From: Lactobacillus sp. ESL0677
GTDB taxonomy: Bacteria; Bacillota; Bacilli; Lactobacillales; Lactobacillaceae
Length of the DNA stretch: 64,000 nt
Assembly: GCF_029392875.1 (NCBI RefSeq)
Contig: NZ_CP113946.1
Location: 186,001 to 250,000, forward strand
Reading direction: 5' to 3'
The translations under genes and the position numbers were made by a program. Under the pieces are notes generated by a model. That model worked only from the letters and a program-made list of their open reading frames with translations, ran no database searches and was not told the origin of the DNA. The number at the start of each line of letters is the position of its first letter. Positions within the stretch are counted from its first letter, which is position 1. This document shows, piece by piece, positions 1 to 64,000 of this stretch.

Positions 1-1
1 T

Positions 2-3050
<3,049 letters not shown>

Positions 3051-3053
3051 ATA

Positions 3054-3090
3054 AAAATTCCACATTTGCGAGTTACAAATGTGGAATTTT
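3054..3090. terminator. Bidirectional intrinsic terminator
   Basis: A perfect 15-bp inverted repeat (3054-3068 with 3076-3090, loop of 7) has A-runs on one side and T-runs on the other. It separates the convergent GH1 gene and the minus-strand fucosidase-tail-like gene, and can stop transcription from both sides. Confidence 0.9.
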
Positions 3091-3098
3091 TCAGTTAT

Positions 3099-3755
3099 TT
3101 AGAACTTGGTTTCAAGAATATCATCTTCTGGGCGGTGTTCTTGAATACGTAAGACTTGCCACGAGAAGACTTCAACTGGTTCAGCTACTTCGATTTCTAG
3201 TTTGTTACCTTCATAAGCGAACTTTAAATCAACGCGCTTTTCAATCCATTCAACCCGATTGGGTTCATGAGTTAAGCCAGTAACAGTAATTTTAGCAGGC
3301 AGCGGATTTTTAACGAAAACATATTTCTGGTAATGCATGTGGCGGTTTTGCAGGACAAAACTTTCGCCTTCAGCAGCAAGATCGCAAGGCTCGCTTTCAT
3401 TAAAAGCATGGCCAAACATGTGCATCCAGTCGTTGATTGGTGCTAACAGTTGTTGACTTTCGTCAGTTAACCCGCCGTTTTCATCGACCGCTAAATCAAT
3501 AACCGTTGCTTTACCAGCTTTACGTTGTGTTACCATTTCGTCAATTACATTATCTGGGGTATAGCTTTGGCCAACTGGCGCGGTAACTAAAGCGATGGTG
3601 TACTTAGTGCAGGCAGCTTGAAAGGCGGCTTGATCACCATTAGTTGAAACAGCGCGAGCGCCAATATCCCGGGCAGTTTTAACAAGTAGGTCAGCATTGG
3701 CTTTTTTAGTGTCAGTTAGTTTAAAATTTAAGACAATTGCAAAATCAGGATTCAT
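3099..3755 (-). CDS. Protein resembling the C-terminal part of GH29 alpha-L-fucosidases
   Basis: A 218-residue cytoplasmic protein with no signal peptide or membrane segment. The stretch INDWMHMFGHAFNES (about residues 107-121) resembles the conserved 'GEWLKVNGEAIYGT' end of the GH29 barrel. The last 80 residues look like the beta-sandwich that follows it in fucosidases. The N-terminal half is too short for a full catalytic TIM barrel, and no fucosidase nucleophile motif is seen, so enzymatic activity is doubtful. I chose the ATG at 3755 because AAGGAGAG lies 7 bases upstream; an in-frame TTG sits just before it. The gene is convergent with the GH1 gene and divergent from yaaA. The fucosidase relation is by motif recall only. 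Confidence 0.5.
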   Translation of the reverse strand: MNPDFAIVLNFKLTDTKKANADLLVKTARDIGARAVSTNGDQAAFQAACTKYTIALVTAPVGQSYTPDNVIDEMVTQRKAGKATVIDLAVDENGGLTDESQQLLAPINDWMHMFGHAFNESEPCDLAAEGESFVLQNRHMHYQKYVFVKNPLPAKITVTGLTHEPNRVEWIEKRVDLKFAYEGNKLEIEVAEPVEVFSWQVLRIQEHRPEDDILETKF

Positions 3756-3816
3756 CAAATCTCTCCTTAGATATAATAATATTAAGTTTAACTCTAAAAG
3801 GAGGAAAATACGAAAA

Positions 3817-4584
3817 ATGAAAATTATTATTTCCCCAGCAATGAAGATGAAAGTTGATCGCGAAGCCTTTAAGGTAAGGTCAACGCCGCAGTTCTTACCG
3901 CAGGCTGAGCAATTAGCAGATTATTTAAAAACCTGTGATTTAGCGCGGCTGAAGGCTATTTGGCAGGCAAGCGAGCGAACAGCTAAGGAAGCTCAGAGCC
4001 AGCTTGCTCAACTTGACTTAACGCAGACCAGCAATTTAACGCCAGCGGTTATTTCTTATTCCGGCATTCAATACCAATATATGGCGGCAGATTTATTTAC
4101 TGCACCCGCACTTGATTACTTACAGGACAAGGTGCGGATTTTGTCTGGCCTATATGGTGTTTTACGTCCGTTTGATGGTGTCTGGCCATACCGCTTGGAG
4201 ATGAAGAACAAGGTTACTGGTTTTAAAGAGCCAAATTTATATCATTTTTGGGGTTCAACCATTGCGGATAATTTATTTAATGACGAAACAGTTCTGATTA
4301 ATTTGGCATCTAAGGAATATTCTAAGAATATTAGCCCGTATTTATCAGCCAAGCGGCGCATGATTAATATTGATTTCCAGGAATGTAAGAACGGGCGATG
4401 GAAGACTGTTGGCGTGCATGCCAAAATGGCGCGAGGAGAAATGACGCGCTTTATTGCGGAAAACCAGTTAACTAAGCCCGAGGAATTGCAGAATTTTAAT
4501 GATTTTGGCTTTCAATTTATGCCTGAAGAAAGCACTATCGATACCTATGTCTTTCGCACTGAGTTTGACTTTAAAAGACGATAA
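3817..4584 (+). CDS. yaaA: YaaA family protein (UPF0246), peroxide stress response
   Basis: A 255-residue cytoplasmic protein starting MKIIISPAMKMK, matching the family's N-terminal 'ISPAK' pattern, with the characteristic LSGLYGVLRPFDGVWPYRLEM segment in the middle and NLASKEYSK further on. In E. coli, YaaA limits damage from hydrogen peroxide by lowering free iron; the family also binds DNA in vitro. The ATG at 3817 is preceded by AGGAGG at 3799-3804. The open frame continues upstream to 3697, but that part overlaps the divergent gene and lacks a ribosome site. The stress role fits an organism with the H2O2-linked flavin reductases found further on, but that link is inference. Confidence 0.88.
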   Translation: MKIIISPAMKMKVDREAFKVRSTPQFLPQAEQLADYLKTCDLARLKAIWQASERTAKEAQSQLAQLDLTQTSNLTPAVISYSGIQYQYMAADLFTAPALDYLQDKVRILSGLYGVLRPFDGVWPYRLEMKNKVTGFKEPNLYHFWGSTIADNLFNDETVLINLASKEYSKNISPYLSAKRRMINIDFQECKNGRWKTVGVHAKMARGEMTRFIAENQLTKPEELQNFNDFGFQFMPEESTIDTYVFRTEFDFKRR

Positions 4585-4645
4585 AAATGTGTCAACTGTT
4601 CCAACTAATAGTAAAATATACCTATTGAAAAAGTGAGGTTTAAGT

Positions 4646-5248
4646 ATGGAAATTGTTTTTGTTCGTCACGGTCAAACTGATTTAAATAAAACGGGTTGTA
4701 TTCAGGGGTCGCGTTTTGATCATAACCTAAATGAGGCTGGTCGCGCCTATGCCGAAAAGGCTGCCGCTAATTTTGATCCGTCAAGTTTTGATGTTGTGTT
4801 TTCCAGTCCAATGAAACGAGCACTGGAAACAGCGCGGATTTTTACTAAAGGACAAAAAGAGATCAAGATTGATAATCGGTTAATTGAGTTTAACTTTGGC
4901 GAGTGGGACGGTCAGCTATTAACAGAATTAGGGCAAAAATATCCTGATGCGATTGATCCTTGGGGCAAGGCAAATGCAAATTATATTAAGTATGCCCCAC
5001 ATGGCGAAAGTAACGAGGAATTAAATGACCGTTGCGGGCAATTCTTAGATGATATTACTCAAAATTATGCTGGTAAAAAAGTTTTGGTGGTTTGTCATGG
5101 TACGTTAATTCGGATGATGTTTGCCCATTATTTTACTAATGGTGATTTTAACTATTTTGATACGATGAAGAATTGTGCTTTGGCAAAAATTTCGTATCGC
5201 GATCACACTCCGCGAATTAACTATTATAATCAAGTGTTAGCGTTTTAA
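4646..5248 (+). CDS. Histidine phosphatase superfamily protein (phosphoglycerate-mutase-like)
   Basis: A 200-residue cytoplasmic phosphatase or mutase. The catalytic RHG motif sits at the N-terminus (FVRHGQTDLN), the acidic partner in IEFNFGEWDG, and the second histidine in VVCHGTLIRMM, which gives the full active site of the branch. Length and layout fit the small broad-specificity phosphatases (PhoE/GpmB type) rather than the glycolytic dPGM. GTGAGGTTTA precedes the ATG. A terminator follows directly, so it is probably expressed alone or with yaaA, 61 bases upstream. The physiological substrate cannot be told from sequence. Confidence 0.88.
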   Translation: MEIVFVRHGQTDLNKTGCIQGSRFDHNLNEAGRAYAEKAAANFDPSSFDVVFSSPMKRALETARIFTKGQKEIKIDNRLIEFNFGEWDGQLLTELGQKYPDAIDPWGKANANYIKYAPHGESNEELNDRCGQFLDDITQNYAGKKVLVVCHGTLIRMMFAHYFTNGDFNYFDTMKNCALAKISYRDHTPRINYYNQVLAF

Positions 5249-5257
5249 TAATTGATG

Positions 5258-5286
5258 AAAGATTCCTAGTGAATCTTTTTTTGTTG
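5258..5286 (+). terminator. Intrinsic terminator
   Basis: An 8-bp stem (AAAGATTC at 5258-5265, GAATCTTT at 5271-5278) with a 5-base loop runs into a T-run. It closes the phosphatase gene. Confidence 0.8.
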
Positions 5287-5295
5287 GCATAATAT

Positions 5296-5325
5296 TTGAC
5301 TATACAAGTTAGCTAATGATATTAT
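5296..5325 (+). promoter_or_regulatory. Sigma-A promoter of the hrtRBA-like operon
   Basis: TTGACT (5296-5301) and TATTAT (5320-5325) are separated by 18 bases. The palindromic operator starts 9 bases after the -10 box, about at the transcription start, as expected for repression by the first gene of the operon. Confidence 0.65.
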
Positions 5326-5334
5326 TTTACAAAA

Positions 5335-5349
5335 GTGACGCAATGTCAC
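5335..5349. promoter_or_regulatory. Palindromic operator resembling the HrtR site
   Basis: GTGACGCAATGTCAC is an inverted repeat of GTGAC around a 5-base centre. From memory, the Lactococcus lactis HrtR operator is ATGACACAGTGTCAT; 11 of 15 positions agree, including both TGAC/GTCA arms and the central CA. It lies between the -10 box and the TetR-family gene, so autoregulation of the operon is likely. The identity of the inducer (haem) is inference from this match and from the operon structure. Confidence 0.65.
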
Positions 5350-5375
5350 CATGAATAGAAAAGGGTGGTAACAGA

Positions 5376-5897
5376 ATGGTCAAGGCAACTTTTATTAACT
5401 TGCCGCAGGTAAAGAAGGACCTCATCACGCAGGCTCTACTTAACGAGTTTAGTCATTATCCGCTCCAAAAGGCGCAGGTGGCAAGAATTGTTAAAGAAGC
5501 GCAAATTGCGCGTGGGGCCTTTTATAAGTATTTTACAGATTTGCTTGATGCATACAGCTATCTATATGGTGTGGCAATGCGAGAAATCCACGCCGATATT
5601 AAGGTTACTTCTGAGTTTGAACCACAGATTTTTTATCTAAATGTGGTCAACTTTGTCGAAAAAACGCACGCTAGTAAGTATGCACCTTTGATTAAAATGC
5701 ATATCCTGTATAACGAGAGCTTGTTAGCTAGTCCCAGCCAAAGCGCCAGTCAAGCAGATTTAAGTCCGCAAAACTGGAGTGCAATGGTCTTGAGCCACGC
5801 GTCGATTCGGGCTGTATTCACAAATCCACGCCAAAAAGACGAAATTTTACTTCGCTTTAAGGCGAGTTTAGAACTATTACAAAAGAGGTCAAATTAA
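5376..5897 (+). CDS. TetR-family repressor, probable haem-responsive HrtR-like regulator
   Basis: A 173-residue regulator with an N-terminal helix-turn-helix (about residues 20-48; ARIVKEAQIARGAFYKYF has the TetR recognition-helix pattern ending in YKYF). The C-terminal ligand domain is variable. The gene leads a three-gene operon: its stop codon shares one base with the permease start. An inverted repeat of the HrtR-operator type lies 27-41 bases upstream. In L. lactis, HrtR releases DNA on binding haem and so switches on haem efflux. Order regulator-permease-ATPase is the same here. TetR assignment is firm; the haem function is a supported inference. Confidence 0.8.
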   Translation: MVKATFINLPQVKKDLITQALLNEFSHYPLQKAQVARIVKEAQIARGAFYKYFTDLLDAYSYLYGVAMREIHADIKVTSEFEPQIFYLNVVNFVEKTHASKYAPLIKMHILYNESLLASPSQSASQADLSPQNWSAMVLSHASIRAVFTNPRQKDEILLRFKASLELLQKRSN

Positions 5898-6958
5898 TGT
5901 TTTTAGCAATTAAAGAAATTAAACGGGAAAAATTGCGTTACGGCTTAATTGTATTGATGATTTTTTTAATTAGTTATCTGATTTTTATTTTATCGTCATT
6001 ATCAATTGGTTTAGCCAGTGAAAATACGCAGGCATTAAAGTCCTGGGATGCACAATCAGTGGTCTTGAATAAGAATGCCAATGTCAGCATGAACCAGTCA
6101 GTCTTAACCAAGTCTGACTTAAAAAAAGCCACAATTGGTAAGGATGAGGCACTAGTTGGGCAAACGGCGGTGGTTGTTAAAAATGAAAAGCGACCACAGA
6201 TTTCTGCACAATTTATTGGCCTTAAAAAGTCACAGTTTATCTATGATGCCCAAGAGATAATTGCTGGTCGCAAAGCTAAAACTAAAAAGGAAGTAGTTGC
6301 TGACCAAGCCTTCAAGATTAAGGGCTATAAGCTTGGTGATAAGTTAGAACTAAACGGCTCTAAACAAAAATATACGATAGTAGGTTTTGCTAAGAATGCC
6401 AAAATCAATATCGCGCCGATTGTTTATGGGTCACTCAGCGCTTGGAAATCACTTCGCCAAGGGATGCCTGACATGCAAGCGTCGGCAATTATTTCACGTA
6501 ATGCTAATTACAAGTATCACCATGCTCAGAGCAAAACTTATCCGATTAAAACATTTATTAATAAATTGCCGGGTTACACTGCTCAAAATATGACTTTTGA
6601 ATTAATGATTGGCTTTCTATTCGTGATTTCTCTGATTATTATTGCTGTCTTTATGTATATCTTAACGATGCAGAAGATGCACAACTTCGCGGTTATGCGT
6701 GCCCAAGGAATTCCTAGTGGTACCCTAGTTAGAGCAACAGTTAGTCAAGCAATTATTTTGGTTATTGTTGGGGTAGTAATTGGCCTAGTAGCAATGATCT
6801 TGACTGCTAAAACCTTGCCAGCCGCCGTACCAATGAGCTTTACCCCAGCAATTATGCTGAGTGGTGCGGGTGGTATGCTATTAACGGGAATTATCGGCAG
6901 CTTAATTCCGATTAGATCAATATTAAAAGTAGATCCAGCAAAGGCAATAGGTGAATAA
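5897..6958 (+). CDS. ABC transporter permease, HrtB-like (FtsX family)
   Basis: A 353-residue membrane protein with the MacB/FtsX topology: one N-terminal membrane segment (YGLIVLMIFLISYLIFILSS, about residues 15-34), a large extracytoplasmic domain, and three C-terminal segments starting near residues 235, 285 and 312. The opening FLAIKEIKREKLRYGLI resembles that of staphylococcal and lactococcal HrtB, which exports toxic haem with the ATPase HrtA. It overlaps the regulator gene upstream by one base, and the ATPase follows directly. Lactobacilli do not make haem but meet it in their surroundings, so efflux is plausible. Another hydrophobic substrate is possible. Confidence 0.75.
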   Translation: MFLAIKEIKREKLRYGLIVLMIFLISYLIFILSSLSIGLASENTQALKSWDAQSVVLNKNANVSMNQSVLTKSDLKKATIGKDEALVGQTAVVVKNEKRPQISAQFIGLKKSQFIYDAQEIIAGRKAKTKKEVVADQAFKIKGYKLGDKLELNGSKQKYTIVGFAKNAKINIAPIVYGSLSAWKSLRQGMPDMQASAIISRNANYKYHHAQSKTYPIKTFINKLPGYTAQNMTFELMIGFLFVISLIIIAVFMYILTMQKMHNFAVMRAQGIPSGTLVRATVSQAIILVIVGVVIGLVAMILTAKTLPAAVPMSFTPAIMLSGAGGMLLTGIIGSLIPIRSILKVDPAKAIGE

Positions 6959-6959
6959 G

Positions 6960-7634
6960 ATGGCAGTCATTGAATTAAAAAACGTCCAAAAAGTTTATGG
7001 TAAAGGTGCTGCCGAAGTTAAGGCACTTAAAAATATTAATTTTACGGCTAATAAGGGTGAGGTTGTTCTCATCATGGGGCCATCTGGTGCTGGTAAAAGT
7101 ACCTTCTTAACTATCGCTGGTTCACTGCAAAAGCCAACGTCCGGTCAAGTTTTAATTGATGGCAAAGACATTGCCCATTTGACAACTAAACAGAGTAACC
7201 ACTTGCGGCTTAATCAAATTGGCTTTGTCTTGCAAGCCTATAATTTAGTGCCGTTTTTAACAGTTAAGGAACAATTTGAATTAGTTGACCGGGTAAAAAA
7301 GCAGGGCAACATTGATCACGCAACTTTAACCAAATTATTAGGTCAGTTAGGAATTACTGCTTTAGTTAATAAGTATCCCGGAGAATTATCTGGCGGTCAG
7401 CAGCAGCGGGCTGCAATCGCGCGGGCTCTGTATGCTAATCCAGAAATCTTGCTGGCAGATGAACCAACGGCATCTTTAGACAGTAAGAATGTTGATGAGG
7501 TTGGTCAATTATTTAAAAACTTGGCGAAGAATTATGCTAAAGCTGTCCTATTAGTAACTCATGATCCGCGTTTGGAACAATATGCCGATCATATTTACGA
7601 AATGATGGATGGCGAAATGACGCAGACAAAATAA
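6960..7634 (+). CDS. ABC transporter ATP-binding protein, HrtA-like
   Basis: A 224-residue ATPase of the LolD/MacB branch. Walker A is GPSGAGKST, the signature LSGGQQQRAAIARAL, Walker B ILLADEPTASLD, and the H-loop His is in LLVTHDPR. It energises the permease encoded just before it. The ATG at 6960 has AGGTG about 7 bases upstream. An in-frame GTG at 6951 overlaps the permease end and is the less likely start. The operon ends with a hairpin terminator 33 bases after the stop. Confidence 0.85.
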   Translation: MAVIELKNVQKVYGKGAAEVKALKNINFTANKGEVVLIMGPSGAGKSTFLTIAGSLQKPTSGQVLIDGKDIAHLTTKQSNHLRLNQIGFVLQAYNLVPFLTVKEQFELVDRVKKQGNIDHATLTKLLGQLGITALVNKYPGELSGGQQQRAAIARALYANPEILLADEPTASLDSKNVDEVGQLFKNLAKNYAKAVLLVTHDPRLEQYADHIYEMMDGEMTQTK

Positions 7635-7667
7635 AAAGTAGCTACTATTTTAATATTTAGCGGAAGT

Positions 7668-7705
7668 ACACAATGCTTTAATTAATAAAGGATTGTGTAT
7701 TTTTT
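7668..7705 (+). terminator. Intrinsic terminator of the ABC operon
   Basis: ACACAATGCTTTA (7668-7680) pairs with TAAAGGATTGTGT (7686-7698) with one mismatch. The hairpin is followed by a run of T. Confidence 0.88.
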
Positions 7706-7768
7706 TGCGAAAAAAATAAAGATATTTAATAAAGTGGCTATTAATAATTTGGTCTTTATTTATCTTTT

Positions 7769-7814
7769 AGAAAGCGATTTCCTCTTGACAAAAGGCTTTC
7801 AAATTTACTATTCT
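7769..7814 (+). promoter_or_regulatory. cre-like site next to a sigma-A promoter
   Basis: AGAAAGCGATTTCC (7769-7782) matches 12 of 14 positions of the CcpA site TGWAANCGNTNWCA. Three bases later come TTGACA (7785-7790) and, after 18 bases, TATTCT (7809-7814). In the 427-base gap 7635-8061 this is the only clear signal besides the terminator. The 247 bases from the -10 box to the small gene at 8062 hold no convincing gene: a 37-codon GTG frame at 7847-7960 (lysine- and asparagine-rich) has no ribosome site. They may be a long leader or a small RNA. Confidence 0.55.
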
Positions 7815-8061
7815 ATGTGTTAGATAATTACTTTGTTATTTTTAATGTGATAAAAAAACAAGATGGCTTTAAACGGCGTTTTAAGGCTAACGTTGAAAGT
7901 GTTGTTGCTATTGAGAAAAATCGAATACTTAATAGTTATAAAATAACAAGTAATTTGTAATTAAATATATATCAAAGTGTTATGTAATTGTGCATTTGTT
8001 TAGTTAAATATTAATAATTATATTTAAGTAGATGGGCTGCTAATTTGTAATGAGGTAAGAA

Positions 8062-8292
8062 ATGAACGAAGTACCAACAGATAAATCAATTGTGCTAGCA
8101 ACAGATTATCAAAATCAAAGTATTAATATTAAGTTTTCGGATGATCTAACAGATGATCGTGAACGCGGATATATTTTATCGGCTGCTTTCTTTTCCTTTT
8201 GTGCTTCTCAAGGGTTGAGCAAATCCGAAGTGAGTGAGATGGTTTCATCATCCTACGATCAATTTTTGGAAAGTAATAACAATAATAATTAG
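8062..8292 (+). CDS. Small acidic protein of unknown function
   Basis: A 76-residue soluble protein, acidic, with no signal peptide or membrane segment, ending in a run of five Asn. The middle (DDRERGYILSAAFFSFCASQGLS) looks helical and could form a small helical bundle. The ATG is preceded by TGAGGTAAGAA, a good ribosome site, which together with the normal codon use supports a real gene. A TetR-family regulator follows 90 bases downstream on the same strand without a visible terminator between, so they may be co-transcribed from the promoter at 7785. I do not recognise the family. Confidence 0.6.
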   Translation: MNEVPTDKSIVLATDYQNQSINIKFSDDLTDDRERGYILSAAFFSFCASQGLSKSEVSEMVSSSYDQFLESNNNNN

Positions 8293-8382
8293 TTGGCAAT
8301 TGATTAGCGTTACTAATTAGTTGACCAGTAGATCGCAAGCATTCGAATGTATAATTACGAAAGTTAGTTAAAGGAAAACCGA

Positions 8383-8988
8383 ATGGCGAGAAGAAAAGAA
8401 ATAGGTAGAGACAAAATTTTAAATGTTGCTTATAAAATGGTGATGAGAGATGGTGTTGAATGCCTGACTGCACGTAATGTTGCTAAAGAAGGACATTTTT
8501 CGACGCAACCTCTATATCTTGAATTTAGCAGTATGAATGAGCTTCGGGATGAAGTTTTAGATAAAATTGCGGAAAATTTAAAAGGTAATGTTTTGCAAAA
8601 AGAATATACAGGCAAACCCTTAATTGACATGGATTTATCTTATATTGATTATGCAAAAGAACACGAAAATCTGTTTCGAGCAATGTTTGTGGATGGTAAG
8701 TTAGGCAGCAAGCGTATTTCTAATGCGTTAATTGATTTTGGTATCCAAAAGTTTAACGAGCAATATAAAGATACTAATTATAGCAAAGAAAAAATCATGA
8801 ATATTGTTGTGGCAAATTGGATCACTACAATCGGTATTGCTTCGTTAATTATTAATGAAATTGCGACTTTTTCGGAAACGCAGATTATTAACGTGTTGAC
8901 AGCGCAAATTAATGACGCAATTTTAAATGACTGGCTCAGTAAGAATAAAGAGATACCGCTGTTTGATGTGAGAGATTATAAAAAGTAA
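8383..8988 (+). CDS. TetR/AcrR-family transcriptional regulator
   Basis: A 201-residue regulator. The N-terminal DNA-binding domain spans about residues 8-55 (ILNVAYKMVMRDGVECLTAR, then the recognition helix FSTQPLYLEFSSMNELRDEV). A helical ligand-binding domain of ordinary length follows. AAAGGAAAACCGA precedes the ATG. It lies between an unknown small protein and, 149 bases on, a pair of flavin reductases; control of either neighbour is possible but no clear palindrome near them proves it. Inducer unknown. Confidence 0.82.
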   Translation: MARRKEIGRDKILNVAYKMVMRDGVECLTARNVAKEGHFSTQPLYLEFSSMNELRDEVLDKIAENLKGNVLQKEYTGKPLIDMDLSYIDYAKEHENLFRAMFVDGKLGSKRISNALIDFGIQKFNEQYKDTNYSKEKIMNIVVANWITTIGIASLIINEIATFSETQIINVLTAQINDAILNDWLSKNKEIPLFDVRDYKK

Positions 8989-9137
8989 AAAAACGCTATT
9001 GATGAGTAGGATTATTAAGTGTGAAGCTAGGGTGTTTATTTAATTTATGAAAAAACATGAAAGCAGAGTTATGTTCAAAAAATTGTATATAGGTTATAAT
9101 AATCTGTAGAAATTAGTTTTTTGAAAGGTGGGTTTTT

Positions 9138-9677
9138 ATGAAAATCCTTGCATTATCTGGCTCAAATGCCAATAATTCGTTTAATGAAGCTTTGCTTAAG
9201 TTTATCTCTAAGCACTTTGCTGACAGATATGATTTTAAACTGGCAACAGTTAAGGGGTTACCAATGTTTAAAGAGGGTGAAGATGCACCCGAATCAGTTA
9301 CTGCTTTAAGTAAAGAAATTGAAGCTGCTGATTTAGTATTGATTGGTTCACCTGAACAACAACACTCAGTAACTAGTGCTTTGAGTAGTGCTCTTGAATG
9401 GTTATCAAGCACTTCTCACCCATTTAAGAACAAGCCGCTTGTTATGGTATCAACTTCCCCAATGCCACAAGGTGCTTCACGTTCACAAAGTCGTTTAAGA
9501 AGTTTGTTAATGGCTCCTGGCTTTGGTGCAAAAGTTTTTGCTGGTGATGAATTTATGATGGGCAATGGTCCTAGTCAATTTGATGATAATGGTGACCTGA
9601 CTGATGAGGGTACTGTTAAATTCTTAGGTCAATTCTTTGACGAAGTTGACGAATGGTACGCACAAGTTACTAAGTAA
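9138..9677 (+). CDS. NAD(P)H-dependent FMN reductase, subunit/paralogue 1
   Basis: A 179-residue flavodoxin-like reductase. The N-terminal phosphate-binding loop is [14 protein letters not shown]. The family's 'PEYxxxxPxxLKxAxEWL' segment appears as [20 protein letters not shown], with Gln replacing Tyr and no Pro, so this copy is the more divergent of the tandem pair. GAAAGGTGGG precedes the ATG. The next gene is a paralogue 12 bases away. Tandem proteins of this kind in Lactobacillus johnsonii form an NADH-dependent flavin reductase that accounts for H2O2 production; the same role is likely here but is inference. Confidence 0.85.
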
Positions 9678-9689
9678 GGAGGACCAAGA

Positions 9690-10238
9690 ATGAAAATTTT
9701 ATCAATCGTTGGTACAAACGCAGATTTTTCATATAACCGCTTTTTAGCACAATTTATCGCTAAGCGTTACGCTGACAAGGCTGATATCGAAGTAAAAGAA
9801 ATCGATAAGTTGACGCCTTTCTGCAGAACGCAAATGGCTGATGACACAATTAAAGCTTGGATTGAAGACATTAAAGCTGCTGATGGTATTGTAATTACTA
9901 CTCCAGAATATGACCACACTATTCCTGCACCATTAAAGAGTGCTTTGGAATGGTTAGGTTCACATGCTGGTCCTAACGTTATGAAGAACAAGCCAGTTGC
10001 TATTGCTGGTGCTTCATATGGTAGCCAAGGTTCTGGTCGTGCTCAAGAAGATATGCGTGAAATTTTACTTTCACCAGATATGAGTGCTAATGTTTTGCCA
10101 GGTAATGAAGTCTTAATCGGCGGTGCCACAGCTAAGTTTAATAAAGAAACTGGCGAGTTAACTGATGAAGCTACTATTAAATCATTAGATGGTATGATGG
10201 ATAATTTCTTCAATTTTGTTAAGCAAGCAACTAAATAA
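9690..10238 (+). CDS. NAD(P)H-dependent FMN reductase, subunit/paralogue 2
   Basis: A 182-residue flavodoxin-like reductase and paralogue of the preceding gene. It carries the intact family motif PEYDHTIPAPLKSALEWLGS (about residues 72-91) and an N-terminal flavin loop IVGTNADFSYNR. AAGGAGGACC lies 7 bases before the ATG, giving strong translation. Reduced FMN from such enzymes reacts with O2 to give H2O2, or supplies ferric and quinone reduction. Both genes sit upstream of ApbE, another flavin enzyme, though a terminator lies between. Whether the two proteins form a heteromer cannot be read from the sequence. Confidence 0.88.
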   Translation: MKILSIVGTNADFSYNRFLAQFIAKRYADKADIEVKEIDKLTPFCRTQMADDTIKAWIEDIKAADGIVITTPEYDHTIPAPLKSALEWLGSHAGPNVMKNKPVAIAGASYGSQGSGRAQEDMREILLSPDMSANVLPGNEVLIGGATAKFNKETGELTDEATIKSLDGMMDNFFNFVKQATK

Positions 10239-10266
10239 AGTTTTGCTAGAATGCTTGGCATAGAGT

Positions 10267-10302
10267 AAAATAACCGGATAGGAGTACTATCCGGTTATTT
10301 TT
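10267..10302 (+). terminator. Intrinsic terminator after the flavin reductase pair
   Basis: A perfect 15-bp stem (10267-10281 with 10287-10301; arms AATAACCGGATAG and CTATCCGGTTATT) with a 5-base loop is followed by T residues. Confidence 0.9.
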
Positions 10303-10322
10303 ATGCTAGAAAGTGTATTTAC

Positions 10323-11114
10323 ATGTCTGATCCTGTAGTTTTACCAGTGTCATCTGTTCGCAATCCCCGAGATTTAGGCGGTTATCGCGGCTTTGAAAAT
10401 CGTAAAATAAAAAAGCACCGTTTGCTTAGAACTGGTAATATTAGTAAAGTTACGGTACAAGACCAACAGTTTTTGCTTAATTATGGTCTGAAAAAAATCA
10501 TTGATTTACGTTCGCCGGCAGAGTGTGAAATTAATCCTGATAAAACGCTCACTGGTGTTGAACATTGTCAATTGCCACTAGGAATTGAAGATAATACCTC
10601 TGGTGGCGGCAGCCATATTGAAGAAAACAAGGCTAAGTACCGTCAGGATCAGTATGCTGGATTAAAAATGATGTGTACACGTTATCGTAAGCACATTTTA
10701 AATAAAACCAGCCAAGATAGCTTTCATCAAATTTTGGAATTGATTGCTAGTCAAGACCAAGGCGCAATTTTATATCATTGCTCAGAAGGTAAGGATAGAA
10801 CCGGTTTAGTGACACTGCTGATTTTGCATATTTTAGGGGTTGCTCCCGAAACAATTCGGCAAGACTATTTATATTCGAATTACATGTTAAATGAGTATCG
10901 CGCTGTCCGTGATCGCCAGTTTAAACAGCGTGGTGAAAACGACAAGTTTCGTGCTAATATGCGTGTTTTGGGCTCAGTCAGCGATGCGTTCTTGGATACT
11001 AGCCTGATTACAATCAATGAAGAATATGGTGGCTTGGACGCTTACCTTGAACAAGCAGTAGGAATTACAGCGCAAGTTCAAGATGATATTAGAAATAAAT
11101 ATTTGGAAAAGTAG
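10323..11114 (+). CDS. Tyrosine-protein phosphatase (dual-specificity-like, Y_phosphatase3)
   Basis: A 263-residue cytoplasmic phosphatase. The N-terminal segment VSSVRNPRDLGGY and the P-loop HCSEGKDRTGL (CX5R, catalytic Cys and Arg) are diagnostic of the bacterial PTP family that includes Listeria LipA and mycobacterial PtpB. Some members hydrolyse phosphoinositides. The ribosome site before the ATG is weak (AGAAAG) and the start lies only 21 bases beyond the preceding terminator, so the promoter must be inside or upstream of that hairpin, or expression depends on read-through. ApbE follows after 8 bases. Substrate unknown. Confidence 0.88.
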   Translation: MSDPVVLPVSSVRNPRDLGGYRGFENRKIKKHRLLRTGNISKVTVQDQQFLLNYGLKKIIDLRSPAECEINPDKTLTGVEHCQLPLGIEDNTSGGGSHIEENKAKYRQDQYAGLKMMCTRYRKHILNKTSQDSFHQILELIASQDQGAILYHCSEGKDRTGLVTLLILHILGVAPETIRQDYLYSNYMLNEYRAVRDRQFKQRGENDKFRANMRVLGSVSDAFLDTSLITINEEYGGLDAYLEQAVGITAQVQDDIRNKYLEK

Positions 11115-11122
11115 GTATAGCA

Positions 11123-12052
11123 ATGATTGATGATTTAGCATTAGAACAAGCAGTTGGTCAGCATCACGCCTTAGGGACGTCAATTACGTTACAGATTTTT
11201 GGCACGCAAGATCAAGACGTCATTAATAAGTCCTTTGACTTAATCGATCATTATGAAGACTTATTGACGGTTAACCGCGATCAATCTGAGGTAATGAGTG
11301 TTAACCACGCTGCTGGCAAGCACCCGGTACAAGTATCTAGCGGCACTTACAGCTTGATTAAGTTAGCTGTTAAAGAAAGCCGGGCTAACTTTGGCTTTAA
11401 CGCATTGATTGGGCCGGTGGTTAAGCTGTGGGCAATTGGATTTAAGGGTGCGCACGTGCCAACTGACGCTCAAATTAAAGAAAAAATGAGATTAATTGAC
11501 CCGTTCAATGTCGAACTTGACGATAACAATCAATCCGTCTTTTTAACTAAAGAAGGAATGGAACTTGACCTTGGCGGGATTGCCAAGGGCTGGATTGCTG
11601 ACAGAATCCGAGATTTCTGGCATGCTTATGGCGTTAATGCTGGAATTATTAACCTTGGCGGCAACATTTTGCTAGTTGGTGATTCGCCTAAGAGGGTTAG
11701 TGGCCAGTGGTCAGTAGGTGTTCAAGATCCGAAAGAAAAGCGCGGTAAAAATATTACTTCGGTAATGGTGCCTAAATGTTCGGCAGTTACTAGTGGCACG
11801 TATGAGCGCTATTTAGTTGTTGATGGGCACAAGTATCACCACTTAATTGACCCGCGGACTGGTTATCCAGTAGAAACTGATTTGGCTGGGGTGACTACCT
11901 TTACCAAGGATTCAGTTGAAGCCGAAATTGAATGTAAGCGACTGTTTTTTGCTGGGCATCCAATTAAGGGCTGGCATGATGATCCCGATCGTGTTGGTGC
12001 AATTTTTGTTTATAATGATGAGCACGTCGAGTATGACAATTTTAATAATTAA
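11123..12052 (+). CDS. apbE: FAD:protein FMN transferase ApbE
   Basis: A 309-residue enzyme that uses FAD and Mg2+ to attach FMN covalently to a Thr in FMN-binding domains of target proteins. Family motifs are in order: DLGGIAKGWIADR, a glycine-rich INLGGNILLVG, TSGTYERY, and HHLIDPRTGYPV with the conserved His and Asp. No lipoprotein signal is seen, unlike many secreted ApbE proteins, so it should act in the cytoplasm. An obvious target in this window is the flavocytochrome-c-like protein at 33381-35207, which ends in an FMN-binding domain and also lacks a signal peptide. That pairing is inference. Confidence 0.92.
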   Translation: MIDDLALEQAVGQHHALGTSITLQIFGTQDQDVINKSFDLIDHYEDLLTVNRDQSEVMSVNHAAGKHPVQVSSGTYSLIKLAVKESRANFGFNALIGPVVKLWAIGFKGAHVPTDAQIKEKMRLIDPFNVELDDNNQSVFLTKEGMELDLGGIAKGWIADRIRDFWHAYGVNAGIINLGGNILLVGDSPKRVSGQWSVGVQDPKEKRGKNITSVMVPKCSAVTSGTYERYLVVDGHKYHHLIDPRTGYPVETDLAGVTTFTKDSVEAEIECKRLFFAGHPIKGWHDDPDRVGAIFVYNDEHVEYDNFNN

Positions 12053-12058
12053 TTTAAG

Positions 12059-12101
12059 TAGCTATCACACAATTTTTACTAATTGCGTAATAGCTATTTT
12101 T
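12059..12101 (+). terminator. Intrinsic terminator after apbE
   Basis: TAGCTATCACACAATT (12059-12074) pairs with AATTGCGTAATAGCTA (12081-12096) with two mismatches, followed by T residues. Confidence 0.8.
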
Positions 12102-12123
12102 GTATAGTACTAAGAGTAATTGG

Positions 12124-12210
12124 TTTTTAGCAATTGCTTTTGCTTTTCATGTTTAATGCCTTTGAATCAACAATATACTTTTAAAAAGTAAGCATTAAAC
12201 TTGCTAAAAA
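12124..12210. repeat. Composite inverted repeat upstream of the WxL gene
   Basis: Two nested inverted repeats share one axis: TTTTTAGCAA (12124-12133) with TTGCTAAAAA (12201-12210), and GTTTAATGC (12151-12159) with GCATTAAAC (12192-12200). On the right the arms are contiguous (19 bases); on the left they are separated by 17 bases, so a folded form would carry a one-sided bulge. The element lies upstream of the likely WxL promoter, hence could be an operator or a processed-RNA structure. Function unknown. Confidence 0.55.
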
Positions 12211-12229
12211 TAGTTATTAGTCAGTAAAC

Positions 12230-12258
12230 TTGTAAATGCTGCATGCAGAAATTTTATT
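12230..12258 (+). promoter_or_regulatory. Probable promoter of the WxL operon
   Basis: TTGTAA (12230-12235) and TTTATT (12253-12258) are spaced by 17 bases and end 33 bases before the ATG. The match to consensus is moderate. Confidence 0.4.
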
Positions 12259-12291
12259 TAATCGAATTTTATAAGTAAGAAAGGGAAACTT

Positions 12292-12846
12292 ATGAAAAAA
12301 AGTGTAATTTTAACGGCCGCAATGACATTAATAGCTAGTCTTGGTGTATCAACCGGTGTAGCTAAAGCTGCTGAAAATCCAACTAAAGATAGTACTACTA
12401 AAGTTGCCGTTCAAGCAGGTACACTGACACTAAGTAACGTATCAAACTTTAACTTTAGTTCTTCAGTTGAAGCAATTGCTAACGGCGACACGACTGCTAG
12501 TTTAGCTGCAGATGGTTCTATTGAAACTGCCGATAATCGCGGTCTAGGTACTGATACTAACTGGACTTTGTCTGCTGTACCAACAAAGTTAACAGATGCC
12601 AAGGGTCATGCTTTAAAGGCTTCCAGTTTAACAATTAATGGTAAGGCTACATCTGTCATTGATGGTACTAATAGCGTTGAAATTGCTAGCGGTGATAAGG
12701 AAGGTACAATTACTACCCCATTAACTGCTGCCAATACTTCAATTGCGCTTCAACAAGATAACCAAGTTTTTGCTGGTGATTACACGGGTACAATTACTTG
12801 GACATTAAGTGGTACACCTAAAGATACAACTAATTCTGCTGAATAA
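12292..12846 (+). CDS. WxL-domain cell-surface protein
   Basis: A 184-residue secreted protein. A signal peptide (lysines, then a hydrophobic stretch ending VAKAAEN, cleavage near residue 27) is followed by a Thr/Ser/Ala-rich domain. The two WxL motifs are visible: NWTLSAVPTKL in the middle and the C-terminal ITWTLSGTP. WxL domains bind peptidoglycan non-covalently and work with a membrane partner. That partner, a DUF916-type protein, is encoded 2 bases downstream. GAAAGGGAAACTT precedes the ATG. Only this one short WxL protein is present, with no large LPXTG partner. Confidence 0.9.
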   Translation: MKKSVILTAAMTLIASLGVSTGVAKAAENPTKDSTTKVAVQAGTLTLSNVSNFNFSSSVEAIANGDTTASLAADGSIETADNRGLGTDTNWTLSAVPTKLTDAKGHALKASSLTINGKATSVIDGTNSVEIASGDKEGTITTPLTAANTSIALQQDNQVFAGDYTGTITWTLSGTPKDTTNSAE

Positions 12847-12848
12847 TC

Positions 12849-13871
12849 ATGAATTTTACTAGTGAGCGTAAGCGACTTGGCTTTATTTTAGTTGCGGCAG
12901 CCCTGTTTTTGTTTAGTCTATTTGGAGGTAGACAAACAGTAAACGCAGCGGAAAGCTTTTCCGTTAGGGTTGCCGGCAGTAATTCTTCTTACATTGAACG
13001 CCAAGTCAAGCCGAAACAAAATCTTCGTGTTAAACTTATTTTTGTTAATAATAGTGCTAAAGTGCAGACAGTTAATGTGTCACCCAATCAAGCTATCACT
13101 GGTGATAATGGCTTAGTGCAGTATAATTTGGCTAATCCCGGCAAACGATATTTTGGTCAAAATAATTTTAGGCAAATGACAAGTGGGCCGCACCGCGTTA
13201 GATTAGCCGCGCATGCTCAAGTCAGTAAAACCTATGTTGTTAAAGTTCCACGAAAAGCTTTCAAGGGTGTTTTAGCTGGCAGCTTTTATGTTTCGCAAAT
13301 TACTAAGCCGCAAAAAGATAAAAAAGCTGCAGGACAAAAGGCAGTGATGGGGTACCGCAATGTTTATTCTTATGCGATTCCGCTAATTTTGCGTGAAAGT
13401 AAGCAGGTGGTGCATACTAAGTTAGCCATGCCTAAGGTCATGACAAAAGTGGATCGGAGTAATCCCTTTATTATTGTCCGGCTAGCAAATGAGACACCGA
13501 CAATGTTTGGTCAACTGGTGGTTACAACTAAAGTTGTGAACCCACGGACTAAGAAGTCAGTGTTTGCGCAAACTAAGAAAAATCTGGCAATGGCACCATT
13601 AAGCTATTTTGACAATCATGTTTTACTTAATAAAAAGTTGTCTAGTGGTACTTATGACTTGCTGGTAATAGCACAGTCAGGAACTCGGCAGTGGCAATTT
13701 AAGCAAAAAGTTGAGATTGATGCTAAATTGGCACAAGCTGCTAGTCAAAAAGATCGTTCGCCAAAAGACCATAAAATCTGGTTGTGGCTAGCGATTGGTG
13801 CAGCAGTAATTGTGATACTTCTTATGCTCAGTGGTATGTATTGTTTAGGTAAACGTCACGGTAAAAATTAA
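12849..13871 (+). CDS. WxL-interacting membrane protein (DUF916/DUF3324)
   Basis: A 340-residue membrane-anchored surface protein. An N-terminal hydrophobic signal (RLGFILVAAALFLFSLFGG) ends near residue 33, two immunoglobulin-like beta domains follow (DUF916 about 35-160, DUF3324 about 170-290), and a C-terminal membrane helix (IWLWLAIGAAVIVILLMLSG) with a short basic tail anchors it. WxL-interacting proteins of this layout hold WxL proteins at the surface. The start lies 2 bases after the WxL stop, so translation is coupled. Together the genes form an unusually small WxL locus. Confidence 0.88.
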   Translation: MNFTSERKRLGFILVAAALFLFSLFGGRQTVNAAESFSVRVAGSNSSYIERQVKPKQNLRVKLIFVNNSAKVQTVNVSPNQAITGDNGLVQYNLANPGKRYFGQNNFRQMTSGPHRVRLAAHAQVSKTYVVKVPRKAFKGVLAGSFYVSQITKPQKDKKAAGQKAVMGYRNVYSYAIPLILRESKQVVHTKLAMPKVMTKVDRSNPFIIVRLANETPTMFGQLVVTTKVVNPRTKKSVFAQTKKNLAMAPLSYFDNHVLLNKKLSSGTYDLLVIAQSGTRQWQFKQKVEIDAKLAQAASQKDRSPKDHKIWLWLAIGAAVIVILLMLSGMYCLGKRHGKN

Positions 13872-13878
13872 ATAAAAT

Positions 13879-13912
13879 AAAAGGACAAAGCGTGAAAACG
13901 TCTTGTCCTTTT
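13879..13912. terminator. Bidirectional intrinsic terminator
   Basis: AAAAGGACAA (13879-13888) pairs with TTGTCCTTTT (13903-13912), with a further CGT/ACG pairing inside the loop. It separates the convergent WxL operon and cvpA. Confidence 0.85.
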
Positions 13913-13926
13913 ATGTTATTAGAATT

Positions 13927-14463
13927 CTAAGCAGTTGTCCGGCTAATACTGAAGATGCTGTTAAACACACCGTTTGATAATCCCGGTGTGTTGTAAATAA
14001 TAAACCGCAAAAATGATGAATCAAGCGTCTGCTGGATGAACCACGGATTTTGCAGCGCGTTAAGCATTGACAAAATAATATAGACAAAAAAGTAGCTGGC
14101 CACAAAGGATACGATGGCACCCAGTACCCCATCTAAAATACTGCCAAAATTAGTAGCGTGGGGATTTTTACTTGGTACCCAACCCTTGAAAATTTTGATT
14201 ACCATTTTGCCGACAAATAGTAAAATAAAGAAGGCAATAAAGCGAAACAAAATTAAATTTGTGCTCGGCGCTAAAGTGGTTTGCATATTTTGTCCGGTAA
14301 TCTGGCTATAAAGCCAGTTTCCCAGCGGATTTTGAAATAAAATTGCAACGATAAAAACAATCGCGGCAAAAATCAAATTAATAATTAATTTGGTAAAACC
14401 AGTTTGGTAACCCTTGTAGGTTTTTAGAACCAAATAGGCTAAAACAATTAAAGTAACAATCAT
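13927..14463 (-). CDS. CvpA family membrane protein
   Basis: A 178-residue protein with four predicted membrane segments: about residues 2-14, 25-43, 70-88 and 105-130. The family signature KTYKGYQTGFTKLIINLI, with a conserved glycine pattern, occurs near the N-terminus. CvpA proteins are linked to colicin V production in E. coli and to envelope homeostasis elsewhere; the molecular role is unknown. AAGGAGATAAAC precedes the ATG on the minus strand. It is divergent from rsmG with 159 bases between. Confidence 0.85.
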   Translation of the reverse strand: MIVTLIVLAYLVLKTYKGYQTGFTKLIINLIFAAIVFIVAILFQNPLGNWLYSQITGQNMQTTLAPSTNLILFRFIAFFILLFVGKMVIKIFKGWVPSKNPHATNFGSILDGVLGAIVSFVASYFFVYIILSMLNALQNPWFIQQTLDSSFLRFIIYNTPGLSNGVFNSIFSISRTTA

Positions 14464-14594
14464 GTTTATCTCCTTTGCCGTATATTATAGCTTATTTTTG
14501 CACATTTAGACTTTGACGATTGCTTAAAAATACTTCATAATTAAAGAGATGTAATGGCTTTACAATAAGCTGTTTTTGGCGTTAAATTTATAGA

Positions 14595-14620
14595 GTGTGA
14601 AACAAGGTTTCACGGGTGAA
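14595..14620. promoter_or_regulatory. parS-like half-site cluster upstream of rsmG-noc-parAB
   Basis: GTGAAAC (14597-14603) and GTTTCAC (14607-14613) form a 7-bp inverted repeat around AAG, and a third half-site GGTGAAA follows at once. The parS consensus is TGTTTCACGTGAAACA, so GTTTCAC-GG-GTGAAA is a parS with two extra central bases. It overlaps the ribosome-binding region of rsmG, the first gene of the ParB/Noc cluster. It may be a degenerate parS or an autoregulatory site. No perfect parS was found in the window by eye. Confidence 0.4.
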
Positions 14621-14622
14621 AA

Positions 14623-15345
14623 ATGAATCCTGAACAATTTGTCCAAGAATTATCAAAACATAATTTTGAATTAAGTGAAAAGCAAATCAAACAATTTAAA
14701 CTTTATTTTACCAACTTGGTGACGGCGAATGAGCACGTCAATCTGACGCGGATTACTGCGCAAGAAGATGTTTACTTAAAGCACTTTTTCGATAGCATTA
14801 CGCCGCTGTTTGTTTTTAGCTCGGTCTTTAAGCCGGGAGCTACTTTATGTGATGTTGGTGCCGGAGCCGGCTTTCCGTCAATTCCGTTAAAGATTTTAAT
14901 GCCGGAATTACAGGTAACGATTGTTGATTCGCTAGGTAAAAGACTAACCTTTTTGCAAGATTTAGTTAGCAAGTTGAATTTAGAGGGCGTAACCTTAGTC
15001 CATGGTCGCGCTGAGGATGTTGGGCAAAATAAATTGTATCGCGAGCAGTTTGACATTGTTACGGCGCGAGCAGTTGCTAATATGGCGGTATTAAGTGAGT
15101 ATTGCCTGCCGCTGGTTAAACCGAAGGGCTATTTTGTGGCCCTGAAGGGACCCAAGGCTGAAAGCGAATTGAAGGACAGCCAAAAGGCAGTTAAAGTGTT
15201 GGGTGGTAAGGTAATTGCTGATGAAGAATTAACTTTGCCCGAAAGTGACGAAGAACGCACGCTTATTCTTGTTCAAAAAGTACAGGCAACACCTAAGAAA
15301 TATCCTCGGCAAGCGGGCACACCGCACCGAAAACCAATTCATTAA
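14623..15345 (+). CDS. rsmG: 16S rRNA (guanine527-N7)-methyltransferase
   Basis: A 240-residue SAM-dependent methyltransferase that modifies G527 of 16S rRNA; loss gives low-level streptomycin resistance in many bacteria. The motif I SAM loop is [16 protein letters not shown] (about residue 70), preceded by [16 protein letters not shown], which is diagnostic of the family. The C-terminal tail is basic. It heads the cluster rsmG-noc-parA-parB, an order often found near the replication origin in Firmicutes. No mnmG precedes it here; cvpA is divergent. Confidence 0.95.
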
Positions 15346-15359
15346 TAGGGGGACTCTAT

Positions 15360-16208
15360 ATGTCAATCTTTTCTTCTTTACGACATCATGATGAAATTCC
15401 TAAAGATAAACAAATTAAAGATATTGAATTAACTAAAATTAAAGCAAATTCCTACCAGCCGCGGCGCGAATTCTCAGATAAGTCAATCCGGGAATTGGCG
15501 TCAACTCTTGATAAAGATGGCCTTTTGCAGCCGATTATCGTGCGCGAACAAGGCGATAATTATGAGATTATTGCCGGCGAGCGGCGGTACCGTGCTGCCA
15601 AGCATCTTGCATGGGAGACGATTCCAGCAATTGTGAACAACATGGATGATAGCCAAGCCGCCTCTTTTGCTTTGATTGAAAACTTGCAGCGTGAGGATTT
15701 GAATCCAATTGATGAGGCTCAAGCTTACGATAATTTAATGAAATTAAATAATTTGACGCAAACTAGCTTGGCTAAAAATATCGGCAAATCACAATCGTAT
15801 GTTGCTAATAAATTACGGTTGTTAAAATTAACGCCCAAGGTGCAAAGTTATTTAGCTAGTGGCCAAATATCACCGCGTCACGGTCGGTGCCTTGTTGGTC
15901 TTAGTGAGAAGGATCAGGGCCGAGTTTTGGATGAAATTTTAGCCAACAACTTAAACGTTAACGATACTGAAAAGATTGTCAAAGATGTCGACGGCTATTT
16001 TGTTAATAAAGAAAAACGGGCTAAGGATCAAGAGAAGGCTGAGAAGACCAAACGGGCTGTCAGTCGCATTCCTAAGGATTTGCAAGTACAGATTAATACG
16101 ATTAAGCGAGCTGTTAAGCTAGCTAAGGAATCGGGCATTAAGGTCAAAGTTAAGGAAAATAATGATCCTAATGATTATATGATTACAATTGAGTTGAAGA
16201 GAAAATAG
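15360..16208 (+). CDS. noc: ParB/Noc-like nucleoid occlusion protein
   Basis: A 282-residue ParB-family DNA-binding protein. The N-terminal CTP-binding domain has IKANSYQPRREFSDKSIREL and the GERRYRAAKHL motif, the central helix-turn-helix is LNNLTQTSLAKNIGKSQSYV, and the C-terminal dimerisation part is basic. It lacks the GGLGRG start seen in the true ParB two genes downstream. Noc blocks division over the nucleoid in Bacillus. Assignment as Noc rests on the position directly after rsmG and before parA-parB; it could be called a second ParB. The RBS is AGGGGGACTCT, 14 bases after the rsmG stop. Confidence 0.85.
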   Translation: MSIFSSLRHHDEIPKDKQIKDIELTKIKANSYQPRREFSDKSIRELASTLDKDGLLQPIIVREQGDNYEIIAGERRYRAAKHLAWETIPAIVNNMDDSQAASFALIENLQREDLNPIDEAQAYDNLMKLNNLTQTSLAKNIGKSQSYVANKLRLLKLTPKVQSYLASGQISPRHGRCLVGLSEKDQGRVLDEILANNLNVNDTEKIVKDVDGYFVNKEKRAKDQEKAEKTKRAVSRIPKDLQVQINTIKRAVKLAKESGIKVKVKENNDPNDYMITIELKRK

Positions 16209-16223
16209 GAAGGCGGAGCAAAA

Positions 16224-17003
16224 ATGGTAAAAGTAATTTCGGTTGCTAACCAAAAGGGTGGTGTTGGTAAAACAACGACGACAATTAACTTGTCGGCAGC
16301 TCTGGCTGAACGTGGCTATCATATCTTAATTATTGATATTGACCCCCAGGGAAACTTGACTTCCGGAATGGGAATTGAGAAGTCGGAAATCAATGATGAT
16401 ATTTATAGCGTACTAATTAATGACGTCCCGTTAAAAGACACTATTTTCCATACTTCAAATCGAAATCTTGATTTGGTGCCAGCTACAATTAACTTGTCTG
16501 GAGCAGAAACAGAACTGATTAGCATGATGGCGCGGGAAACTAGGTTGAAGTCGGCGATTGATGTTGTTAGCAGCGACTATGACTTCATTTTTATTGATTG
16601 CCCGCCGTCTCTTGGACAGCTGTCAATCAACGCCTTTACGGCATCGGATTCGATTTTGATTCCAGTTCAAAGTGAGTATTACGCAATGGAAGGTTTGAGC
16701 CAGCTGCTAAATACAATTCGCTTAGTGCAAAAGCACTTTAACAAGGATTTAGGTGTTGAAGGCGTCTTATTGACAATGCTAGATGCGCGGACTAACTTGG
16801 GCGCTGAAGTAGTCAAGGAAGTTCAATCGTACTTTGCTAAAAAGGTATACAAGACGATTATTCCGCGAATTACTAAATTAGCAGAAGCACCAAGTTATGG
16901 TCAATCGATTGCAGAATATGCTCCTAATTCCCGTGGTGCAAAGGTTTATGATAATTTAGCAAAAGAGGTGCTAAAGAATAATGGTAAGAGACTCAAGAAA
17001 TAA
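16224..17003 (+). CDS. parA: Chromosome partitioning ATPase ParA (Soj)
   Basis: A 259-residue Walker-type ATPase. The deviant Walker A motif is ANQKGGVGKTTTTINL (both lysines present), Walker A' IIDIDPQGNLTSGMG, and Walker B FIFIDCPPSLG. It lacks a long N-terminal DNA-binding extension, as in chromosomal Soj proteins. It works with ParB bound at parS to segregate origins and influences DnaA in Bacillus. The gene is flanked by noc and parB and overlaps the latter by 23 bases, so the block is one operon. Confidence 0.95.
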   Translation: MVKVISVANQKGGVGKTTTTINLSAALAERGYHILIIDIDPQGNLTSGMGIEKSEINDDIYSVLINDVPLKDTIFHTSNRNLDLVPATINLSGAETELISMMARETRLKSAIDVVSSDYDFIFIDCPPSLGQLSINAFTASDSILIPVQSEYYAMEGLSQLLNTIRLVQKHFNKDLGVEGVLLTMLDARTNLGAEVVKEVQSYFAKKVYKTIIPRITKLAEAPSYGQSIAEYAPNSRGAKVYDNLAKEVLKNNGKRLKK

Positions 17004-17868
17004 AGAACCAAAGAAAAAAGGCGGCCTTGGTCGTGGTATTGAAGCCTTATTTGAGGATGAGCCACAGGTTGAAGAAACCGAAGAAGAAATTCTCGACCTT
17101 GACCTAAGTGATATTCGGCCCAATCCATACCAGCCACGGAAGAACTTTGACGACAAAGCATTAAAGGAATTAGCTGATTCAATTAAAGAAAATGGTGTCT
17201 TTCAACCAATTATTGTACGTAAGTCGGTTAATGGCTACGAGATTATAGCGGGTGAGCGGCGTTTTCGGGCATCAAAATTAGCTAAAAAGACGACTGTCCC
17301 AGCAATTGTACGTGACTTTGACGAAGGTCAAATGATGGAAGTTGCGGTTTTGGAAAACTTGCAGCGTGAGGACTTATCCCCACTTGAGGAAGCCCAGGCG
17401 TACGAAATGCTGCAAAAAAACTTGGGCTTAACGCAAGAAGAAGTTTCCAAACGAATGGGCAAGTCGCGGCCATATATTGCTAATTATTTGCGGTTATTGA
17501 CTTTGCCAACCAAGACCAAGCACTTACTGCAACACGGGCAATTGTCAATGGGTCAAGCCAGAACTTTATTGGGACTCAAGAATAAGGATAAGATTGACGA
17601 AGTTGCAAAGCAAGTTGTTAAGGAAGGCATGCCGGTGCGTAAAGTTGAGGCATTGGTAGCGCAATTGAATGCTAAAAAGCAAACCAAGAAAACAACGCAC
17701 AAGTCTGCTTTTATTCGGGCTAGTGAACACCAATTGGCTGATAAATTAGGTTCAAGTGTCAATATTTCAGAAAGCAAGAAGGGTAAGGGTCATTTATCAA
17801 TCGGCTTTAGCTCGGTTGATGAATTGAACCGGATTCTTGATATTTTAGGTGTTGATCTTGATGAATAA
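16981..17868 (+). CDS. parB: Chromosome partitioning protein ParB (Spo0J)
   Basis: A 295-residue CTP-dependent DNA clamp that loads at parS. The N-terminal ParA-stimulating motif KKKGGLGRGIEALF (about residues 10-25) is intact. The CTP-binding domain shows RPNPYQPRKNF and GERRFRASKLA, and a helix-turn-helix LGLTQEEVSKRMGKSRPYIA follows. The start overlaps the parA end by 23 bases and has GAGGTG 10 bases upstream. It is clearly paralogous to the Noc-like gene two places upstream. Confidence 0.95.
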   Translation: MVRDSRNKEPKKKGGLGRGIEALFEDEPQVEETEEEILDLDLSDIRPNPYQPRKNFDDKALKELADSIKENGVFQPIIVRKSVNGYEIIAGERRFRASKLAKKTTVPAIVRDFDEGQMMEVAVLENLQREDLSPLEEAQAYEMLQKNLGLTQEEVSKRMGKSRPYIANYLRLLTLPTKTKHLLQHGQLSMGQARTLLGLKNKDKIDEVAKQVVKEGMPVRKVEALVAQLNAKKQTKKTTHKSAFIRASEHQLADKLGSSVNISESKKGKGHLSIGFSSVDELNRILDILGVDLDE

Positions 17869-18130
17869 AGAGATTGCTTATAATTTAGCTGATACCGTTC
17901 AGATGAAAAAGCCCCACGCATGCAAAGTTAACGATTGGGAAGTTTTGCGGCTGGGTGCGGATATCAGACTCAAGTGCATGGGCTGCGGACATGTGGTGTT
18001 GATGCCGCGCGGCAAGTTTACTCATAATTTGAAAAAGATTTTGACTAAGGCAAATGATCCGGTCAATAACAAAAAGGAATTTTATGTTCCCAAAGATGAA
18101 ATTATCAGACCGGGTTCTAAACAAGAATAA
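17861..18130 (+). CDS. DUF951 family protein
   Basis: An 89-residue protein with the family core TVQMKKPHACKVNDWEVLRL followed by a C-x2-C pair (KCMGCGHVVLMPR), a probable metal or nucleic-acid contact. It sits between parB and ychF, the usual place of this family in lactobacilli. I take the ATG at 17861, 8 bases inside parB; GTG at 17849 is the only in-frame alternative just upstream. The protein has a longer N-terminus than the shortest family members. Function unknown; co-translation with parB is likely. Confidence 0.85.
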   Translation: MNKEIAYNLADTVQMKKPHACKVNDWEVLRLGADIRLKCMGCGHVVLMPRGKFTHNLKKILTKANDPVNNKKEFYVPKDEIIRPGSKQE

Positions 18131-18161
18131 GTAAGATTTTAAATAGAAAAAGAGGATAAAG

Positions 18162-19262
18162 ATGTCATTAACTGCTGGGATTGTTGGCTTGCCGAATGTT
18201 GGTAAGTCCACGTTATTTAATGCAATTACTAAAGCTGGAGCCGAGATGGCCAACTATCCGTTTGCGACGATTGAGCCAAATGTGGGGATGGTTGAAGTAC
18301 CTGATAAGCGGCTTGCACGGATTCAGGAGCTTATTCCGGCTAAGAAAATTGTCCATACTACTTTTGAATTTACTGATATTGCTGGACTAGTTAAGGGTGC
18401 GTCAAAGGGTGAAGGCTTAGGTAATAAGTTCCTTGAGAACATTCGTCAAACTGATGCCATCATTCACGTTGTGCGGGCCTTTGAAGATGAAAACATTACT
18501 TCCGTTACCGGTAAAGTTGATCCAGAAGAAGACATCAACACTATTAATTTGGAATTAGCAATTGCCGACCTTGATGCTGTTAACCGCCGAATTAATAAAG
18601 TTAAGAAGATTGCCCAGCAAAATGATAAGGAAGCCAAGGCTGAATATGCAGTTTTGCAAAAAATTAAGCCGGTTTTGGAAGAAGGCAAAGCAGTTAGATC
18701 AATTGAATTTACTGATGATGAACAAAAGTTGGTTAAGGGCTTCTTCCTGCTAACAGATAAGCCAGTGATTTATGTAGCTAATATTGCCGAAGAATCAATG
18801 GCTGATCCAGAAAGTGATGAATTTTATCAAATTGTTAAGAAGCACGCTGAGAGTGAAAATGCGGAATGCTTAGGTATTTCAGCTGCTACTGAAGAAGAAA
18901 TTGCTGGCCTTGATGATGACGAAAAAGCCGAATTTTTGGAAGCAGAAGGTGTCACTGAATCTGGGCTTGACCGTTTAATCAGAGCTGCTTACCACATCTT
19001 GGGCTTACGAACATTCTTTACAGCTGGTGGCCCAGAAACTAGAGCTTGGACATTCCACGAAGGGATGAAGGCGCCACAAGTTGCTGGTGTTATCCACTCA
19101 GACTTTGAACGTGGCTTTATTCGAGCAGAAGTTGTTTCATACACCGACTTAGATCAGTTTGAAACTATGCAAAAGGTTAAGGAAGCTGGTAAATTACGCC
19201 TTGAAGGTAAGGACTATGAAGTTCAAGACGGCGACATTATTGAATTTAGATTTAACGTTTAG
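18162..19262 (+). CDS. ychF: Redox-regulated ATPase/GTPase YchF
   Basis: A 366-residue Obg-family nucleotide hydrolase that prefers ATP and associates with ribosomes. The G1 loop is GLPNVGKSTLFN, G3 is DIAGLVKGASKGEGLGNKFL, and G4 appears as the non-canonical VANIAEE, as usual in YchF. The C-terminal TGS domain holds TFFTAGGPETRAWTF. AGAGGATAAAG precedes the ATG. A membrane protein gene of unknown function follows after 9 bases. Confidence 0.96.
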   Translation: MSLTAGIVGLPNVGKSTLFNAITKAGAEMANYPFATIEPNVGMVEVPDKRLARIQELIPAKKIVHTTFEFTDIAGLVKGASKGEGLGNKFLENIRQTDAIIHVVRAFEDENITSVTGKVDPEEDINTINLELAIADLDAVNRRINKVKKIAQQNDKEAKAEYAVLQKIKPVLEEGKAVRSIEFTDDEQKLVKGFFLLTDKPVIYVANIAEESMADPESDEFYQIVKKHAESENAECLGISAATEEEIAGLDDDEKAEFLEAEGVTESGLDRLIRAAYHILGLRTFFTAGGPETRAWTFHEGMKAPQVAGVIHSDFERGFIRAEVVSYTDLDQFETMQKVKEAGKLRLEGKDYEVQDGDIIEFRFNV

Positions 19263-19271
19263 GACAAAATA

Positions 19272-20063
19272 ATGGCAGAAGAGAAAAAAGAAGAACAAGC
19301 AAAAATCGATACTAATAAGCAGGAAAAGTTAAAAGACAAGATTGAAAGTCAGAATAAGGATGATCAAGTTAAGCAGCTTGAGCCGGCAGAATTGCGTAAA
19401 GAATTGAGCAATAAGAACTCTGACTATGTTTTTCGTTTGCAAAAAGAATTGGAATTACAGGGCAAGCTCAGTCAAGCTGAAGCAGTCAGCAAGGTCGATG
19501 AGATATTGCCGCAATTAGTTGTGGCACAACATCACGGTCAACCCGCTAGCACCTACTACAATATGGCACCTAAACTAAAGGCTGCTGATATGTTAAAGCC
19601 CAAAGTACGCACGCCAGCAGATATTCCGTTCTGGCAATATGCTGTTGATAGTGCCTTACTGTACATCGCAATTTTCGTTGGGTTGTTTGGCGTAATTGCC
19701 TTGTTCCAAACTAACCAAAAGGCAAGTGCGCAAAGCTCACAAATGGGAATTTTGACTCTCTTAGTTGTTGGGGCAATGATGGGAGTCTTTATGACTAAGT
19801 ATAATGAATGGGTTATTCCTGCTCAGACAGGGAACAAAAAGATTCCGTGGACTAAGTTAATCTTGGGCATGATTGCCATGTTAGCAATTTTATTTGTACT
19901 CATTTGGGTATTGTCAATTCCAGCTTTACGGATTATCAATCCAGTCTTATCAGGATTTGCAAACATTATTGTGGCAGCAGTTGCTTATGGTTTACGTTGG
20001 CTCTTTAGACGGCATTACCAGATTATTGGTTCAGTCTTTACACCGACCGCAAAAAGCAAATAG
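19272..20063 (+). CDS. DUF1129 family membrane protein
   Basis: A 263-residue protein. A charged, coiled N-terminal region rich in Lys/Glu/Gln (residues 1-110) is followed by four membrane segments beginning near residues 118, 158, 197 and 218. The layout and the position directly after ychF match the DUF1129 proteins of lactobacilli. No catalytic motif is visible. It probably belongs to the same transcript as ychF and ends at a strong terminator. Function unknown. Confidence 0.78.
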   Translation: MAEEKKEEQAKIDTNKQEKLKDKIESQNKDDQVKQLEPAELRKELSNKNSDYVFRLQKELELQGKLSQAEAVSKVDEILPQLVVAQHHGQPASTYYNMAPKLKAADMLKPKVRTPADIPFWQYAVDSALLYIAIFVGLFGVIALFQTNQKASAQSSQMGILTLLVVGAMMGVFMTKYNEWVIPAQTGNKKIPWTKLILGMIAMLAILFVLIWVLSIPALRIINPVLSGFANIIVAAVAYGLRWLFRRHYQIIGSVFTPTAKSK

Positions 20064-20108
20064 TGTGCTTTTCATCTATAAAAGTATTATACTAAACTAT
20101 CAAATGCT

Positions 20109-20150
20109 AAAAAGGATAAACAGGCTCAAGTTGTCTGTTTATCCTTTTTT
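20109..20150 (+). terminator. Intrinsic terminator after the ychF block
   Basis: A perfect 15-bp stem AAAAAGGATAAACAG (20109-20123) with its complement at 20135-20149 and a T-run. Confidence 0.9.
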
Positions 20151-20207
20151 GAAGCTTTTTGCAGGTATGAAAATATAATTGTTTAACATAAAAGAAAGAG
20201 GTATTTA

Positions 20208-21932
20208 ATGATTAACACACTGCGTAAATCAATTCGGCAGTATAAGAAGCAGTCTTTACTGTCGCCTTTATTTGTCACGGGTGAAGTTATCATTGAAATG
20301 TTAATCCCGTATCTAGTCGGTATTTTAATCGACAACGGAATTATGAAGGGGAACATGGCCTACATTACTAAATGGGGCACAATTCTTCTGATTTTGACGA
20401 TTGTTTCACTGGTTTTAGGGGCTAGTGCTAGTTACGTGTCAGCTCACGCCGCTGCCGGCTTTGCCGCTAATTTGCGTAAAGACATGTTTTATCATGTTCA
20501 AGATTATTCATTTGAAAATATTGATAAGTTTTCAAGTGCTAGTCTGGTAACGCGGATGACGACGGACGTTAACAACATTCAAATGGCCTACCAAATGATC
20601 ATCAGAATTGCGGTTAGAGCACCAATGATGCTGATTGTGTCAGTCATTATGTCAGTTATCATCAGCCCGCGTTTGTCGTTAATCTTTGTTGTGTTGGCAC
20701 CGATTTTCATTCTGCTATTGGCAGTTGTGATTAAGAGTGCTTACCCATACTTTCCACGGATCTTTAGAGGTTATGACCGGATGAACCAAGTAGTTCGGGA
20801 GAACATTCGCGGTATTCGAGAAGTAAAGACTTACGTCCAAGAAAAGCCACAAACGGCTGAATTTAAGAAGTCATCTGGTTTTATTTACAAATTATTCTCA
20901 ACAGCACAAAAGATTATGTCTTTGAACTCATTAATCGTAATGGCTGTTTTGAATATCTCTAACCTAGCTATCTGCTGGTTTGGTGCTAAAGAAATTGTCG
21001 GTGGCAGTTTGCAAACCGGTCAATTAATTTCTATGTTTTCATACTCTAACTCTGTTTTAAACAGTCTGAACATTTTGGCAATGATCTTTACGCAGTTAGT
21101 TATTTCTGGTGCTAGTGGCCGCAGAATTGCTGATGTAATTAATGAAAAGCCATCAATTGAAAATCCACATAAGCCATTGACTAACTTCAATAATGGTGAA
21201 GTGATTTTTGATCATGTAAACTTTAAGTATGACAATGATGATAAGGCCTTGGCTTTAAACGACATTAACTTGCACATTAGGCCGGGTGAAACAATCGGAA
21301 TGATTGGTAAGACGGGATCATCGAAGTCAACATTGGTATCAATGATTCCGCGGCTTTACGATACCGATTCTGGTGCCGTACGGGTGTCAGGACACAACGT
21401 TAAGTCATATGATTTGAAGACCTTGCGCGACAACGTTGCCATGGTTTTACAAAATAATGTCTTATTCTCCGGTACCATTAAGGATAACTTGAAGTGGGGT
21501 AACGAGAATGCCACTGATGAAGAAGTAATTGCAGCAGCTAAAGTAGCTCATGCAGACGACTTCATCCAAGAAATGCCTGATAAGTACGACACAATGGTTG
21601 AACAAGGCGGGACTAACGTATCTGGTGGGCAGAAGCAAAGAATTACTATTGCTCGGGCCTTGTTGAAGAAGCCAAAGATCTTAATCTTAGATGACTCTAC
21701 TTCGGCGGTTGATACCCAGACTGAACGTGAAATTCGGGAAGCCCTGGCTAAGAATATGCCAGAAACAACCAAGATTATCATTTCGCAACGGATTGTTTCT
21801 ATTAAGGATGCAGACCGAATTGTTGTAATGAATGAAGGTAAAATTCAAGATATTGGAACCCACGATGAACTGATGAAGAACAATGAACTTTACAGTTCAA
21901 TCGCTAAGTTCCAAGAAGAGCAAAAGAAGTAG
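20208..21932 (+). CDS. ABC exporter half-transporter with degenerate ATP site (LmrC/BmrC-like)
   Basis: A 574-residue fusion of a six-helix membrane domain (about 1-300) and an ATPase domain. The ATPase has Walker A GKTGSSKST, signature VSGGQKQRI and Walker B ILILDDSTSAVD, where Asp replaces the catalytic Glu. The H-loop His is replaced by Gln (IISQRI). These changes are typical of the partner that builds the degenerate site of heterodimeric type IV exporters. The second half follows with no gap. Such pairs export drugs, lipids or peptides; the substrate is unknown. AAAGAGGTATTTA precedes the ATG. Confidence 0.9.
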   Translation: MINTLRKSIRQYKKQSLLSPLFVTGEVIIEMLIPYLVGILIDNGIMKGNMAYITKWGTILLILTIVSLVLGASASYVSAHAAAGFAANLRKDMFYHVQDYSFENIDKFSSASLVTRMTTDVNNIQMAYQMIIRIAVRAPMMLIVSVIMSVIISPRLSLIFVVLAPIFILLLAVVIKSAYPYFPRIFRGYDRMNQVVRENIRGIREVKTYVQEKPQTAEFKKSSGFIYKLFSTAQKIMSLNSLIVMAVLNISNLAICWFGAKEIVGGSLQTGQLISMFSYSNSVLNSLNILAMIFTQLVISGASGRRIADVINEKPSIENPHKPLTNFNNGEVIFDHVNFKYDNDDKALALNDINLHIRPGETIGMIGKTGSSKSTLVSMIPRLYDTDSGAVRVSGHNVKSYDLKTLRDNVAMVLQNNVLFSGTIKDNLKWGNENATDEEVIAAAKVAHADDFIQEMPDKYDTMVEQGGTNVSGGQKQRITIARALLKKPKILILDDSTSAVDTQTEREIREALAKNMPETTKIIISQRIVSIKDADRIVVMNEGKIQDIGTHDELMKNNELYSSIAKFQEEQKK

Positions 21933-23804
21933 GTGAGCAATTTGGATAACGCAATAGAAAATAAAAATGCAAGTAAGGGCGGTAAGCGTTCCACTACTTT
22001 GTGGCGGTTACTTAAATTAGTCGCAACTACTAGTCCATGGATGCTCATCACATCAATGATTGCGATTGTCTTAGCGGCTGGTGCCAATGTTTTAGGGTCA
22101 CTATTTATTGAGCGACTAATTAATGATTACATCATGCCGTTATTGAAGCAGGCACAACCTAACTTTATGCCATTACTCCATGCAATTGAGGTTATGTTTG
22201 GCATTTATGCAATTGGTTTTATTTCTAACTACCTGTTTGCTGTTTTGATGGCTGTTTTGGCACAAAAGACGCAGTACAGAGTTAGAAATGAAATGTTTAG
22301 TCACATGGAACAATTGCCGATTTCATACTTTGATGAAAATGACTACGGTGACATCATGAGTCGGTATACTAACGATATCGATACGCTGATGCAGATGATT
22401 TCGCAGTCAATTCCACAGTTTATGAACTCAACATTGAACTTAGTCTTTGTTTTGGCTGCAATGTTCAGCTTGAGTTGGCAATTAACCATTTTCACGTTGA
22501 TTATTTTCGCCCTGTCAATCGGGATTGTTAAGTTTTTGACTACGCGCTCAGCTCACTTCTTCAAGCTTCAGCAAAAAGAATTGGGTCAAGTCAACGGTTA
22601 TAATGAAGAAATGTTAAGCGGCTTGAAAGTGATTAAGGTCTTCAGTCATGAACCAGAAGTTGAAGCAGATTTTGACAAATATAATGAAAGTTTGCGGGAT
22701 GCTTCTGGTAAGGCCAACACTTACGCCACAGTTTTGTTCCCAATTATGGGTAACGTTGGTAACCTGCTGTATGTTATTATTGCCGTTCTTGGTGGTGCGG
22801 TTGCCATTAACAAGATTGCGCCATTATCACTTGGTGTAATCGGCGCCTTCCTGCAATTATCAAAGCAATTTGCAATGCCAATTGCGCAGATTTCGCAACA
22901 GTTGAACTCAATCGTTATGGCCTTAGCAGGTGCTGAACGGATTTTCCAATTAGAAGACCAACCAGTTGAAATTGATAATGGTGACGTTACGATTTCTAAA
23001 GATGAGGACGTTAAGGGCAGTTGGTACTGGAATGTACCGCAAAAAGACGGTTCAGTTAAGAAAATTAGAGTTAAGGGCCACATTGTTTTTGACAATGTTA
23101 ACTTTAGTTATTCACCAGATAAGCAGATTTTGTACAATATTTCAATTGATGCTAAGCCGGGAATGAAGGTTGCCTTGGTTGGTGAAACTGGTGCTGGTAA
23201 GACTACGATTTCCAACATGATTAACCGGTTCTACGAAATTGCGTCGGGAACAATTACTTATGACGGGATTCCGATTACGCGGATTAAGAAGGACGACTTG
23301 CGGCAGTCACTGTCTATCGTTCTGCAGGATACGCACATGTTTACGGGTACTATTATGGATAATATTCGTTTTGGTAATCCAGAAGCTAGTGATGATGAAG
23401 TTTACCAAGCAGCTCGCTTATCGCACGCTGACGAGTTTATTCATCATTTGGATGACGGCTACAAGACAATTATTGACGGTAACGGTGGGGACTTGTCTCA
23501 AGGACAAATGCAACTGCTCAGTATTGCGCGAGCAATGATTGCTGACGAACCCGTAATGATTTTGGATGAAGCAACATCGAGTATTGATACGCAAACTGAA
23601 AAATTGGTTCAGGCTGGGATGGATAACCTTCTTGCTGGCCGGACGAGTTTCGTTATTGCCCACAGATTATCCACAATTGTTAACTCTGACTTAATCCTTG
23701 TGCTTGACCACGGTCATATTATTGAGGCCGGTAACCACGATAAGCTTATTAAGGAGAAGGGCTACTATTACGAGTTATACACTGGTAAGAAAGAAATTGA
23801 ATAG
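21933..23804 (+). CDS. ABC exporter half-transporter with catalytic ATP site (LmrD/BmrD-like)
   Basis: A 623-residue partner of the preceding exporter half. The membrane domain covers about residues 25-340, and an insertion of some 40 residues rich in Trp, Lys and Asp (around 345-385) lies before the ATPase domain, as in other BmrD-like halves. Walker A is GETGAGKTT, signature LSQGQMQLL (degenerate), Walker B MILDEATSSID with catalytic Glu, and H-loop His in IAHRL. It completes one consensus site in the heterodimer. The start is either GTG 21933, adjoining the upstream stop, or TTG 21942, which has AGGTGA 5 bases upstream. Confidence 0.9.
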   Translation: MSNLDNAIENKNASKGGKRSTTLWRLLKLVATTSPWMLITSMIAIVLAAGANVLGSLFIERLINDYIMPLLKQAQPNFMPLLHAIEVMFGIYAIGFISNYLFAVLMAVLAQKTQYRVRNEMFSHMEQLPISYFDENDYGDIMSRYTNDIDTLMQMISQSIPQFMNSTLNLVFVLAAMFSLSWQLTIFTLIIFALSIGIVKFLTTRSAHFFKLQQKELGQVNGYNEEMLSGLKVIKVFSHEPEVEADFDKYNESLRDASGKANTYATVLFPIMGNVGNLLYVIIAVLGGAVAINKIAPLSLGVIGAFLQLSKQFAMPIAQISQQLNSIVMALAGAERIFQLEDQPVEIDNGDVTISKDEDVKGSWYWNVPQKDGSVKKIRVKGHIVFDNVNFSYSPDKQILYNISIDAKPGMKVALVGETGAGKTTISNMINRFYEIASGTITYDGIPITRIKKDDLRQSLSIVLQDTHMFTGTIMDNIRFGNPEASDDEVYQAARLSHADEFIHHLDDGYKTIIDGNGGDLSQGQMQLLSIARAMIADEPVMILDEATSSIDTQTEKLVQAGMDNLLAGRTSFVIAHRLSTIVNSDLILVLDHGHIIEAGNHDKLIKEKGYYYELYTGKKEIE

Positions 23805-23811
23805 TTTTGCT

Positions 23812-23842
23812 AAAGAGTTGAGAGTTTCTCAGCTCTTTTTTA
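23812..23842 (+). terminator. Intrinsic terminator after the ABC exporter pair
   Basis: AAAGAGTTGAGA (23812-23823) pairs with TCTCAGCTCTTT (23827-23838) with one wobble pair, followed by T. Confidence 0.82.
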
Positions 23843-23962
23843 ATAAAAAGATAAAATTATGCCTGATTAGTAGGCTTTGACCTTAAAAATGATTAAAATG
23901 TTAAGCATAGGCCTTAGTGCCCGATGATTAATAGAACTTAAATAAAGGGGAGGATACGCCCT

Positions 23963-24649
23963 ATGAAAATTTTGGTTGTTGATGATGATAAAGAAATCGT
24001 TGAGTTGTTGAGCATTTATTTAAAAAATGAAGGTTACACGCCAGTTGCGGCATATAGTGGTAAGGAGGCAATTACCCGTTTAACGACTACGCCAGATATT
24101 GCGTTAATGATTTTGGACGTCATGATGCCGAATATGAGTGGAATTGATGTGATTAAAGAAGTACGCAAGGATTCCGACATTCCGATTATTATTGTTTCAG
24201 CCAAGACTGGCGATATGGATAAGATTCAAGGACTGATTACAGGTGCTGACGATTATGTGTCAAAGCCGTTTAATCCGTTGGAAGTGATGGCTCGAGTGCG
24301 TTCATTACTGCGGCGCAGTCAAAAGCAGGTTAAGGATGAAAAGCCCGATGTCTTAGAGGTTGGACCGTTAGTGATTAACCGCGATTCACACGAAGTTAAG
24401 ACAATTGACGGCAAGGACATTCAGTTAACTGCATTGGAGTTTGGTATTTTATATTTGCTAGCAAGCCATCCTAATCGAGTATTTTCAGCCGATGAAATTT
24501 TTGAACGTGTTTGGCAGCAAGAGTCGATTGTTTCTGCTAAAACAGTCATGGTTCACGTGTCGCACTTACGCGATAAAATCCAAAAGGCGACAGGTGGCGA
24601 AGATGTCATTCAGACTGTTTGGGGAGTTGGCTACAAAGTCGAGGCGTAA
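23963..24649 (+). CDS. OmpR/PhoB-family response regulator
   Basis: A 228-residue DNA-binding response regulator. The receiver domain (1-115) has the acidic pocket DDD at 7-9, the phosphorylated Asp52 in MILDVMMP, and the Lys in VSKPFNPLE. The winged-helix domain (about 130-228) ends with TVWGVGYKVEA. The sensor kinase gene follows after 4 bases. Overall it resembles VanR-type regulators of lactobacilli, which often sense envelope stress. AAGGGGAGGATACGCCCT precedes the ATG. The regulated genes are not evident; murE and the ABC exporter are the nearest. Confidence 0.92.
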   Translation: MKILVVDDDKEIVELLSIYLKNEGYTPVAAYSGKEAITRLTTTPDIALMILDVMMPNMSGIDVIKEVRKDSDIPIIIVSAKTGDMDKIQGLITGADDYVSKPFNPLEVMARVRSLLRRSQKQVKDEKPDVLEVGPLVINRDSHEVKTIDGKDIQLTALEFGILYLLASHPNRVFSADEIFERVWQQESIVSAKTVMVHVSHLRDKIQKATGGEDVIQTVWGVGYKVEA

Positions 24650-24653
24650 TTAA

Positions 24654-25808
24654 ATGAAAAAAGAACGCGTCAAGTTAACAGCTGCAGAAAAGAGCGAACT
24701 GTTTGCTGAGGGCGTCATTACGGTAGTATTGCTACTGCTGCTTAACTTATCAATTATTATTTTGGTCAATTTGACGATTTTGCGCGATAAGAATCTGATT
24801 AATGGCATTTACTTTCTTAAAAAAACTGTCACGGTTTTTGGCGGGCGGCATATGTGGTCGTGGCAACACACTTTTTTGCTGCTAATGGGTGCTGGCGATT
24901 TAATTGTGCTGTATTGGCGCTTAATTCGGCGCTACCACCAGATGCAACTACGCCACGTAATTTCGGAATTGCATTATATTGCTCAAGGTCACTTTGACCA
25001 TTGCATATCTTTTAAGGTGAAGACTGACTTGCAGAAGGTAATTGACTCGATTAATTCTCTAGTTGACAGCACGGTGACCGCAATTAATGAGGAAAAGGCA
25101 ATTGAGCAGTCCAAAGATGAGCTGATTAGCAATGTTTCGCACGATATTCGAACACCACTGACATCGATTATTGGTTATTTGGGTTTGTTAAAAACGGGAG
25201 TATCAGATCCTAAGGACCAGCAAAAGTACTTGGATATTGCCTACACTAAGGCTGAGCAGATGAAGTCTTTGGCGCATGACTTACTTGAATACACAACGCT
25301 TAAGTCAACCACGACAAAATTAAATCTGTCGCCGCTACACATTTTTTCAATGTTGGAGCAAGTAGAGGCGGGGTTTGAATTTGAAGCTGAAGAAAAAAAT
25401 ATCAAGTTTCAGATTGAGGTGCGCCCAAAGGACTTAACAATTCAGGCAGACCCAGAAAAATTGGTGCGAGTTTATAACAATCTGATTACTAATGCGCTCA
25501 AGTACGGCAGCGGTGCGAGTCAGATTAATTTGATTGCTAATTTAGTAAATGACAATGAGGTTGAATTGCGGGTAGAAAACAATGGTGCCAAGATTCCGCA
25601 GTCGTCACTGAAGAAAATTTTTGAGCGCTTCTACCGTGTAGAAACCTCACGCAATACGCAGACTGGCGGCACGGGCTTGGGATTATCGATTACCAAGAGT
25701 ATTGTTGATTTGCATCATGGTAAAATCCGCTGTGAATCCGATGATGACTGGACGCGCTTTATTATTCAATTGCCGTTAGATTTAAAGAATGATAAAACAA
25801 CTGGCTAG
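24654..25808 (+). CDS. Sensor histidine kinase (VanS-like)
   Basis: A 384-residue membrane kinase. Two membrane segments (about residues 18-40 and 66-85) border a short extracellular loop, so sensing is probably within or near the membrane. A HAMP-like linker follows. The H-box is ISNVSHDIRTPLTSIIGYL with phosphorylated His163; the N box is YNNLITNALKYG, and the G boxes FERFYRVE and GGTGLGLSIT are intact. It pairs with the response regulator encoded 4 bases upstream. The short loop resembles intramembrane-sensing kinases that respond to cell-wall antibiotics. The stimulus is inferred only from type. Confidence 0.92.
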   Translation: MKKERVKLTAAEKSELFAEGVITVVLLLLLNLSIIILVNLTILRDKNLINGIYFLKKTVTVFGGRHMWSWQHTFLLLMGAGDLIVLYWRLIRRYHQMQLRHVISELHYIAQGHFDHCISFKVKTDLQKVIDSINSLVDSTVTAINEEKAIEQSKDELISNVSHDIRTPLTSIIGYLGLLKTGVSDPKDQQKYLDIAYTKAEQMKSLAHDLLEYTTLKSTTTKLNLSPLHIFSMLEQVEAGFEFEAEEKNIKFQIEVRPKDLTIQADPEKLVRVYNNLITNALKYGSGASQINLIANLVNDNEVELRVENNGAKIPQSSLKKIFERFYRVETSRNTQTGGTGLGLSITKSIVDLHHGKIRCESDDDWTRFIIQLPLDLKNDKTTG

Positions 25809-25853
25809 CTGTGTTATAATTTTGACTGAGATAAAAAAACAGAGGGGCACAGA

Positions 25854-27425
25854 ATGAGTATTTCCTTAAATACCTGTATTTTAATTTTGAAAGAACACCA
25901 CTTGTTGAAATCAAGTGCTGTTCAAGATACTGTCGCGACTAAGATGGAATATGTATCATACGATTCACGTGACATTAAGACTAACACCTTGTTTTTCTGC
26001 AAGGGTGCTGGCTTTCGACCGACTTACTTATTAATGGCTAAGGATAATGGCGCTAATTGTTACGTTGCCGAGCAACCTTATCCAGAAGGCAAAGGGATGC
26101 ACGCGTTAATTGTGCGCGATGTTTCTAAGGCAATGGCACTGCTATCGGCAGCGTTTTTCCGTTTTCCTCAAGATGACCTATTTGTTGTGGCTATTACGGG
26201 AACAAAGGGTAAAACGACAACGGCATACTTTCTAAAAGGGATGTTGGACCAAGTCAATGGCGGCAAGACGGCACTGATTTCATCAGTTAATGATGTTGTT
26301 GGGACCAAACCTGAAGACAGTTTCAAGTCTAGTCTGACAACGCCGGAGTCACTGGACTTATTCCGTGATATGCGGCGCGCGGTTGATAATGGGATGACGC
26401 ATTTGGTAATGGAAGTTTCCAGCCAAGCTTATAAAAAGAACCGTGTCTTTGGTTTAACTTATGATTTGGGCTTTTTCTTAAATATTTCGCCAGATCATAT
26501 TGGACCAAATGAACACCCTAATTTTGCGGATTATCTGCACTGCAAATTACAGTTGATGGTTAATGCACGCAAGTGTATTATCAATGCTCAAAGTGATCAC
26601 TTTGATGAAATTTACGCTGCTGCAACAACGACGACTGATCCGGATAGTATTTATCTATTTGCGGATGAAAAATTCACTAATCCTAATTTGAAGGCACTGA
26701 TTGACTTCCGCTTTTCTTCAGAAGAAAGTGATATGGCAGAAACCCGCTTCCAAGTTTTGTGCGCAACAGATAAGGCTAAGGAACTGGCAATTGCTGGGGA
26801 TTATAAGTTGAAGATGCTGGGTGACTTTAACGAGTCAAACGGGACCGCCGCAATTATCGGTGCTGGTCTAGCTGGTCTAAGTTACGCCGATGCTGCTAAA
26901 GGAATTAGCAACGTTACTGTGCCGGGCAGAATGCAGACGGAAGTGACTAAGGATCATGGGATTGTTGTGGTTGATTATGCCCATAATAAGGCGTCGATGA
27001 TGGCGTTAATGAGCTTTATGCAGCGTGAATTTAATAATCCTAAAATTATTGTGGTCGTTGGTGCTCCCGGGGATAAGGGTGTGTCGCGCAGACCTGGTTT
27101 TAGTCAAAGCTTAAATGCATACGCAGACAAGGCCTTTTTAACGTCAGATGATCCGGGATTTGAAGATCCGAAGGATATTGCAGAAGAAATTGACGCCGGT
27201 ATCGATCATGCCAAGGTTGATGTAACGATTGAACTTGACCGCACGAAAGCCATTCATGATGCGATCAGTATGGCTCACTCTGGCGATGTTGTGTTAATTT
27301 GCGGCAAGGGTGCCGATGGTTTCCAAAAGGTGCGCGGTATTGATACCCCGTATCCATCAGATATTGTTGTTGCCCAGCAAGTCATTGACGAATTGGAAGG
27401 TCAGAGCGAGCACTTTAATAAGTAA
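25854..27425 (+). CDS. murE: UDP-MurNAc-tripeptide synthetase, L-lysine-adding MurE
   Basis: A 523-residue ATP-dependent Mur ligase that adds the third residue of the peptidoglycan stem peptide. The ATP loop is AITGTKGKTTTAYFL, the UDP-MurNAc part lies in the first 110 residues (SYDSRDIKTNTLFFC), and the C-terminal domain begins with VPGRMQ. The amino-acid selecting motif reads SDDPGFEDP in place of the DNPR of meso-diaminopimelate enzymes, which points to L-lysine. An amino-acid racemase gene follows after 12 bases. AGAGGGGCACAGA precedes the ATG, and TATAAT at 25815-25820 may be its -10 box. Confidence 0.93.
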   Translation: MSISLNTCILILKEHHLLKSSAVQDTVATKMEYVSYDSRDIKTNTLFFCKGAGFRPTYLLMAKDNGANCYVAEQPYPEGKGMHALIVRDVSKAMALLSAAFFRFPQDDLFVVAITGTKGKTTTAYFLKGMLDQVNGGKTALISSVNDVVGTKPEDSFKSSLTTPESLDLFRDMRRAVDNGMTHLVMEVSSQAYKKNRVFGLTYDLGFFLNISPDHIGPNEHPNFADYLHCKLQLMVNARKCIINAQSDHFDEIYAAATTTTDPDSIYLFADEKFTNPNLKALIDFRFSSEESDMAETRFQVLCATDKAKELAIAGDYKLKMLGDFNESNGTAAIIGAGLAGLSYADAAKGISNVTVPGRMQTEVTKDHGIVVVDYAHNKASMMALMSFMQREFNNPKIIVVVGAPGDKGVSRRPGFSQSLNAYADKAFLTSDDPGFEDPKDIAEEIDAGIDHAKVDVTIELDRTKAIHDAISMAHSGDVVLICGKGADGFQKVRGIDTPYPSDIVVAQQVIDELEGQSEHFNK

Positions 27426-27437
27426 AAGAGCAGAAAA

Positions 27438-28184
27438 ATGAAGCATTTTTTTAGTATTATTGGTGGCATGGGGACAATTGCCACTGAAAGCTACGTTCGG
27501 TTATTGAATCATCGGGTAAAAATTGCGAAGGATCAAGATTATTTAAATTATATTTTGGTTAATGATGCGCAAATTCCAGATAGAACAGCGTATATCAAGG
27601 ATCATACTAAGCCTAATTGTTTGGTAGACTTACGTGAAGATGTTTTGGGACAAGCAAAATTGGGGCCTGACTTTTTCGTTATGCCGTGTAATACCGCGCA
27701 TTATTTTTACGATGACCTTGCCAAATTGACGGATATTCCGTTTTTGCACATGATGCGCATTGCCGTGCACCAGTTTGTTGAAAAGTACCCGGATGAACCT
27801 AAGATTGGCCTAATTGCAACCGAAGGATCGATCTATGACCATCTTTATGCCGATGAGATTAAGGCAGTTGGGCGTGAGGTTGAGCTTGGCGGACCAGAAA
27901 TTCAACCGCTGGTAACTAAACTAATTTATGCTAATATCAAGGAAAAAGGCGTAGTTGATCACGATTTATACCATCATATTTTGCAATTAATGCATGATAA
28001 ATATGGCTGTAACGTGATTTTGCTTGGCTGTACGGAATTGTCCTTGGCTCAGGAAAAGGCACCGGACCACCCATACAACGTGATTGATCCCCAATCAATT
28101 ATTGCCGACGTGGCTATTGAATTGTCGCTGAAAATACGTGCGGGGATGGATTCTAAAGAAGCTGCTAAAAAGTACTTGTATTAA
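27438..28184 (+). CDS. Aspartate/glutamate racemase family protein
   Basis: A 248-residue cofactor-independent amino-acid racemase. Both catalytic cysteines are visible, in MPCNTAHYF (about residue 82) and LLGCTELSLAQ (about 195), and the N-terminal IIGGMGTIATESYVRLL is typical. Lactobacilli with D-Asp-containing crossbridges (L-Lys-D-Asp peptidoglycan) need an aspartate racemase; placement in the same transcript as a Lys-type murE supports that role. The split between aspartate and glutamate specificity is inferred from context and family likeness (RacD/YgeA-like), not from a residue test. Confidence 0.85.
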   Translation: MKHFFSIIGGMGTIATESYVRLLNHRVKIAKDQDYLNYILVNDAQIPDRTAYIKDHTKPNCLVDLREDVLGQAKLGPDFFVMPCNTAHYFYDDLAKLTDIPFLHMMRIAVHQFVEKYPDEPKIGLIATEGSIYDHLYADEIKAVGREVELGGPEIQPLVTKLIYANIKEKGVVDHDLYHHILQLMHDKYGCNVILLGCTELSLAQEKAPDHPYNVIDPQSIIADVAIELSLKIRAGMDSKEAAKKYLY

Positions 28185-28188
28185 ACTT

Positions 28189-28226
28189 AAAAAGAAGAAT
28201 CTGAAAACCCCAGATTCTTCTTTTTT
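28189..28226 (+). terminator. Intrinsic terminator after murE-racemase
   Basis: AAAAAGAAGAATCTG (28189-28203) pairs with CAGATTCTTCTTTTT at 28211-28225, within a T-run. Confidence 0.9.
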
Positions 28227-28235
28227 ACGGAAAAT

Positions 28236-28249
28236 TGTAATCGATTTCA
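28236..28249. promoter_or_regulatory. Perfect match to the CcpA cre consensus
   Basis: TGTAATCGATTTCA fits TGWAANCGNTNWCA at all fixed positions. It lies 9 bases upstream of TTGACA (28259-28264), ahead of the 67-residue protein gene at 28338. Sites upstream of the -35 are often activating for CcpA. The -10 box is not clear: TATTAT at 28287 is too far from TTGACA. Confidence 0.65.
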
Positions 28250-28337
28250 CATAATTGATTGACAATTTTGCAATTATAGTTTAGTGTATTATGTAAGTAA
28301 TACAATACTAAATGATATTTGCAAAAGAGGTAGGACG

Positions 28338-28541
28338 ATGCTTTATCTTTTATACATACTGGTTGGTTTATTAATTATTTTGGCTGTTAACTTGGCGGTA
28401 ACTGCCTGCTTGACCCTCAAGGACATCTATCAACATCGCGATCAAGAACAATTAGCCTTTGGTAAGGCGTTTAAAAAGTACTTTATTAAAAATAACAATC
28501 TGCCAGTAAGTTTGACTGATTGGGAAATATTATTGAGCTAA
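28338..28541 (+). CDS. Small single-span membrane protein, unknown function
   Basis: A 67-residue protein. A hydrophobic N-terminal helix (LYLLYILVGLLIILAVNLAV) is followed by a hydrophilic, Lys/Gln-rich cytoplasmic tail of about 42 residues. The ATG at 28338 is preceded by AAAGAGGTAGGACG, a good ribosome site. The upstream in-frame ATG (28284) has none. A perfect cre site lies about 90 bases upstream, so carbon control is likely. It stands alone between the murE terminator and the riboflavin leader. I do not recognise the family. Confidence 0.6.
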   Translation: MLYLLYILVGLLIILAVNLAVTACLTLKDIYQHRDQEQLAFGKAFKKYFIKNNNLPVSLTDWEILLS

Positions 28542-28598
28542 ACTACTAGAGCCAAGGGGAAGGAGCTTGTCTTTAATTACCTTTTGTAACTTTAACTA

Positions 28599-28627
28599 TT
28601 GACATTTGGTAACGTCTAGCTTATTCT
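28599..28627 (+). promoter_or_regulatory. Promoter of the riboflavin operon
   Basis: TTGACA (28599-28604) and TATTCT (28622-28627) are spaced by 17 bases and stand some 20 bases before the FMN riboswitch. Confidence 0.8.
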
Positions 28628-28647
28628 TAAAGTAATTGAATACGGTT

Positions 28648-28777
28648 TCTTCGGGGCAGGGTGTAATTCCTGACCGACGGTGACAGCCTAAGTAAGCTGA
28701 AGTCCGTGACCCGCGTACATCGCGGTGGAGCTAGTGTGAGTCTAGCACCGACAGTTAAAGTCTGGATGGGAGAAGAA
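28648..28777 (+). promoter_or_regulatory. FMN riboswitch (RFN element)
   Basis: The conserved parts of the RFN aptamer are present in order: TCTTCGGGGCAGGGTG near 28649, CCTGACCGACGGTGA near 28669, an intermediate stem (CCGCGTACATCGCGG), AGTCTAGCACCGACAG, and the closing GGATGGGAGAAGA ending near 28776. Binding of FMN should favour the terminator at 28852-28885 and reduce expression of ribD-ribE-ribBA-ribH. The region 28777-28851 between aptamer and terminator is the likely antiterminator segment. Confidence 0.95.
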
Positions 28778-28851
28778 CAAATACGACTAATATTTGACTC
28801 GCGTCGTTTTGAGTGAACTTCGCTGAAATCATATTTGGTTAATAATGAATG

Positions 28852-28885
28852 GACCTCGTTGAAATAATCAACGGGGTCTTTTTTT
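28852..28885 (+). terminator. Riboswitch-controlled intrinsic terminator
   Basis: GACCTCGTTGA (28852-28862) pairs with TCAACGGGGTC (28868-28878; one G-T pair) followed by eight T. It lies between the FMN aptamer and ribD and is the expression platform. Confidence 0.9.
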
Positions 28886-28907
28886 GTGTATTTAGGAAGT
28901 GAAGATA

Positions 28908-29954
28908 GTGCAAGACAAGGATTACATGCAGATGGCCGTTCATGAAGCTTTAAAAGCACAGGGTGCGACTTGGACTAATCCGCTTGTTGGTGCGGTTTTG
29001 GTTAAAGATGGGCAAGTATTGGCAACAGGCTACCACCACCAATATGGTAAAGAGCATGCCGAGATTAACACGTTGTCGCATTTAGCTAAGCCAAGCCTAG
29101 CGCAAGGTGCGACTTTGTACGTGACGCTAGAGCCATGCAGCCATTACGGCAAGCAGCCACCATGTGCTAAGCGTGTAGTGGAAGTTGGCATTAAGCGTGT
29201 GGTAGTTGGTCAGGTAGATCCGCATCAAATTGTCGGCGGCAAGGGGATGCAATATTTAAATGAGCATGGCCTTGAAACCGAAGTAATTGGCGGTGTAGAG
29301 CAGTTATATGAGCGCTATAACTTTTTCTATCAAAAAAAGCGCCCGTTTGTCACGCTCAAGTATGCGATGTCACTTGATGGCAAAATTAATGAAGCTAAGC
29401 AGAAGCGAACGTTTTTAACAGGTGATGCAGCCCAAATTGATGTCCAAAAACTGCGGTGCCGTAATCAAGCGATTTTAATTGGTGCTAACACATTACGCAT
29501 TGACGATCCGCAATTAACAGTAAGAATTAAGAATTTGCCAATTCCGCCAATTAGGATTGTAGTCACGCGGGATGCCAACCAACTTGATTTTACTAAGCAA
29601 TTATTTCAATTACCGGGACAAATTTGGCTGCTTAGTGAACAACCATTAACTAAAAAAATAGGCGAAAACGTTGAATGTCTAACGGCTGAAAAATGGACGC
29701 CAGAAAAAATTGTGGCGTTACTTGCGCAGCGTGAAATCCAGTCACTACTAGTTGAAGGTGGCAGCCAGATTCAAGCTGAATTTATTGCCGCTGACTTGGC
29801 AGATGAAATTATTGCTTATGTTGCTCCGCAAGTTTTAGGCGGTACCGGCTTACCGGCAGCAGTTGGCCCAGCTTTAAGTGCTAAATTGCAGTATCAACTT
29901 CTTAATGTCCAACAATTGGGTCAAGATGTGCGCATTTGCGCAAGGAGAGGATAA
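28908..29954 (+). CDS. ribD: Bifunctional riboflavin deaminase/reductase RibD
   Basis: This enzyme carries out the second and third steps of riboflavin synthesis from GTP: deamination of the pyrimidine and reduction of its ribose side chain. The N-terminal deaminase domain has the zinc motifs HAEINTL and PCSHYGKQPPCAK. The C-terminal reductase domain starts near residue 142 (PFVTLKYAMSLDGKI) and includes LLVEGGSQIQAEF. I chose GTG 28908, with AGGAAG 8 bases upstream; GTG 28899 overlaps that site. It is the first gene of the operon after the FMN riboswitch and adjoins ribE without a gap. Confidence 0.93.
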   Translation: MQDKDYMQMAVHEALKAQGATWTNPLVGAVLVKDGQVLATGYHHQYGKEHAEINTLSHLAKPSLAQGATLYVTLEPCSHYGKQPPCAKRVVEVGIKRVVVGQVDPHQIVGGKGMQYLNEHGLETEVIGGVEQLYERYNFFYQKKRPFVTLKYAMSLDGKINEAKQKRTFLTGDAAQIDVQKLRCRNQAILIGANTLRIDDPQLTVRIKNLPIPPIRIVVTRDANQLDFTKQLFQLPGQIWLLSEQPLTKKIGENVECLTAEKWTPEKIVALLAQREIQSLLVEGGSQIQAEFIAADLADEIIAYVAPQVLGGTGLPAAVGPALSAKLQYQLLNVQQLGQDVRICARRG

Positions 29955-30560
29955 ATGTTTACAGGAATAATTCAAGGCACGGGTAAAATTACGCGCTTAG
30001 ACATTACAGAAAAGCATGCCAAGTTAGGTATTACTTCAGCCAAAATGGCCCAAAAAGATCTGCCACTTGGCGCCAGTATTGCAGTCAACGGTATTTGTCT
30101 GACAGTTACCGCATGGGATAATGATGAGTTTACGGTTGATGTAATGCCAGAAACAATGAAGCGAACAAACTTAGGCAACCTTACTAATGGCAGTTTAGTT
30201 AATTTGGAACCATCCGTTAGTGTCAACGGCACGCTTGACGGTCATATTGTTGCTGGTCATATTGATACAACGGCGGAATTAATTAAGCGTACAGAAACAG
30301 AAAATTCAATCGAGCTGCGCTTCCAAGTGCCGCACAAGTATGATCCGTATATTGTTGAAAAAGGCTCAATTGCAATTGATGGTATTAGTTTGACGGTCAC
30401 AATGGCAGAAAACGATGTCTTTGGCGTTAGTCTAATTCCGTTTACTATTGCCAATACCACGTTAGCTAATTGCCAGGTTGGCGATCACGTTAATATTGAG
30501 GTTGATATGATTGGTCGTTACGCAGTTAAGCAGATTCAGGCGTGGAAAAAAGAATTTTAG
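29955..30560 (+). CDS. ribE: Riboflavin synthase alpha subunit
   Basis: A 201-residue enzyme that dismutates two 6,7-dimethyl-8-ribityllumazine molecules to riboflavin. It has the two homologous barrel repeats: MFTGIIQGTG...GASIAVNGICLTVT and HIVAGHIDTT...KGSIAIDGISLTVT. It starts directly after the ribD stop and has AGGAGAGGATAA before the ATG. The product is the ligand precursor for the riboswitch upstream. Confidence 0.95.
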   Translation: MFTGIIQGTGKITRLDITEKHAKLGITSAKMAQKDLPLGASIAVNGICLTVTAWDNDEFTVDVMPETMKRTNLGNLTNGSLVNLEPSVSVNGTLDGHIVAGHIDTTAELIKRTETENSIELRFQVPHKYDPYIVEKGSIAIDGISLTVTMAENDVFGVSLIPFTIANTTLANCQVGDHVNIEVDMIGRYAVKQIQAWKKEF

Positions 30561-30570
30561 GAGGATAAAA

Positions 30571-31797
30571 ATGAAGGACGAATTAAACGAAAAAATGGCC
30601 AAAATTCTTGATCATATGAGAAATGGTGGCTTGGTTATCGTGGCAGATTCACCACAACGTGAGTCTGAGGGTGACATGATTGGTTTGGCAGAAAAAGTAA
30701 CCCCGCAAATGGTTAACACCATGATTTCTAAAGCTCGCGGCCTATTATGTGTACCGATGAGTAAGGCATACGCTGACCGCTTACAATTAAGTCCACTTGA
30801 AACGGGTTCAAATGATACTTTCGGTACAGCCTTTACTCTTAGTGTCGACTCAACCGAGACAACAACGGGAATTTCTGCTTTTGATCGGGCTAAAACGATT
30901 AAAAAGTTGGCAGACCCTAATAGTCAATGGGATGATTTTTATCATCCTGGTCACGTTTTTCCATTGGTTGCCAAAGAAGGCGGCGTTTTAGAGCGGACTG
31001 GTCATACTGAAGCCGCACTTGATTTGGCTCGTTTAGCCGGAGTTGCCCCAGTCGGATTTATCTGTGAATGCATTAAAAAAGATGGTACGATGGCTCGCCG
31101 TAAGGACTTGAAGGCATTAGCAGAAGGGCTGGGCATTCCTTACTTGACAATTGAGGAATTAATTGAATACCGTAAACGGCAAGAAAATAAAGATTTGGCA
31201 ATTGAATCCATTACTAAAGTTGATTTTCCAACTAAATATGGCCATTTCCAACTTGAAGGCTTTAGAGATAGTAAGCACCCAGACAAGCAGCCAACATTGC
31301 TAATTAGTAAGGGTGAAATTAAACCGGGTGAGCCACTCTTGTTGCGTTTGCACAGTGAATGTTTGACTGGGGATGTTTTTGGTTCTAAGCGCTGTGATTG
31401 CGGTGCACAACTGGCAGAAGCTTTGACTAAAATTGAAGAAAATGGCTCGGGTGCCGTGCTGTATTTGCGTCAAGAAGGCCGCGGAATTGGTCTGGAAAAC
31501 AAATTGCGCGCATACAAATTGCAGGATGAAGGCATGAACACTGTTGAAGCTAATCAGCAATTAGGTTTGCCTGTTGATGCCCGCCGCTATAATGTTGCTG
31601 GCGAAATTTTACGCCAAAAAGGTATCACAGAAGTTAAATTAATGACTAACAATCCAGATAAGGTTGCCCAGTTAGAAAACTTTGGCGTGCAGGTAGTGGA
31701 ACGAATTCCAATGGAAGTTGGTCTCACTGAGGAAAACAGACAATACTTGAGCACCAAGAAGCACGAAATGAATCATATTTTAAACGAGGTAGACTAA
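30571..31797 (+). CDS. ribBA: Bifunctional DHBP synthase / GTP cyclohydrolase II
   Basis: A 408-residue fusion enzyme supplying both branches of riboflavin synthesis. The N-terminal half (1-200) is 3,4-dihydroxy-2-butanone-4-phosphate synthase (RESEGDMIGLAEKVT, HPGHVFPLVAKEGG). The C-terminal half is GTP cyclohydrolase II, with the zinc-binding HSECLTGDVFGSKRCDCG and RQEGRGIGLENK. The open frame reaches back to 30511 inside ribE, but AGGAGGATAAAA sits just before the ATG at 30571. In the first motif Met replaces the usual Leu or Phe (DMIG), a conservative change. Confidence 0.95.
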   Translation: MKDELNEKMAKILDHMRNGGLVIVADSPQRESEGDMIGLAEKVTPQMVNTMISKARGLLCVPMSKAYADRLQLSPLETGSNDTFGTAFTLSVDSTETTTGISAFDRAKTIKKLADPNSQWDDFYHPGHVFPLVAKEGGVLERTGHTEAALDLARLAGVAPVGFICECIKKDGTMARRKDLKALAEGLGIPYLTIEELIEYRKRQENKDLAIESITKVDFPTKYGHFQLEGFRDSKHPDKQPTLLISKGEIKPGEPLLLRLHSECLTGDVFGSKRCDCGAQLAEALTKIEENGSGAVLYLRQEGRGIGLENKLRAYKLQDEGMNTVEANQQLGLPVDARRYNVAGEILRQKGITEVKLMTNNPDKVAQLENFGVQVVERIPMEVGLTEENRQYLSTKKHEMNHILNEVD

Positions 31798-31798
31798 A

Positions 31799-32272
31799 AT
31801 GAAAGAACTGACAGGAAAATTAGTGGCACAGCAAGATAAAAGAATTGGGATTGTGGTTGCCAAATTTAATGGTGTTGTGACTGATCGCTTGCTTAGCGGC
31901 GCTTTGGAACAATTGAAGATGTCCGGTGTATCTAGCGACAATATCGTTGTTGTTCACGTGCCAGGAGCATATGAAATTTCGCGGACTGTTAACTGTTTGG
32001 CTAAAAGTGGCAAGGTCGATGGCATTATTGCTTTGGGCGCAGTTATTCGCGGTGAAACTGACCACTATACTTATGTTTGTGAAGGTACAGCATCACAATT
32101 AGCAGCAGCCACTGCTAATGGCCCAGTGCCAGTAATGTTTGGCGTCTTAATGACCGATACTGTTGCTCAAGCAACTGATCGTGCTGGTGGTAAATCTGGT
32201 AATAAGGGTGCTGAATGCGCAACGGATATCTTAGAGGTTTTAAGCCTGGAAGAGCAAATCAACAATTTGTAA
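31799..32272 (+). CDS. ribH: 6,7-dimethyl-8-ribityllumazine synthase
   Basis: A 157-residue lumazine synthase that joins the products of RibD and RibBA. Typical motifs are VVAKFNGVVTDRLL, VPGAYEI and ALGAVIRGETDHYTYVCEG with the active-site His. It usually assembles as a 60-mer shell. The start lies one base after the ribBA stop, and a terminator follows, closing a complete rib operon. Confidence 0.95.
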   Translation: MKELTGKLVAQQDKRIGIVVAKFNGVVTDRLLSGALEQLKMSGVSSDNIVVVHVPGAYEISRTVNCLAKSGKVDGIIALGAVIRGETDHYTYVCEGTASQLAAATANGPVPVMFGVLMTDTVAQATDRAGGKSGNKGAECATDILEVLSLEEQINNL

Positions 32273-32305
32273 TATTGCCATTTTTTCTTACATAAATACA
32301 TGCTT

Positions 32306-32342
32306 AAAAAGCCATGACTGAGAAGAAGTCATGGCTTTTTTG
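32306..32342. terminator. Intrinsic terminator between ribH and the LysR gene
   Basis: AAAAAGCCATGACT (32306-32319) pairs with AGTCATGGCTTTTT (32327-32340). With A-runs and T-runs on both sides it can serve both convergent genes. Confidence 0.9.
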
Positions 32343-32347
32343 TGATG

Positions 32348-33262
32348 TTAAATAATTTTATCGACAAAATCTTTTTTTAGAATTTGCGTTGCGTAGTTAA
32401 TTTCATCTGTGAGTTTTGGTTGCGACTTGATTGTGGAAATAGAAAAATTAACGTTAATTTCATGTCTAGGTAGACGGACATAGTTGATATTAGACGGCTT
32501 TTGCTCATTAACAGCTTCGATACTGGTCGTCATATTTCCTAATCCTAGTTCAGCTAATTTAAGTGCAGTTGTGGAATCACGAACGTGGATAGTGGGATAG
32601 AATTCTAGGCCAATGTTGCTAAAGTAATTGTTGATAATTGCTTGGTAGCCTCGCTCACCATCGGTCACGATAAATTTTTCGTGATTGATTTTATTTAAAT
32701 CCTGAGCTAACAGCTTGATTTCATGTTTACCAGCTTCGTATAAATGTGAGTGCCGTCCTAGAACCAAAACTTGTGCTGAAGTGTATAAGCTTTCATTTTT
32801 AACATTTGGTAGGAGAATCGTGTTGCCGACAAAAAGATCTAATTGCCCATCCTGAAAGGCTTTTTCGGCATCTGCCGTGCTTAATTCGAAAGTTTTGGTT
32901 TGCAGGTTAGGGAACTTTGCAAATAATTGCGGCAATACGACTAAGTTGAATCTTTCACCTAATGGCGGTGTAATTCCCATTTGTAAGGTAGGGAAATAAT
33001 TTTTTTCATACTGCTTCATTTTTACTTTTAATTGATGCTGCAGCTGCAAGTTTTTCCGTAAATATTTAATTAATAGGTGCGCTGCTGGTGTTAATTTGAT
33101 TGGCTTAGTATCGCGCTTAACTAAAATAACATTGTATTTTTGTTCGTACTTTTTAATGACGCGACTAAGATAGGGCTGACTCAAGTACAATTTTTGCGCC
33201 GCTTCCGAAATTGAATTGCTGTTTTCTAATGTTTCCAAAAAAATCAATAAGCGATTGTTCAT
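32348..33262 (-). CDS. LysR-family transcriptional regulator
   Basis: A 304-residue regulator. The N-terminal winged helix (ISEAAQKLYLSQPYLSRVIK) is followed by a two-lobed periplasmic-binding-type effector domain from about residue 90 (LQMGITPPLGERFNLVVLPQ). It is transcribed away from the flavocytochrome-c-like gene with 118 bases between, the classical arrangement for control of the neighbour. The intergenic region has an inverted repeat AATAC / GTATT with 16 bases between, a possible binding site. The effector could be a small dicarboxylic acid, but nothing in the sequence proves this. Confidence 0.9.
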   Translation of the reverse strand: MNNRLLIFLETLENSNSISEAAQKLYLSQPYLSRVIKKYEQKYNVILVKRDTKPIKLTPAAHLLIKYLRKNLQLQHQLKVKMKQYEKNYFPTLQMGITPPLGERFNLVVLPQLFAKFPNLQTKTFELSTADAEKAFQDGQLDLFVGNTILLPNVKNESLYTSAQVLVLGRHSHLYEAGKHEIKLLAQDLNKINHEKFIVTDGERGYQAIINNYFSNIGLEFYPTIHVRDSTTALKLAELGLGNMTTSIEAVNEQKPSNINYVRLPRHEINVNFSISTIKSQPKLTDEINYATQILKKDFVDKII

Positions 33263-33328
33263 TAATATTTACCTATACCTATTTTGTAATACTGATTTTA
33301 ATAATTAAGTATTTCACATATTACCAAT

Positions 33329-33354
33329 TATAGTATTTAATGAAAGCGTGAACA
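33329..33354 (+). promoter_or_regulatory. Putative -10 box with a cre-like site at the transcription start
   Basis: TATAGT (33329-33334) is a plausible -10 box. TGAAAGCGTGAACA (33341-33354) matches the cre consensus at all but one fixed position (G for T at position 10). A site here would block transcription of the flavocytochrome gene when glucose is present. The -35 box is weak, which fits a LysR-activated promoter. Confidence 0.5.
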
Positions 33355-33380
33355 AGAACTTACTGATAGGAGGTTTACTT

Positions 33381-35207
33381 ATGGTTAATAATCAAAAATT
33401 TCAATGGGATGCAGTTTATGATGTTGCCGTTCTAGGATTCGGTGGTGCTGGTGCTACTGCAGCAAGGTTTGCAGCAGATAATGGTGCAAAAGTTTTGCTA
33501 GTAGACAGTGCTCCAGAAGGACATGAAGGTGGTAATACAAGATATTCAGGTCAAATGGTCGGTGCTGGGACTGATTTTGAAGGTTTGAAAAATTATCACG
33601 AACACCTTGCAGCACCATTAAAGCCTGACAAAAAAGTTTTCAATGCCTTAATTGAAGGCATGGCTAACATGGGTGATTACTTTAGAAAATATTTAGACGT
33701 CGAGCCTGTGAGCATGAAAAAGCTGCTAGCTAATACGCCGTCAACTGCTTATGTGACAGAGTATCCAGAATTACCTGATGCGGATTCTTATGATGCCTAT
33801 TTGGTACATAGTGGTGTTGATGATGCAGCATTGTGGAAGATTTTACGGCAAAAGGTTTTAGATCGATCTGATAAAATTGATGTTTGGTATGCTTCACCTG
33901 CAAAACATTTAATTCAAGATGGCGCTACTAAAACGGTGATTGGCGTTCAAATTGAACGTGACCATGTTTTGCGCAATATTAAAGTGAATAATGGGGTTGT
34001 TTTAGCCGTTGGTGGTTTTGAAAATAATAAAGATATGATCCAAGGCTTCTTGCAATCCTCTTACTTGTCACCAATTGGTACTTTGTACAACAAGGGTGAC
34101 GGCATTAAGATGCTCGAAGAAGTAAACGCACAATTATGGAATATGCGTTCATTTGAGTCACTAGGTCAATTCCACGGGTTGTCATTAAGACAAGAAGAAG
34201 GCGCGCGTTCAACGTATGCTCTGAATGTCTTTTGGCAAGAAAGCTCCACTGGTAGTGTCATCGTTGTTGGCGATGATGGTACACGTTACTTTAACGAAGC
34301 AGAAATGAATCGTCATGGTCATATTTATAATCATGGTGATTGGGTTGTGCCGTTGAACCAAAACCATCCTTACATGATTTTTGACCAACAAAAATATGAT
34401 GAATTGAAGAATGAACCAGACGATGGCTTGAAAGTTCCAGGTTTCTTGGAAAAAGCGATTAAGGCATCATCGATAACTGAATTAGCGCAAAAGATTGGCA
34501 AGAAGCCAGAGACACTTACTAATACCATTGCAGAGTTTAATTTTATGGTTGAGCAAGGAAAGGATTACGCCTTTCATCGCGAACCACAAACTTTGCGTGA
34601 ATTCAGTGAGAATGGCCCATATTATGCAATTGCTTTAAGACAAAATATGCTAAATACACAAGGTGGGGGACGTCGTGATGATCACGCTCAGGTGCTTGAT
34701 CCTGATAACCAACCTATTCCGCACTTGTATGAAGCAGGTGAATTAGGCGCACCATTTGTTAATAAATATACTACTGGTGGTAATGTAGCTGACTGTCTGA
34801 TCTCTGGTAAAATTGCTGGTGAAAATGCGGCAGCTGTTAAGCAAGAATTGCCAGTTTCAGGTGGAATTAACTTAAATGATGTAAGTATTAATCCTAACTT
34901 TGATGCAACTAGTGATGAAGATAATCAAAAGTACTCAACTAGTAAAAACCAATACCTTGGCTATAGTAATCAAGGAATGGGTGATGGGGTAGTTGTTCGG
35001 ACCACTCTTAGCGATGATGGTAAGATTGCCAATATTGAAGTGTTAAAGCAAACTGAGAGCGATGATTATGGACTAAAGGCAGTTCAAGAACTTCCAAAGA
35101 AAATGATTGCAGCTAACACTTATGATGTTGATGCTGTATCTGGTGCTTCACAAACAAGTAAGGCGATTAAAGAAGCGGTTAAGGATTCGTTAAATAAAGT
35201 AAGATAA
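33381..35207 (+). CDS. Flavocytochrome c-like fumarate reductase with C-terminal FMN-binding domain
   Basis: A 608-residue soluble FAD oxidoreductase of the fumarate/urocanate/acrylate reductase group. The FAD fold starts at residue 13 (VLGFGGAGATAARFAADNG), the substrate-binding region includes GGFENNKDMI, and the FAD-contacting end is TTGGNVADCLISGKIAGENAA. The last 90 residues are an FMN-binding domain with DAVSGASQTSKAI; family knowledge puts covalent FMN on the Thr of such D-x-x-SGA-S/T-x-T motifs by ApbE, a gene for which lies at 11123. No signal peptide, so the enzyme is cytoplasmic and may take electrons from NADH. ATG 33381 has AGGAGG upstream. The acceptor is unknown. Confidence 0.85.
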   Translation: MVNNQKFQWDAVYDVAVLGFGGAGATAARFAADNGAKVLLVDSAPEGHEGGNTRYSGQMVGAGTDFEGLKNYHEHLAAPLKPDKKVFNALIEGMANMGDYFRKYLDVEPVSMKKLLANTPSTAYVTEYPELPDADSYDAYLVHSGVDDAALWKILRQKVLDRSDKIDVWYASPAKHLIQDGATKTVIGVQIERDHVLRNIKVNNGVVLAVGGFENNKDMIQGFLQSSYLSPIGTLYNKGDGIKMLEEVNAQLWNMRSFESLGQFHGLSLRQEEGARSTYALNVFWQESSTGSVIVVGDDGTRYFNEAEMNRHGHIYNHGDWVVPLNQNHPYMIFDQQKYDELKNEPDDGLKVPGFLEKAIKASSITELAQKIGKKPETLTNTIAEFNFMVEQGKDYAFHREPQTLREFSENGPYYAIALRQNMLNTQGGGRRDDHAQVLDPDNQPIPHLYEAGELGAPFVNKYTTGGNVADCLISGKIAGENAAAVKQELPVSGGINLNDVSINPNFDATSDEDNQKYSTSKNQYLGYSNQGMGDGVVVRTTLSDDGKIANIEVLKQTESDDYGLKAVQELPKKMIAANTYDVDAVSGASQTSKAIKEAVKDSLNKVR

Positions 35208-35233
35208 TAGATATAGTAAGTATAACTAGTTAC

Positions 35234-35269
35234 AAGAACACCTCCTAGAGTTAGGAGATGTTCTTTTTG
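35234..35269 (+). terminator. Intrinsic terminator after the reductase gene
   Basis: AAGAACACCTCCTA (35234-35247) pairs with TAGGAGATGTTCTT (35252-35265), one mismatch, followed by T. Confidence 0.85.
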
Positions 35270-35333
35270 GTTATATAAAAGAAATGATTAAGATATGCTA
35301 TATTTATATTAACAGAATAAAGAGGTGTATTAC

Positions 35334-38018
35334 ATGAAGAATCAAGATAAAGAAATTTTGAAATTAGTTAGTCAACAAACTAAGGTTTATTTAAAGAACT
35401 ATGCTACCAAAGAAGCACCAACAACTGAATTTGTTGCAAATAAGCTTAATGTAGAACGTTCAGTTGTTAGTAAAAGGCTAAATGAGCTCTATAAGAACAG
35501 GCAATTAAGTAAGGTAAATACAAGACCGGTCATTTATTTGCAGCTTAAAGAGGGAACTCAAAACAATAAAACCTACACAAGTGTCAAAGACTTAAAAGCT
35601 GGCCAACAAAAATCAATTTGGAGTCAAATCATTGGCTACAATGGTAGCTTGAAAGAGGCAATAGAACGGCTTAAAGCTGCTTTAATGTATCCACCAAATG
35701 GACTACCTGTCATTATTTTTGGCGAGTCTGGAACTGGTAAAACATTTATCATTAACAAATTATTCAAATATGCGAAGCAACGTAAACTTTTTAATGATGA
35801 TGCGCAGTTGATTGTAATAAATTGCGCTCAATATGCGAATAATCCTGAATTGTTATCTAGTCTGCTTTTCGGCTACACTAAAGGAGCTTTTACTGGGGCA
35901 GATATTGATAGTAGTGGTGCTCTTCAGTCGGCAAATAATGGCATTCTATTTTTAGATGAAGTTCATCGATTGAGCGCCGAAGGCCAAGAAAAGCTTTTTA
36001 CCTACTTAGATACAGGGTACTTTTCTCCAGTTGGTAATAATGCTAAAAAATTAAAAAGCAAAACTAGATTGTTTTTTGCAACAACAGAAAAGGAATCTGA
36101 TTTTTTGCAAACCTTTTTGCGTAGAATACCAATCAAAATCACATTACCATCCTTAGACCAGCGGGGAACGTATGAAAAAAGAGTTTTAACTTACGCTTTA
36201 CTGATAGGACAAGCTAAACGTATTAATTGTAATATCAAGATTTCTAAGCAATGCCTTAGCTTAATTTATCATAGTCATTTTCATGCCAATGTCGGTGAAT
36301 TAAAGAATTTATTACAAAACATTGTTGCTCAAAAATATGCAAAAGCTACACAAAAGCAAGAAATAGAAATAAAGATCGGTGATTTGCCGGGTGTAATTCT
36401 AGAACAAATGTCTAAGGATACTTACCCTTTAAGCCAAGGCGAAGAAAAGTGTATTTTTCATGCAACTGATACTATTCAAGAGCTATTTCATTATGATAAT
36501 AAAGGGTATATTTCAAAAATCGAAGCTTCTTGGCAATGTTTATTAAGCTTACAAAACGATCAAATAGCTGACAGGACAAGCTACTACAAAATCGTAGAAA
36601 AAGAAACACATGAGATTTTGTATTCAACTTACAGCACAGATCGCTCATTAATTACTGATTACACCAATGTATTAACGAATATTTTTAATGTTATTCAAAT
36701 TGATTCACTAAGCCTTAAAAACTCATCTGTGTATGATTTTGCTGTCTATATTTACTACTTAATGAGAAATGAGTTCGATCATGACTACACCGCTAACAAA
36801 GATGTCGCTAAAATTGAACAACTTTTTGCAACAGAACTGCAATTAATTAATAAAATGGCTCCATTAATTGAAATGCGTTTTGAAATAAAATTGCGAAAAT
36901 GCGATTATTTGTGGCTAGCTATTTTGAGTTCGAATGATAATTTTACAGTTTCATCTAAAATACCAGCAATTGTAGTAGCGCATGGCTATGCTACAGCAAG
37001 TAGTATGGCAGATACCTGTAATCATTTTTTGCAAAGTGCAGTTTTTACAGCAATTGATTTAAAGCCTGATGTTTCTCGTGCTGAAATGATTGCAAATTTG
37101 AAGGATTTAATTAAAAGAATTAATCCTCAAGATGGCTTAGTAATATTAATGGACATGGGCGCACTAGATTCAATTATTGAGCCAATTAGAAACGATTGTA
37201 ATTGTACCTTACTAGTAATCAATAACGTTAGCATGGCTGTAATTTTAGAAATTGGAAATAAGCTATTGCAACAAAAGGGATTACATGCGATCCAACATGA
37301 TTTACCTAGAGATACTATTAAAAGCAAACTTTGTGTTCCCAGAGTTGCTGCAGCTGCCACAATTATTACCACTTGCATGACTGGCGTCGGTAGTGCACAA
37401 AGAATTAAGACAATGTTAACGCAAAGTTTTACTAATCTGATAAATGTTCAAGTAGAAGCCTTTGACTTTAAAGAATTAGTAAATTATCGCGACTTAAATT
37501 TGTTTTTAAATAAAAATGTGATTGCAATTGTAGGCATTGATAATCCTGATGTTCCTGGAGTGCCATATTTTGGTTTAGAAGAAATTATTTCTGGCACTAA
37601 AATAGAGGGCTTAAAGCGAATTCTAGAGCCATTTTCAACTACTAAAAAAATTGAATTATGGGAAAACCGGCTAATTGAGAACTTTTCTCTAAACAGAATA
37701 ATAGATACCTTAACTATTATTTCTCCGGACAAGGTAATGAAAGTCATCAGTAAATATTTAACTGGCGTTCAAAAGGACTTAAATATGAAAATTCCCAATA
37801 AGGTCGCTATCTCATTGTATGTTCATATTGCAAATATGGTTGAAAGAATTATCCGTGGTAATGAAATTGAAGCTTACGAGGGAGACAACAAGAACATTGT
37901 TAAAGATAGCTGCTTTAGTGTGCTAAAAAAGCATAATAGTGTGCTGGAAAATGAATTTTTAATTAAAATCACCGACCCGGAAACTGCATACATAAGAGAC
38001 ATTCTTCTATTGAGTTAA
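35334..38018 (+). CDS. LevR-type sigma-54-dependent activator with PTS regulatory domains (copy 1)
   Basis: An 894-residue bacterial enhancer-binding protein. Order: N-terminal helix-turn-helix (about 1-65), AAA+ domain (about 95-345) with Walker A FGESGTGKT and the sigma-54-contacting loop GAFTGA (YTKGAFTGADI), then PTS regulatory domains flanking an EIIA-Man-like domain (VVAHGYATASSM, His candidate) and an EIIB-like loop (CMTGVGSAQR, Cys candidate). Phosphorylation by PTS proteins should tune its activity. The adjacent mannose-family PTS operon has a -24/-12 promoter, and rpoN is in this window, so activation of that operon is very likely. ATG 35334 has AGAGGTG upstream. Confidence 0.93.
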   Translation: MKNQDKEILKLVSQQTKVYLKNYATKEAPTTEFVANKLNVERSVVSKRLNELYKNRQLSKVNTRPVIYLQLKEGTQNNKTYTSVKDLKAGQQKSIWSQIIGYNGSLKEAIERLKAALMYPPNGLPVIIFGESGTGKTFIINKLFKYAKQRKLFNDDAQLIVINCAQYANNPELLSSLLFGYTKGAFTGADIDSSGALQSANNGILFLDEVHRLSAEGQEKLFTYLDTGYFSPVGNNAKKLKSKTRLFFATTEKESDFLQTFLRRIPIKITLPSLDQRGTYEKRVLTYALLIGQAKRINCNIKISKQCLSLIYHSHFHANVGELKNLLQNIVAQKYAKATQKQEIEIKIGDLPGVILEQMSKDTYPLSQGEEKCIFHATDTIQELFHYDNKGYISKIEASWQCLLSLQNDQIADRTSYYKIVEKETHEILYSTYSTDRSLITDYTNVLTNIFNVIQIDSLSLKNSSVYDFAVYIYYLMRNEFDHDYTANKDVAKIEQLFATELQLINKMAPLIEMRFEIKLRKCDYLWLAILSSNDNFTVSSKIPAIVVAHGYATASSMADTCNHFLQSAVFTAIDLKPDVSRAEMIANLKDLIKRINPQDGLVILMDMGALDSIIEPIRNDCNCTLLVINNVSMAVILEIGNKLLQQKGLHAIQHDLPRDTIKSKLCVPRVAAAATIITTCMTGVGSAQRIKTMLTQSFTNLINVQVEAFDFKELVNYRDLNLFLNKNVIAIVGIDNPDVPGVPYFGLEEIISGTKIEGLKRILEPFSTTKKIELWENRLIENFSLNRIIDTLTIISPDKVMKVISKYLTGVQKDLNMKIPNKVAISLYVHIANMVERIIRGNEIEAYEGDNKNIVKDSCFSVLKKHNSVLENEFLIKITDPETAYIRDILLLS

Positions 38019-38034
38019 GCGCTCGCACAGTACT

Positions 38035-38050
38035 TGGAACGTCTTTTGCT
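38035..38050 (+). promoter_or_regulatory. Sigma-54 (-24/-12) promoter of PTS operon 1
   Basis: TGGAACGTCTTTTGCT matches TGGCACGNNNNTTGCW except one base. The invariant GG (38036-38037) and GC (38048-38049) have the required spacing. It starts 17 bases after the activator stop and 45 bases before the EIIA gene. Confidence 0.88.
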
Positions 38051-38094
38051 AATAAGTAAGTGAATATCTTATTTAGCAAAAGGGAGGTCATTAT

Positions 38095-38514
38095 GTGAAA
38101 GATATTATTTTAGCTACTCATGGCAATTTGGCCTTTGAGTTTAAGAAGACAGCCGAATTAATCGTTGGTCATATTGATAACATTCAATGCTTCGGAATGA
38201 CTAAAGATAAATCTGCTGCAAAAGGGCAAAAAGAGTTAGAAAATCTAATCAAAAATACTGACGAAGATAATCTAATTATCTTAACTGACCTATATGGTGG
38301 CAGTTCCAACAATATTTGTACTGAATTGTTACTTAAAGGTCACCACTTCCAACTACTTTCAGGTCTTAACTTACCGTTATTGCTTACATTTTTAACGATT
38401 GATTCTTCAAACATGACATCAAAAGAATTGGTTAAGCAATTAAAGGAAGCAGGAGTTGCCGGTATTATCGACGTTAGCGAAAAGATTGAAAGAGGTGTGG
38501 CTAGCGATGATTAA
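38095..38514 (+). CDS. PTS mannose-family EIIA component (operon 1)
   Basis: A 139-residue cytoplasmic phosphocarrier. The active His is in ILATHGNLAFEF near the N-terminus, and TDLYGGSSNNICTE is the family's second conserved segment. It takes phosphate from HPr and passes it to EIIB. The start is GTG, because the nearby ATG (38093) is followed at once by a stop in its frame; GGGAGG lies about 8 bases upstream. It is the first gene after the sigma-54 promoter and overlaps EIIB by 8 bases. Confidence 0.9.
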   Translation: MKDIILATHGNLAFEFKKTAELIVGHIDNIQCFGMTKDKSAAKGQKELENLIKNTDEDNLIILTDLYGGSSNNICTELLLKGHHFQLLSGLNLPLLLTFLTIDSSNMTSKELVKQLKEAGVAGIIDVSEKIERGVASDD

Positions 38515-38995
38515 GTTAGTTCGTGTTGACGAGAGATTATTACATGGTCAGGTTGCGATAGGTTGGACTTCCAATTCAGGTGCAAACACAATTCTAGTAG
38601 CCAATGATGAGGCTCAACAAGATAAGGTTAAAGCAATGGCATTAGATTTAGCTAAGCCTGCTGGTGTTAAGCTTTACATTCGAAACGTGGCTGAATCAGG
38701 CGAAATTGTTAATAAATTTGCTTCTGCAAAGAAAGCACAAGTATTAGTTTTAGTGCGTAATATTCAAGACGCCCTGAAGCTCATTAAAGGTTCAAATGGC
38801 ACTATTACAAACTTAAATGTTGGTGGCGTTAAATTTGAAGATGGCAAGAAAAAGTTGAATGACTTTGTTGCTGTTTCGGATCAAGACATTGTAGACCTGA
38901 AAGAAATTCAAAAGATGGGAGTTGAACTTGATTTTAGGATGTTACCTAGAGATAAGAAACTAAGTCTTTCTGATTTATTGGGGAGTGATAAATAA
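38507..38995 (+). CDS. PTS mannose-family EIIB component (operon 1)
   Basis: A 162-residue cytoplasmic protein with the phosphorylated His in RVDERLLHGQVAIGW. I chose ATG 38507, inside the end of EIIA (overlap of 8 bases), since AGAGGTG stands 9 bases upstream and the protein then begins with the standard MIKLVRVDERLLHG. A longer upstream frame has no ribosome site. It transfers phosphate to the incoming sugar with EIIC and EIID. Confidence 0.92.
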   Translation: MIKLVRVDERLLHGQVAIGWTSNSGANTILVANDEAQQDKVKAMALDLAKPAGVKLYIRNVAESGEIVNKFASAKKAQVLVLVRNIQDALKLIKGSNGTITNLNVGGVKFEDGKKKLNDFVAVSDQDIVDLKEIQKMGVELDFRMLPRDKKLSLSDLLGSDK

Positions 38996-39792
38996 TGATA
39001 CAAGCTTTATTAATCGGCTTAATTGCCGGTATCGGTATGCTTGATGAACGTGTACTGGGTGCGACTTTATTTTGCAGACCTATCGTTTTAAGCCTTTTTG
39101 TAGGTTTAGCATTGGGCGATTTAAAACAAGGAATTATTATTGGTGCGCAACTTGAGTTAGTTTGGATGGGAATTGCTGGTATTGGCGCTTCAACTCCTCC
39201 AGACTACGTTACTGGTGGTGTCATTGGTACAGCAATGGCAATTATTTCACACCATGGTATTGGGATTGCTTTAACGATTGCAGTTCCTGTTGCAGTTTTA
39301 GCTGCTAACCTCGGTACCTTAGTTCGTGTTGGTAACCTATGGTTTTCTCATAAAGCAGAAAAATATGCGGAAACGGCTAATTTTAGAGGGGTAAACATGA
39401 TGTTGCTTTTGCCAACGATCTTATTCTTCTTTAGTGCTTTTATCCCTGCTTTTTTAGCAATGCTTGTGGGTTCTTCAACAATTAATGTAATCATTAATGC
39501 TATTCCTAAAGTGATTTTAGACGGCTTAACCATTGCTGGTAATCTCTTACCAGCCGTTGGTTTTGGGTTATTACTTGATATGCTATTTTCGAAAAAGCTG
39601 TTTGTATTCTTCTTCATTGGTTTCTTTCTCTGCGCTTATCTGAAATTAGACATTACTGGTATTGCAATTCTCGCAATTTGTTTAGCTATTGTAATAACTA
39701 TCTTTGGTAAGAATAATAATGATTCTTCTGACCAAAAAGATGAAACAAAGACAGAAGATAATTTAACGGAAGGGGATATTGATTTTGAATAA
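38995..39792 (+). CDS. PTS mannose-family EIIC component (operon 1)
   Basis: A 265-residue membrane permease subunit. The N-terminal half shows DERVLGATLFCRPIVLSLFVG and GAQLELVWMGIAGIGAS, both typical of EIIC of the mannose/sorbose/fructose branch, and several hydrophobic segments follow. The C-terminal tail is acidic. The start shares one base with the EIIB stop (TAATG). With EIID it forms the transmembrane channel. Substrate not readable from the sequence. Confidence 0.9.
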   Translation: MIQALLIGLIAGIGMLDERVLGATLFCRPIVLSLFVGLALGDLKQGIIIGAQLELVWMGIAGIGASTPPDYVTGGVIGTAMAIISHHGIGIALTIAVPVAVLAANLGTLVRVGNLWFSHKAEKYAETANFRGVNMMLLLPTILFFFSAFIPAFLAMLVGSSTINVIINAIPKVILDGLTIAGNLLPAVGFGLLLDMLFSKKLFVFFFIGFFLCAYLKLDITGIAILAICLAIVITIFGKNNNDSSDQKDETKTEDNLTEGDIDFE

Positions 39793-40594
39793 GAAAACTT
39801 TAACCAAAAAAGACCTCCACTCAATCTTTTGGCGTGCATTTGCACTACAAGGTGGTTTTAACTACGAAAAAATGCAAAATATTGGCTATGCTTATGCAAT
39901 GGAACCTGCCATTAAACGCTTATATTCATCGGCTAAAGACCGAGCTGCTGCTTTAAAACGTCACTTAGCACTGTTTAATTGTACGCCAGCAATGACCCCA
40001 ACAATTTTGGGTATTTCTTGTGCTATGGAAGAGCAATATGCCAATAATCCTGACGAAATCAATCCTGATTCAATCAACTCTGTTAAAGCATCCCTGATGG
40101 CACCATTTTCTGGAATTGGTGATTCAATTTTATTTGGTACCTTTAGAGTAATCGCAGCTGGTGTCGGCGTGTCATTCTCAAAGCAAGGAAATATTTTAGG
40201 CCCGATCCTATTCTTCGTACTTTATAACTTACCAGCAACTTTACTTAGAGTATTCGGCCTCAAGTATGGCTATGAGTGGGGTGTAGAGTCACTCGACAAA
40301 GTGCAAAAAAATGGTGTTATGGATCAAATCATGCAAATTGTTGGAATAGTCGGCATGATGGTCGTAGGTGGCATGGTCGCAACTATGCTGCCAGTAACTA
40401 CACCTCTTAAATTTGCAATGAGTGGTGCAACAATTAAAATTCAATCAATATTAGACAAAATTATTCCTGAAATGCTACCGCTGTTAGCTACTTTGTTAGT
40501 ATTTTGGCTAATCAGAAAGAAAGTAAGTACGTCAAAATTAACAATTAGCGTTTTGATTTTAGGTATTTTATTACACGTTATTGGGATTTTATAA
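39785..40594 (+). CDS. PTS mannose-family EIID component (operon 1)
   Basis: A roughly 269-residue membrane protein of the EIID family: FWRAFALQGGFNYEKMQNIGY, AMEPAIKRLY, LFNCTPAMTPTILGI and KASLMAPFSGIGDSILFGT. It ends with hydrophobic segments. The start is non-ATG: TTG at 39785 is favoured because AAGGGGA lies about 8 bases upstream; TTG 39779 is the alternative. The gene overlaps the end of EIIC. It completes the permease and is followed by a sugar isomerase/deglycase gene. Confidence 0.9.
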   Translation: MNKKTLTKKDLHSIFWRAFALQGGFNYEKMQNIGYAYAMEPAIKRLYSSAKDRAAALKRHLALFNCTPAMTPTILGISCAMEEQYANNPDEINPDSINSVKASLMAPFSGIGDSILFGTFRVIAAGVGVSFSKQGNILGPILFFVLYNLPATLLRVFGLKYGYEWGVESLDKVQKNGVMDQIMQIVGIVGMMVVGGMVATMLPVTTPLKFAMSGATIKIQSILDKIIPEMLPLLATLLVFWLIRKKVSTSKLTISVLILGILLHVIGIL

Positions 40595-40608
40595 GGGAGA
40601 TTTAAAAA

Positions 40609-41667
40609 ATGAATTTAATTCAGCAATATATTTCAGAAACACCAAAGCAATTGGACAAAATTGTTAAGGGTAGTAAGGAGCTTTTCGCTAATGTAGCAAA
40701 AAGAGATATTAATAAAATTATTATTACTGGTTCAGGTACCAGTTACCATTCAGGTTTGCAAATGCAATCTTTGATGAGAAAACGTTCCGGAATTGAAGTT
40801 CTCGCTTTTTATCCCTTTATGCTAACGCCTGACTTCTTTGTTGGCGACAACACACGCACATTGCTCATTGGTATTTCACAAGGTGGCAGCAGCTTTAGTA
40901 CCTTTAACGCCATGAAGACTGCTAAAAAGGCTGGCTGCATTGTTGGCACAATGGCTGGCGAAACTGGTGCCTACATTGACCAAATTGCAGACGAAGTTAT
41001 GACTGTTAATATTGGTGAAGAAAAAGCTGGAGCTAAGACCAAAGGTTATTATTGTACGAAATTAAATTTGCTACTGTTAGCTGACTACATTGGACTTGAA
41101 AACGGCAATTTAACTAAAGATCAATTTGACGAAGATATTAGCAATTTGAACCAAACGCTAGAGCAATTTCCTCATGCTTATGACCGTGCTTACAAGTGGG
41201 TTGAAGAACATAAAGAGAAGTTAGCAAAGACTGATAACTTACGTGTAGTTGGACCTTCTATGCTGTATGGGGATGTCTTAGAAAGCTCACTCAAAGTATT
41301 GGAAACTTGCCGGATGCCAGTTACCGGATATGACTTTGATGAGTTCATTCATGGTATTTATAACGCAATGAATGAAAGGGCTAGTGTTGTTATCTTAGAT
41401 AATGGCACAGAGCCACGTTGTCAAAAGATGATTGAGGTCTTAGGCGACTGGACCAACAACTTATATTTGGTTGATACCTCTGATGCTAACAATGGTAATC
41501 ACTTTGGTTATGACGTTGATGTTCCTAAGGACTTTGAAACCTTTATTTATCCAATGCTTATGCAAGTAATGGCATCAATCGTTCCAACTGTTATGGGCTT
41601 TGATCCCAATACTCCTAAAGACCCTAACTTCCACATGAAGCTGGGTAGTAAAAAATTTAACCACTAA
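40609..41667 (+). CDS. SIS-domain sugar-phosphate isomerase/deglycase
   Basis: A 352-residue cytoplasmic protein with two SIS folds (GSGTSYHSGLQMQSL at about residue 44 and SQGGSSFSTFNA at about 90). It resembles GlmS isomerase-domain proteins such as FrlB and the Salmonella Gfr deglycases, which act on fructoselysine- or glucoselysine-6-phosphate. The layout LevR activator, sigma-54 promoter, EIIA-B-C-D, SIS protein is like the gfr operon, so an Amadori-type amino sugar is the leading idea for the substrate. An aminosugar isomerase is the alternative. GGGAGATTT precedes the ATG. It closes the operon. Confidence 0.8.
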   Translation: MNLIQQYISETPKQLDKIVKGSKELFANVAKRDINKIIITGSGTSYHSGLQMQSLMRKRSGIEVLAFYPFMLTPDFFVGDNTRTLLIGISQGGSSFSTFNAMKTAKKAGCIVGTMAGETGAYIDQIADEVMTVNIGEEKAGAKTKGYYCTKLNLLLLADYIGLENGNLTKDQFDEDISNLNQTLEQFPHAYDRAYKWVEEHKEKLAKTDNLRVVGPSMLYGDVLESSLKVLETCRMPVTGYDFDEFIHGIYNAMNERASVVILDNGTEPRCQKMIEVLGDWTNNLYLVDTSDANNGNHFGYDVDVPKDFETFIYPMLMQVMASIVPTVMGFDPNTPKDPNFHMKLGSKKFNH

Positions 41668-41767
41668 TTATTAAGTAGAGCATTGATAACCGACTGGCTA
41701 CTAAAAAGTGGTGGCTGGTCCGTTCACTCTTAAATTATGCAACAGGGGAGATACTCCTATCATATCC

Positions 41768-41806
41768 AAAAAGGCACTAACCAATTATTTGGCTAGTGCC
41801 TTTTCT
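41768..41806. terminator. Bidirectional intrinsic terminator
   Basis: An inverted repeat (AAAAAGGCACTA with TAGTGCCTTTT, inner CCAA with TTGG, loop of 4) lies between the SIS gene and the minus-strand peptidase remnant. Confidence 0.85.
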
Positions 41807-41825
41807 TCATCTATTTCTTCTAAGA

Positions 41826-42688
41826 TTAGCGAATTACCACAGCTCTTGCATGTCTGCTTTTACTGGTAAAAATACGCATAAACTGCTGAGTCGTTACCCA
41901 AAATGACTTATTTGGCCAAGACTTTTTCATATACGGATCAGCTATCAAAAATTGACCTTTTTTGTAGCCAACAAGAGCAAGTACATGGTATGGTCGCCCA
42001 TTTTGATAATGCCATGAACCTGCAGTTATTACTGCATTCCCATGTTTGACCTCGTTAATTAACGTTTTCTTTGAAGTGCCTGAAATATTTGCAGCATTAT
42101 CGTCGTATTTTTTAGCATAATCAGTCAAAGGCTTAGGATAAATTGTCCAAACAACATTATTGGGGCTTTCCTTATAGGGATTTCCATTAAAACCTGTTTT
42201 TGGGCTTGAACTTTTAGGCATATTCTTAATGATCGTCTTTAAACTAGTTTTCAGCGCAATTCCTTTAACCGACAAAGCCATTTTAAGACTTGCAGTTTCA
42301 CAGGCATTAGGCGCATAAAGTGGATATAGATGTGTAGGGGAGAACGTATTTATTAGTTTTGCTTAAAGCACTGCTATTTATTAAGCCAACCATAATTATG
42401 ACCACGCCGGCTAATTTCAAAATATTTTGTTCCGTTGACTACAGCTACTTTATCCAATTGCACAAGCTTGTGTTTTAACTTTTTCGTTTTAGTTAAAGGC
42501 TTTGCTTCATTATTTTCATTTGTATCTGGTGGTTGTGACCATAGTTGATATTTAGCAGAGCTTACCTGACGACAATTATAATTACGAGCAGATTGAATAA
42601 CTGGTGTTGCATTAGTAGCTGCCTGGACTTTGATACTAGTACACATCATTAGTGAACTCAATAATAGCAAGACTTTCCACATATTCAT
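41826..42688 (-). pseudogene. Broken C39-like peptidase gene (secreted, SH3-like N-terminal part)
   Basis: Two minus-strand fragments look like one gene. The upstream part (42688-42374, 104 residues) has a signal peptide (LLLLSSLMMCTSIKVQA) and an SH3-like segment ending HNYGWLNK, then TAG. The downstream part (to 41826) has the C39-like end (RPYHVLALVGYKKGQFLIADPY, with catalytic-type His). Its frame runs upstream of its first Met to about 42360 and encodes YPLYAPNACETASLKMALSV, with the probable catalytic Cys in NACE. So the Cys lies outside any intact ATG frame. A stop and a frameshift near 42355-42375 separate the halves. Secreted activity is therefore probably lost. Sequencing error cannot be excluded. 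Confidence 0.75.
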
Positions 42689-42787
42689 TCTTAATCCTCC
42701 AAGTTTTATTATTGATTATAGGTCCGACAGTAATATTTTTACATAATATTTTCTTTTGAAAAATTCTTTACTATCAGCCTGATATTT

Positions 42788-43870
42788 TTATTTTTCGTTA
42801 GGTGCAGCAACAGAAGCTCTTACTTTTAACTTGGGATGATGAACAATGGAATTAAGTTTTTTACCCTGAATTAATTTCAAAATTCCCTGACCAGCTTCTT
42901 TACCAACAGAGGTTCGTTCGTAGTTCATTGTTGTTAAACTGGGAGTTAAGTATGCGGCTGAGTCAAAATCATCAAAGCCAACTAGTGAAATATCCTCTGG
43001 GACTTTCAACTGCATTTTTTTAAGCATATCTAAGACTAATAATGCCAAGCTGTCATTGTAGCAAGCGATTGCCGTCGGTCTTTGACCATCTTTTAGGTAA
43101 AAGGCTATTTTTTTACTGATTGTTTGAAAAGGATCATGAGAATTGTACATGATAATACTGCTGTTAGAGAGATTGGAGCTGGTCTCTTGGTAAGCTTTCA
43201 TGAAGCCATTCATTCGGTGTACACCTTGAAGATCATCTACCTGAAATATTCCTAGTATTCGCTGGTGCCCCATACTAAGTAGGTATTTGATGAGTTCTGT
43301 TTCTGCTGCCTCATCATCATTTGTGATTGATGGAAAGTTTAACTTAGGGTATTCAGCGTTAATAAATAGTAGTGGAATTTTACTCTTAGCGACTCGTTTA
43401 TAGATATCGAGATTAGGACTAGGCTTAGCACTTTCGCTTGGTTCGACAATTAAACCCGCAATTTGTGAATCAAGCATTTTAATTAAGCTTTCACGTTCTT
43501 TTTTTGGGTGGTTATGTGTATTAGCGATGAGAAGTGAGTATTCTTTTGTACTGATTTCAGTGTCAATCTGTGAGATTATCTTGGGGAAAATATAGTCTGC
43601 GATATGCGTACAAATTAATCCGATTGTTTTACTTTCGGGATTAACTTGCCATTTTTTGTTCCAGTCCTGAATAAACATGCCGCTACCCTGAACCTTGTAG
43701 ATTAAATGCTCATCTTGCAATTCAGATAATGCTTTACGAACAGCATAACGTGATTTATTGAAGCGGTGCATTAGTTCGGTTTCTGTTGGCAATTTTTGAT
43801 TAACTTGAAAATGTCCAAAAGTTATTTCTTTTTTTAGAGTTTCTTTGATTGCGAGATAATCGCTTTTCAT
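42788..43870 (-). CDS. araR: Arabinose-responsive repressor AraR (GntR/LacI hybrid)
   Basis: A 360-residue regulator. The N-terminal GntR winged helix (PTETELMHRFNKSRYAVRKA) is joined to a LacI/periplasmic-binding sugar-sensing domain (IGLICTHIADYIFPKIISQI, DDEAAETELIKYLLSMGHQRI, ISLVGFDDFDSAAYL). This combination is characteristic of AraR, which represses arabinose genes until L-arabinose binds. It is divergent from the sugar symporter and the araBDA genes. A palindrome at 44082-44097 in between is the probable operator. TATAAT on the minus strand (complement of 43961-43966) may be its own -10 box. Confidence 0.9.
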   Translation of the reverse strand: MKSDYLAIKETLKKEITFGHFQVNQKLPTETELMHRFNKSRYAVRKALSELQDEHLIYKVQGSGMFIQDWNKKWQVNPESKTIGLICTHIADYIFPKIISQIDTEISTKEYSLLIANTHNHPKKERESLIKMLDSQIAGLIVEPSESAKPSPNLDIYKRVAKSKIPLLFINAEYPKLNFPSITNDDEAAETELIKYLLSMGHQRILGIFQVDDLQGVHRMNGFMKAYQETSSNLSNSSIIMYNSHDPFQTISKKIAFYLKDGQRPTAIACYNDSLALLVLDMLKKMQLKVPEDISLVGFDDFDSAAYLTPSLTTMNYERTSVGKEAGQGILKLIQGKKLNSIVHHPKLKVRASVAAPNEK

Positions 43871-44081
43871 TTAAGGTTCCTCCATGAATTTATTTGATTA
43901 TTATTTATCATGTTTTTTTAAAAAGAAACATAGAAAGCATATATGTGGATAATATCAATCATTATATCACAGATACTAACCGATAAAGTGTGTGTAAATG
44001 ACCCGGAAAAAAATAAATAAAAAATCGGTGATGCAATTTTTGTTGAATTTAAGCCACTTTTTTGTCTTTTTTTATGCCGAA

Positions 44082-44097
44082 AATCATTCGAATGAAT
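44082..44097. promoter_or_regulatory. Candidate AraR operator
   Basis: AATCATTCGAATGAAT is symmetric at 7 of 8 base pairs around TTCGAA. It lies 11 bases upstream of the -35 box of the symporter gene, in the araR-symporter gap. Bacillus AraR sites have the same 16-base palindromic layout (ATTTGTACGTACAAAT). The rest of the 316-base gap (43871-44186) has no gene; a 98-codon minus-strand frame overlapping the promoter is not credible. Confidence 0.5.
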
Positions 44098-44108
44098 TTT
44101 TATAAAGG

Positions 44109-44149
44109 TTGAATATAAAAATAAATGTTCTATAATGAAAATGCTTACA
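44109..44149 (+). promoter_or_regulatory. Promoter of the arabinose operon with overlapping cre-like site
   Basis: TTGAAT (44109-44114) and TATAAT (44131-44136) are spaced by 16 bases. TGAAAATGCTTACA (44136-44149) matches cre at all but one fixed position (T for C at position 7) and begins at the last base of the -10 box, so CcpA would block initiation when glucose is present. Confidence 0.65.
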
Positions 44150-44186
44150 AGAAATGGATAGAATATTAATAAGGGGGATTTTTCAA

Positions 44187-45578
44187 GTGGTACAAGAAAA
44201 AAAGAAAATACCAAGTAGTTTTATTTACTTCTTTGGATCATTTGGCGGTATTTTGTTTGGCTATGATATTGGCGTTATGACAGGTGCTTTGCCATTCTTG
44301 CAAAATGATTGGAACTTAACTAATGCATCAATTGTTGGCTGGATTACTTCCGCTGTGATGTTTGGTGCTATTTTTGGTGGTGCTGCCGCCGGACAACTTT
44401 CCGATAAATTTGGTAGAAGAAAAATGATTCTAGTTTCAGCAATCATCTTTGCATTGTTTTCAATTTTATCGATGGTTGCACCACATAATGGTTCCATGTA
44501 TTTAATTATTATTCGAATATTACTAGGACTTGCTGTAGGGGCAGCTTCGGCCTTAGTACCAGCGTACATGTCAGAGATGGCACCTGCTAATGCTCGTGGT
44601 AGTTTATCTGGATTGAATCAGACGATGATTACTTCAGGAATGCTGCTTTCTTATATTATGGACTTTATCTTGAAAGGTGTACCAACTCCGTGGAATTGGC
44701 GGCTGATGTTAGGGTTAGCAGCTGTACCAGCAATTATTCTATTTTTGGGTGTTGTCAAATTACCAGAATCACCACGGTTTTTAATTAAGAATGGTAAAGA
44801 AGACGAAGCTCGTGAAGTACTTTCATATATCAGAAAAAGTGACAAGGAAATTGATGACGAAATCCTTGAGATAAAGTCAGCTTCTGCAAAAGAAAATTCA
44901 GCATCAGAAAAGACCACATGGGGATCATTATTTAGCAGCAAATATCGCTATTTGGTTATCGCTGGTGTTGGTGTAGCAGCCTTTCAACAATTTCAAGGTG
45001 CGAATGCTATCTTTTATTACATTCCTTTAATCGTTCAAAAGGCTACTGGCAGTGCAGCTAGTTCAGCACTAATGTGGCCAATTATTCAAGGTGTCATTTT
45101 GGTTACAGGATCGCTTGTTTACATTGCGATTGCAGAAAAGTTTAAGCGTCGTTCATTATTAATGCTTGGCGGAACAATTATGGGTCTTTCATTTTTATTA
45201 CCATCCGTAATTAATAGTATTGCGCCGCATACCAACCCAATGATGATTGTTGTGTTCCTATGTATCTATGTTGCATTTTATTCATTCACTTGGGCACCAT
45301 TAACCTGGGTACTGGTAGGAGAAATTTTCCCACTTGCAATTAGAGGACGTGCTTCTGGATTAGCATCTTCATTAAACTGGATTGGTTCTTGGGCTGTTGG
45401 ACTGCTATTTCCAATGATGACTGCTTCAATGTCACAAGAAATGGTCTTTGGAATTTTTGGTGTTATTTGTATCTTAGGGGTCTTATTTGTTCGCTTCTTT
45501 GTTCCTGAAACTAAGGGTCATACTTTAGAGGAAATTGAAGAAGAAGGAATGAATCATGGCTTAAAAGAAGCAAAGTAG
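44187..45578 (+). CDS. araE: Sugar:proton symporter of the MFS, probable arabinose transporter
   Basis: A 463-residue, 12-helix sugar porter. Family signatures are visible: GGILFGYDIGVMTGALPF (helix 1), GQLSDKFGRRKMIL (motif A), PESPRFLIKNGKEDEA after helix 6, QQFQGANAIFYY (helix 7) and the C-terminal PETKGHTLEEIEEE. The frame is open back to 44154, but GTG 44187 has AAGGGGG 9 bases upstream. It is the first gene of the operon with araB, araD and araA and is divergent from araR, so L-arabinose is the likely substrate. A wider pentose range is possible. Confidence 0.88.
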   Translation: MVQEKKKIPSSFIYFFGSFGGILFGYDIGVMTGALPFLQNDWNLTNASIVGWITSAVMFGAIFGGAAAGQLSDKFGRRKMILVSAIIFALFSILSMVAPHNGSMYLIIIRILLGLAVGAASALVPAYMSEMAPANARGSLSGLNQTMITSGMLLSYIMDFILKGVPTPWNWRLMLGLAAVPAIILFLGVVKLPESPRFLIKNGKEDEAREVLSYIRKSDKEIDDEILEIKSASAKENSASEKTTWGSLFSSKYRYLVIAGVGVAAFQQFQGANAIFYYIPLIVQKATGSAASSALMWPIIQGVILVTGSLVYIAIAEKFKRRSLLMLGGTIMGLSFLLPSVINSIAPHTNPMMIVVFLCIYVAFYSFTWAPLTWVLVGEIFPLAIRGRASGLASSLNWIGSWAVGLLFPMMTASMSQEMVFGIFGVICILGVLFVRFFVPETKGHTLEEIEEEGMNHGLKEAK

Positions 45579-45593
45579 TTAGGAGATGAAAAT

Positions 45594-47198
45594 ATGAATA
45601 TCACGGATACCGCTGAATTAATTCGGTCAGGTAAGACTGCTTTGGGAATTGAATTTGGTTCAACGCAAATTAAGGCAGTGTTAATTGATAGTAAGTTTAG
45701 GCCGCTAGCAACAGGTACTTTTCAATGGGAAAACAGTTTGAAGAACGGAGTTTGGACGTATTCAAAGGAAGAAATTTGGACTGGCTTGAGATTAAGCTAT
45801 CAGCAGTTAGCAGCCAATGTTAGCAGCAAGTATCATGTCAAAATTGAAAAAATTGGGGCAATTGGTGTTAGTGCAATGATGCATGGTTATCTAGCATTTG
45901 ATAAGAATGATCAATTGTTAGTCCCCTTTAGAACTTGGCGCAACACGATTACTGGTGATGCAGCTGGTGAGTTGACAAAGTTGTTTAATTTCAATATTCC
46001 ACTTCGCTGGAGTATCGCGCACTTATATCACGCAATTCTACATAATGAAGAGCATGTTAAAAATATTGCATATATGACAACCTTAGCAGGATATGTTCAT
46101 TGGCAATTATCTGGTGAAAAAAACATCGGCATTGGTGATGCGTCAGGAATGTTTCCTGTTGATCAAACAGGGGACTTTAATTCTAAGATGTTGGAACAAT
46201 TTAATAATTTGCCACAAGTTAAGAAATATCCGTGGGAAATTAGAGATATTTTACCTAAGGTCTTAACTGCAGGACAAGTAGCTGGTCATTTAACTGAACA
46301 GGGTGCTAAGTTGCTTGATCCAACTGGAACGCTGCAAAGTGGCAGTGTAATGGCACCACCTGAAGGTGATGCTGGTACCGGCATGATTAGTACTAATAGT
46401 GTCCGGCTTAGAACCGGTAATATTTCTGTTGGTACTTCTGAATTTTCAATGGTAGTTTTGGATAAACCTCTCAAAAAAGTTCACCGCGATATCGATATTG
46501 TGGCAACCCCAGATGGCTTACCAGTAGCTATGGTTCACGTTAATAATTGTTCTTCTGATATTAATGCTTGGGCAGAAATTTTTAAGGAATTTGCTGGGCG
46601 ATTAGGTAAGAATTTATCTGCAGATGAACTTTACAGCACTTTGTTCTTAGATGCGACTAAGTCAGACCCAGATGCTGGTGGCATGGTTAATTATAGTTAC
46701 TTCTCTGGTGAGCCAGTGACTAATACCGATGAAGGTCGACCAATGCTTGTTAGAACTCCTAACAGTAAATTTACGTTAGCAAACTTTATGTTGGCACAAC
46801 TTTATTCGGCCTATGCGCCGCTTAAGATTGGAATGGATGTTTTGACAGATGAAGAAAATGTCAAAACAGATGTCATGATTGCACAAGGTGGCTTATTTAA
46901 AACTCCGGTAGTTGGGCAGCAGGTGTTGTCAAACATCTTGAATTTACCAATTTCTGTCATGCTTAATGCCAGCGTTGGTGGCCCTTGGGGCATGGCAGTG
47001 CTTGCGCAATACGCTGCACAACATGAGTCAATAGCCTTAGCAGACTATCTAGATAGTCAAGTTTTTGTTGATTCAGAAATGATGAGTTTAAGTCCAGAGC
47101 CCGAAGGTGTCAAAGGTGCTCAAAAGTACATTGATTGCTATAAATTAGCACTGAAACTTGAAAATCAGGCAGAAATATTAAAGGACGAGGAAGAATAG
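45594..47198 (+). CDS. araB: L-ribulokinase-type FGGY carbohydrate kinase
   Basis: A 534-residue kinase that phosphorylates L-ribulose. The N-terminal ATPase fold starts LGIEFGSTQIKAVLIDS. GVSAMMHGYLAF, IGDASGMFPVD and EGDAGTGMI are typical of the lactobacillar AraB branch, which is diverged from E. coli AraB and sometimes annotated only as an FGGY or xylulokinase-like protein. Its function rests on the position between the symporter and araD-araA. TTAGGAGATGAAAAT precedes the ATG, 15 bases after the symporter. Confidence 0.88.
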   Translation: MNITDTAELIRSGKTALGIEFGSTQIKAVLIDSKFRPLATGTFQWENSLKNGVWTYSKEEIWTGLRLSYQQLAANVSSKYHVKIEKIGAIGVSAMMHGYLAFDKNDQLLVPFRTWRNTITGDAAGELTKLFNFNIPLRWSIAHLYHAILHNEEHVKNIAYMTTLAGYVHWQLSGEKNIGIGDASGMFPVDQTGDFNSKMLEQFNNLPQVKKYPWEIRDILPKVLTAGQVAGHLTEQGAKLLDPTGTLQSGSVMAPPEGDAGTGMISTNSVRLRTGNISVGTSEFSMVVLDKPLKKVHRDIDIVATPDGLPVAMVHVNNCSSDINAWAEIFKEFAGRLGKNLSADELYSTLFLDATKSDPDAGGMVNYSYFSGEPVTNTDEGRPMLVRTPNSKFTLANFMLAQLYSAYAPLKIGMDVLTDEENVKTDVMIAQGGLFKTPVVGQQVLSNILNLPISVMLNASVGGPWGMAVLAQYAAQHESIALADYLDSQVFVDSEMMSLSPEPEGVKGAQKYIDCYKLALKLENQAEILKDEEE

Positions 47199-47199
47199 A

Positions 47200-47934
47200 A
47201 TGTTAGAGCAACTAAAAAAAGAAGTTTATGAAGCTAACATGCAACTGCCTAAGCTAGATTTGGTTACCTTTACTTGGGGCAATGTGTCCGGAATTGACCG
47301 CGACAGTGGCTTATTTGTTATCAAACCTTCTGGTGTGGAATACGAGCAAATGAAACCCGATGATATGGTAGTGGTTAATCTTAAAGGCGAGGTAGTTGAA
47401 GGCTCGATGAACCCATCAAGTGATACGCCAACGCATACTGTTTTGTACAATGCCTTTCCTAAGATTGGCGGCATTGTCCATACGCATTCGCCTTGGGCCG
47501 TGTCTTTTGCGGCAGCCAAGATGGATATTCCAGCGATGAATACGACACATGCCGATACTTTTTATAATGCAATTCCAGCAGCCGATGCTTTAACTAAGGC
47601 TGAAATTGAGGAAGATTATGAAGGTTACACGGGTCAAGCAATTGTGCGGACGTTCAAAGAGCGCGGTTTAGATTATGAGGCAACTCCAGGAACACTAGTT
47701 AGTCAACATGGTCCGTTCTGCTGGGGCGAAACGCCAAAAAAGGCGGTATATAACGCTAAGGTGCTAGAAGTCGTGGCTGAGGAAGACTATCACACTTTGC
47801 AACTAACTCGAGCTAATAGCGAATTACCACAATATTTGCTGGATAAGCACTATTATCGCAAGCATGGTAAGAATGCCTATTATGGTCAAAGCAATGCACA
47901 GTCACAGACACATGCAAAGAGAACTGGGAAGTGA
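47200..47934 (+). CDS. araD: L-ribulose-5-phosphate 4-epimerase
   Basis: A 244-residue class II aldolase/epimerase that converts L-ribulose-5-phosphate to D-xylulose-5-phosphate, which feeds the phosphoketolase route. The zinc site is in IVHTHSPWAV (His-x-His) and the late His in LVSQHGPFCWG; FTWGNVSG, VIKPSGVEYE and NPSSDTPTH are typical. The start is one base after the araB stop. A second, clearly different member of the same superfamily is encoded at 53758. Confidence 0.93.
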   Translation: MLEQLKKEVYEANMQLPKLDLVTFTWGNVSGIDRDSGLFVIKPSGVEYEQMKPDDMVVVNLKGEVVEGSMNPSSDTPTHTVLYNAFPKIGGIVHTHSPWAVSFAAAKMDIPAMNTTHADTFYNAIPAADALTKAEIEEDYEGYTGQAIVRTFKERGLDYEATPGTLVSQHGPFCWGETPKKAVYNAKVLEVVAEEDYHTLQLTRANSELPQYLLDKHYYRKHGKNAYYGQSNAQSQTHAKRTGK

Positions 47935-48009
47935 TGTTAAGCTGAGTAATGATGGATTAAAAATTGTAGTAGTTTAAAAGTGTGTTTTTATTTTAAAGGA
48001 GAAATTATT

Positions 48010-49431
48010 ATGTTATCTATTCCAAAATATGAATTCTGGTTTGCTGCCGGTAGTCAACACCTTTATGGTGAAGAAGCTTTAAATCAAGTTGCAGAAGACT
48101 CTAAAAAAATTGTTGCTAGTTTAAATGAAAACGGCAATTTACCATATAAAATTGTGTTTAAAGAAGTACTAACAACTGCTGATGAAATTACTAAATTTAT
48201 GAAAGAAGCTAATTATGATGACAATGTTGCCGGTGTAATTACTTGGATGCATACTTTTTCACCAGCTAAGAATTGGATTCGCGGTTCACAATTATTACAA
48301 AAGCCATTATTACATTTTGCTACGCAATACTTAAATTACATTCCTTACGAAACAATGGACTTTGACTACATGAACTTGAATCAAAGTGCTCACGGTGACC
48401 GGGAATATGGCTATATCAATGCTCGTTTGAATATGCATAATAAGGTTGTTTATGGTCACTGGCAAGATCCAGAAGTTGTAAAGCAAATTGCTGACTGGGA
48501 AGATGTTGCTGTTGCTTATGACGAATCATTTAAGACTAAGATTTGTCGTTTTGGTGATACGATGCGTAATGTTGCCGTTACAGAAGGTGACAAGGTTCAA
48601 GCACAAATTCAATTAGGTTGGACAGTTGATTACTATCCTGTTGGTGACTTAATTGACGAAATGGACAAAGTTAAAGAATCTGAAATTGATGACGAATATG
48701 CTGACCTGAAGTCGCGCTACATTATGGTTCAGGGCGATATGGATGCAAAAGCTTATGAAGATACTGTTCGCTATCAATTAAGACAATACATTGCTTTAAA
48801 GCGCTTCCTTGAACGCGGAGGTTATACTGCATTTACGTCAAACTTTGAAGACTTGCACGGAATGAAGCAATTGGAAGGTTTGTCAGCTCAATTGATGATG
48901 CGTGATGGTTATGGCTTTGCCGGTGAAGGTGACTGGAAGACTGCTGGATTGTTGCGGATTTTCAAGATTATGACACACAACAAGAGAACTGCATTTATGG
49001 AAGACTATACTCTTGACTTGCGTAAAGGTCATGAAGCTATTTTAGGTTCACACATGCTTGAAGTTGACCCATCCATTGCTTCTGAAAAGCCACGGGTTGA
49101 AGTTCACCCATTAGACATTGGTGGTAAGGATGATCCTGCACGTCTGGTATTCTCCGGTGGTGAAGGCGATGCTGTTGATGTAACTTTGGCTGACTTCCGT
49201 GATAACTTCAAGATTGTTACTTATCCAGTAATTGGTCATAAAGCTGAGGAGACACCACACTTACCTGTTGCTAAGCAAATGTGGACACCAAAACCTGGCC
49301 TTAAAGAAGGCGCCACTAAGTGGATTCATGCTGGCGGTGGTCACCATACTGTAATGTCATTTGCAGCTACTGAGGAACAAGTTCGCGACTTAGCTACAAT
49401 GTATGGCGTTAACTTATGTGATATTGAATAA
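48010..49431 (+). CDS. araA: L-arabinose isomerase
   Basis: A 473-residue Mn-dependent isomerase that interconverts L-arabinose and L-ribulose (and, in many lactobacilli, D-galactose and D-tagatose). It starts [20 protein letters not shown] and includes [34 protein letters not shown], and the metal-binding region [10 protein letters not shown] and [11 protein letters not shown]. The upstream ATG (47980) lacks a ribosome site; AAAGGAGAAA stands before 48010. It is last in the operon, with a 75-base gap after araD, and followed by a strong terminator. Confidence 0.95.
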
Positions 49432-49447
49432 GGCTAATATTATAAAT

Positions 49448-49495
49448 AAAATAAAAACTTCAGTAGACGTTTAAATCTACTGAAGTTTTTATTTT
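49448..49495. terminator. Bidirectional intrinsic terminator
   Basis: A perfect 20-bp stem (49448-49467 with 49476-49495) with an 8-base loop separates araA and the convergent kinase gene; the right arm overlaps the end of that gene by two bases. Confidence 0.92.
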
Positions 49496-50444
49496 ATTTG
49501 ATGGGGATCAATTCAACGGTTTTCATTATTTGTTTAACATTATTTTTTTGAACAAAACCTGTTTTTGTTTCCATAGCGTTTGCTGTTCCCGAGGCAATTG
49601 CCCAACGGATAGCAGATTTGAAATCAAGCTGTTTGTCTAATGCATATAATAATCCACCGACAACCGAGTCACCAGATCCTTCAGTGTTTACTATCTTTAC
49701 TGGATTAAACTTAACTTGAAAGAAATGCTCATGATGTTTAACTAGTGCACCTTCGGCACCTAATGAAACAATAATATTTTGAATTTTATTTAGATTGCTC
49801 TGAGTGATTTCCTTTTTTAAAACGTAACAATCATAAGTTACTGTAGTTGAAAGAAGATCTGCAATTTCTTGTTCATTAGGCTTAATAAAGTCAGGCAACG
49901 AGTTACTTTTTAATACTTCTGTTAAAGCTTTACCGGAAGTATCCAAAATGATTTTTATCTTTGGGTCTAAAGTTCTAATTAGATTAATAATTTTTGTATA
50001 AAAATTATTAATTTGAGTAGGAGGTAAGCTGCCATTTAAAGAAATTGCTGAAATTTTGTTACTGCCTATTAATGATTTTAATTTATTGAGTAAATGTGTA
50101 AAGTTTAATGAAGATAAATAATCGCCATGTTCATTAATTTCTGTTTTTTTATTATTTTGTTGAATTATTGTGTAGCAATTGCGGGTGTTACCAGCAATCT
50201 TAATAAAATCAGCAGTATATTGATCTTCACATGCTTGATCTTCAATATATTGACCGTTGTAACCTGCTAAAAAACCTGTTGCTGCAGTTTTTGCACCAAG
50301 ATTAGATGCAACACGAGCGGCATTAATTCCTTTACCGCCAACCATCTTTTTTATTAAATTGACTCGATTAAGTGAGCCTACTTTTAACTCTTTGAGTTGG
50401 TATAGACGGTCAACGGATGGGTTGACTGTAATTGTAATATCCAT
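49494..50444 (-). CDS. PfkB-family hexose-phosphate kinase (1-phosphofructokinase/tagatose-6-phosphate kinase type)
   Basis: A 316-residue ribokinase-fold enzyme that phosphorylates a sugar phosphate. The N-terminal ITVNPSVDRLYQL, the GG pattern MVGGKGINAARVASNLG, and the C-terminal active-site signature NTEGSGDSVVGGLLYAL with the base Asp are intact. It is transcribed after the DeoR gene (22 bases apart), divergently from the galactitol-type PTS operon. A role after that PTS, making a ketose bisphosphate, is likely, but 1-phosphofructokinase and tagatose-6-phosphate kinase cannot be told apart. Confidence 0.87.
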   Translation of the reverse strand: MDITITVNPSVDRLYQLKELKVGSLNRVNLIKKMVGGKGINAARVASNLGAKTAATGFLAGYNGQYIEDQACEDQYTADFIKIAGNTRNCYTIIQQNNKKTEINEHGDYLSSLNFTHLLNKLKSLIGSNKISAISLNGSLPPTQINNFYTKIINLIRTLDPKIKIILDTSGKALTEVLKSNSLPDFIKPNEQEIADLLSTTVTYDCYVLKKEITQSNLNKIQNIIVSLGAEGALVKHHEHFFQVKFNPVKIVNTEGSGDSVVGGLLYALDKQLDFKSAIRWAIASGTANAMETKTGFVQKNNVKQIMKTVELIPIK

Positions 50445-50466
50445 TATCTATTCCTATTCTAAATTA

Positions 50467-51210
50467 TTAGTAAATCATTTTAATATATTTTGAATATTTC
50501 TTAACTTTTTCATTTTCAATTTCTGGATCTGTTACCAAACAATCAAATTTATCTAATTTTTGAAAAGTTATAATATCTGAATGATCTAATTTAGTATGAT
50601 CTGCTACAACAAATGATTTTTCAGAATGAGCAATGGCAATATTTTGAATGTTGCCTTCAGGTATTGTGCTTGTTGTAACACGATTTTCACTGATTCCGTT
50701 GGTAGAACATAATGCATAATCTAAATTGAGACCATTAAAAATATTTTCAGCTTTTTCTCCCAAGAATTCTTCGGTATTTCTATGTAGTTCGCCACCAGTA
50801 AGTAATAAGCGGCAGTCACTTTTATTTATTTCATTAAAAGCTGGCAAGCTGTTAGTTACAAAAGTCAAATTCTTAGGTATTAATAGGGGTACTGCCATTA
50901 ATAAAGTGGTTCCCGCACCTAAAAAAATTGTTGAGTTATTAGTAATTTTATTTGCTAATAATTTGGCGATTTCTTTTTTTTCAACGATATTTTTCTTTAT
51001 TTTTTCGTTTGTTGTTGATTCTGTCTGATTATTGCTTTGGGCTCCGCCATAAATTCTGGTTATTTGTCCTTGTTCTTCTAAGCGCTTAAGATCACGTCTG
51101 ATAGTCATTGGTGAAACTTGTAAATTTTTTGCAATATCAACGGTTGTCATAAATCCTGTTTTACTTAGAATATTGTTAATCTCTGTTAATCTTTTTTCTT
51201 GTAAACTCAC
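50467..51210 (-). CDS. DeoR/GlpR-family repressor
   Basis: A 247-residue sugar-phosphate-responsive regulator. The N-terminal DeoR helix-turn-helix (MTTVDIAKNLQVSPMTIRRD) is followed by the sensor domain with IFLGAGTTLL and a C-terminal VVADHTKLDHSD. It heads a two-gene minus-strand unit with the PfkB kinase and faces the galactitol-type PTS operon across 165 bases, so it probably controls both directions. A repeated TTAGGT (about 51305 and 51325) around the PTS -35 box could be part of its site. Confidence 0.92.
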   Translation of the reverse strand: MSLQEKRLTEINNILSKTGFMTTVDIAKNLQVSPMTIRRDLKRLEEQGQITRIYGGAQSNNQTESTTNEKIKKNIVEKKEIAKLLANKITNNSTIFLGAGTTLLMAVPLLIPKNLTFVTNSLPAFNEINKSDCRLLLTGGELHRNTEEFLGEKAENIFNGLNLDYALCSTNGISENRVTTSTIPEGNIQNIAIAHSEKSFVVADHTKLDHSDIITFQKLDKFDCLVTDPEIENEKVKKYSKYIKMIY

Positions 51211-51309
51211 AAAATCACTTCTTCATACTAGAATTATATTACACACATAGTATAACAAACATTCCTGAACAATAAAAGTAATTCTGTGTTTATCTTTGTT
51301 AAATTTAGG

Positions 51310-51351
51310 TTGACAATGTTCAACTTAGGTATTATATTGAAAACGTATACA
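51310..51351 (+). promoter_or_regulatory. Promoter of the galactitol-type PTS operon with a cre-like site
   Basis: TTGACA (51310-51315) and TATATT (51333-51338) have a 17-base spacer. TGAAAACGTATACA (51338-51351) matches the cre consensus at all but one fixed position (A for T at position 10) and starts at the last base of the -10 box, the same layout as at the arabinose promoter. Confidence 0.75.
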
Positions 51352-51375
51352 GAATAAGAAAGGAGGTTTTAAGTA

Positions 51376-51834
51376 TTGTTTTACGAAAATTTAATTGATT
51401 TAAATGTTTCTGTGTCTACTGAAGAGCAGTTATTTGATTTAGTTGGGTTAAGGACCATCAATTTGAAGTATGCAAACTTAGGTTATATTACGAGTCTTGA
51501 GAAAAGGGAACTCTCTTATCCGACTGGATTAAAATTTCCCAAAATATCCTTAGCGTTGCCACATGTGGATCCACAATATGTTAAACGACCATTTATATAT
51601 ATTGCGAGAACTAATCAGCCATTAAAATTAAGACAAATGGGTGATAATGCTGAGATAACAGCTAATGACTTTTTGTTTTTGGGTTTAAAGAATGGTAAAA
51701 AGCAACCTGAATTGCTATCTCAAATAATTTCAGCTTTTCAAGATGAAAACTTTGTTGGGCAATTTAAAGAAATAAATACTGCTGAAAAGATGCTTCAGTT
51801 AGTTGAAAGAAAGTTTGAGGGATTATCAAAATGA
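51376..51834 (+). CDS. PTS EIIA component, fructose/galactitol type
   Basis: A 152-residue phosphocarrier. The phosphorylated His is in KISLALPHVDPQYV (about residue 64), after the conserved YPTGLKFP. The start is TTG, placed 9 bases after AAAGGAGG; the next in-frame ATG would remove the first half of the domain. It is the first gene of the operon EIIA-EIIB-EIIC-small membrane protein-aldolase, opposite a DeoR regulator. The domain resembles GatA. Confidence 0.85.
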   Translation: MFYENLIDLNVSVSTEEQLFDLVGLRTINLKYANLGYITSLEKRELSYPTGLKFPKISLALPHVDPQYVKRPFIYIARTNQPLKLRQMGDNAEITANDFLFLGLKNGKKQPELLSQIISAFQDENFVGQFKEINTAEKMLQLVERKFEGLSK

Positions 51835-52151
51835 AAACTATTTTAGTTTGTTGTGGAACGGGCGTTGCTACTAGTCCTCAAGTTGCTAATAAAATTAATG
51901 ATTTTTTAGCAGACCAAGGATTAGATCAAATTGCTAAAGCTACGCCAGAACCTGTTGCAGAAGCCAAAGGATCTGTTGAAAATGATGCTAATGTCATTAT
52001 TTATGTTGGCATTGCTCCAGCTGATGGGGAACTTCAAGAAGCACTTGATCAAAATAACGTTGTTGGTATGGTAGGTTTACCATGGCTAACTGGTATGGGA
52101 CAAGATGAAGCTAATCAAAAAGTAGCTGATATTGTTAAACAGGCAAAATAA
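51831..52151 (+). CDS. PTS EIIB component, galactitol type
   Basis: A 106-residue cytoplasmic protein. The phosphorylated Cys is in the N-terminal P-loop ILVCCGTGVATSPQV; two adjacent cysteines are present. The start overlaps the EIIA stop (ATGA). Length and motif are like GatB. It carries phosphate from EIIA to the sugar held by EIIC. Confidence 0.9.
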   Translation: MKTILVCCGTGVATSPQVANKINDFLADQGLDQIAKATPEPVAEAKGSVENDANVIIYVGIAPADGELQEALDQNNVVGMVGLPWLTGMGQDEANQKVADIVKQAK

Positions 52152-52175
52152 CAAATCGTATAGGAGATGATTTGA

Positions 52176-53537
52176 ATGGACTGGAACGCGATAGTTCAAG
52201 GAATTTTAAGCGTTGGAGCTCAAGTATTAATTCCAATTTTAATTATGATTTTAGGACTAATATTTGGAATGAAGCCGTCTAAGGCTATAACTTCTGGACT
52301 GTATCTAGGAACTGGGTTTATTGGTATGTCAATGGCAATAAATCAATTAACTCAAACTGTTAGTCCTGCTGCTAAAGCTTTAGCCAAATATACTGGAATC
52401 AATTTACCTGCGGTAGATTTTGGCTGGACTGGTGCAGCTTCAATTACATGGAGTTGGACGTTAGCTTTTCTTTTCTTTGCAGTGGAAATTGTTGTAAACA
52501 TCGTTATGCTTTTGGCAAAATTGACGGACACAATGAATGCAGATATGTGGAATGTTTGGGGAGTAGCCTTAACTGGTTATATGGTTTACCAAATTTCTGG
52601 TAGTTTAATTTGGGGCTTTATCTGTGGTGCAATTCAAGTAGTGATTTGCTTGAAGCTTGGCGACATGTGGAGTAAAGAAATTGCTAATATGTTAGGCTAT
52701 GAAGGCGTTACTGTAACACACATTGAGGCTTTTACTGCTATTATTATGTCGCCTATTAACAAATTGATGGATTACATTCCGATTTTTAATCGTGAATGGG
52801 ATGCTACAGCCTTAAAGAAAAAAATTGGTGTTTTTAGTGAACCAGTTGTAATGGGCTCAATTATTGGACTTTTGTTAGCTTTGGCTGGTCGCTATAGTTT
52901 GGGTGATGCTCTGAATTTAGCAGTTACTGTTGGAGCTGTAATGGCAATCTTTCCAGTTATGGCTAAGTTCTTTATGGATGCACTAACACCATTTGGGTCT
53001 ACTATGAGTGACTTCATGAAAAAACACGTTAAAGGTAGAACATTCTCAATTGGATTAGACTGGCCTATTTTGGGTCAAAGTACTGAATTATGGGTAACAA
53101 TGGTACTAATGATTCCAGTTTCGATTATCTATGCTGCAGTTTTGCCGGGGAATACTATTCTACCAATTGCTGGTGTAATTAATTATTGTATTGGTGTTGG
53201 TGGCTTACTGCTTACTGGTGGTAATTTATTAAGAATGTTGGTTTTGGGTGTGATTTACGAACCAGTCTTCTTATATGGAGCATCATATTTTGCAAATATC
53301 TTTACTAAATTAGCGAAATCGAGTACTACCATTAAAGTTCCAGCTGGTTCTCAAGTTTCGTGGAGTTCAATTGAAGCCCCTGAATTGAGATGGGCAATGG
53401 CTTGGGCTGGTCGTGGTAATATATGGGCAATCATTGCCTTAGTAGCATTGATGGTTTTGTTCTGGTTGCTGTATCGCTCATTTAAGAAAAATCCGATTCC
53501 TACTTTAAAGTATAAGAAAGCAGCTAAAGCCGAATAG
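52176..53537 (+). CDS. PTS EIIC component, galactitol type
   Basis: A 453-residue permease with about ten hydrophobic segments. ILSVGAQVLIPILIMILGLIFGMKPSKA and DFGWTGAASITWSW are family features of GatC. It transports a polyol or ketose with the EIIA and EIIB encoded upstream. GGAGATGATTTGA precedes the ATG. The accompanying class II aldolase and PfkB kinase make plain galactitol use through tagatose uncertain. Confidence 0.9.
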   Translation: MDWNAIVQGILSVGAQVLIPILIMILGLIFGMKPSKAITSGLYLGTGFIGMSMAINQLTQTVSPAAKALAKYTGINLPAVDFGWTGAASITWSWTLAFLFFAVEIVVNIVMLLAKLTDTMNADMWNVWGVALTGYMVYQISGSLIWGFICGAIQVVICLKLGDMWSKEIANMLGYEGVTVTHIEAFTAIIMSPINKLMDYIPIFNREWDATALKKKIGVFSEPVVMGSIIGLLLALAGRYSLGDALNLAVTVGAVMAIFPVMAKFFMDALTPFGSTMSDFMKKHVKGRTFSIGLDWPILGQSTELWVTMVLMIPVSIIYAAVLPGNTILPIAGVINYCIGVGGLLLTGGNLLRMLVLGVIYEPVFLYGASYFANIFTKLAKSSTTIKVPAGSQVSWSSIEAPELRWAMAWAGRGNIWAIIALVALMVLFWLLYRSFKKNPIPTLKYKKAAKAE

Positions 53538-53547
53538 GTATAGATTA

Positions 53548-53754
53548 ATGAAAAACATTTCAAATAAAAAGTTTTTTTGGACATGTTTATCTTTTCTAGC
53601 TTTCGGACTATTCAGTCTAGCTCTTATAACTAAGACCTATTGGCTAAATATCTTCGTTATTATTTTGGGATTACTAATTAATAAGAAGGGAAGTGATACT
53701 CTTTTTGTTAAAAAGCGTTGGTCTACTAAAAATAATATAAGGAGGAAAAAATAA
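53548..53754 (+). CDS. Small two-span membrane protein, unknown
   Basis: A 68-residue protein with two predicted helices (FFWTCLSFLAFGLFSLALI and YWLNIFVIILGLLI) and a strongly basic tail (KKRWSTKNNIRRKK). It lies between EIIC and the aldolase gene, 10 bases after one and 3 bases before the other. The ribosome site (AGGTATAGATTA) is weak. Position in the operon makes a real gene likely. It may assist the permease, but no family is recognised. Confidence 0.55.
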   Translation: MKNISNKKFFWTCLSFLAFGLFSLALITKTYWLNIFVIILGLLINKKGSDTLFVKKRWSTKNNIRRKK

Positions 53755-53757
53755 TTT

Positions 53758-54528
53758 ATGAAATATCCTGCAGGAAGAATTCCTTTTGAATATGAACGTG
53801 AAGATTTAGCAAAAGTAGTTCGAGAAGTAATGGAACGTCGTGATACTAATATTGTCGGTGGAAATATTAGTATTAAAGTTCAAGACGAAGCTGGTAAAGA
53901 TTACTATGTAATGACACCAACAATGATGTCAGAAGCATATATGGGTTATTTAAATGCTGATCAAATTTTAGTGATTGAACCACACACGCGTAAAGTTATT
54001 TCTGGAAATGGTAAGGTAACTCGTGAAATTAATATGCACGAAGCAATTTATGATACTAATCCAGATATTAAATGTGTCTTTCACTCTCATGCTGATCAAT
54101 GTATGTTCTGGGGTACAAGTGGTTTGAATATGCCTAATGTTACAGAGGCTACACAAAAGTTGAAAGAAATAAGAACTCTAGATTGGCATCCAATGTGTAC
54201 AGAAGAACTGGCGCAGTATGTTGCGGGAGAAATTAAAAAGCTGGGTTCAAAAGCTTTACGAAATGGTTTTATCCTAAACTCACATGGTACTTTGTTTACA
54301 TCAGGTGGAAAGGATATGGATCCGCTAACTGCGTTACATAAGTCTTTAGCTGACGTAGATATTACTGAATATAATGCTAAGGTTGCATATAAGCAAACTG
54401 TATTTCAAGAAATTGGTGTCCTAGACGGATATTATTCCGAAGGTACAAAAATTGGTACTTGGGAAGATGTTAAAGCTGGTAAAGCACTTTATAACAAAAA
54501 AACAGCCCAAAATAAAAAGGGCGACTAA
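53758..54528 (+). CDS. Class II aldolase/adducin family protein (fuculose-phosphate-aldolase-like)
   Basis: A 256-residue metal-dependent aldolase of the AraD/FucA superfamily. The zinc ligands appear in FHSHADQC (His-x-His) and NSHGTLF, and the catalytic Glu candidate in NMHEAIYDTN. It lacks the phosphate-binding Ser-Gly pattern of araD in the same place and has longer insertions, so it is not a second epimerase copy. It is last in the operon with the galactitol-type PTS. It could cleave a ketose-1-phosphate to DHAP and an aldehyde. AAGGAGGAAAAAATAATTT precedes the ATG. Confidence 0.8.
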   Translation: MKYPAGRIPFEYEREDLAKVVREVMERRDTNIVGGNISIKVQDEAGKDYYVMTPTMMSEAYMGYLNADQILVIEPHTRKVISGNGKVTREINMHEAIYDTNPDIKCVFHSHADQCMFWGTSGLNMPNVTEATQKLKEIRTLDWHPMCTEELAQYVAGEIKKLGSKALRNGFILNSHGTLFTSGGKDMDPLTALHKSLADVDITEYNAKVAYKQTVFQEIGVLDGYYSEGTKIGTWEDVKAGKALYNKKTAQNKKGD

Positions 54529-54612
54529 AAAGTGCCCTTCTTACAAAGTTTGACCACTTTGACCATATAACATTTTTTCTATAGATGCAACTATTATCAA
54601 GATTATTTGTGT

Positions 54613-54642
54613 AAAACCTGATCAATTTGATCAGGTTTTTTT
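54613..54642 (+). terminator. Intrinsic terminator before the second activator gene
   Basis: AAAACCTGATCA (54613-54624) and TGATCAGGTTTT (54628-54639) form a perfect stem with a short loop and a T-run. A weaker GGGC/GCCC hairpin also overlaps the aldolase stop. Confidence 0.85.
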
Positions 54643-54670
54643 GGAATAAAAATATGGATTGAGGAATTTT

Positions 54671-57235
54671 ATGAGTGTAGCAGAAAAACGAGTTTATGAT
54701 GAATTAGCAAAACAAGCTTCTGAGCATGCTATTCCTACTCTTCAATTAGCAGAGAATTTAAAATTATCTAGATCTGTAGTTAGTCACTATCTTAATAAGT
54801 TATTAAAAGAACATAAAGTAAGGAAAATTGCGGGTAGACCAGTAAAATGGGAAATAACAGAGCATCTATCTCCTGATTTCTCTCAGGTTTTTACTGACTT
54901 TATAGGATATAAGGGCTCAATGAAACATATCATTGATCAGGTTAAAGCAGCAGTAGTATATCCTCCAAATGGATTAAATATTTTAATTACAGGTCATTCA
55001 GGTGTTGGCAAAAGTTATTTGGCAAATAAAATTTATCGTTATTCTATAAGTAAACAAATTAAAAAAGTTGGTGCACCATATATTACTTTTAATTGTGCTA
55101 ATTATGCTGATAATCCAGAATTAATTTCTAGTACTTTGTTTGGATATGTGAAAGGGGCTTTTACGGGCGCAAATGAAGAAACTGAAGGGCTTTTAAAACA
55201 GGCCAATGGTGGATTCTTATTTTTAGATGAAGTTCATCGTTTAAGTAGTGAAAATCAAGAAAAATTGTTTAGTTTTATTGATACGGGTAAATTTTATAAA
55301 GTAGGTGATAATATTCATGCTGAAAAAACTAATGTTCGATTGATAATGGCAACTACGGAGAATCCAGATAAGGTCTTATTGACAACATTTTTAAGGCGAA
55401 TACCAGTAAAAATAAAATTACCTGATTATATAAATCGACCAATTGATGAGCGATTAGAATTATTGAAGTTACTTGTTTATAAAGAAGCAAGAAAAATAAA
55501 TAAAAGTATCTGTGTCGATCAGCATGTCGTTTCTGCATTATTACAAATAAAGCATGCAGGAAATATTGGATATATTAAGAATATTATTCAACTTGCTTGT
55601 GCATCGGCATATAATCGTGATTTAAATTTGCCCACAATTAATGTAACTGTTTCTAATCTGCCTTTGAATAATTTACCTGAATATTATAATTGGGGAACTA
55701 TTTTAGTTGATCCAAATGAAAAAATAAAATTTATTTCACAATATGATTTTTCGCTAGGATTAGATGATTTAAAAATATCAATTCATCGGTTAGCAGAAAA
55801 TTATTCATTAAAAAAGTTACGAGCTTGTCAAACAAAACTTCAAAATTTAAATAGTATAAATAATAAAATTGAATTTGAGACGGGGCTTCATATACAGCAT
55901 CAACGTATTTTTTCAGAAATTATTCAAAAGAGGTATGGATTAAATATGGCAACATCAATTGAGCCACTGATATTCATATTATATAAAAACCACTTTAAGA
56001 TTACGAAAATAGATAGAGAAAGTTTAACTAAAATTTTTTCAAAGAAGTTACCACGTTCATTTCATATAGCAGATATTTTTTATCAACAATTGCCAATATT
56101 GGATAAAATAAGCAAAAACTCTTTAATGATAATTTTTACTATCTTAATAAGTCAATTTGTTGATGAAAATATTAAATTGCGTGCTTTAATGGTTGCACAT
56201 GGAGAAAATACTGCTACCAGTATTCAGGCTGTCGTTAATTCCTTATGTGAAAATTATATTTTTGATGCAATTGATATGCCTATTGATGCTAATGTTTCTT
56301 CCATTATTAAAGAAGCAAATAAATTAATAGACAGTTTCAACACAACTAATGGCTTTGTGTTGATGATAGATATGGGCTCATTAGAACAACTTTATTCTAA
56401 AATTAATTCACATTTAGATGGTGATTTATTAGTAATTAATAATTTAACTACCCTGACAGCACTTGATGTTGCGATTAAAATTAAACAGAATACACCATTT
56501 AAAAAGATTGCCGAAAAAGCAGACCAAGATTACGCAATTGAAGCAAAATATTATGAAGGCTTTTCTCAATTACCTAATATTTTGGTTTCATGTGTTTCGG
56601 GGCTAGGAATTGCTGAAAAAGTAAGTGAAATAATTAGACCATTCATGCCAGCCGATATTAAGACAATTGCAATTAGTTATGATTCTTTGAAAGAAAAAAT
56701 AATGAGAAAGGAATGGTCATATTTTGATCGTACACTTTTTGTGTTGACAACGATTGATATCACTAAAGATGTGAAGTTTAAACATATGAATTTATATAAT
56801 TTGTTGGATGCAAGTGGTGAAGAAAAATTACGTGATTGGTTGACCCCATACTTATCATCAGAGCAGATAATAAATTTTAATAATCAAATTGTTCGTTTCT
56901 TTTCTAAAGAAGGAATTGCTGAGAGATTAAGTTTTTTAAATCCTGACGTAGTTATTGGTGAGGTAGAAACAATTATTAATAAATATGAACTGCTTTATAA
57001 AGTGAAATTTGATGGTAAATTCAAGCTTAATTTATATATGCATATCGCACTGATGATTGAACGACTAATGCTTCATAATTCATCAGTTAGTGTGGAAAAG
57101 TCGATATCTAAAAAGGAGGCAAAATTTTTCAAAATAACGCATAGTGTTTTTCAACCAATTGAAATAAAATACAACATTAGAATTACGGCTACAGAAATGA
57201 ATATTTTATATGAGTTGTTTAGTCAATTTATTTAA
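54671..57235 (+). CDS. LevR-type sigma-54-dependent activator with PTS regulatory domains (copy 2)
   Basis: An 854-residue paralogue of the activator at 35334 with the same domain order: N-terminal winged helix (about 1-65), AAA+ domain (about 80-320) with Walker A GHSGVGKSY and the sigma-54 loop YVKGAFTGANEE, then PTS regulatory and EIIA/EIIB-like domains (MVAHGENTATS, SCVSGLGIAEK). It stands directly before a second mannose-family PTS operon with its own -24/-12 promoter. ATG 54671 has TTGAGGAA upstream. A TTG at 54659 would add four residues. The base composition is more AT-rich than in copy 1. Confidence 0.92.
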   Translation: MSVAEKRVYDELAKQASEHAIPTLQLAENLKLSRSVVSHYLNKLLKEHKVRKIAGRPVKWEITEHLSPDFSQVFTDFIGYKGSMKHIIDQVKAAVVYPPNGLNILITGHSGVGKSYLANKIYRYSISKQIKKVGAPYITFNCANYADNPELISSTLFGYVKGAFTGANEETEGLLKQANGGFLFLDEVHRLSSENQEKLFSFIDTGKFYKVGDNIHAEKTNVRLIMATTENPDKVLLTTFLRRIPVKIKLPDYINRPIDERLELLKLLVYKEARKINKSICVDQHVVSALLQIKHAGNIGYIKNIIQLACASAYNRDLNLPTINVTVSNLPLNNLPEYYNWGTILVDPNEKIKFISQYDFSLGLDDLKISIHRLAENYSLKKLRACQTKLQNLNSINNKIEFETGLHIQHQRIFSEIIQKRYGLNMATSIEPLIFILYKNHFKITKIDRESLTKIFSKKLPRSFHIADIFYQQLPILDKISKNSLMIIFTILISQFVDENIKLRALMVAHGENTATSIQAVVNSLCENYIFDAIDMPIDANVSSIIKEANKLIDSFNTTNGFVLMIDMGSLEQLYSKINSHLDGDLLVINNLTTLTALDVAIKIKQNTPFKKIAEKADQDYAIEAKYYEGFSQLPNILVSCVSGLGIAEKVSEIIRPFMPADIKTIAISYDSLKEKIMRKEWSYFDRTLFVLTTIDITKDVKFKHMNLYNLLDASGEEKLRDWLTPYLSSEQIINFNNQIVRFFSKEGIAERLSFLNPDVVIGEVETIINKYELLYKVKFDGKFKLNLYMHIALMIERLMLHNSSVSVEKSISKKEAKFFKITHSVFQPIEIKYNIRITATEMNILYELFSQFI

Positions 57236-57245
57236 GATAAAACTC

Positions 57246-57290
57246 AATACTAAATTTTACGGAAAGAATTAGTAAAATTTAGTATTTTTT
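57246..57290 (+). terminator. Intrinsic terminator after activator copy 2
   Basis: AATACTAAATTTTAC (57246-57260) pairs perfectly with GTAAAATTTAGTATT (57272-57286), then T. It isolates the activator from the PTS operon. Confidence 0.88.
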
Positions 57291-57303
57291 GTATGTTAAC
57301 AAT

Positions 57304-57334
57304 AGTGTTTAAACAATTATTTAAATTAAACACT
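57304..57334. promoter_or_regulatory. Inverted repeat, candidate enhancer site for the sigma-54 activator
   Basis: AGTGTTTAA (57304-57312) and TTAAACACT (57326-57334) are perfect 9-bp arms. Their starts are 22 bases apart, about two helical turns. It lies 50 bases upstream of the -24 element of PTS operon 2 and downstream of a terminator, so it is the natural candidate for activator binding. Confidence 0.6.
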
Positions 57335-57383
57335 TTGTTCAACAATTAAATAGCTATAAAAGCTATAAAAACGATGATTTAGT

Positions 57384-57399
57384 TGGCATATGTTTTGCT
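57384..57399 (+). promoter_or_regulatory. Sigma-54 (-24/-12) promoter of PTS operon 2
   Basis: TGGCATATGTTTTGCT contains the invariant GG (57385-57386) and GC (57397-57398) with the right spacing and matches TGGCACGNNNNTTGCW at all but two positions. It lies 27 bases before the EIIA start. Confidence 0.9.
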
Positions 57400-57425
57400 A
57401 AAAGAAAGTTAGAGGGAGGAAAAAG

Positions 57426-57842
57426 ATGAAAAAAATTCTATTGGCATCACATGGTAAATTAGCTAGTGGTATTAGAAGTTCTATTAAAATTTTAACTGGT
57501 AAGGAAAAGAATCTTAGAATTATTGATGCTTATGTTGATGATTCAGACTTTACAGGTCAAATTATTGATTTTATAGCTAGTATAGATGCAAATGATCAAG
57601 GATTTATTTTTACTGATATTTATGGGGGAAGTGTTAATCAAAAAGTTGTGTCAGAAGTTATAAACTCAGGTAAGAAAAATATTTATGTAATTACAGGAAT
57701 GAACTTACCGATTGTTTTATCAATATTATTAGCGACAGGTAATATTTCAATGCATAACTTACAAGAAATGATTAATGATAGTCAACTAAAAATAGTAGAG
57801 GTTAAAGTAAATAAAAATAAAGAAGATGACTTTTTTAGTTAG
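57426..57842 (+). CDS. PTS mannose-family EIIA component (operon 2)
   Basis: A 138-residue phosphocarrier with the active His in LLASHGKLASGIRSS and the second signature FTDIYGGSVNQKV. AGGGAGGAAAAAG precedes the ATG. It is the first gene after the sigma-54 promoter. A HAD hydrolase gene, not EIIB, comes next. The protein is similar in layout to the EIIA at 38095 but distinct in sequence. Confidence 0.92.
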   Translation: MKKILLASHGKLASGIRSSIKILTGKEKNLRIIDAYVDDSDFTGQIIDFIASIDANDQGFIFTDIYGGSVNQKVVSEVINSGKKNIYVITGMNLPIVLSILLATGNISMHNLQEMINDSQLKIVEVKVNKNKEDDFFS

Positions 57843-57850
57843 TAAAAATC

Positions 57851-58492
57851 ATGATTAAGACAATTTTATTTGATTGGGATGGAACGCTTTTAAATAGTAA
57901 TGATTTGATTAATGAATCGAATATGTATGCACTTAATAAATACGGTGATCACACTTTTACTGTAGATGAAGTTAAACCCTTTAATGGAAGACACTTAATA
58001 GATGTATATCGTGAATTATATCCAGGATTAGAAGATAAAATATTATATACCTATAATACATATAGCGATTTACGGCATGATCAAAGTGTTCGATTATTTC
58101 CAGATGTTAAAGAAGTTTTACAGAAATTAAAAAATTTAGGATGTCATTTGGGAGTAGTTTCGATGAAACGTAAGTATATGGTTAATCATGGGTTGAATTT
58201 ATTTAATTTAACTTCTGTATTTGACGTTGTAATTGGTGGTGATGAATGCAAAAAGAGAAAACCTGATGCTGAACCAATATTAATTGCAATGCAAAAAATA
58301 AATGCCAATCCTAAAGAAACTTTGATGATTGGTGATAATTGGCAGGATATTGAATCTGCTAATAATGCTCATACGCGCAGCGTGTTTGTTACTTGGTCGC
58401 AAAAAAATTATGAACAGATTCGCCCGTATCAACCAACTTATTGTATTGATAGAATGCCGGATTTATTACAAATAGTAAGGGAGGAAAAATAA
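57851..58492 (+). CDS. HAD-superfamily phosphatase embedded in PTS operon 2
   Basis: A 213-residue haloacid-dehalogenase-type hydrolase. The nucleophile motif is LFDWDGTLLNS (Asp-x-Asp), motif II VVSMK with Ser replaced by a close equivalent position, motif III Lys in GGDECKKRKPDAEPI, and motif IV IGDNWQDIESA. The cap is helical (type C1), as in phosphoglycolate phosphatase or PpaX. The gene lies between EIIA and EIIB with 8 and 2 bases to the neighbours, so it is part of the transcript. It probably acts on the phosphorylated PTS product or a by-product. No good ribosome site is seen before the ATG. Confidence 0.85.
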   Translation: MIKTILFDWDGTLLNSNDLINESNMYALNKYGDHTFTVDEVKPFNGRHLIDVYRELYPGLEDKILYTYNTYSDLRHDQSVRLFPDVKEVLQKLKNLGCHLGVVSMKRKYMVNHGLNLFNLTSVFDVVIGGDECKKRKPDAEPILIAMQKINANPKETLMIGDNWQDIESANNAHTRSVFVTWSQKNYEQIRPYQPTYCIDRMPDLLQIVREEK

Positions 58493-58494
58493 TA

Positions 58495-58995
58495 ATGATA
58501 GTACAGGTTAGAGTAGATGATAGATTGATTCATGGACAAGTAGCACTTGTATGGAGTAGAGAATTGAATGCTTCTGCAATTTTAGTTGCCAATGATGGTG
58601 CAGCTGAAAATGATGTTGCTCAAATGACAATGAAAATGGCAATGCCTAGTGATAAAAAATTATTGATCCGTGGTATTAAAGATTCTATTAGTGTTTTAAA
58701 TGATCCACGAGGAAAAAATATGAGAATTTTTGTTGTGACTAATTGTGTTAAAGACGCATATGAAATTGCAAAAAATGTTGATCAAGTGGAACAAGTCAAT
58801 GTAGCAAATGCGGGAAGATTTGATCAAACTGATAAATCAAAGATTATTAGATTTAATTCGGCAATAGCACTTAATCCTAATGAAATTATTAAGTTAAAGG
58901 AATTAGATAAATTGTCTGATGTTGAGGCATTTTCGCAAGGATTACCTACTTCTGAAAAACTAACAATTCCACAATTAATTAATGGTAAAGCTTAA
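58495..58995 (+). CDS. PTS mannose-family EIIB component (operon 2)
   Basis: A 166-residue cytoplasmic protein with the phosphorylated His in RVDDRLIHGQVALVW. GGGAGGAAAAATA precedes the ATG, two bases after the HAD stop. The C-terminal part (LNPNEIIKLKELDKL) matches the family fold. Confidence 0.92.
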   Translation: MIVQVRVDDRLIHGQVALVWSRELNASAILVANDGAAENDVAQMTMKMAMPSDKKLLIRGIKDSISVLNDPRGKNMRIFVVTNCVKDAYEIAKNVDQVEQVNVANAGRFDQTDKSKIIRFNSAIALNPNEIIKLKELDKLSDVEAFSQGLPTSEKLTIPQLINGKA

Positions 58996-59020
58996 TTTTT
59001 TAAGAAAGAGAGGGAAAATA

Positions 59021-59842
59021 ATGTTAAAAGCAGCATTAATTGCTATGTTAGTTATGCTTCTTTGTTATGCAGGAAGTTATTTAACAGGCAATAGTTATAT
59101 TGATCGTCCAATTGTGATAGGTGCTGTAGCAGGACTGTTTTTGGGAAATTTAAAACTTGGCTTAACAATTGGGGCTACCCTAGAAGCCGTATTTATGGGA
59201 GCACTAAATGTTGGTGGTGTAATTTCATCTGAGCCGGCTATTGCAACAGTATTAGCTGTAACTTTTGCGGTCACAACGAATATTAGTCAAAAGGCAGCAG
59301 TTACGTTAACTATACCAATAGGTGTTTTAGCAGCTTTTGTTTTATTAGCATTGAAAAATGGTGTCATGATTATTTTTGCACCTATTTTGGATAAATTAGC
59401 AGCAACTAATAATCAAAAAGGCTTAATCTTCATTCATTTTTTATCCTGGTTTATTTATTATGGGATTTATGCAGTAATGACTTTTATAGGCGTTTATGCT
59501 GGCTCTTCTGCAATAAGTTCATTAGTCAAATTTATTCCTCAAAATTTAATGGCGGGATTGAATACTGCAGGTGGACTATTACCGGCTGTTGGATTTGCAA
59601 CGTTAATGAAAATATTATGGGATAATAAACTGGCAGTATTTTATTTACTAGGGTTTGTATTGACGATTTATTTGAATTTACCGGCAGTAGCAATTGCATG
59701 TATTGGTATTGCAATAGTGGTTGTAATGGCATTTCGTGATAAAGATATTTTGGATTTAAAGAAGAAAAAATCTGCTGTGGCAACAAAAGTAAACAATGGT
59801 TTAGACCAAAAACAACAAGAAGAGGAGGACTTTTTCGCATGA
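59021..59842 (+). CDS. PTS mannose-family EIIC component (operon 2)
   Basis: A 273-residue permease. SYIDRPIVIGAVAGLFLGN and GATLEAVFMGALNVGG are EIIC signatures; several hydrophobic segments follow, then a charged tail rich in Lys, Gln and Glu. I chose ATG 59021, with AGAGAGGGAAAATA upstream; the in-frame ATG at 58982 lies within EIIB and adds a basic stretch with no ribosome site. It overlaps EIID by 4 bases. Confidence 0.9.
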   Translation: MLKAALIAMLVMLLCYAGSYLTGNSYIDRPIVIGAVAGLFLGNLKLGLTIGATLEAVFMGALNVGGVISSEPAIATVLAVTFAVTTNISQKAAVTLTIPIGVLAAFVLLALKNGVMIIFAPILDKLAATNNQKGLIFIHFLSWFIYYGIYAVMTFIGVYAGSSAISSLVKFIPQNLMAGLNTAGGLLPAVGFATLMKILWDNKLAVFYLLGFVLTIYLNLPAVAIACIGIAIVVVMAFRDKDILDLKKKKSAVATKVNNGLDQKQQEEEDFFA

Positions 59843-60666
59843 AAATAACAGAAAATTTATCAAAAGAAGAAAAGAAAATGTTAAATTCGATGTCGCTACG
59901 TTCCTTTGCGATGCATGCTGATCGAATGGGACCTGCAAAGTTCCATGCTAGTGGGTTTACATTTTGTATGTTACCGGCAATCAACAGATTCTATAAGACA
60001 ACGAAAGATAAAGAGGCAGCGTTAATAAGGCATGTACAATGGTATAATTGTACTCCTCATGCAGAAAACTTGATTTTAGGTATTGTTGCATCAATGGAAA
60101 AAGAAAAGAGTCTTCGAGGCGATGACTTTGACGATCAATCAATTACTGCCGTAAAGACTTCGTTGATGGGACCTTTATCTGGGATTGGTGATACTTTCTT
60201 TCAAGGAATTCTTAGAGTTATTGCAGCAAGCATTGGGATAGGTCTTTCAATGCAGGGCTCGATTATGGGACCAATTTTGTTTCTACTTATTTATAATATA
60301 CCAGCTGTTTTTTTATCGTTTTATTTAACGTATGTAGGTTATAGCTTAGGATCAACCTTTATTCAGCGTGTATATGAAAGTGGTGGTATGCAAATTCTGA
60401 CTAAGGCTGCAAGTACCTTGGGATTACTTATGATGGGCTGTATGACTGCAATGAATGTCAAGTTTAAAACTACAATTGCATTAAGTATTGGTAAAGGAAA
60501 GCCGATTGCTCTACAAGGATACTTAGATCAATTATTTAAAGGTTTAGTTCCACTTCTGATTACAGTTGGATGTTTTTATCTTTTACGTAAAAGAGTTAAT
60601 ATTAACTGGGTTATGTTGGGAATATTTATATTGTCAATTGTTTTAGGATTAATTGGTGTAGTATAA
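59839..60666 (+). CDS. PTS mannose-family EIID component (operon 2)
   Basis: A 275-residue membrane protein of the EIID family: RSFAMHADRMGPAKFHASGF, MLPAINRFYKTTKDKEAAL, QWYNCTPHAENLILGI and KTSLMGPLSGIGDTFFQGI. It begins inside the EIIC stop (ATGA) with AGAGGAGGA upstream. No sugar-metabolising enzyme follows; the next gene is rpoN, 46 bases on. Confidence 0.9.
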   Translation: MKITENLSKEEKKMLNSMSLRSFAMHADRMGPAKFHASGFTFCMLPAINRFYKTTKDKEAALIRHVQWYNCTPHAENLILGIVASMEKEKSLRGDDFDDQSITAVKTSLMGPLSGIGDTFFQGILRVIAASIGIGLSMQGSIMGPILFLLIYNIPAVFLSFYLTYVGYSLGSTFIQRVYESGGMQILTKAASTLGLLMMGCMTAMNVKFKTTIALSIGKGKPIALQGYLDQLFKGLVPLLITVGCFYLLRKRVNINWVMLGIFILSIVLGLIGVV

Positions 60667-60712
60667 TGAACAAAAATACTAGTAATAAATTTGACTAAAA
60701 GGAGAAAAGTCG

Positions 60713-61975
60713 ATGGCACGATTGCAAAAAATGGTTTTAAAACCAAAAGAGCAGCTTGTCACACGGCTTTTTTTGTCACCCAAATTAAAGCAAAATTTGA
60801 CAGTTCTGTCATACAGTACTTATGACTTAGTTAATGTGATGAAGGATTTGGCTGAAAGCGATCCGTTTGTATCGCTAAAGCAGCCGCAAAATAGTGAGCA
60901 CAGTTTAGAATGGCTGCGAACACCAAAAGGGGAAAACTTAGTTGACCATTTATTAATGCAGGTTGAGCTAAATAATTGGCGCAGTAAGGAAAAGCAAGTA
61001 GTTAAATTATTAATTTACAATTTAGACCAGGATGGATATTTACGAGTTGACCTGACTGAGCTTGCTACGCAAACAGAGTTTCTTGTTGCGGAATTAATTC
61101 ACGCTCGCGATTTGTTACAAGAGCTTGATCCATGTGGTATTGGTGCAGGTGACTTAGCGGAATGCTTACTATTGCAGGCAAAAAAACAGCCTGATTTTAA
61201 TTCGATTGCCATAGAATTGTTAACCAATAAGCAATTGTCGCTATTAGCAGATAAACAAAAATGGTCAGATAGTAGTTATTCACAGAAGCAACTGCAACAG
61301 GCATTAAGCAGTATTCAAACCTTAAATCCACTGCCGGCGAGTCAGTTTATTAATAACACCAATACGCAATATCTAATTCCTGACCTAATTTACCGGGTAA
61401 ATGATGGTCGTCTAACAATTGAGAGCTTTCAAAATCAAATCCCTGAAATTTTATTTGACGAGCATAGTTTTTCTAAGTTAAGGAAGCAATCTGAGCAAAA
61501 ACAGTATTTTTCTGAACAAAAACAGCGTTATGTTGAATTAAAAGCCGCCATTATGCATCGCCACCAAACATTAATGCGGTTAGGAAAATTTGTTGGTGAG
61601 CAGCAGTATGCTTTTTTGACTACTCTTGAAAAAGAGCAATTGCGACCGCTGGGGTTAAAGGAGGCAGCTCGCGAGTTGAATTTAGCCCCAAGCACTATTA
61701 GTCGGGCAATTAAAGATAAGTACATTCAATGTCAAAACAAAATTTTTAGTTTGAAGCTGCTGTTTCCGCGAGCAGTCACAGCCGACTTGTCACAGGCAAA
61801 GATTGAGTATGACTTAATGCAGCTGATTAAGAATGAGGACCATGTTAATCCCTTGAGTGATCAGCAGCTAGTCGAGCAATTTGCGGCCAAAGGAATTAAC
61901 TTAAGTCGGCGCGTGATTACGAAGTATCGCCAAAAGTTGAATATCGCTAATAGTTATCAACGCAAAACAAAATAA
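60713..61975 (+). CDS. rpoN: RNA polymerase sigma-54 factor
   Basis: A 420-residue alternative sigma factor that recognises -24/-12 promoters and needs an enhancer-binding ATPase. Region I (LSPKLKQNLTVLSYSTYDL) is glutamine-poor compared with proteobacterial RpoN, the core-binding domain spans about 70-240, a helix-turn-helix LGLKEAARELNLAPSTISRA lies near residue 320, and the RpoN box reads SRRVITKYRQKL near the C-terminus. AAAAGGAGAAAAGTCG precedes the ATG. The gene follows PTS operon 2 without a clear terminator. The two LevR-type activators and two matching promoters make a closed regulon in this window. Confidence 0.95.
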   Translation: MARLQKMVLKPKEQLVTRLFLSPKLKQNLTVLSYSTYDLVNVMKDLAESDPFVSLKQPQNSEHSLEWLRTPKGENLVDHLLMQVELNNWRSKEKQVVKLLIYNLDQDGYLRVDLTELATQTEFLVAELIHARDLLQELDPCGIGAGDLAECLLLQAKKQPDFNSIAIELLTNKQLSLLADKQKWSDSSYSQKQLQQALSSIQTLNPLPASQFINNTNTQYLIPDLIYRVNDGRLTIESFQNQIPEILFDEHSFSKLRKQSEQKQYFSEQKQRYVELKAAIMHRHQTLMRLGKFVGEQQYAFLTTLEKEQLRPLGLKEAARELNLAPSTISRAIKDKYIQCQNKIFSLKLLFPRAVTADLSQAKIEYDLMQLIKNEDHVNPLSDQQLVEQFAAKGINLSRRVITKYRQKLNIANSYQRKTK

Positions 61976-62010
61976 CAGCAATTCGAGCATTTTCGGATTG
62001 CTGTTATTTG
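61971..62010. terminator. Bidirectional terminator between rpoN and the aldo/keto reductase
   Basis: AATAACAGCAATTCGA (61971-61986) pairs with TCGGATTGCTGTTATT (61993-62008), one mismatch. The left arm includes the rpoN stop. Confidence 0.82.
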
Positions 62011-62024
62011 TTAATTGTTAAATT

Positions 62025-62966
62025 TTATGGCAAATCATTGCCGGCTGCTAAATAAATATCGTACCACTCTTGAGCGGTTAAGCTAATATCGGCTCCCTTA
62101 GCACTATCAATGATATGTTCTGGGTTCATTGTACCGATAACCACTTGAATTTTAGCAGGATGGCGCAAAATCCATGCCGCTGCAATGGCATTCTTGGAAA
62201 CACCCTTTTGGTCGGCTAATTTTTGCAAAGCCGCGTTTACTTCAGGAAACTTAGGATTGTTGATAAAGTTACCTTCGATTTGTCCATATTGAAATGGTGA
62301 CCATGCCTGAACGGTCATGTTGTGCAAGCGTGAATAATCAAGTACGCCGCGATCATGGTCAATGCTGCGCGCATCAGTCATATTCGTATGGATACCAAAG
62401 TCAATTGGTCCAGTGTGCATCACGCTGAATTGCAGTTGGTTAATCAGTAGCTTTTGGCTGATACCTTGTTGTAATAGTGCAACTTGCATTGGGTTAAAGT
62501 TAGAAACACCGAAGTGGCGCACTTTTCCTGCAGTTTGTAATTCGTCAAACGCAGCACCAATTTCTGCTGGATCCATTAAGGCATCGGGTCGATGCAACAA
62601 GAGACTATCAAGGTAATCAATTCTCATTCTGGTTAAAATGCCATCAACGGCCTCAATAATATGCTTTTTTGAAAAATCATAACGGGTAGTTTTGTAATCT
62701 AGCTCCGGATTTTCGTAAATACCAGTTTTAGATTGAATGTAAAAATCATCGCGGGTTAGTGACGATTGCTTAAATGCCTTGCCAAAAACTTCTTCGGACC
62801 TGCCATGACCGTAAATATCGGCCGAGTCAATATAATTAATCCCGGCGTCATGCGCAGTGTCTAAAGCAGCTATGGCCTCATCAGTTGTGAGTGCATTCAT
62901 CCGCATAATACCTAAAGCAATGGCCGAGCCAGTAAAGTTTGTTTGACCAATTTTAATTTGTTTCAT
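62025..62966 (-). CDS. Aldo/keto reductase (YdhF-like)
   Basis: A 313-residue NADPH-dependent oxidoreductase with a TIM-barrel fold. The catalytic tetrad is visible: Asp and Tyr in NYIDSADIYGHGRSEEVFG, Lys in FYIQSKTGI, and His in DSLLLHRPDALMD. The cofactor end includes VVIGTMNPEHI. The overall pattern resembles YdhF-type oxidoreductases. AGGTACTCTT precedes the ATG on the minus strand. Substrate unknown. It is divergent from the MFS transporter, with 294 bases between. Confidence 0.88.
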   Translation of the reverse strand: MKQIKIGQTNFTGSAIALGIMRMNALTTDEAIAALDTAHDAGINYIDSADIYGHGRSEEVFGKAFKQSSLTRDDFYIQSKTGIYENPELDYKTTRYDFSKKHIIEAVDGILTRMRIDYLDSLLLHRPDALMDPAEIGAAFDELQTAGKVRHFGVSNFNPMQVALLQQGISQKLLINQLQFSVMHTGPIDFGIHTNMTDARSIDHDRGVLDYSRLHNMTVQAWSPFQYGQIEGNFINNPKFPEVNAALQKLADQKGVSKNAIAAAWILRHPAKIQVVIGTMNPEHIIDSAKGADISLTAQEWYDIYLAAGNDLP

Positions 62967-63131
62967 AAGAGTACCTCCATACGATTAGTATAAGTCTTTT
63001 TAGACTGAAAAATAAAATAAGTGGATGGTATTTGGTAATAAACATAAAAGGAAACATTTTTGATAATTTTGCACCTAATATTTCACTAAACAAGAACTTT
63101 ATGCTAAAAAAATATCCAAAAATCAAAATAA

Positions 63132-63197
63132 CACGAATTATTTAATAAAATTATATTGAAATTTTACATTTACAAGTTTACAATTAGCACGAATTAT
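63132..63197 (+). promoter_or_regulatory. Promoter of the MFS gene flanked by direct repeats
   Basis: TTGAAA (63156-63161) and TACAAT (63179-63184) have a 17-base spacer. CACGAATTAT occurs at 63132-63141, upstream of the -35, and again at 63188-63197, at the likely transcription start; the copies are 56 bases apart. This suggests a regulator that loops or blocks the promoter. The rest of the 62967-63260 gap shows no gene. Confidence 0.6.
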
Positions 63198-63260
63198 CAA
63201 TTGGTGACTTATGAGTGGTTAATAATTAACTAAATATTTGCTAATTTGTGGGGTAAAAAA

Positions 63261-64000
63261 GTGTATAAGAAAAAAGGATTTATTTTTGCAATTGTGGGAA
63301 CAGCCTGGCTGTTTGATGCAATGGACGTTGGCTTATTATCGTTTATTATGCCGATTGTACATAAAGAATGGGCATTAACTAATTCACAAACAGGATTAAT
63401 TAGTTCAATTAGTACGATTGGAATGATTTGTGGTGGCTTTTTCTTCGGTTATTTAGCTGATCGAATTGGTCGCAAAGACACATTAATGTTGTCGCTACTA
63501 ACGTTTTCAATTGGTAACTTTGTTTTGGCGTTTGCTCAAGGCTTTGATTCATTTTTAATAATTCGCTTCTTTGTTGGCATGGGTCTTGGTGGTGAGCTGC
63601 CAGTTGCAGCGACCTATGTTTCTGACTTATATAGTGGTACTAAAAGATCACGAATGTTAATTTTGGCTGATAGCTTTTGGGCTTTAGGCTGGTTAGTTGC
63701 GTCATTTTTATCGTTTGCATTGAATGGTGTTTTATCTTGGCGTGGTTTACTAATCGTAACGGCAATTAGTGCATTTTTTGCAATTGTTGTGCGTAAGCAA
63801 GTACCAGAAATTAAGCAGCCAGCTAAAAAAGAACGTCATTTTGCCATTGGCAAATTTTTAAACTTTAAAACAATGATGTTGTGGTTGGCTTGGTTTATGG
63901 TCATGTTCAGCTATTACGGAATGTTTATGTGGCTACCAGGAATCATGACAAGTAAAGGTAACAGTGTGGTAGATAGTTTTGGTTATTCAGTAATTATTAT
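63261..64000 (+). CDS. MFS transporter, metabolite:H+ symporter type, 3' truncated by window edge
   Basis: An open frame of 246 codons from GTG 63261 that runs past the window. TGGGGT precedes the start by about 8 bases. The N-terminal helix has WLFDAMDVGLLSFIMPIV, motif A is GYLADRIGRKDTLM, and helix 4 has FFVGMGLGGELPVAATYVSDL, all features of the aromatic acid/sugar-acid symporter branch of the major facilitator superfamily. About six membrane helices and the start of the second half are visible. Substrate unknown; niacin, aromatic acids or other organic anions are candidates. Confidence 0.88.
   Translation, partial: MYKKKGFIFAIVGTAWLFDAMDVGLLSFIMPIVHKEWALTNSQTGLISSISTIGMICGGFFFGYLADRIGRKDTLMLSLLTFSIGNFVLAFAQGFDSFLIIRFFVGMGLGGELPVAATYVSDLYSGTKRSRMLILADSFWALGWLVASFLSFALNGVLSWRGLLIVTAISAFFAIVVRKQVPEIKQPAKKERHFAIGKFLNFKTMMLWLAWFMVMFSYYGMFMWLPGIMTSKGNSVVDSFGYSVII

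What the first reader, a model, noticed from the sequence alone, without database searches (positions are those of the whole stretch)
35334..61975. A closed sigma-54 regulon: rpoN, two LevR-type activators and two -24/-12 promoters in 27 kb
Two enhancer-binding proteins with intact GAFTGA loops each precede a mannose-family PTS operon, and each operon has a near-consensus -24/-12 promoter (38035-38050 and 57384-57399). The sigma-54 gene lies directly after the second operon. Sequence shows every part; family knowledge says sigma-54 in lactobacilli mostly serves such PTS operons. Here rpoN appears to be dedicated to these two sugars, and may be read from the second operon.
Basis: partly seen in the sequence, partly recalled or inferred. 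Interest (0 to 1): 0.75.

Follow-up and report, generated by a model that had tools for sequence, protein, structure and literature searches.

The report
Sigma-54 gene inside its own regulon
In this Lactobacillus, a specialised transcription factor (sigma-54) appears to serve three sugar-uptake operons, each with its own activator, and its gene sits at the end of one of them, so the factor probably helps to switch on its own production; several related species show the same layout, which would make it a small self-contained genetic switch.

Summary
In detail: two LevR-type activators with GAFTGA loops, two EII-Man operons, two -24/-12 sites at the stated places, and rpoN 46 bp behind the second operon. 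'Closed, two operons, 27 kb' is wrong in number: a third complete unit (activator, perfect -24/-12 site, EII-Man operon) lies about 176 kb beyond rpoN. Corrected, the circuit looks nearly closed: one rpoN, three activators, and 55 genome matches to TGGNAYN5TTGCW of which only three lie outside open frames, each before the operon beside an activator. That rpoN is read from operon 2 is likely but unproven: no terminator was found between them, a strong one follows rpoN, and in 12 of 20 rpoN loci of the genus sample rpoN directly follows a PTS operon, whose content differs between species; 6 have none in front. In five species picked among 13 with one activator, the rpoN-bearing operon has the only convincing intergenic site. 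Outside the genus, 16 of 39 rpoN genes examined sit at the standard cggR locus, 13 lie beside activator or PTS genes, 10 show neither. rpoN self-activation is known elsewhere, so this is a new variant. Own weak promoters for rpoN are not excluded.

The parts
35325..38018 (+). EBP1, LevR-type sigma-54 activator (897 aa)
   Evidence: Pfam Sigma54_activat, PRD and EIIA-man over cut-off; GAFTGA at residue 187
38035..38050 (+). -24/-12 site of operon 1, TGGAACGTCTTTTGCT; the only one of 44 genus sites with A in place of C at position 4
38095..41667 (+). operon 1: EIIA, EIIB, EIIC, EIID (Man/sorbose type) and a SIS-domain phosphosugar enzyme
   Evidence: Pfam; SIS protein matches PDB 3g68 'putative phosphosugar isomerase' E 8e-113
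54659..57235 (+). EBP2, LevR-type sigma-54 activator (858 aa)
   Evidence: Pfam; GAFTGA at residue 166; best solved chains are NtrC-type AAA+ domains
57246..57286 (+). A+T-rich hairpin with 15-bp arms and a T-rich tail behind EBP2, possible terminator between EBP2 and operon 2
   Evidence: inverted-repeat scan, sequence; not reported by the terminator scan, which asks for 3 G-C pairs
57304..57334 (+). palindrome AGTGTTTAA-N13-TTAAACACT, proposed EBP2 binding site; the only match in the genome
   Evidence: relatives
57384..57399 (+). -24/-12 site of operon 2, TGGCATATGTTTTGCT
57426..60666 (+). operon 2: EIIA, HAD hydrolase, EIIB, EIIC, EIID
   Evidence: Pfam
60713..61975 (+). rpoN (sigma-54, 420 aa), proposed last gene of operon 2, 46 bp after EIID; only rpoN found in the genome
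61970..62009 (+). strong terminator-like hairpin (18 pairs) overlapping the end of rpoN; none found between EIID and rpoN
   Evidence: the scan also lists a weak one inside the HAD gene at 58371-58385 (2 found, 2.4 expected in shuffles)

Best explanation
A three-branch sigma-54 circuit for sugar uptake. Each LevR-type activator acts at a private site beside its own EII-Man operon and, when its PTS substrate is present, lets sigma-54 RNA polymerase open the operon's -24/-12 promoter. rpoN is the last gene of branch 2, so substrate 2 should raise sigma-54 itself: positive feedback on branch 2 and potentiation of branches 1 and 3. A weak vegetative promoter near the 3' end of the EIID gene, or leakage, would supply the first sigma-54. 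Shown by sequence: genes, motifs, sites, order, counts, conservation. Inferred: activator-site binding, sugar sensing, read-through into rpoN, feedback.
For: One rpoN; three proteins match the activator domain at E 1e-36 or better, the other five matches are at E 1e-9 or weaker. Of 55 matches to TGGNAYN5TTGCW only 3 lie outside open frames, all 10-45 bp before the operon beside an activator. Proposed activator sites of branches 2 and 3 each occur once in the genome. No terminator-like site found between EIID and rpoN, a strong one at the end of rpoN. rpoN directly behind a PTS operon, gap 12-64 bp, in 12 of 20 genus loci; 13 with G015, gap 212 bp to a late called start. In five of the 13 one-activator genomes, picked because rpoN stands behind the operon, 26 matches to TGGCAYN5TTGCT give 6 outside frames of 80 aa: the rpoN operon in each of the five, and one in G013 that lies in a 74-residue open frame. 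rpoN (decayed and contig-cut traces counted) and activators co-occur: 19 both, 1 each alone, 28 neither in 49 good genomes. Where rpoN was not found (G023) the surviving activator has lost its GAFTGA loop.
Against: No expression data. 6 of 20 genus rpoN loci lack a PTS operon directly in front and keep a long rpoN frame, so operon transcription is not needed everywhere; in two one-activator genomes, G038 and G046, the activator is far from rpoN. TATAAT stands 46-51 bp before rpoN in the EIID-tail family and is kept in two species that lost the rest of the operon: a possible own promoter. G048 has 1 EIID gene against 8 in our genome, so the loss of its activators with rpoN is not specific. Branch 1 has a deviating site and its activator site was not found.
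Confidence: 0.7

Rival explanations
1. rpoN has its own vegetative promoter and its place behind a PTS operon has no regulatory meaning: the stretch before rpoN is simply a spot where PTS cassettes come and go.
For: In 13 of 13 Lactobacillus loci the aldo/keto-reductase gene follows rpoN (one gene between in L075) while the cassette in front varies or is absent; G017 and G038 keep only a tail of EIID with TATAAT before a full-length rpoN frame; TATAAT occurs within 55 bp of the called start in 10 of 20 loci.
Against: In the five MgtC-type species without the reductase gene behind rpoN the gap is 12-25 bp (64 bp in decaying G059), and TATAAT stands in the 120 bp upstream in 1 of 5; in the 13 genus loci with PTS genes in front, these belong to a unit with activator and -24/-12 site (the G059 site appears only); the sigma-70 scan finds no + strand promoter-like site between 58615 and rpoN, though that scan finds fewer sites than shuffles; rpoN also stands beside PTS or activator genes in other genera.
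Confidence: 0.25
2. Sigma-54 serves more genes than these three operons through less canonical sites.
For: Only one pattern family was read with its context; 137 looser matches exist, 100 of them listed; frames of 80 aa on either strand counted as coding, which can hide sites.
Against: Sigma-54 needs an activator; only three were found, all LevR-type and each beside an operon; the five other EIID genes of the genome have no match outside open frames near them; in the genus sample the site is nearly invariant, TGGCAYN5TTGCT in 43 of 44.
Confidence: 0.15
3. The system is already decaying: the deviating promoter of operon 1 marks it as weak and sigma-54 is on its way out, as in several sister species.
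For: Operon 1 site has A where 43 of 44 have C, its relative G010 has C; rpoN is reduced to a tail in G048, has four stops in G012, was not found in G023; in G059 the activator is split and the start region of rpoN interrupted; in G015 the rpoN frame appears shifted.
Against: All three activators with their loops, rpoN and the three operons are full length in this genome.
Confidence: 0.1

Closest known systems
Enterococcus faecalis sigma-54 with LevR-type activators MptR, MpoR, MphR, LpoR and their PTS operons (PMC8262876, passages read)
   Same: Each activator gene lies immediately upstream of its PTS genes; LevR-like control through PRD phosphorylation
   Different: The passages do not describe rpoN as part of such an operon ('autoregul' occurs 0 times in that text)
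Lactobacillus plantarum rpoN and mannose PTS (named in PMC3162934 and PMC3602190, passages read; the original paper not read)
   Same: Sigma-54 serves a mannose-type PTS
   Different: One activator is reported there (PMC3162934); the standard firmicute rpoN neighbourhood is cggR and glycolytic genes (PMC3162934), seen here in 16 of 39 rpoN genes outside the genus, not a PTS operon
Rhizobial prxS-rpoN2 operon activated by NifA (PMC3538637, passages read)
   Same: rpoN copy behind a gene with a sigma-54 promoter, giving positive feedback; a second weak promoter was proposed in R. etli
   Different: Second rpoN copy, nitrogen-fixation setting, NifA; here rpoN is the only copy and the operon is a sugar PTS
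Predicted rpoN autoregulation in Bacilli and other classes (PMC12316311, passages read)
   Same: States that rpoN genes read from sigma-54 promoters are enriched in Bacilli, implying autoregulation
   Different: Statistical prediction; species and operons not named in the passages read; its supplements were not open to me, so Lactobacillus cases may be among them

Membership tests
LevR-type sigma-54 activators | AAA+ sigma-54 interaction domain with GAFTGA loop and Walker A | tested here: met
   three of three in this genome
LevR-type sigma-54 activators | PRD and EIIA-like regulatory domains | tested here: met
   PRD over cut-off in all three; EIIA-man over cut-off in EBP1 and EBP3; in EBP2 only a weak match of residues 504-609 to chain 3gx1 (E 1e-5)
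LevR-type sigma-54 activators | N-terminal DNA-binding domain | tested here: inconclusive
   HTH_24 just over cut-off in EBP3 (22.6 against 21.9); none listed for EBP1 and EBP2
Sigma-54 (RpoN) | Core-binding and DNA-binding domains, RpoN box | tested here: met
   PF04963 and PF04552 over cut-off, TIGR02395 over cut-off; box reads SRRVITKYR (canonical box recalled)
Sigma-54 (RpoN) | Activator-interacting region I | tested here: inconclusive
   PF00309 19.6 bits, cut-off 23.8, though an alignable N-terminal region is present
Sigma-54-dependent EII-Man operon | -24/-12 promoter before the PTS genes | tested here: met
   (sequence only)
Sigma-54-dependent EII-Man operon | Expression depends on rpoN and on the neighbouring activator | not testable with these tools
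   needs mutants and transcripts
Auto-activated rpoN operon | rpoN co-transcribed from a sigma-54 promoter | not testable with these tools
   only gap, terminator scan and conservation seen

The most novel reading that the evidence does not exclude
In several Lactobacillus species sigma-54 exists only to transcribe one operon, and its gene is the last gene of that operon with no promoter of its own: a sigma factor, its activator and its sole target form a portable, bistable self-feeding switch, joined more than once in the family after rpoN left its standard locus, with sugar cassettes exchanged in front of it.
Probability: 0.2. Interest if true: 0.75.

Novelty: new variant of a known kind. 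Interest (0 to 1): 0.5.

Why it matters
Sigma-54 is usually treated as a broad, steadily made factor (recalled). Here it looks like a local part of sugar operons, with a regulon small enough to count (three operons; one in some sister species). That makes self-activation, memory and loss of an alternative sigma factor testable in a simple bacterium, and gives natural replicates: species with the operon in front of rpoN, species where it was deleted, and species that lost everything.

Tried and rejected
Rejected: 'only two operons' (third unit). Rejected as promoters: the three other perfect consensus matches (C1:900960, 1424562, 1933536), all inside open frames of 177, 429 and 267 aa, and 51854-51869 inside the 106-aa EIIB-like frame. 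Tried without result: codon conservation at the 3' end of EIID2 as a sign of an embedded rpoN promoter, and at the 3' end of EBP1 as a sign of a buried activator site; neither stands out. The sigma-70 scan finds fewer promoter-like sites than shuffles (11 against 22.5), so it says little. Joint loss in G048 was first taken as strong evidence and then weakened, because that genome has only 1 EIID gene against our 8.

Rows dropped or added: G012 (decayed activator, no frame of 500 aa) is not among the 47 activators; G012, G048 (tail) and G054 (rpoN cut by the contig end) are not among the 20 rpoN loci. In one search I counted G012, G048 and G054 by hand as rpoN traces. In one search the G059 site was hidden by an over-long frame; one search shows it, so 45 of 47 have a site if that filter is dropped. 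The five genomes were picked from 13 with exactly one activator; not given: G012, G015, G023, G038, G046, G054, G058, G059. Family: of 43 rpoN genes over the cut-off, 3 are of the genus; of the other 40, 39 were examined (30 auto-fetched, which are the best-scoring ones, and 9 more; G124 left out). Longer stretches were fetched for 20 of 24 places that I considered (left out G166, G107, G124, G164). The tree holds 38 of those 39 (the broken G081 gene missing) and 16 of the 20 genus loci.
Full report
What is there. The window is C1:186001-250000 of a one-contig genome of 2,028,798 bases. The nearest record in the one genome-contig scan is Lactobacillus sp. ESL0679 (98% identical RpoN); others are L. 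melliventris, L. kimbladii, L. kullabergensis, L. apis and L. helsingborgensis, which I recall as bee-gut species.

The regulon is three operons, not two. A genome search with the activator domain gives eight matches; three score at E 1e-36 or better and are LevR-type, five are at E 1e-9 or weaker. The third activator (917 aa, GAFTGA, PRD) lies at C1:424416-427169 and is followed by a perfect site, TGGCACGAAAATTGCT at 427275, and an operon of EIIB, TIM-barrel protein, EIIC, EIID, SIS protein and EIIA (the EII names come from likeness to the window's genes and Pfam). There is one rpoN. Of 55 genome matches to TGGNAYN5TTGCW (35 forward, 20 reverse; reversed control 16) I read the surroundings of all 55: 52 lie in open frames of at least 80 aa on one strand or the other, and 3 do not, namely the three sites before the three operons. 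Some of the 52 lie in short frames (95-107 aa), so a site or two could be misjudged. The genome has eight EIID genes, so sigma-54 would serve three of eight such systems.

Private wiring. In EBP2-type units a palindrome with halves like AGTGTTTAA and TTAAACACT begins 53-80 bp before the promoter; it is visible, exactly or with changes, in 12 of 13 units of this type (for G010 the listing shows only another hairpin). The exact form occurs once in this genome, at 57304-57334. A different palindrome before the third operon also occurs once. For EBP1 the -24/-12 site begins 16-17 bp after the activator's stop codon in four of four genomes, so its binding site is probably inside the activator gene; I did not find it.

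The genus. In 61 sampled genomes of the genus, 22 have rpoN over the cut-off and 23 have an activator at E 1e-18 or better. In the 49 good genomes, counting decayed and contig-cut rpoN as traces, 19 have both, one only an rpoN tail (G048), one only an activator (G023), 28 neither. Of 47 activator frames of 500 aa or more, 44 have a site with at most one mismatch (28 perfect), and one more (G059) appears when a frame filter is dropped. The site is TGGCAYN5TTGCT in 43 of 44; the exception is operon 1 of this window. In G023, where no rpoN was found, the activator loop is destroyed; in G015 the loop begins with D and the rpoN frame appears shifted in region I, unless that is a sequencing error. 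In the MgtC-type species the loop reads GAYTGA.

rpoN in its own operon. Of 20 rpoN frames over 300 aa in the genus sample, 12 follow a PTS operon with gaps of 12-64 bp, one more (G015) follows the equivalent of this window's operon 1 with a gap of 212 bp to a late called start, 6 have no PTS operon directly in front, and one is divergent from its activator. What stands last before rpoN differs among those 13: EIID of the HAD type in 4, a 234-239-aa gene in 7 (MgtC family in the two tested), a DUF2961 gene in 1, a SIS gene in 1. On the RpoN tree the seven context labels need 8 changes against a least possible 6, so cassettes were exchanged or lost at least a few times. G017 and G038 keep a remnant of the EIID 3' end in front of rpoN, so there the operon was deleted. 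Of 13 genomes with exactly one activator I took five in which rpoN stands behind the activator's operon: 26 genome matches to TGGCAYN5TTGCT leave six outside frames of 80 aa, the rpoN operon in each plus one in G013 that lies in a 74-residue open frame. For those five 'closed regulon' fits almost literally, with rpoN in it. In two others, G038 and G046, the single activator is far from rpoN, so no such loop exists there.

The family. In 121 genomes of the family, 41 have rpoN over the cut-off. Of 39 genes examined outside the genus, 16 have a CggR-like gene behind them (10 of 10 tested have the CggR_N and Sugar-bind domains; six judged by likeness). That is the standard firmicute neighbourhood of Francke et al. 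(PMC3162934; sections 8 and 11 and passages read), and in B. cereus cggR flanks rpoN (PMC4524646, passages). Of the other 23, nine stand behind a PTS or activator gene, or the last gene of such an operon, on the same strand (one, G069, at 273 bp; one, G081, with a broken rpoN), two stand before an activator, two are divergent from one, and ten show neither in the stretch seen, which was 3.3-9 kb for seven of them and 13 kb for three. Of the nine, four (G068, G069, G070, G177) show a -24/-12 match outside genes on the same strand before the operon; in the other five I saw none there, or only 3.5 kb (G166). On a quick tree the cggR group is one change (support 63); the five rows labelled 'operon' need five changes, at least four by well-supported branches, but genus Lactobacillus was labelled apart and is sister to one of them (G070), and an early gain with later losses is not excluded. 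The MgtC cassette (G070) and a cassette with relatives of the 715-aa and DUF2961 genes (G074) recur in other genera. Long branches, unequal stretches and the choice of best-scoring loci make the number of origins uncertain.

Mechanism. LevR-type control by PTS phosphorylation is established for relatives (PMC8262876, passages). Added here is that substrate 2 should raise sigma-54 and so all three branches. Against a pure loop: TATAAT within 55 bp of the called rpoN start in 10 of 20 loci (common in A+T-rich DNA), a cre-like AGAAAGCGCT before rpoN genes without PTS operon in G018, G029 and G046 (cre consensus recalled), and the logical need for some starting sigma-54. I think a weak own promoter plus stronger read-through is most likely.

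Known or new. Sigma-54 control of EII-Man operons by neighbouring LevR-type activators is known. rpoN self-activation is known in rhizobia (PMC3538637, passages) and was inferred statistically for Bacilli (PMC12316311, passages). I found no paper that describes rpoN as the last gene of a PTS operon in lactobacilli, in searches; these cover open-licence papers only, and I saw listings, plus passages of seven papers. In 2011 sigma-54 was reported among lactobacilli only for L. plantarum, P. pentosaceus and L. casei BL23 (PMC3162934, passage).

Noticed in passing
38018-38050: In all four EBP1-type units seen, the -24/-12 site begins 16-17 bp after the activator's stop codon, so the enhancer is probably inside the activator gene; no codon-level signal found.
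   Followed up: partly
L081, L082, L095 upstream of rpoN: A cre-like AGAAAGCGCT lies shortly before rpoN genes that have no PTS operon in front, which would suggest catabolite repression of sigma-54.
   Followed up: no
L131 3705-6251 (oriented with the activator on +): An orphan EBP2-type activator in a genome where no rpoN was found has lost its GAFTGA loop (ASATQA).
   Followed up: partly
51376-54528: A galactitol-type PTS (EIIC-GAT) followed by a class II aldolase lies between the two sigma-54 units; no -24/-12 match outside frames there.
   Followed up: no
41826-42688: Short minus-strand C39-peptidase-like and GW-domain frames between operon 1 and a GntR/LacI-type regulator, perhaps remnants of a surface protein.
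   Followed up: no
G117 and G121 (loci L273, L279, L281, L282): Two genomes of the family carry two rpoN genes; in G117 both lie beside PTS or activator genes, in G121 one lies before an activator.
   Followed up: partly
L085 (G058): A genome of the genus with a very divergent rpoN (29% identity to the window's), divergently placed from its activator and PTS operon, probably a separate acquisition.
   Followed up: no
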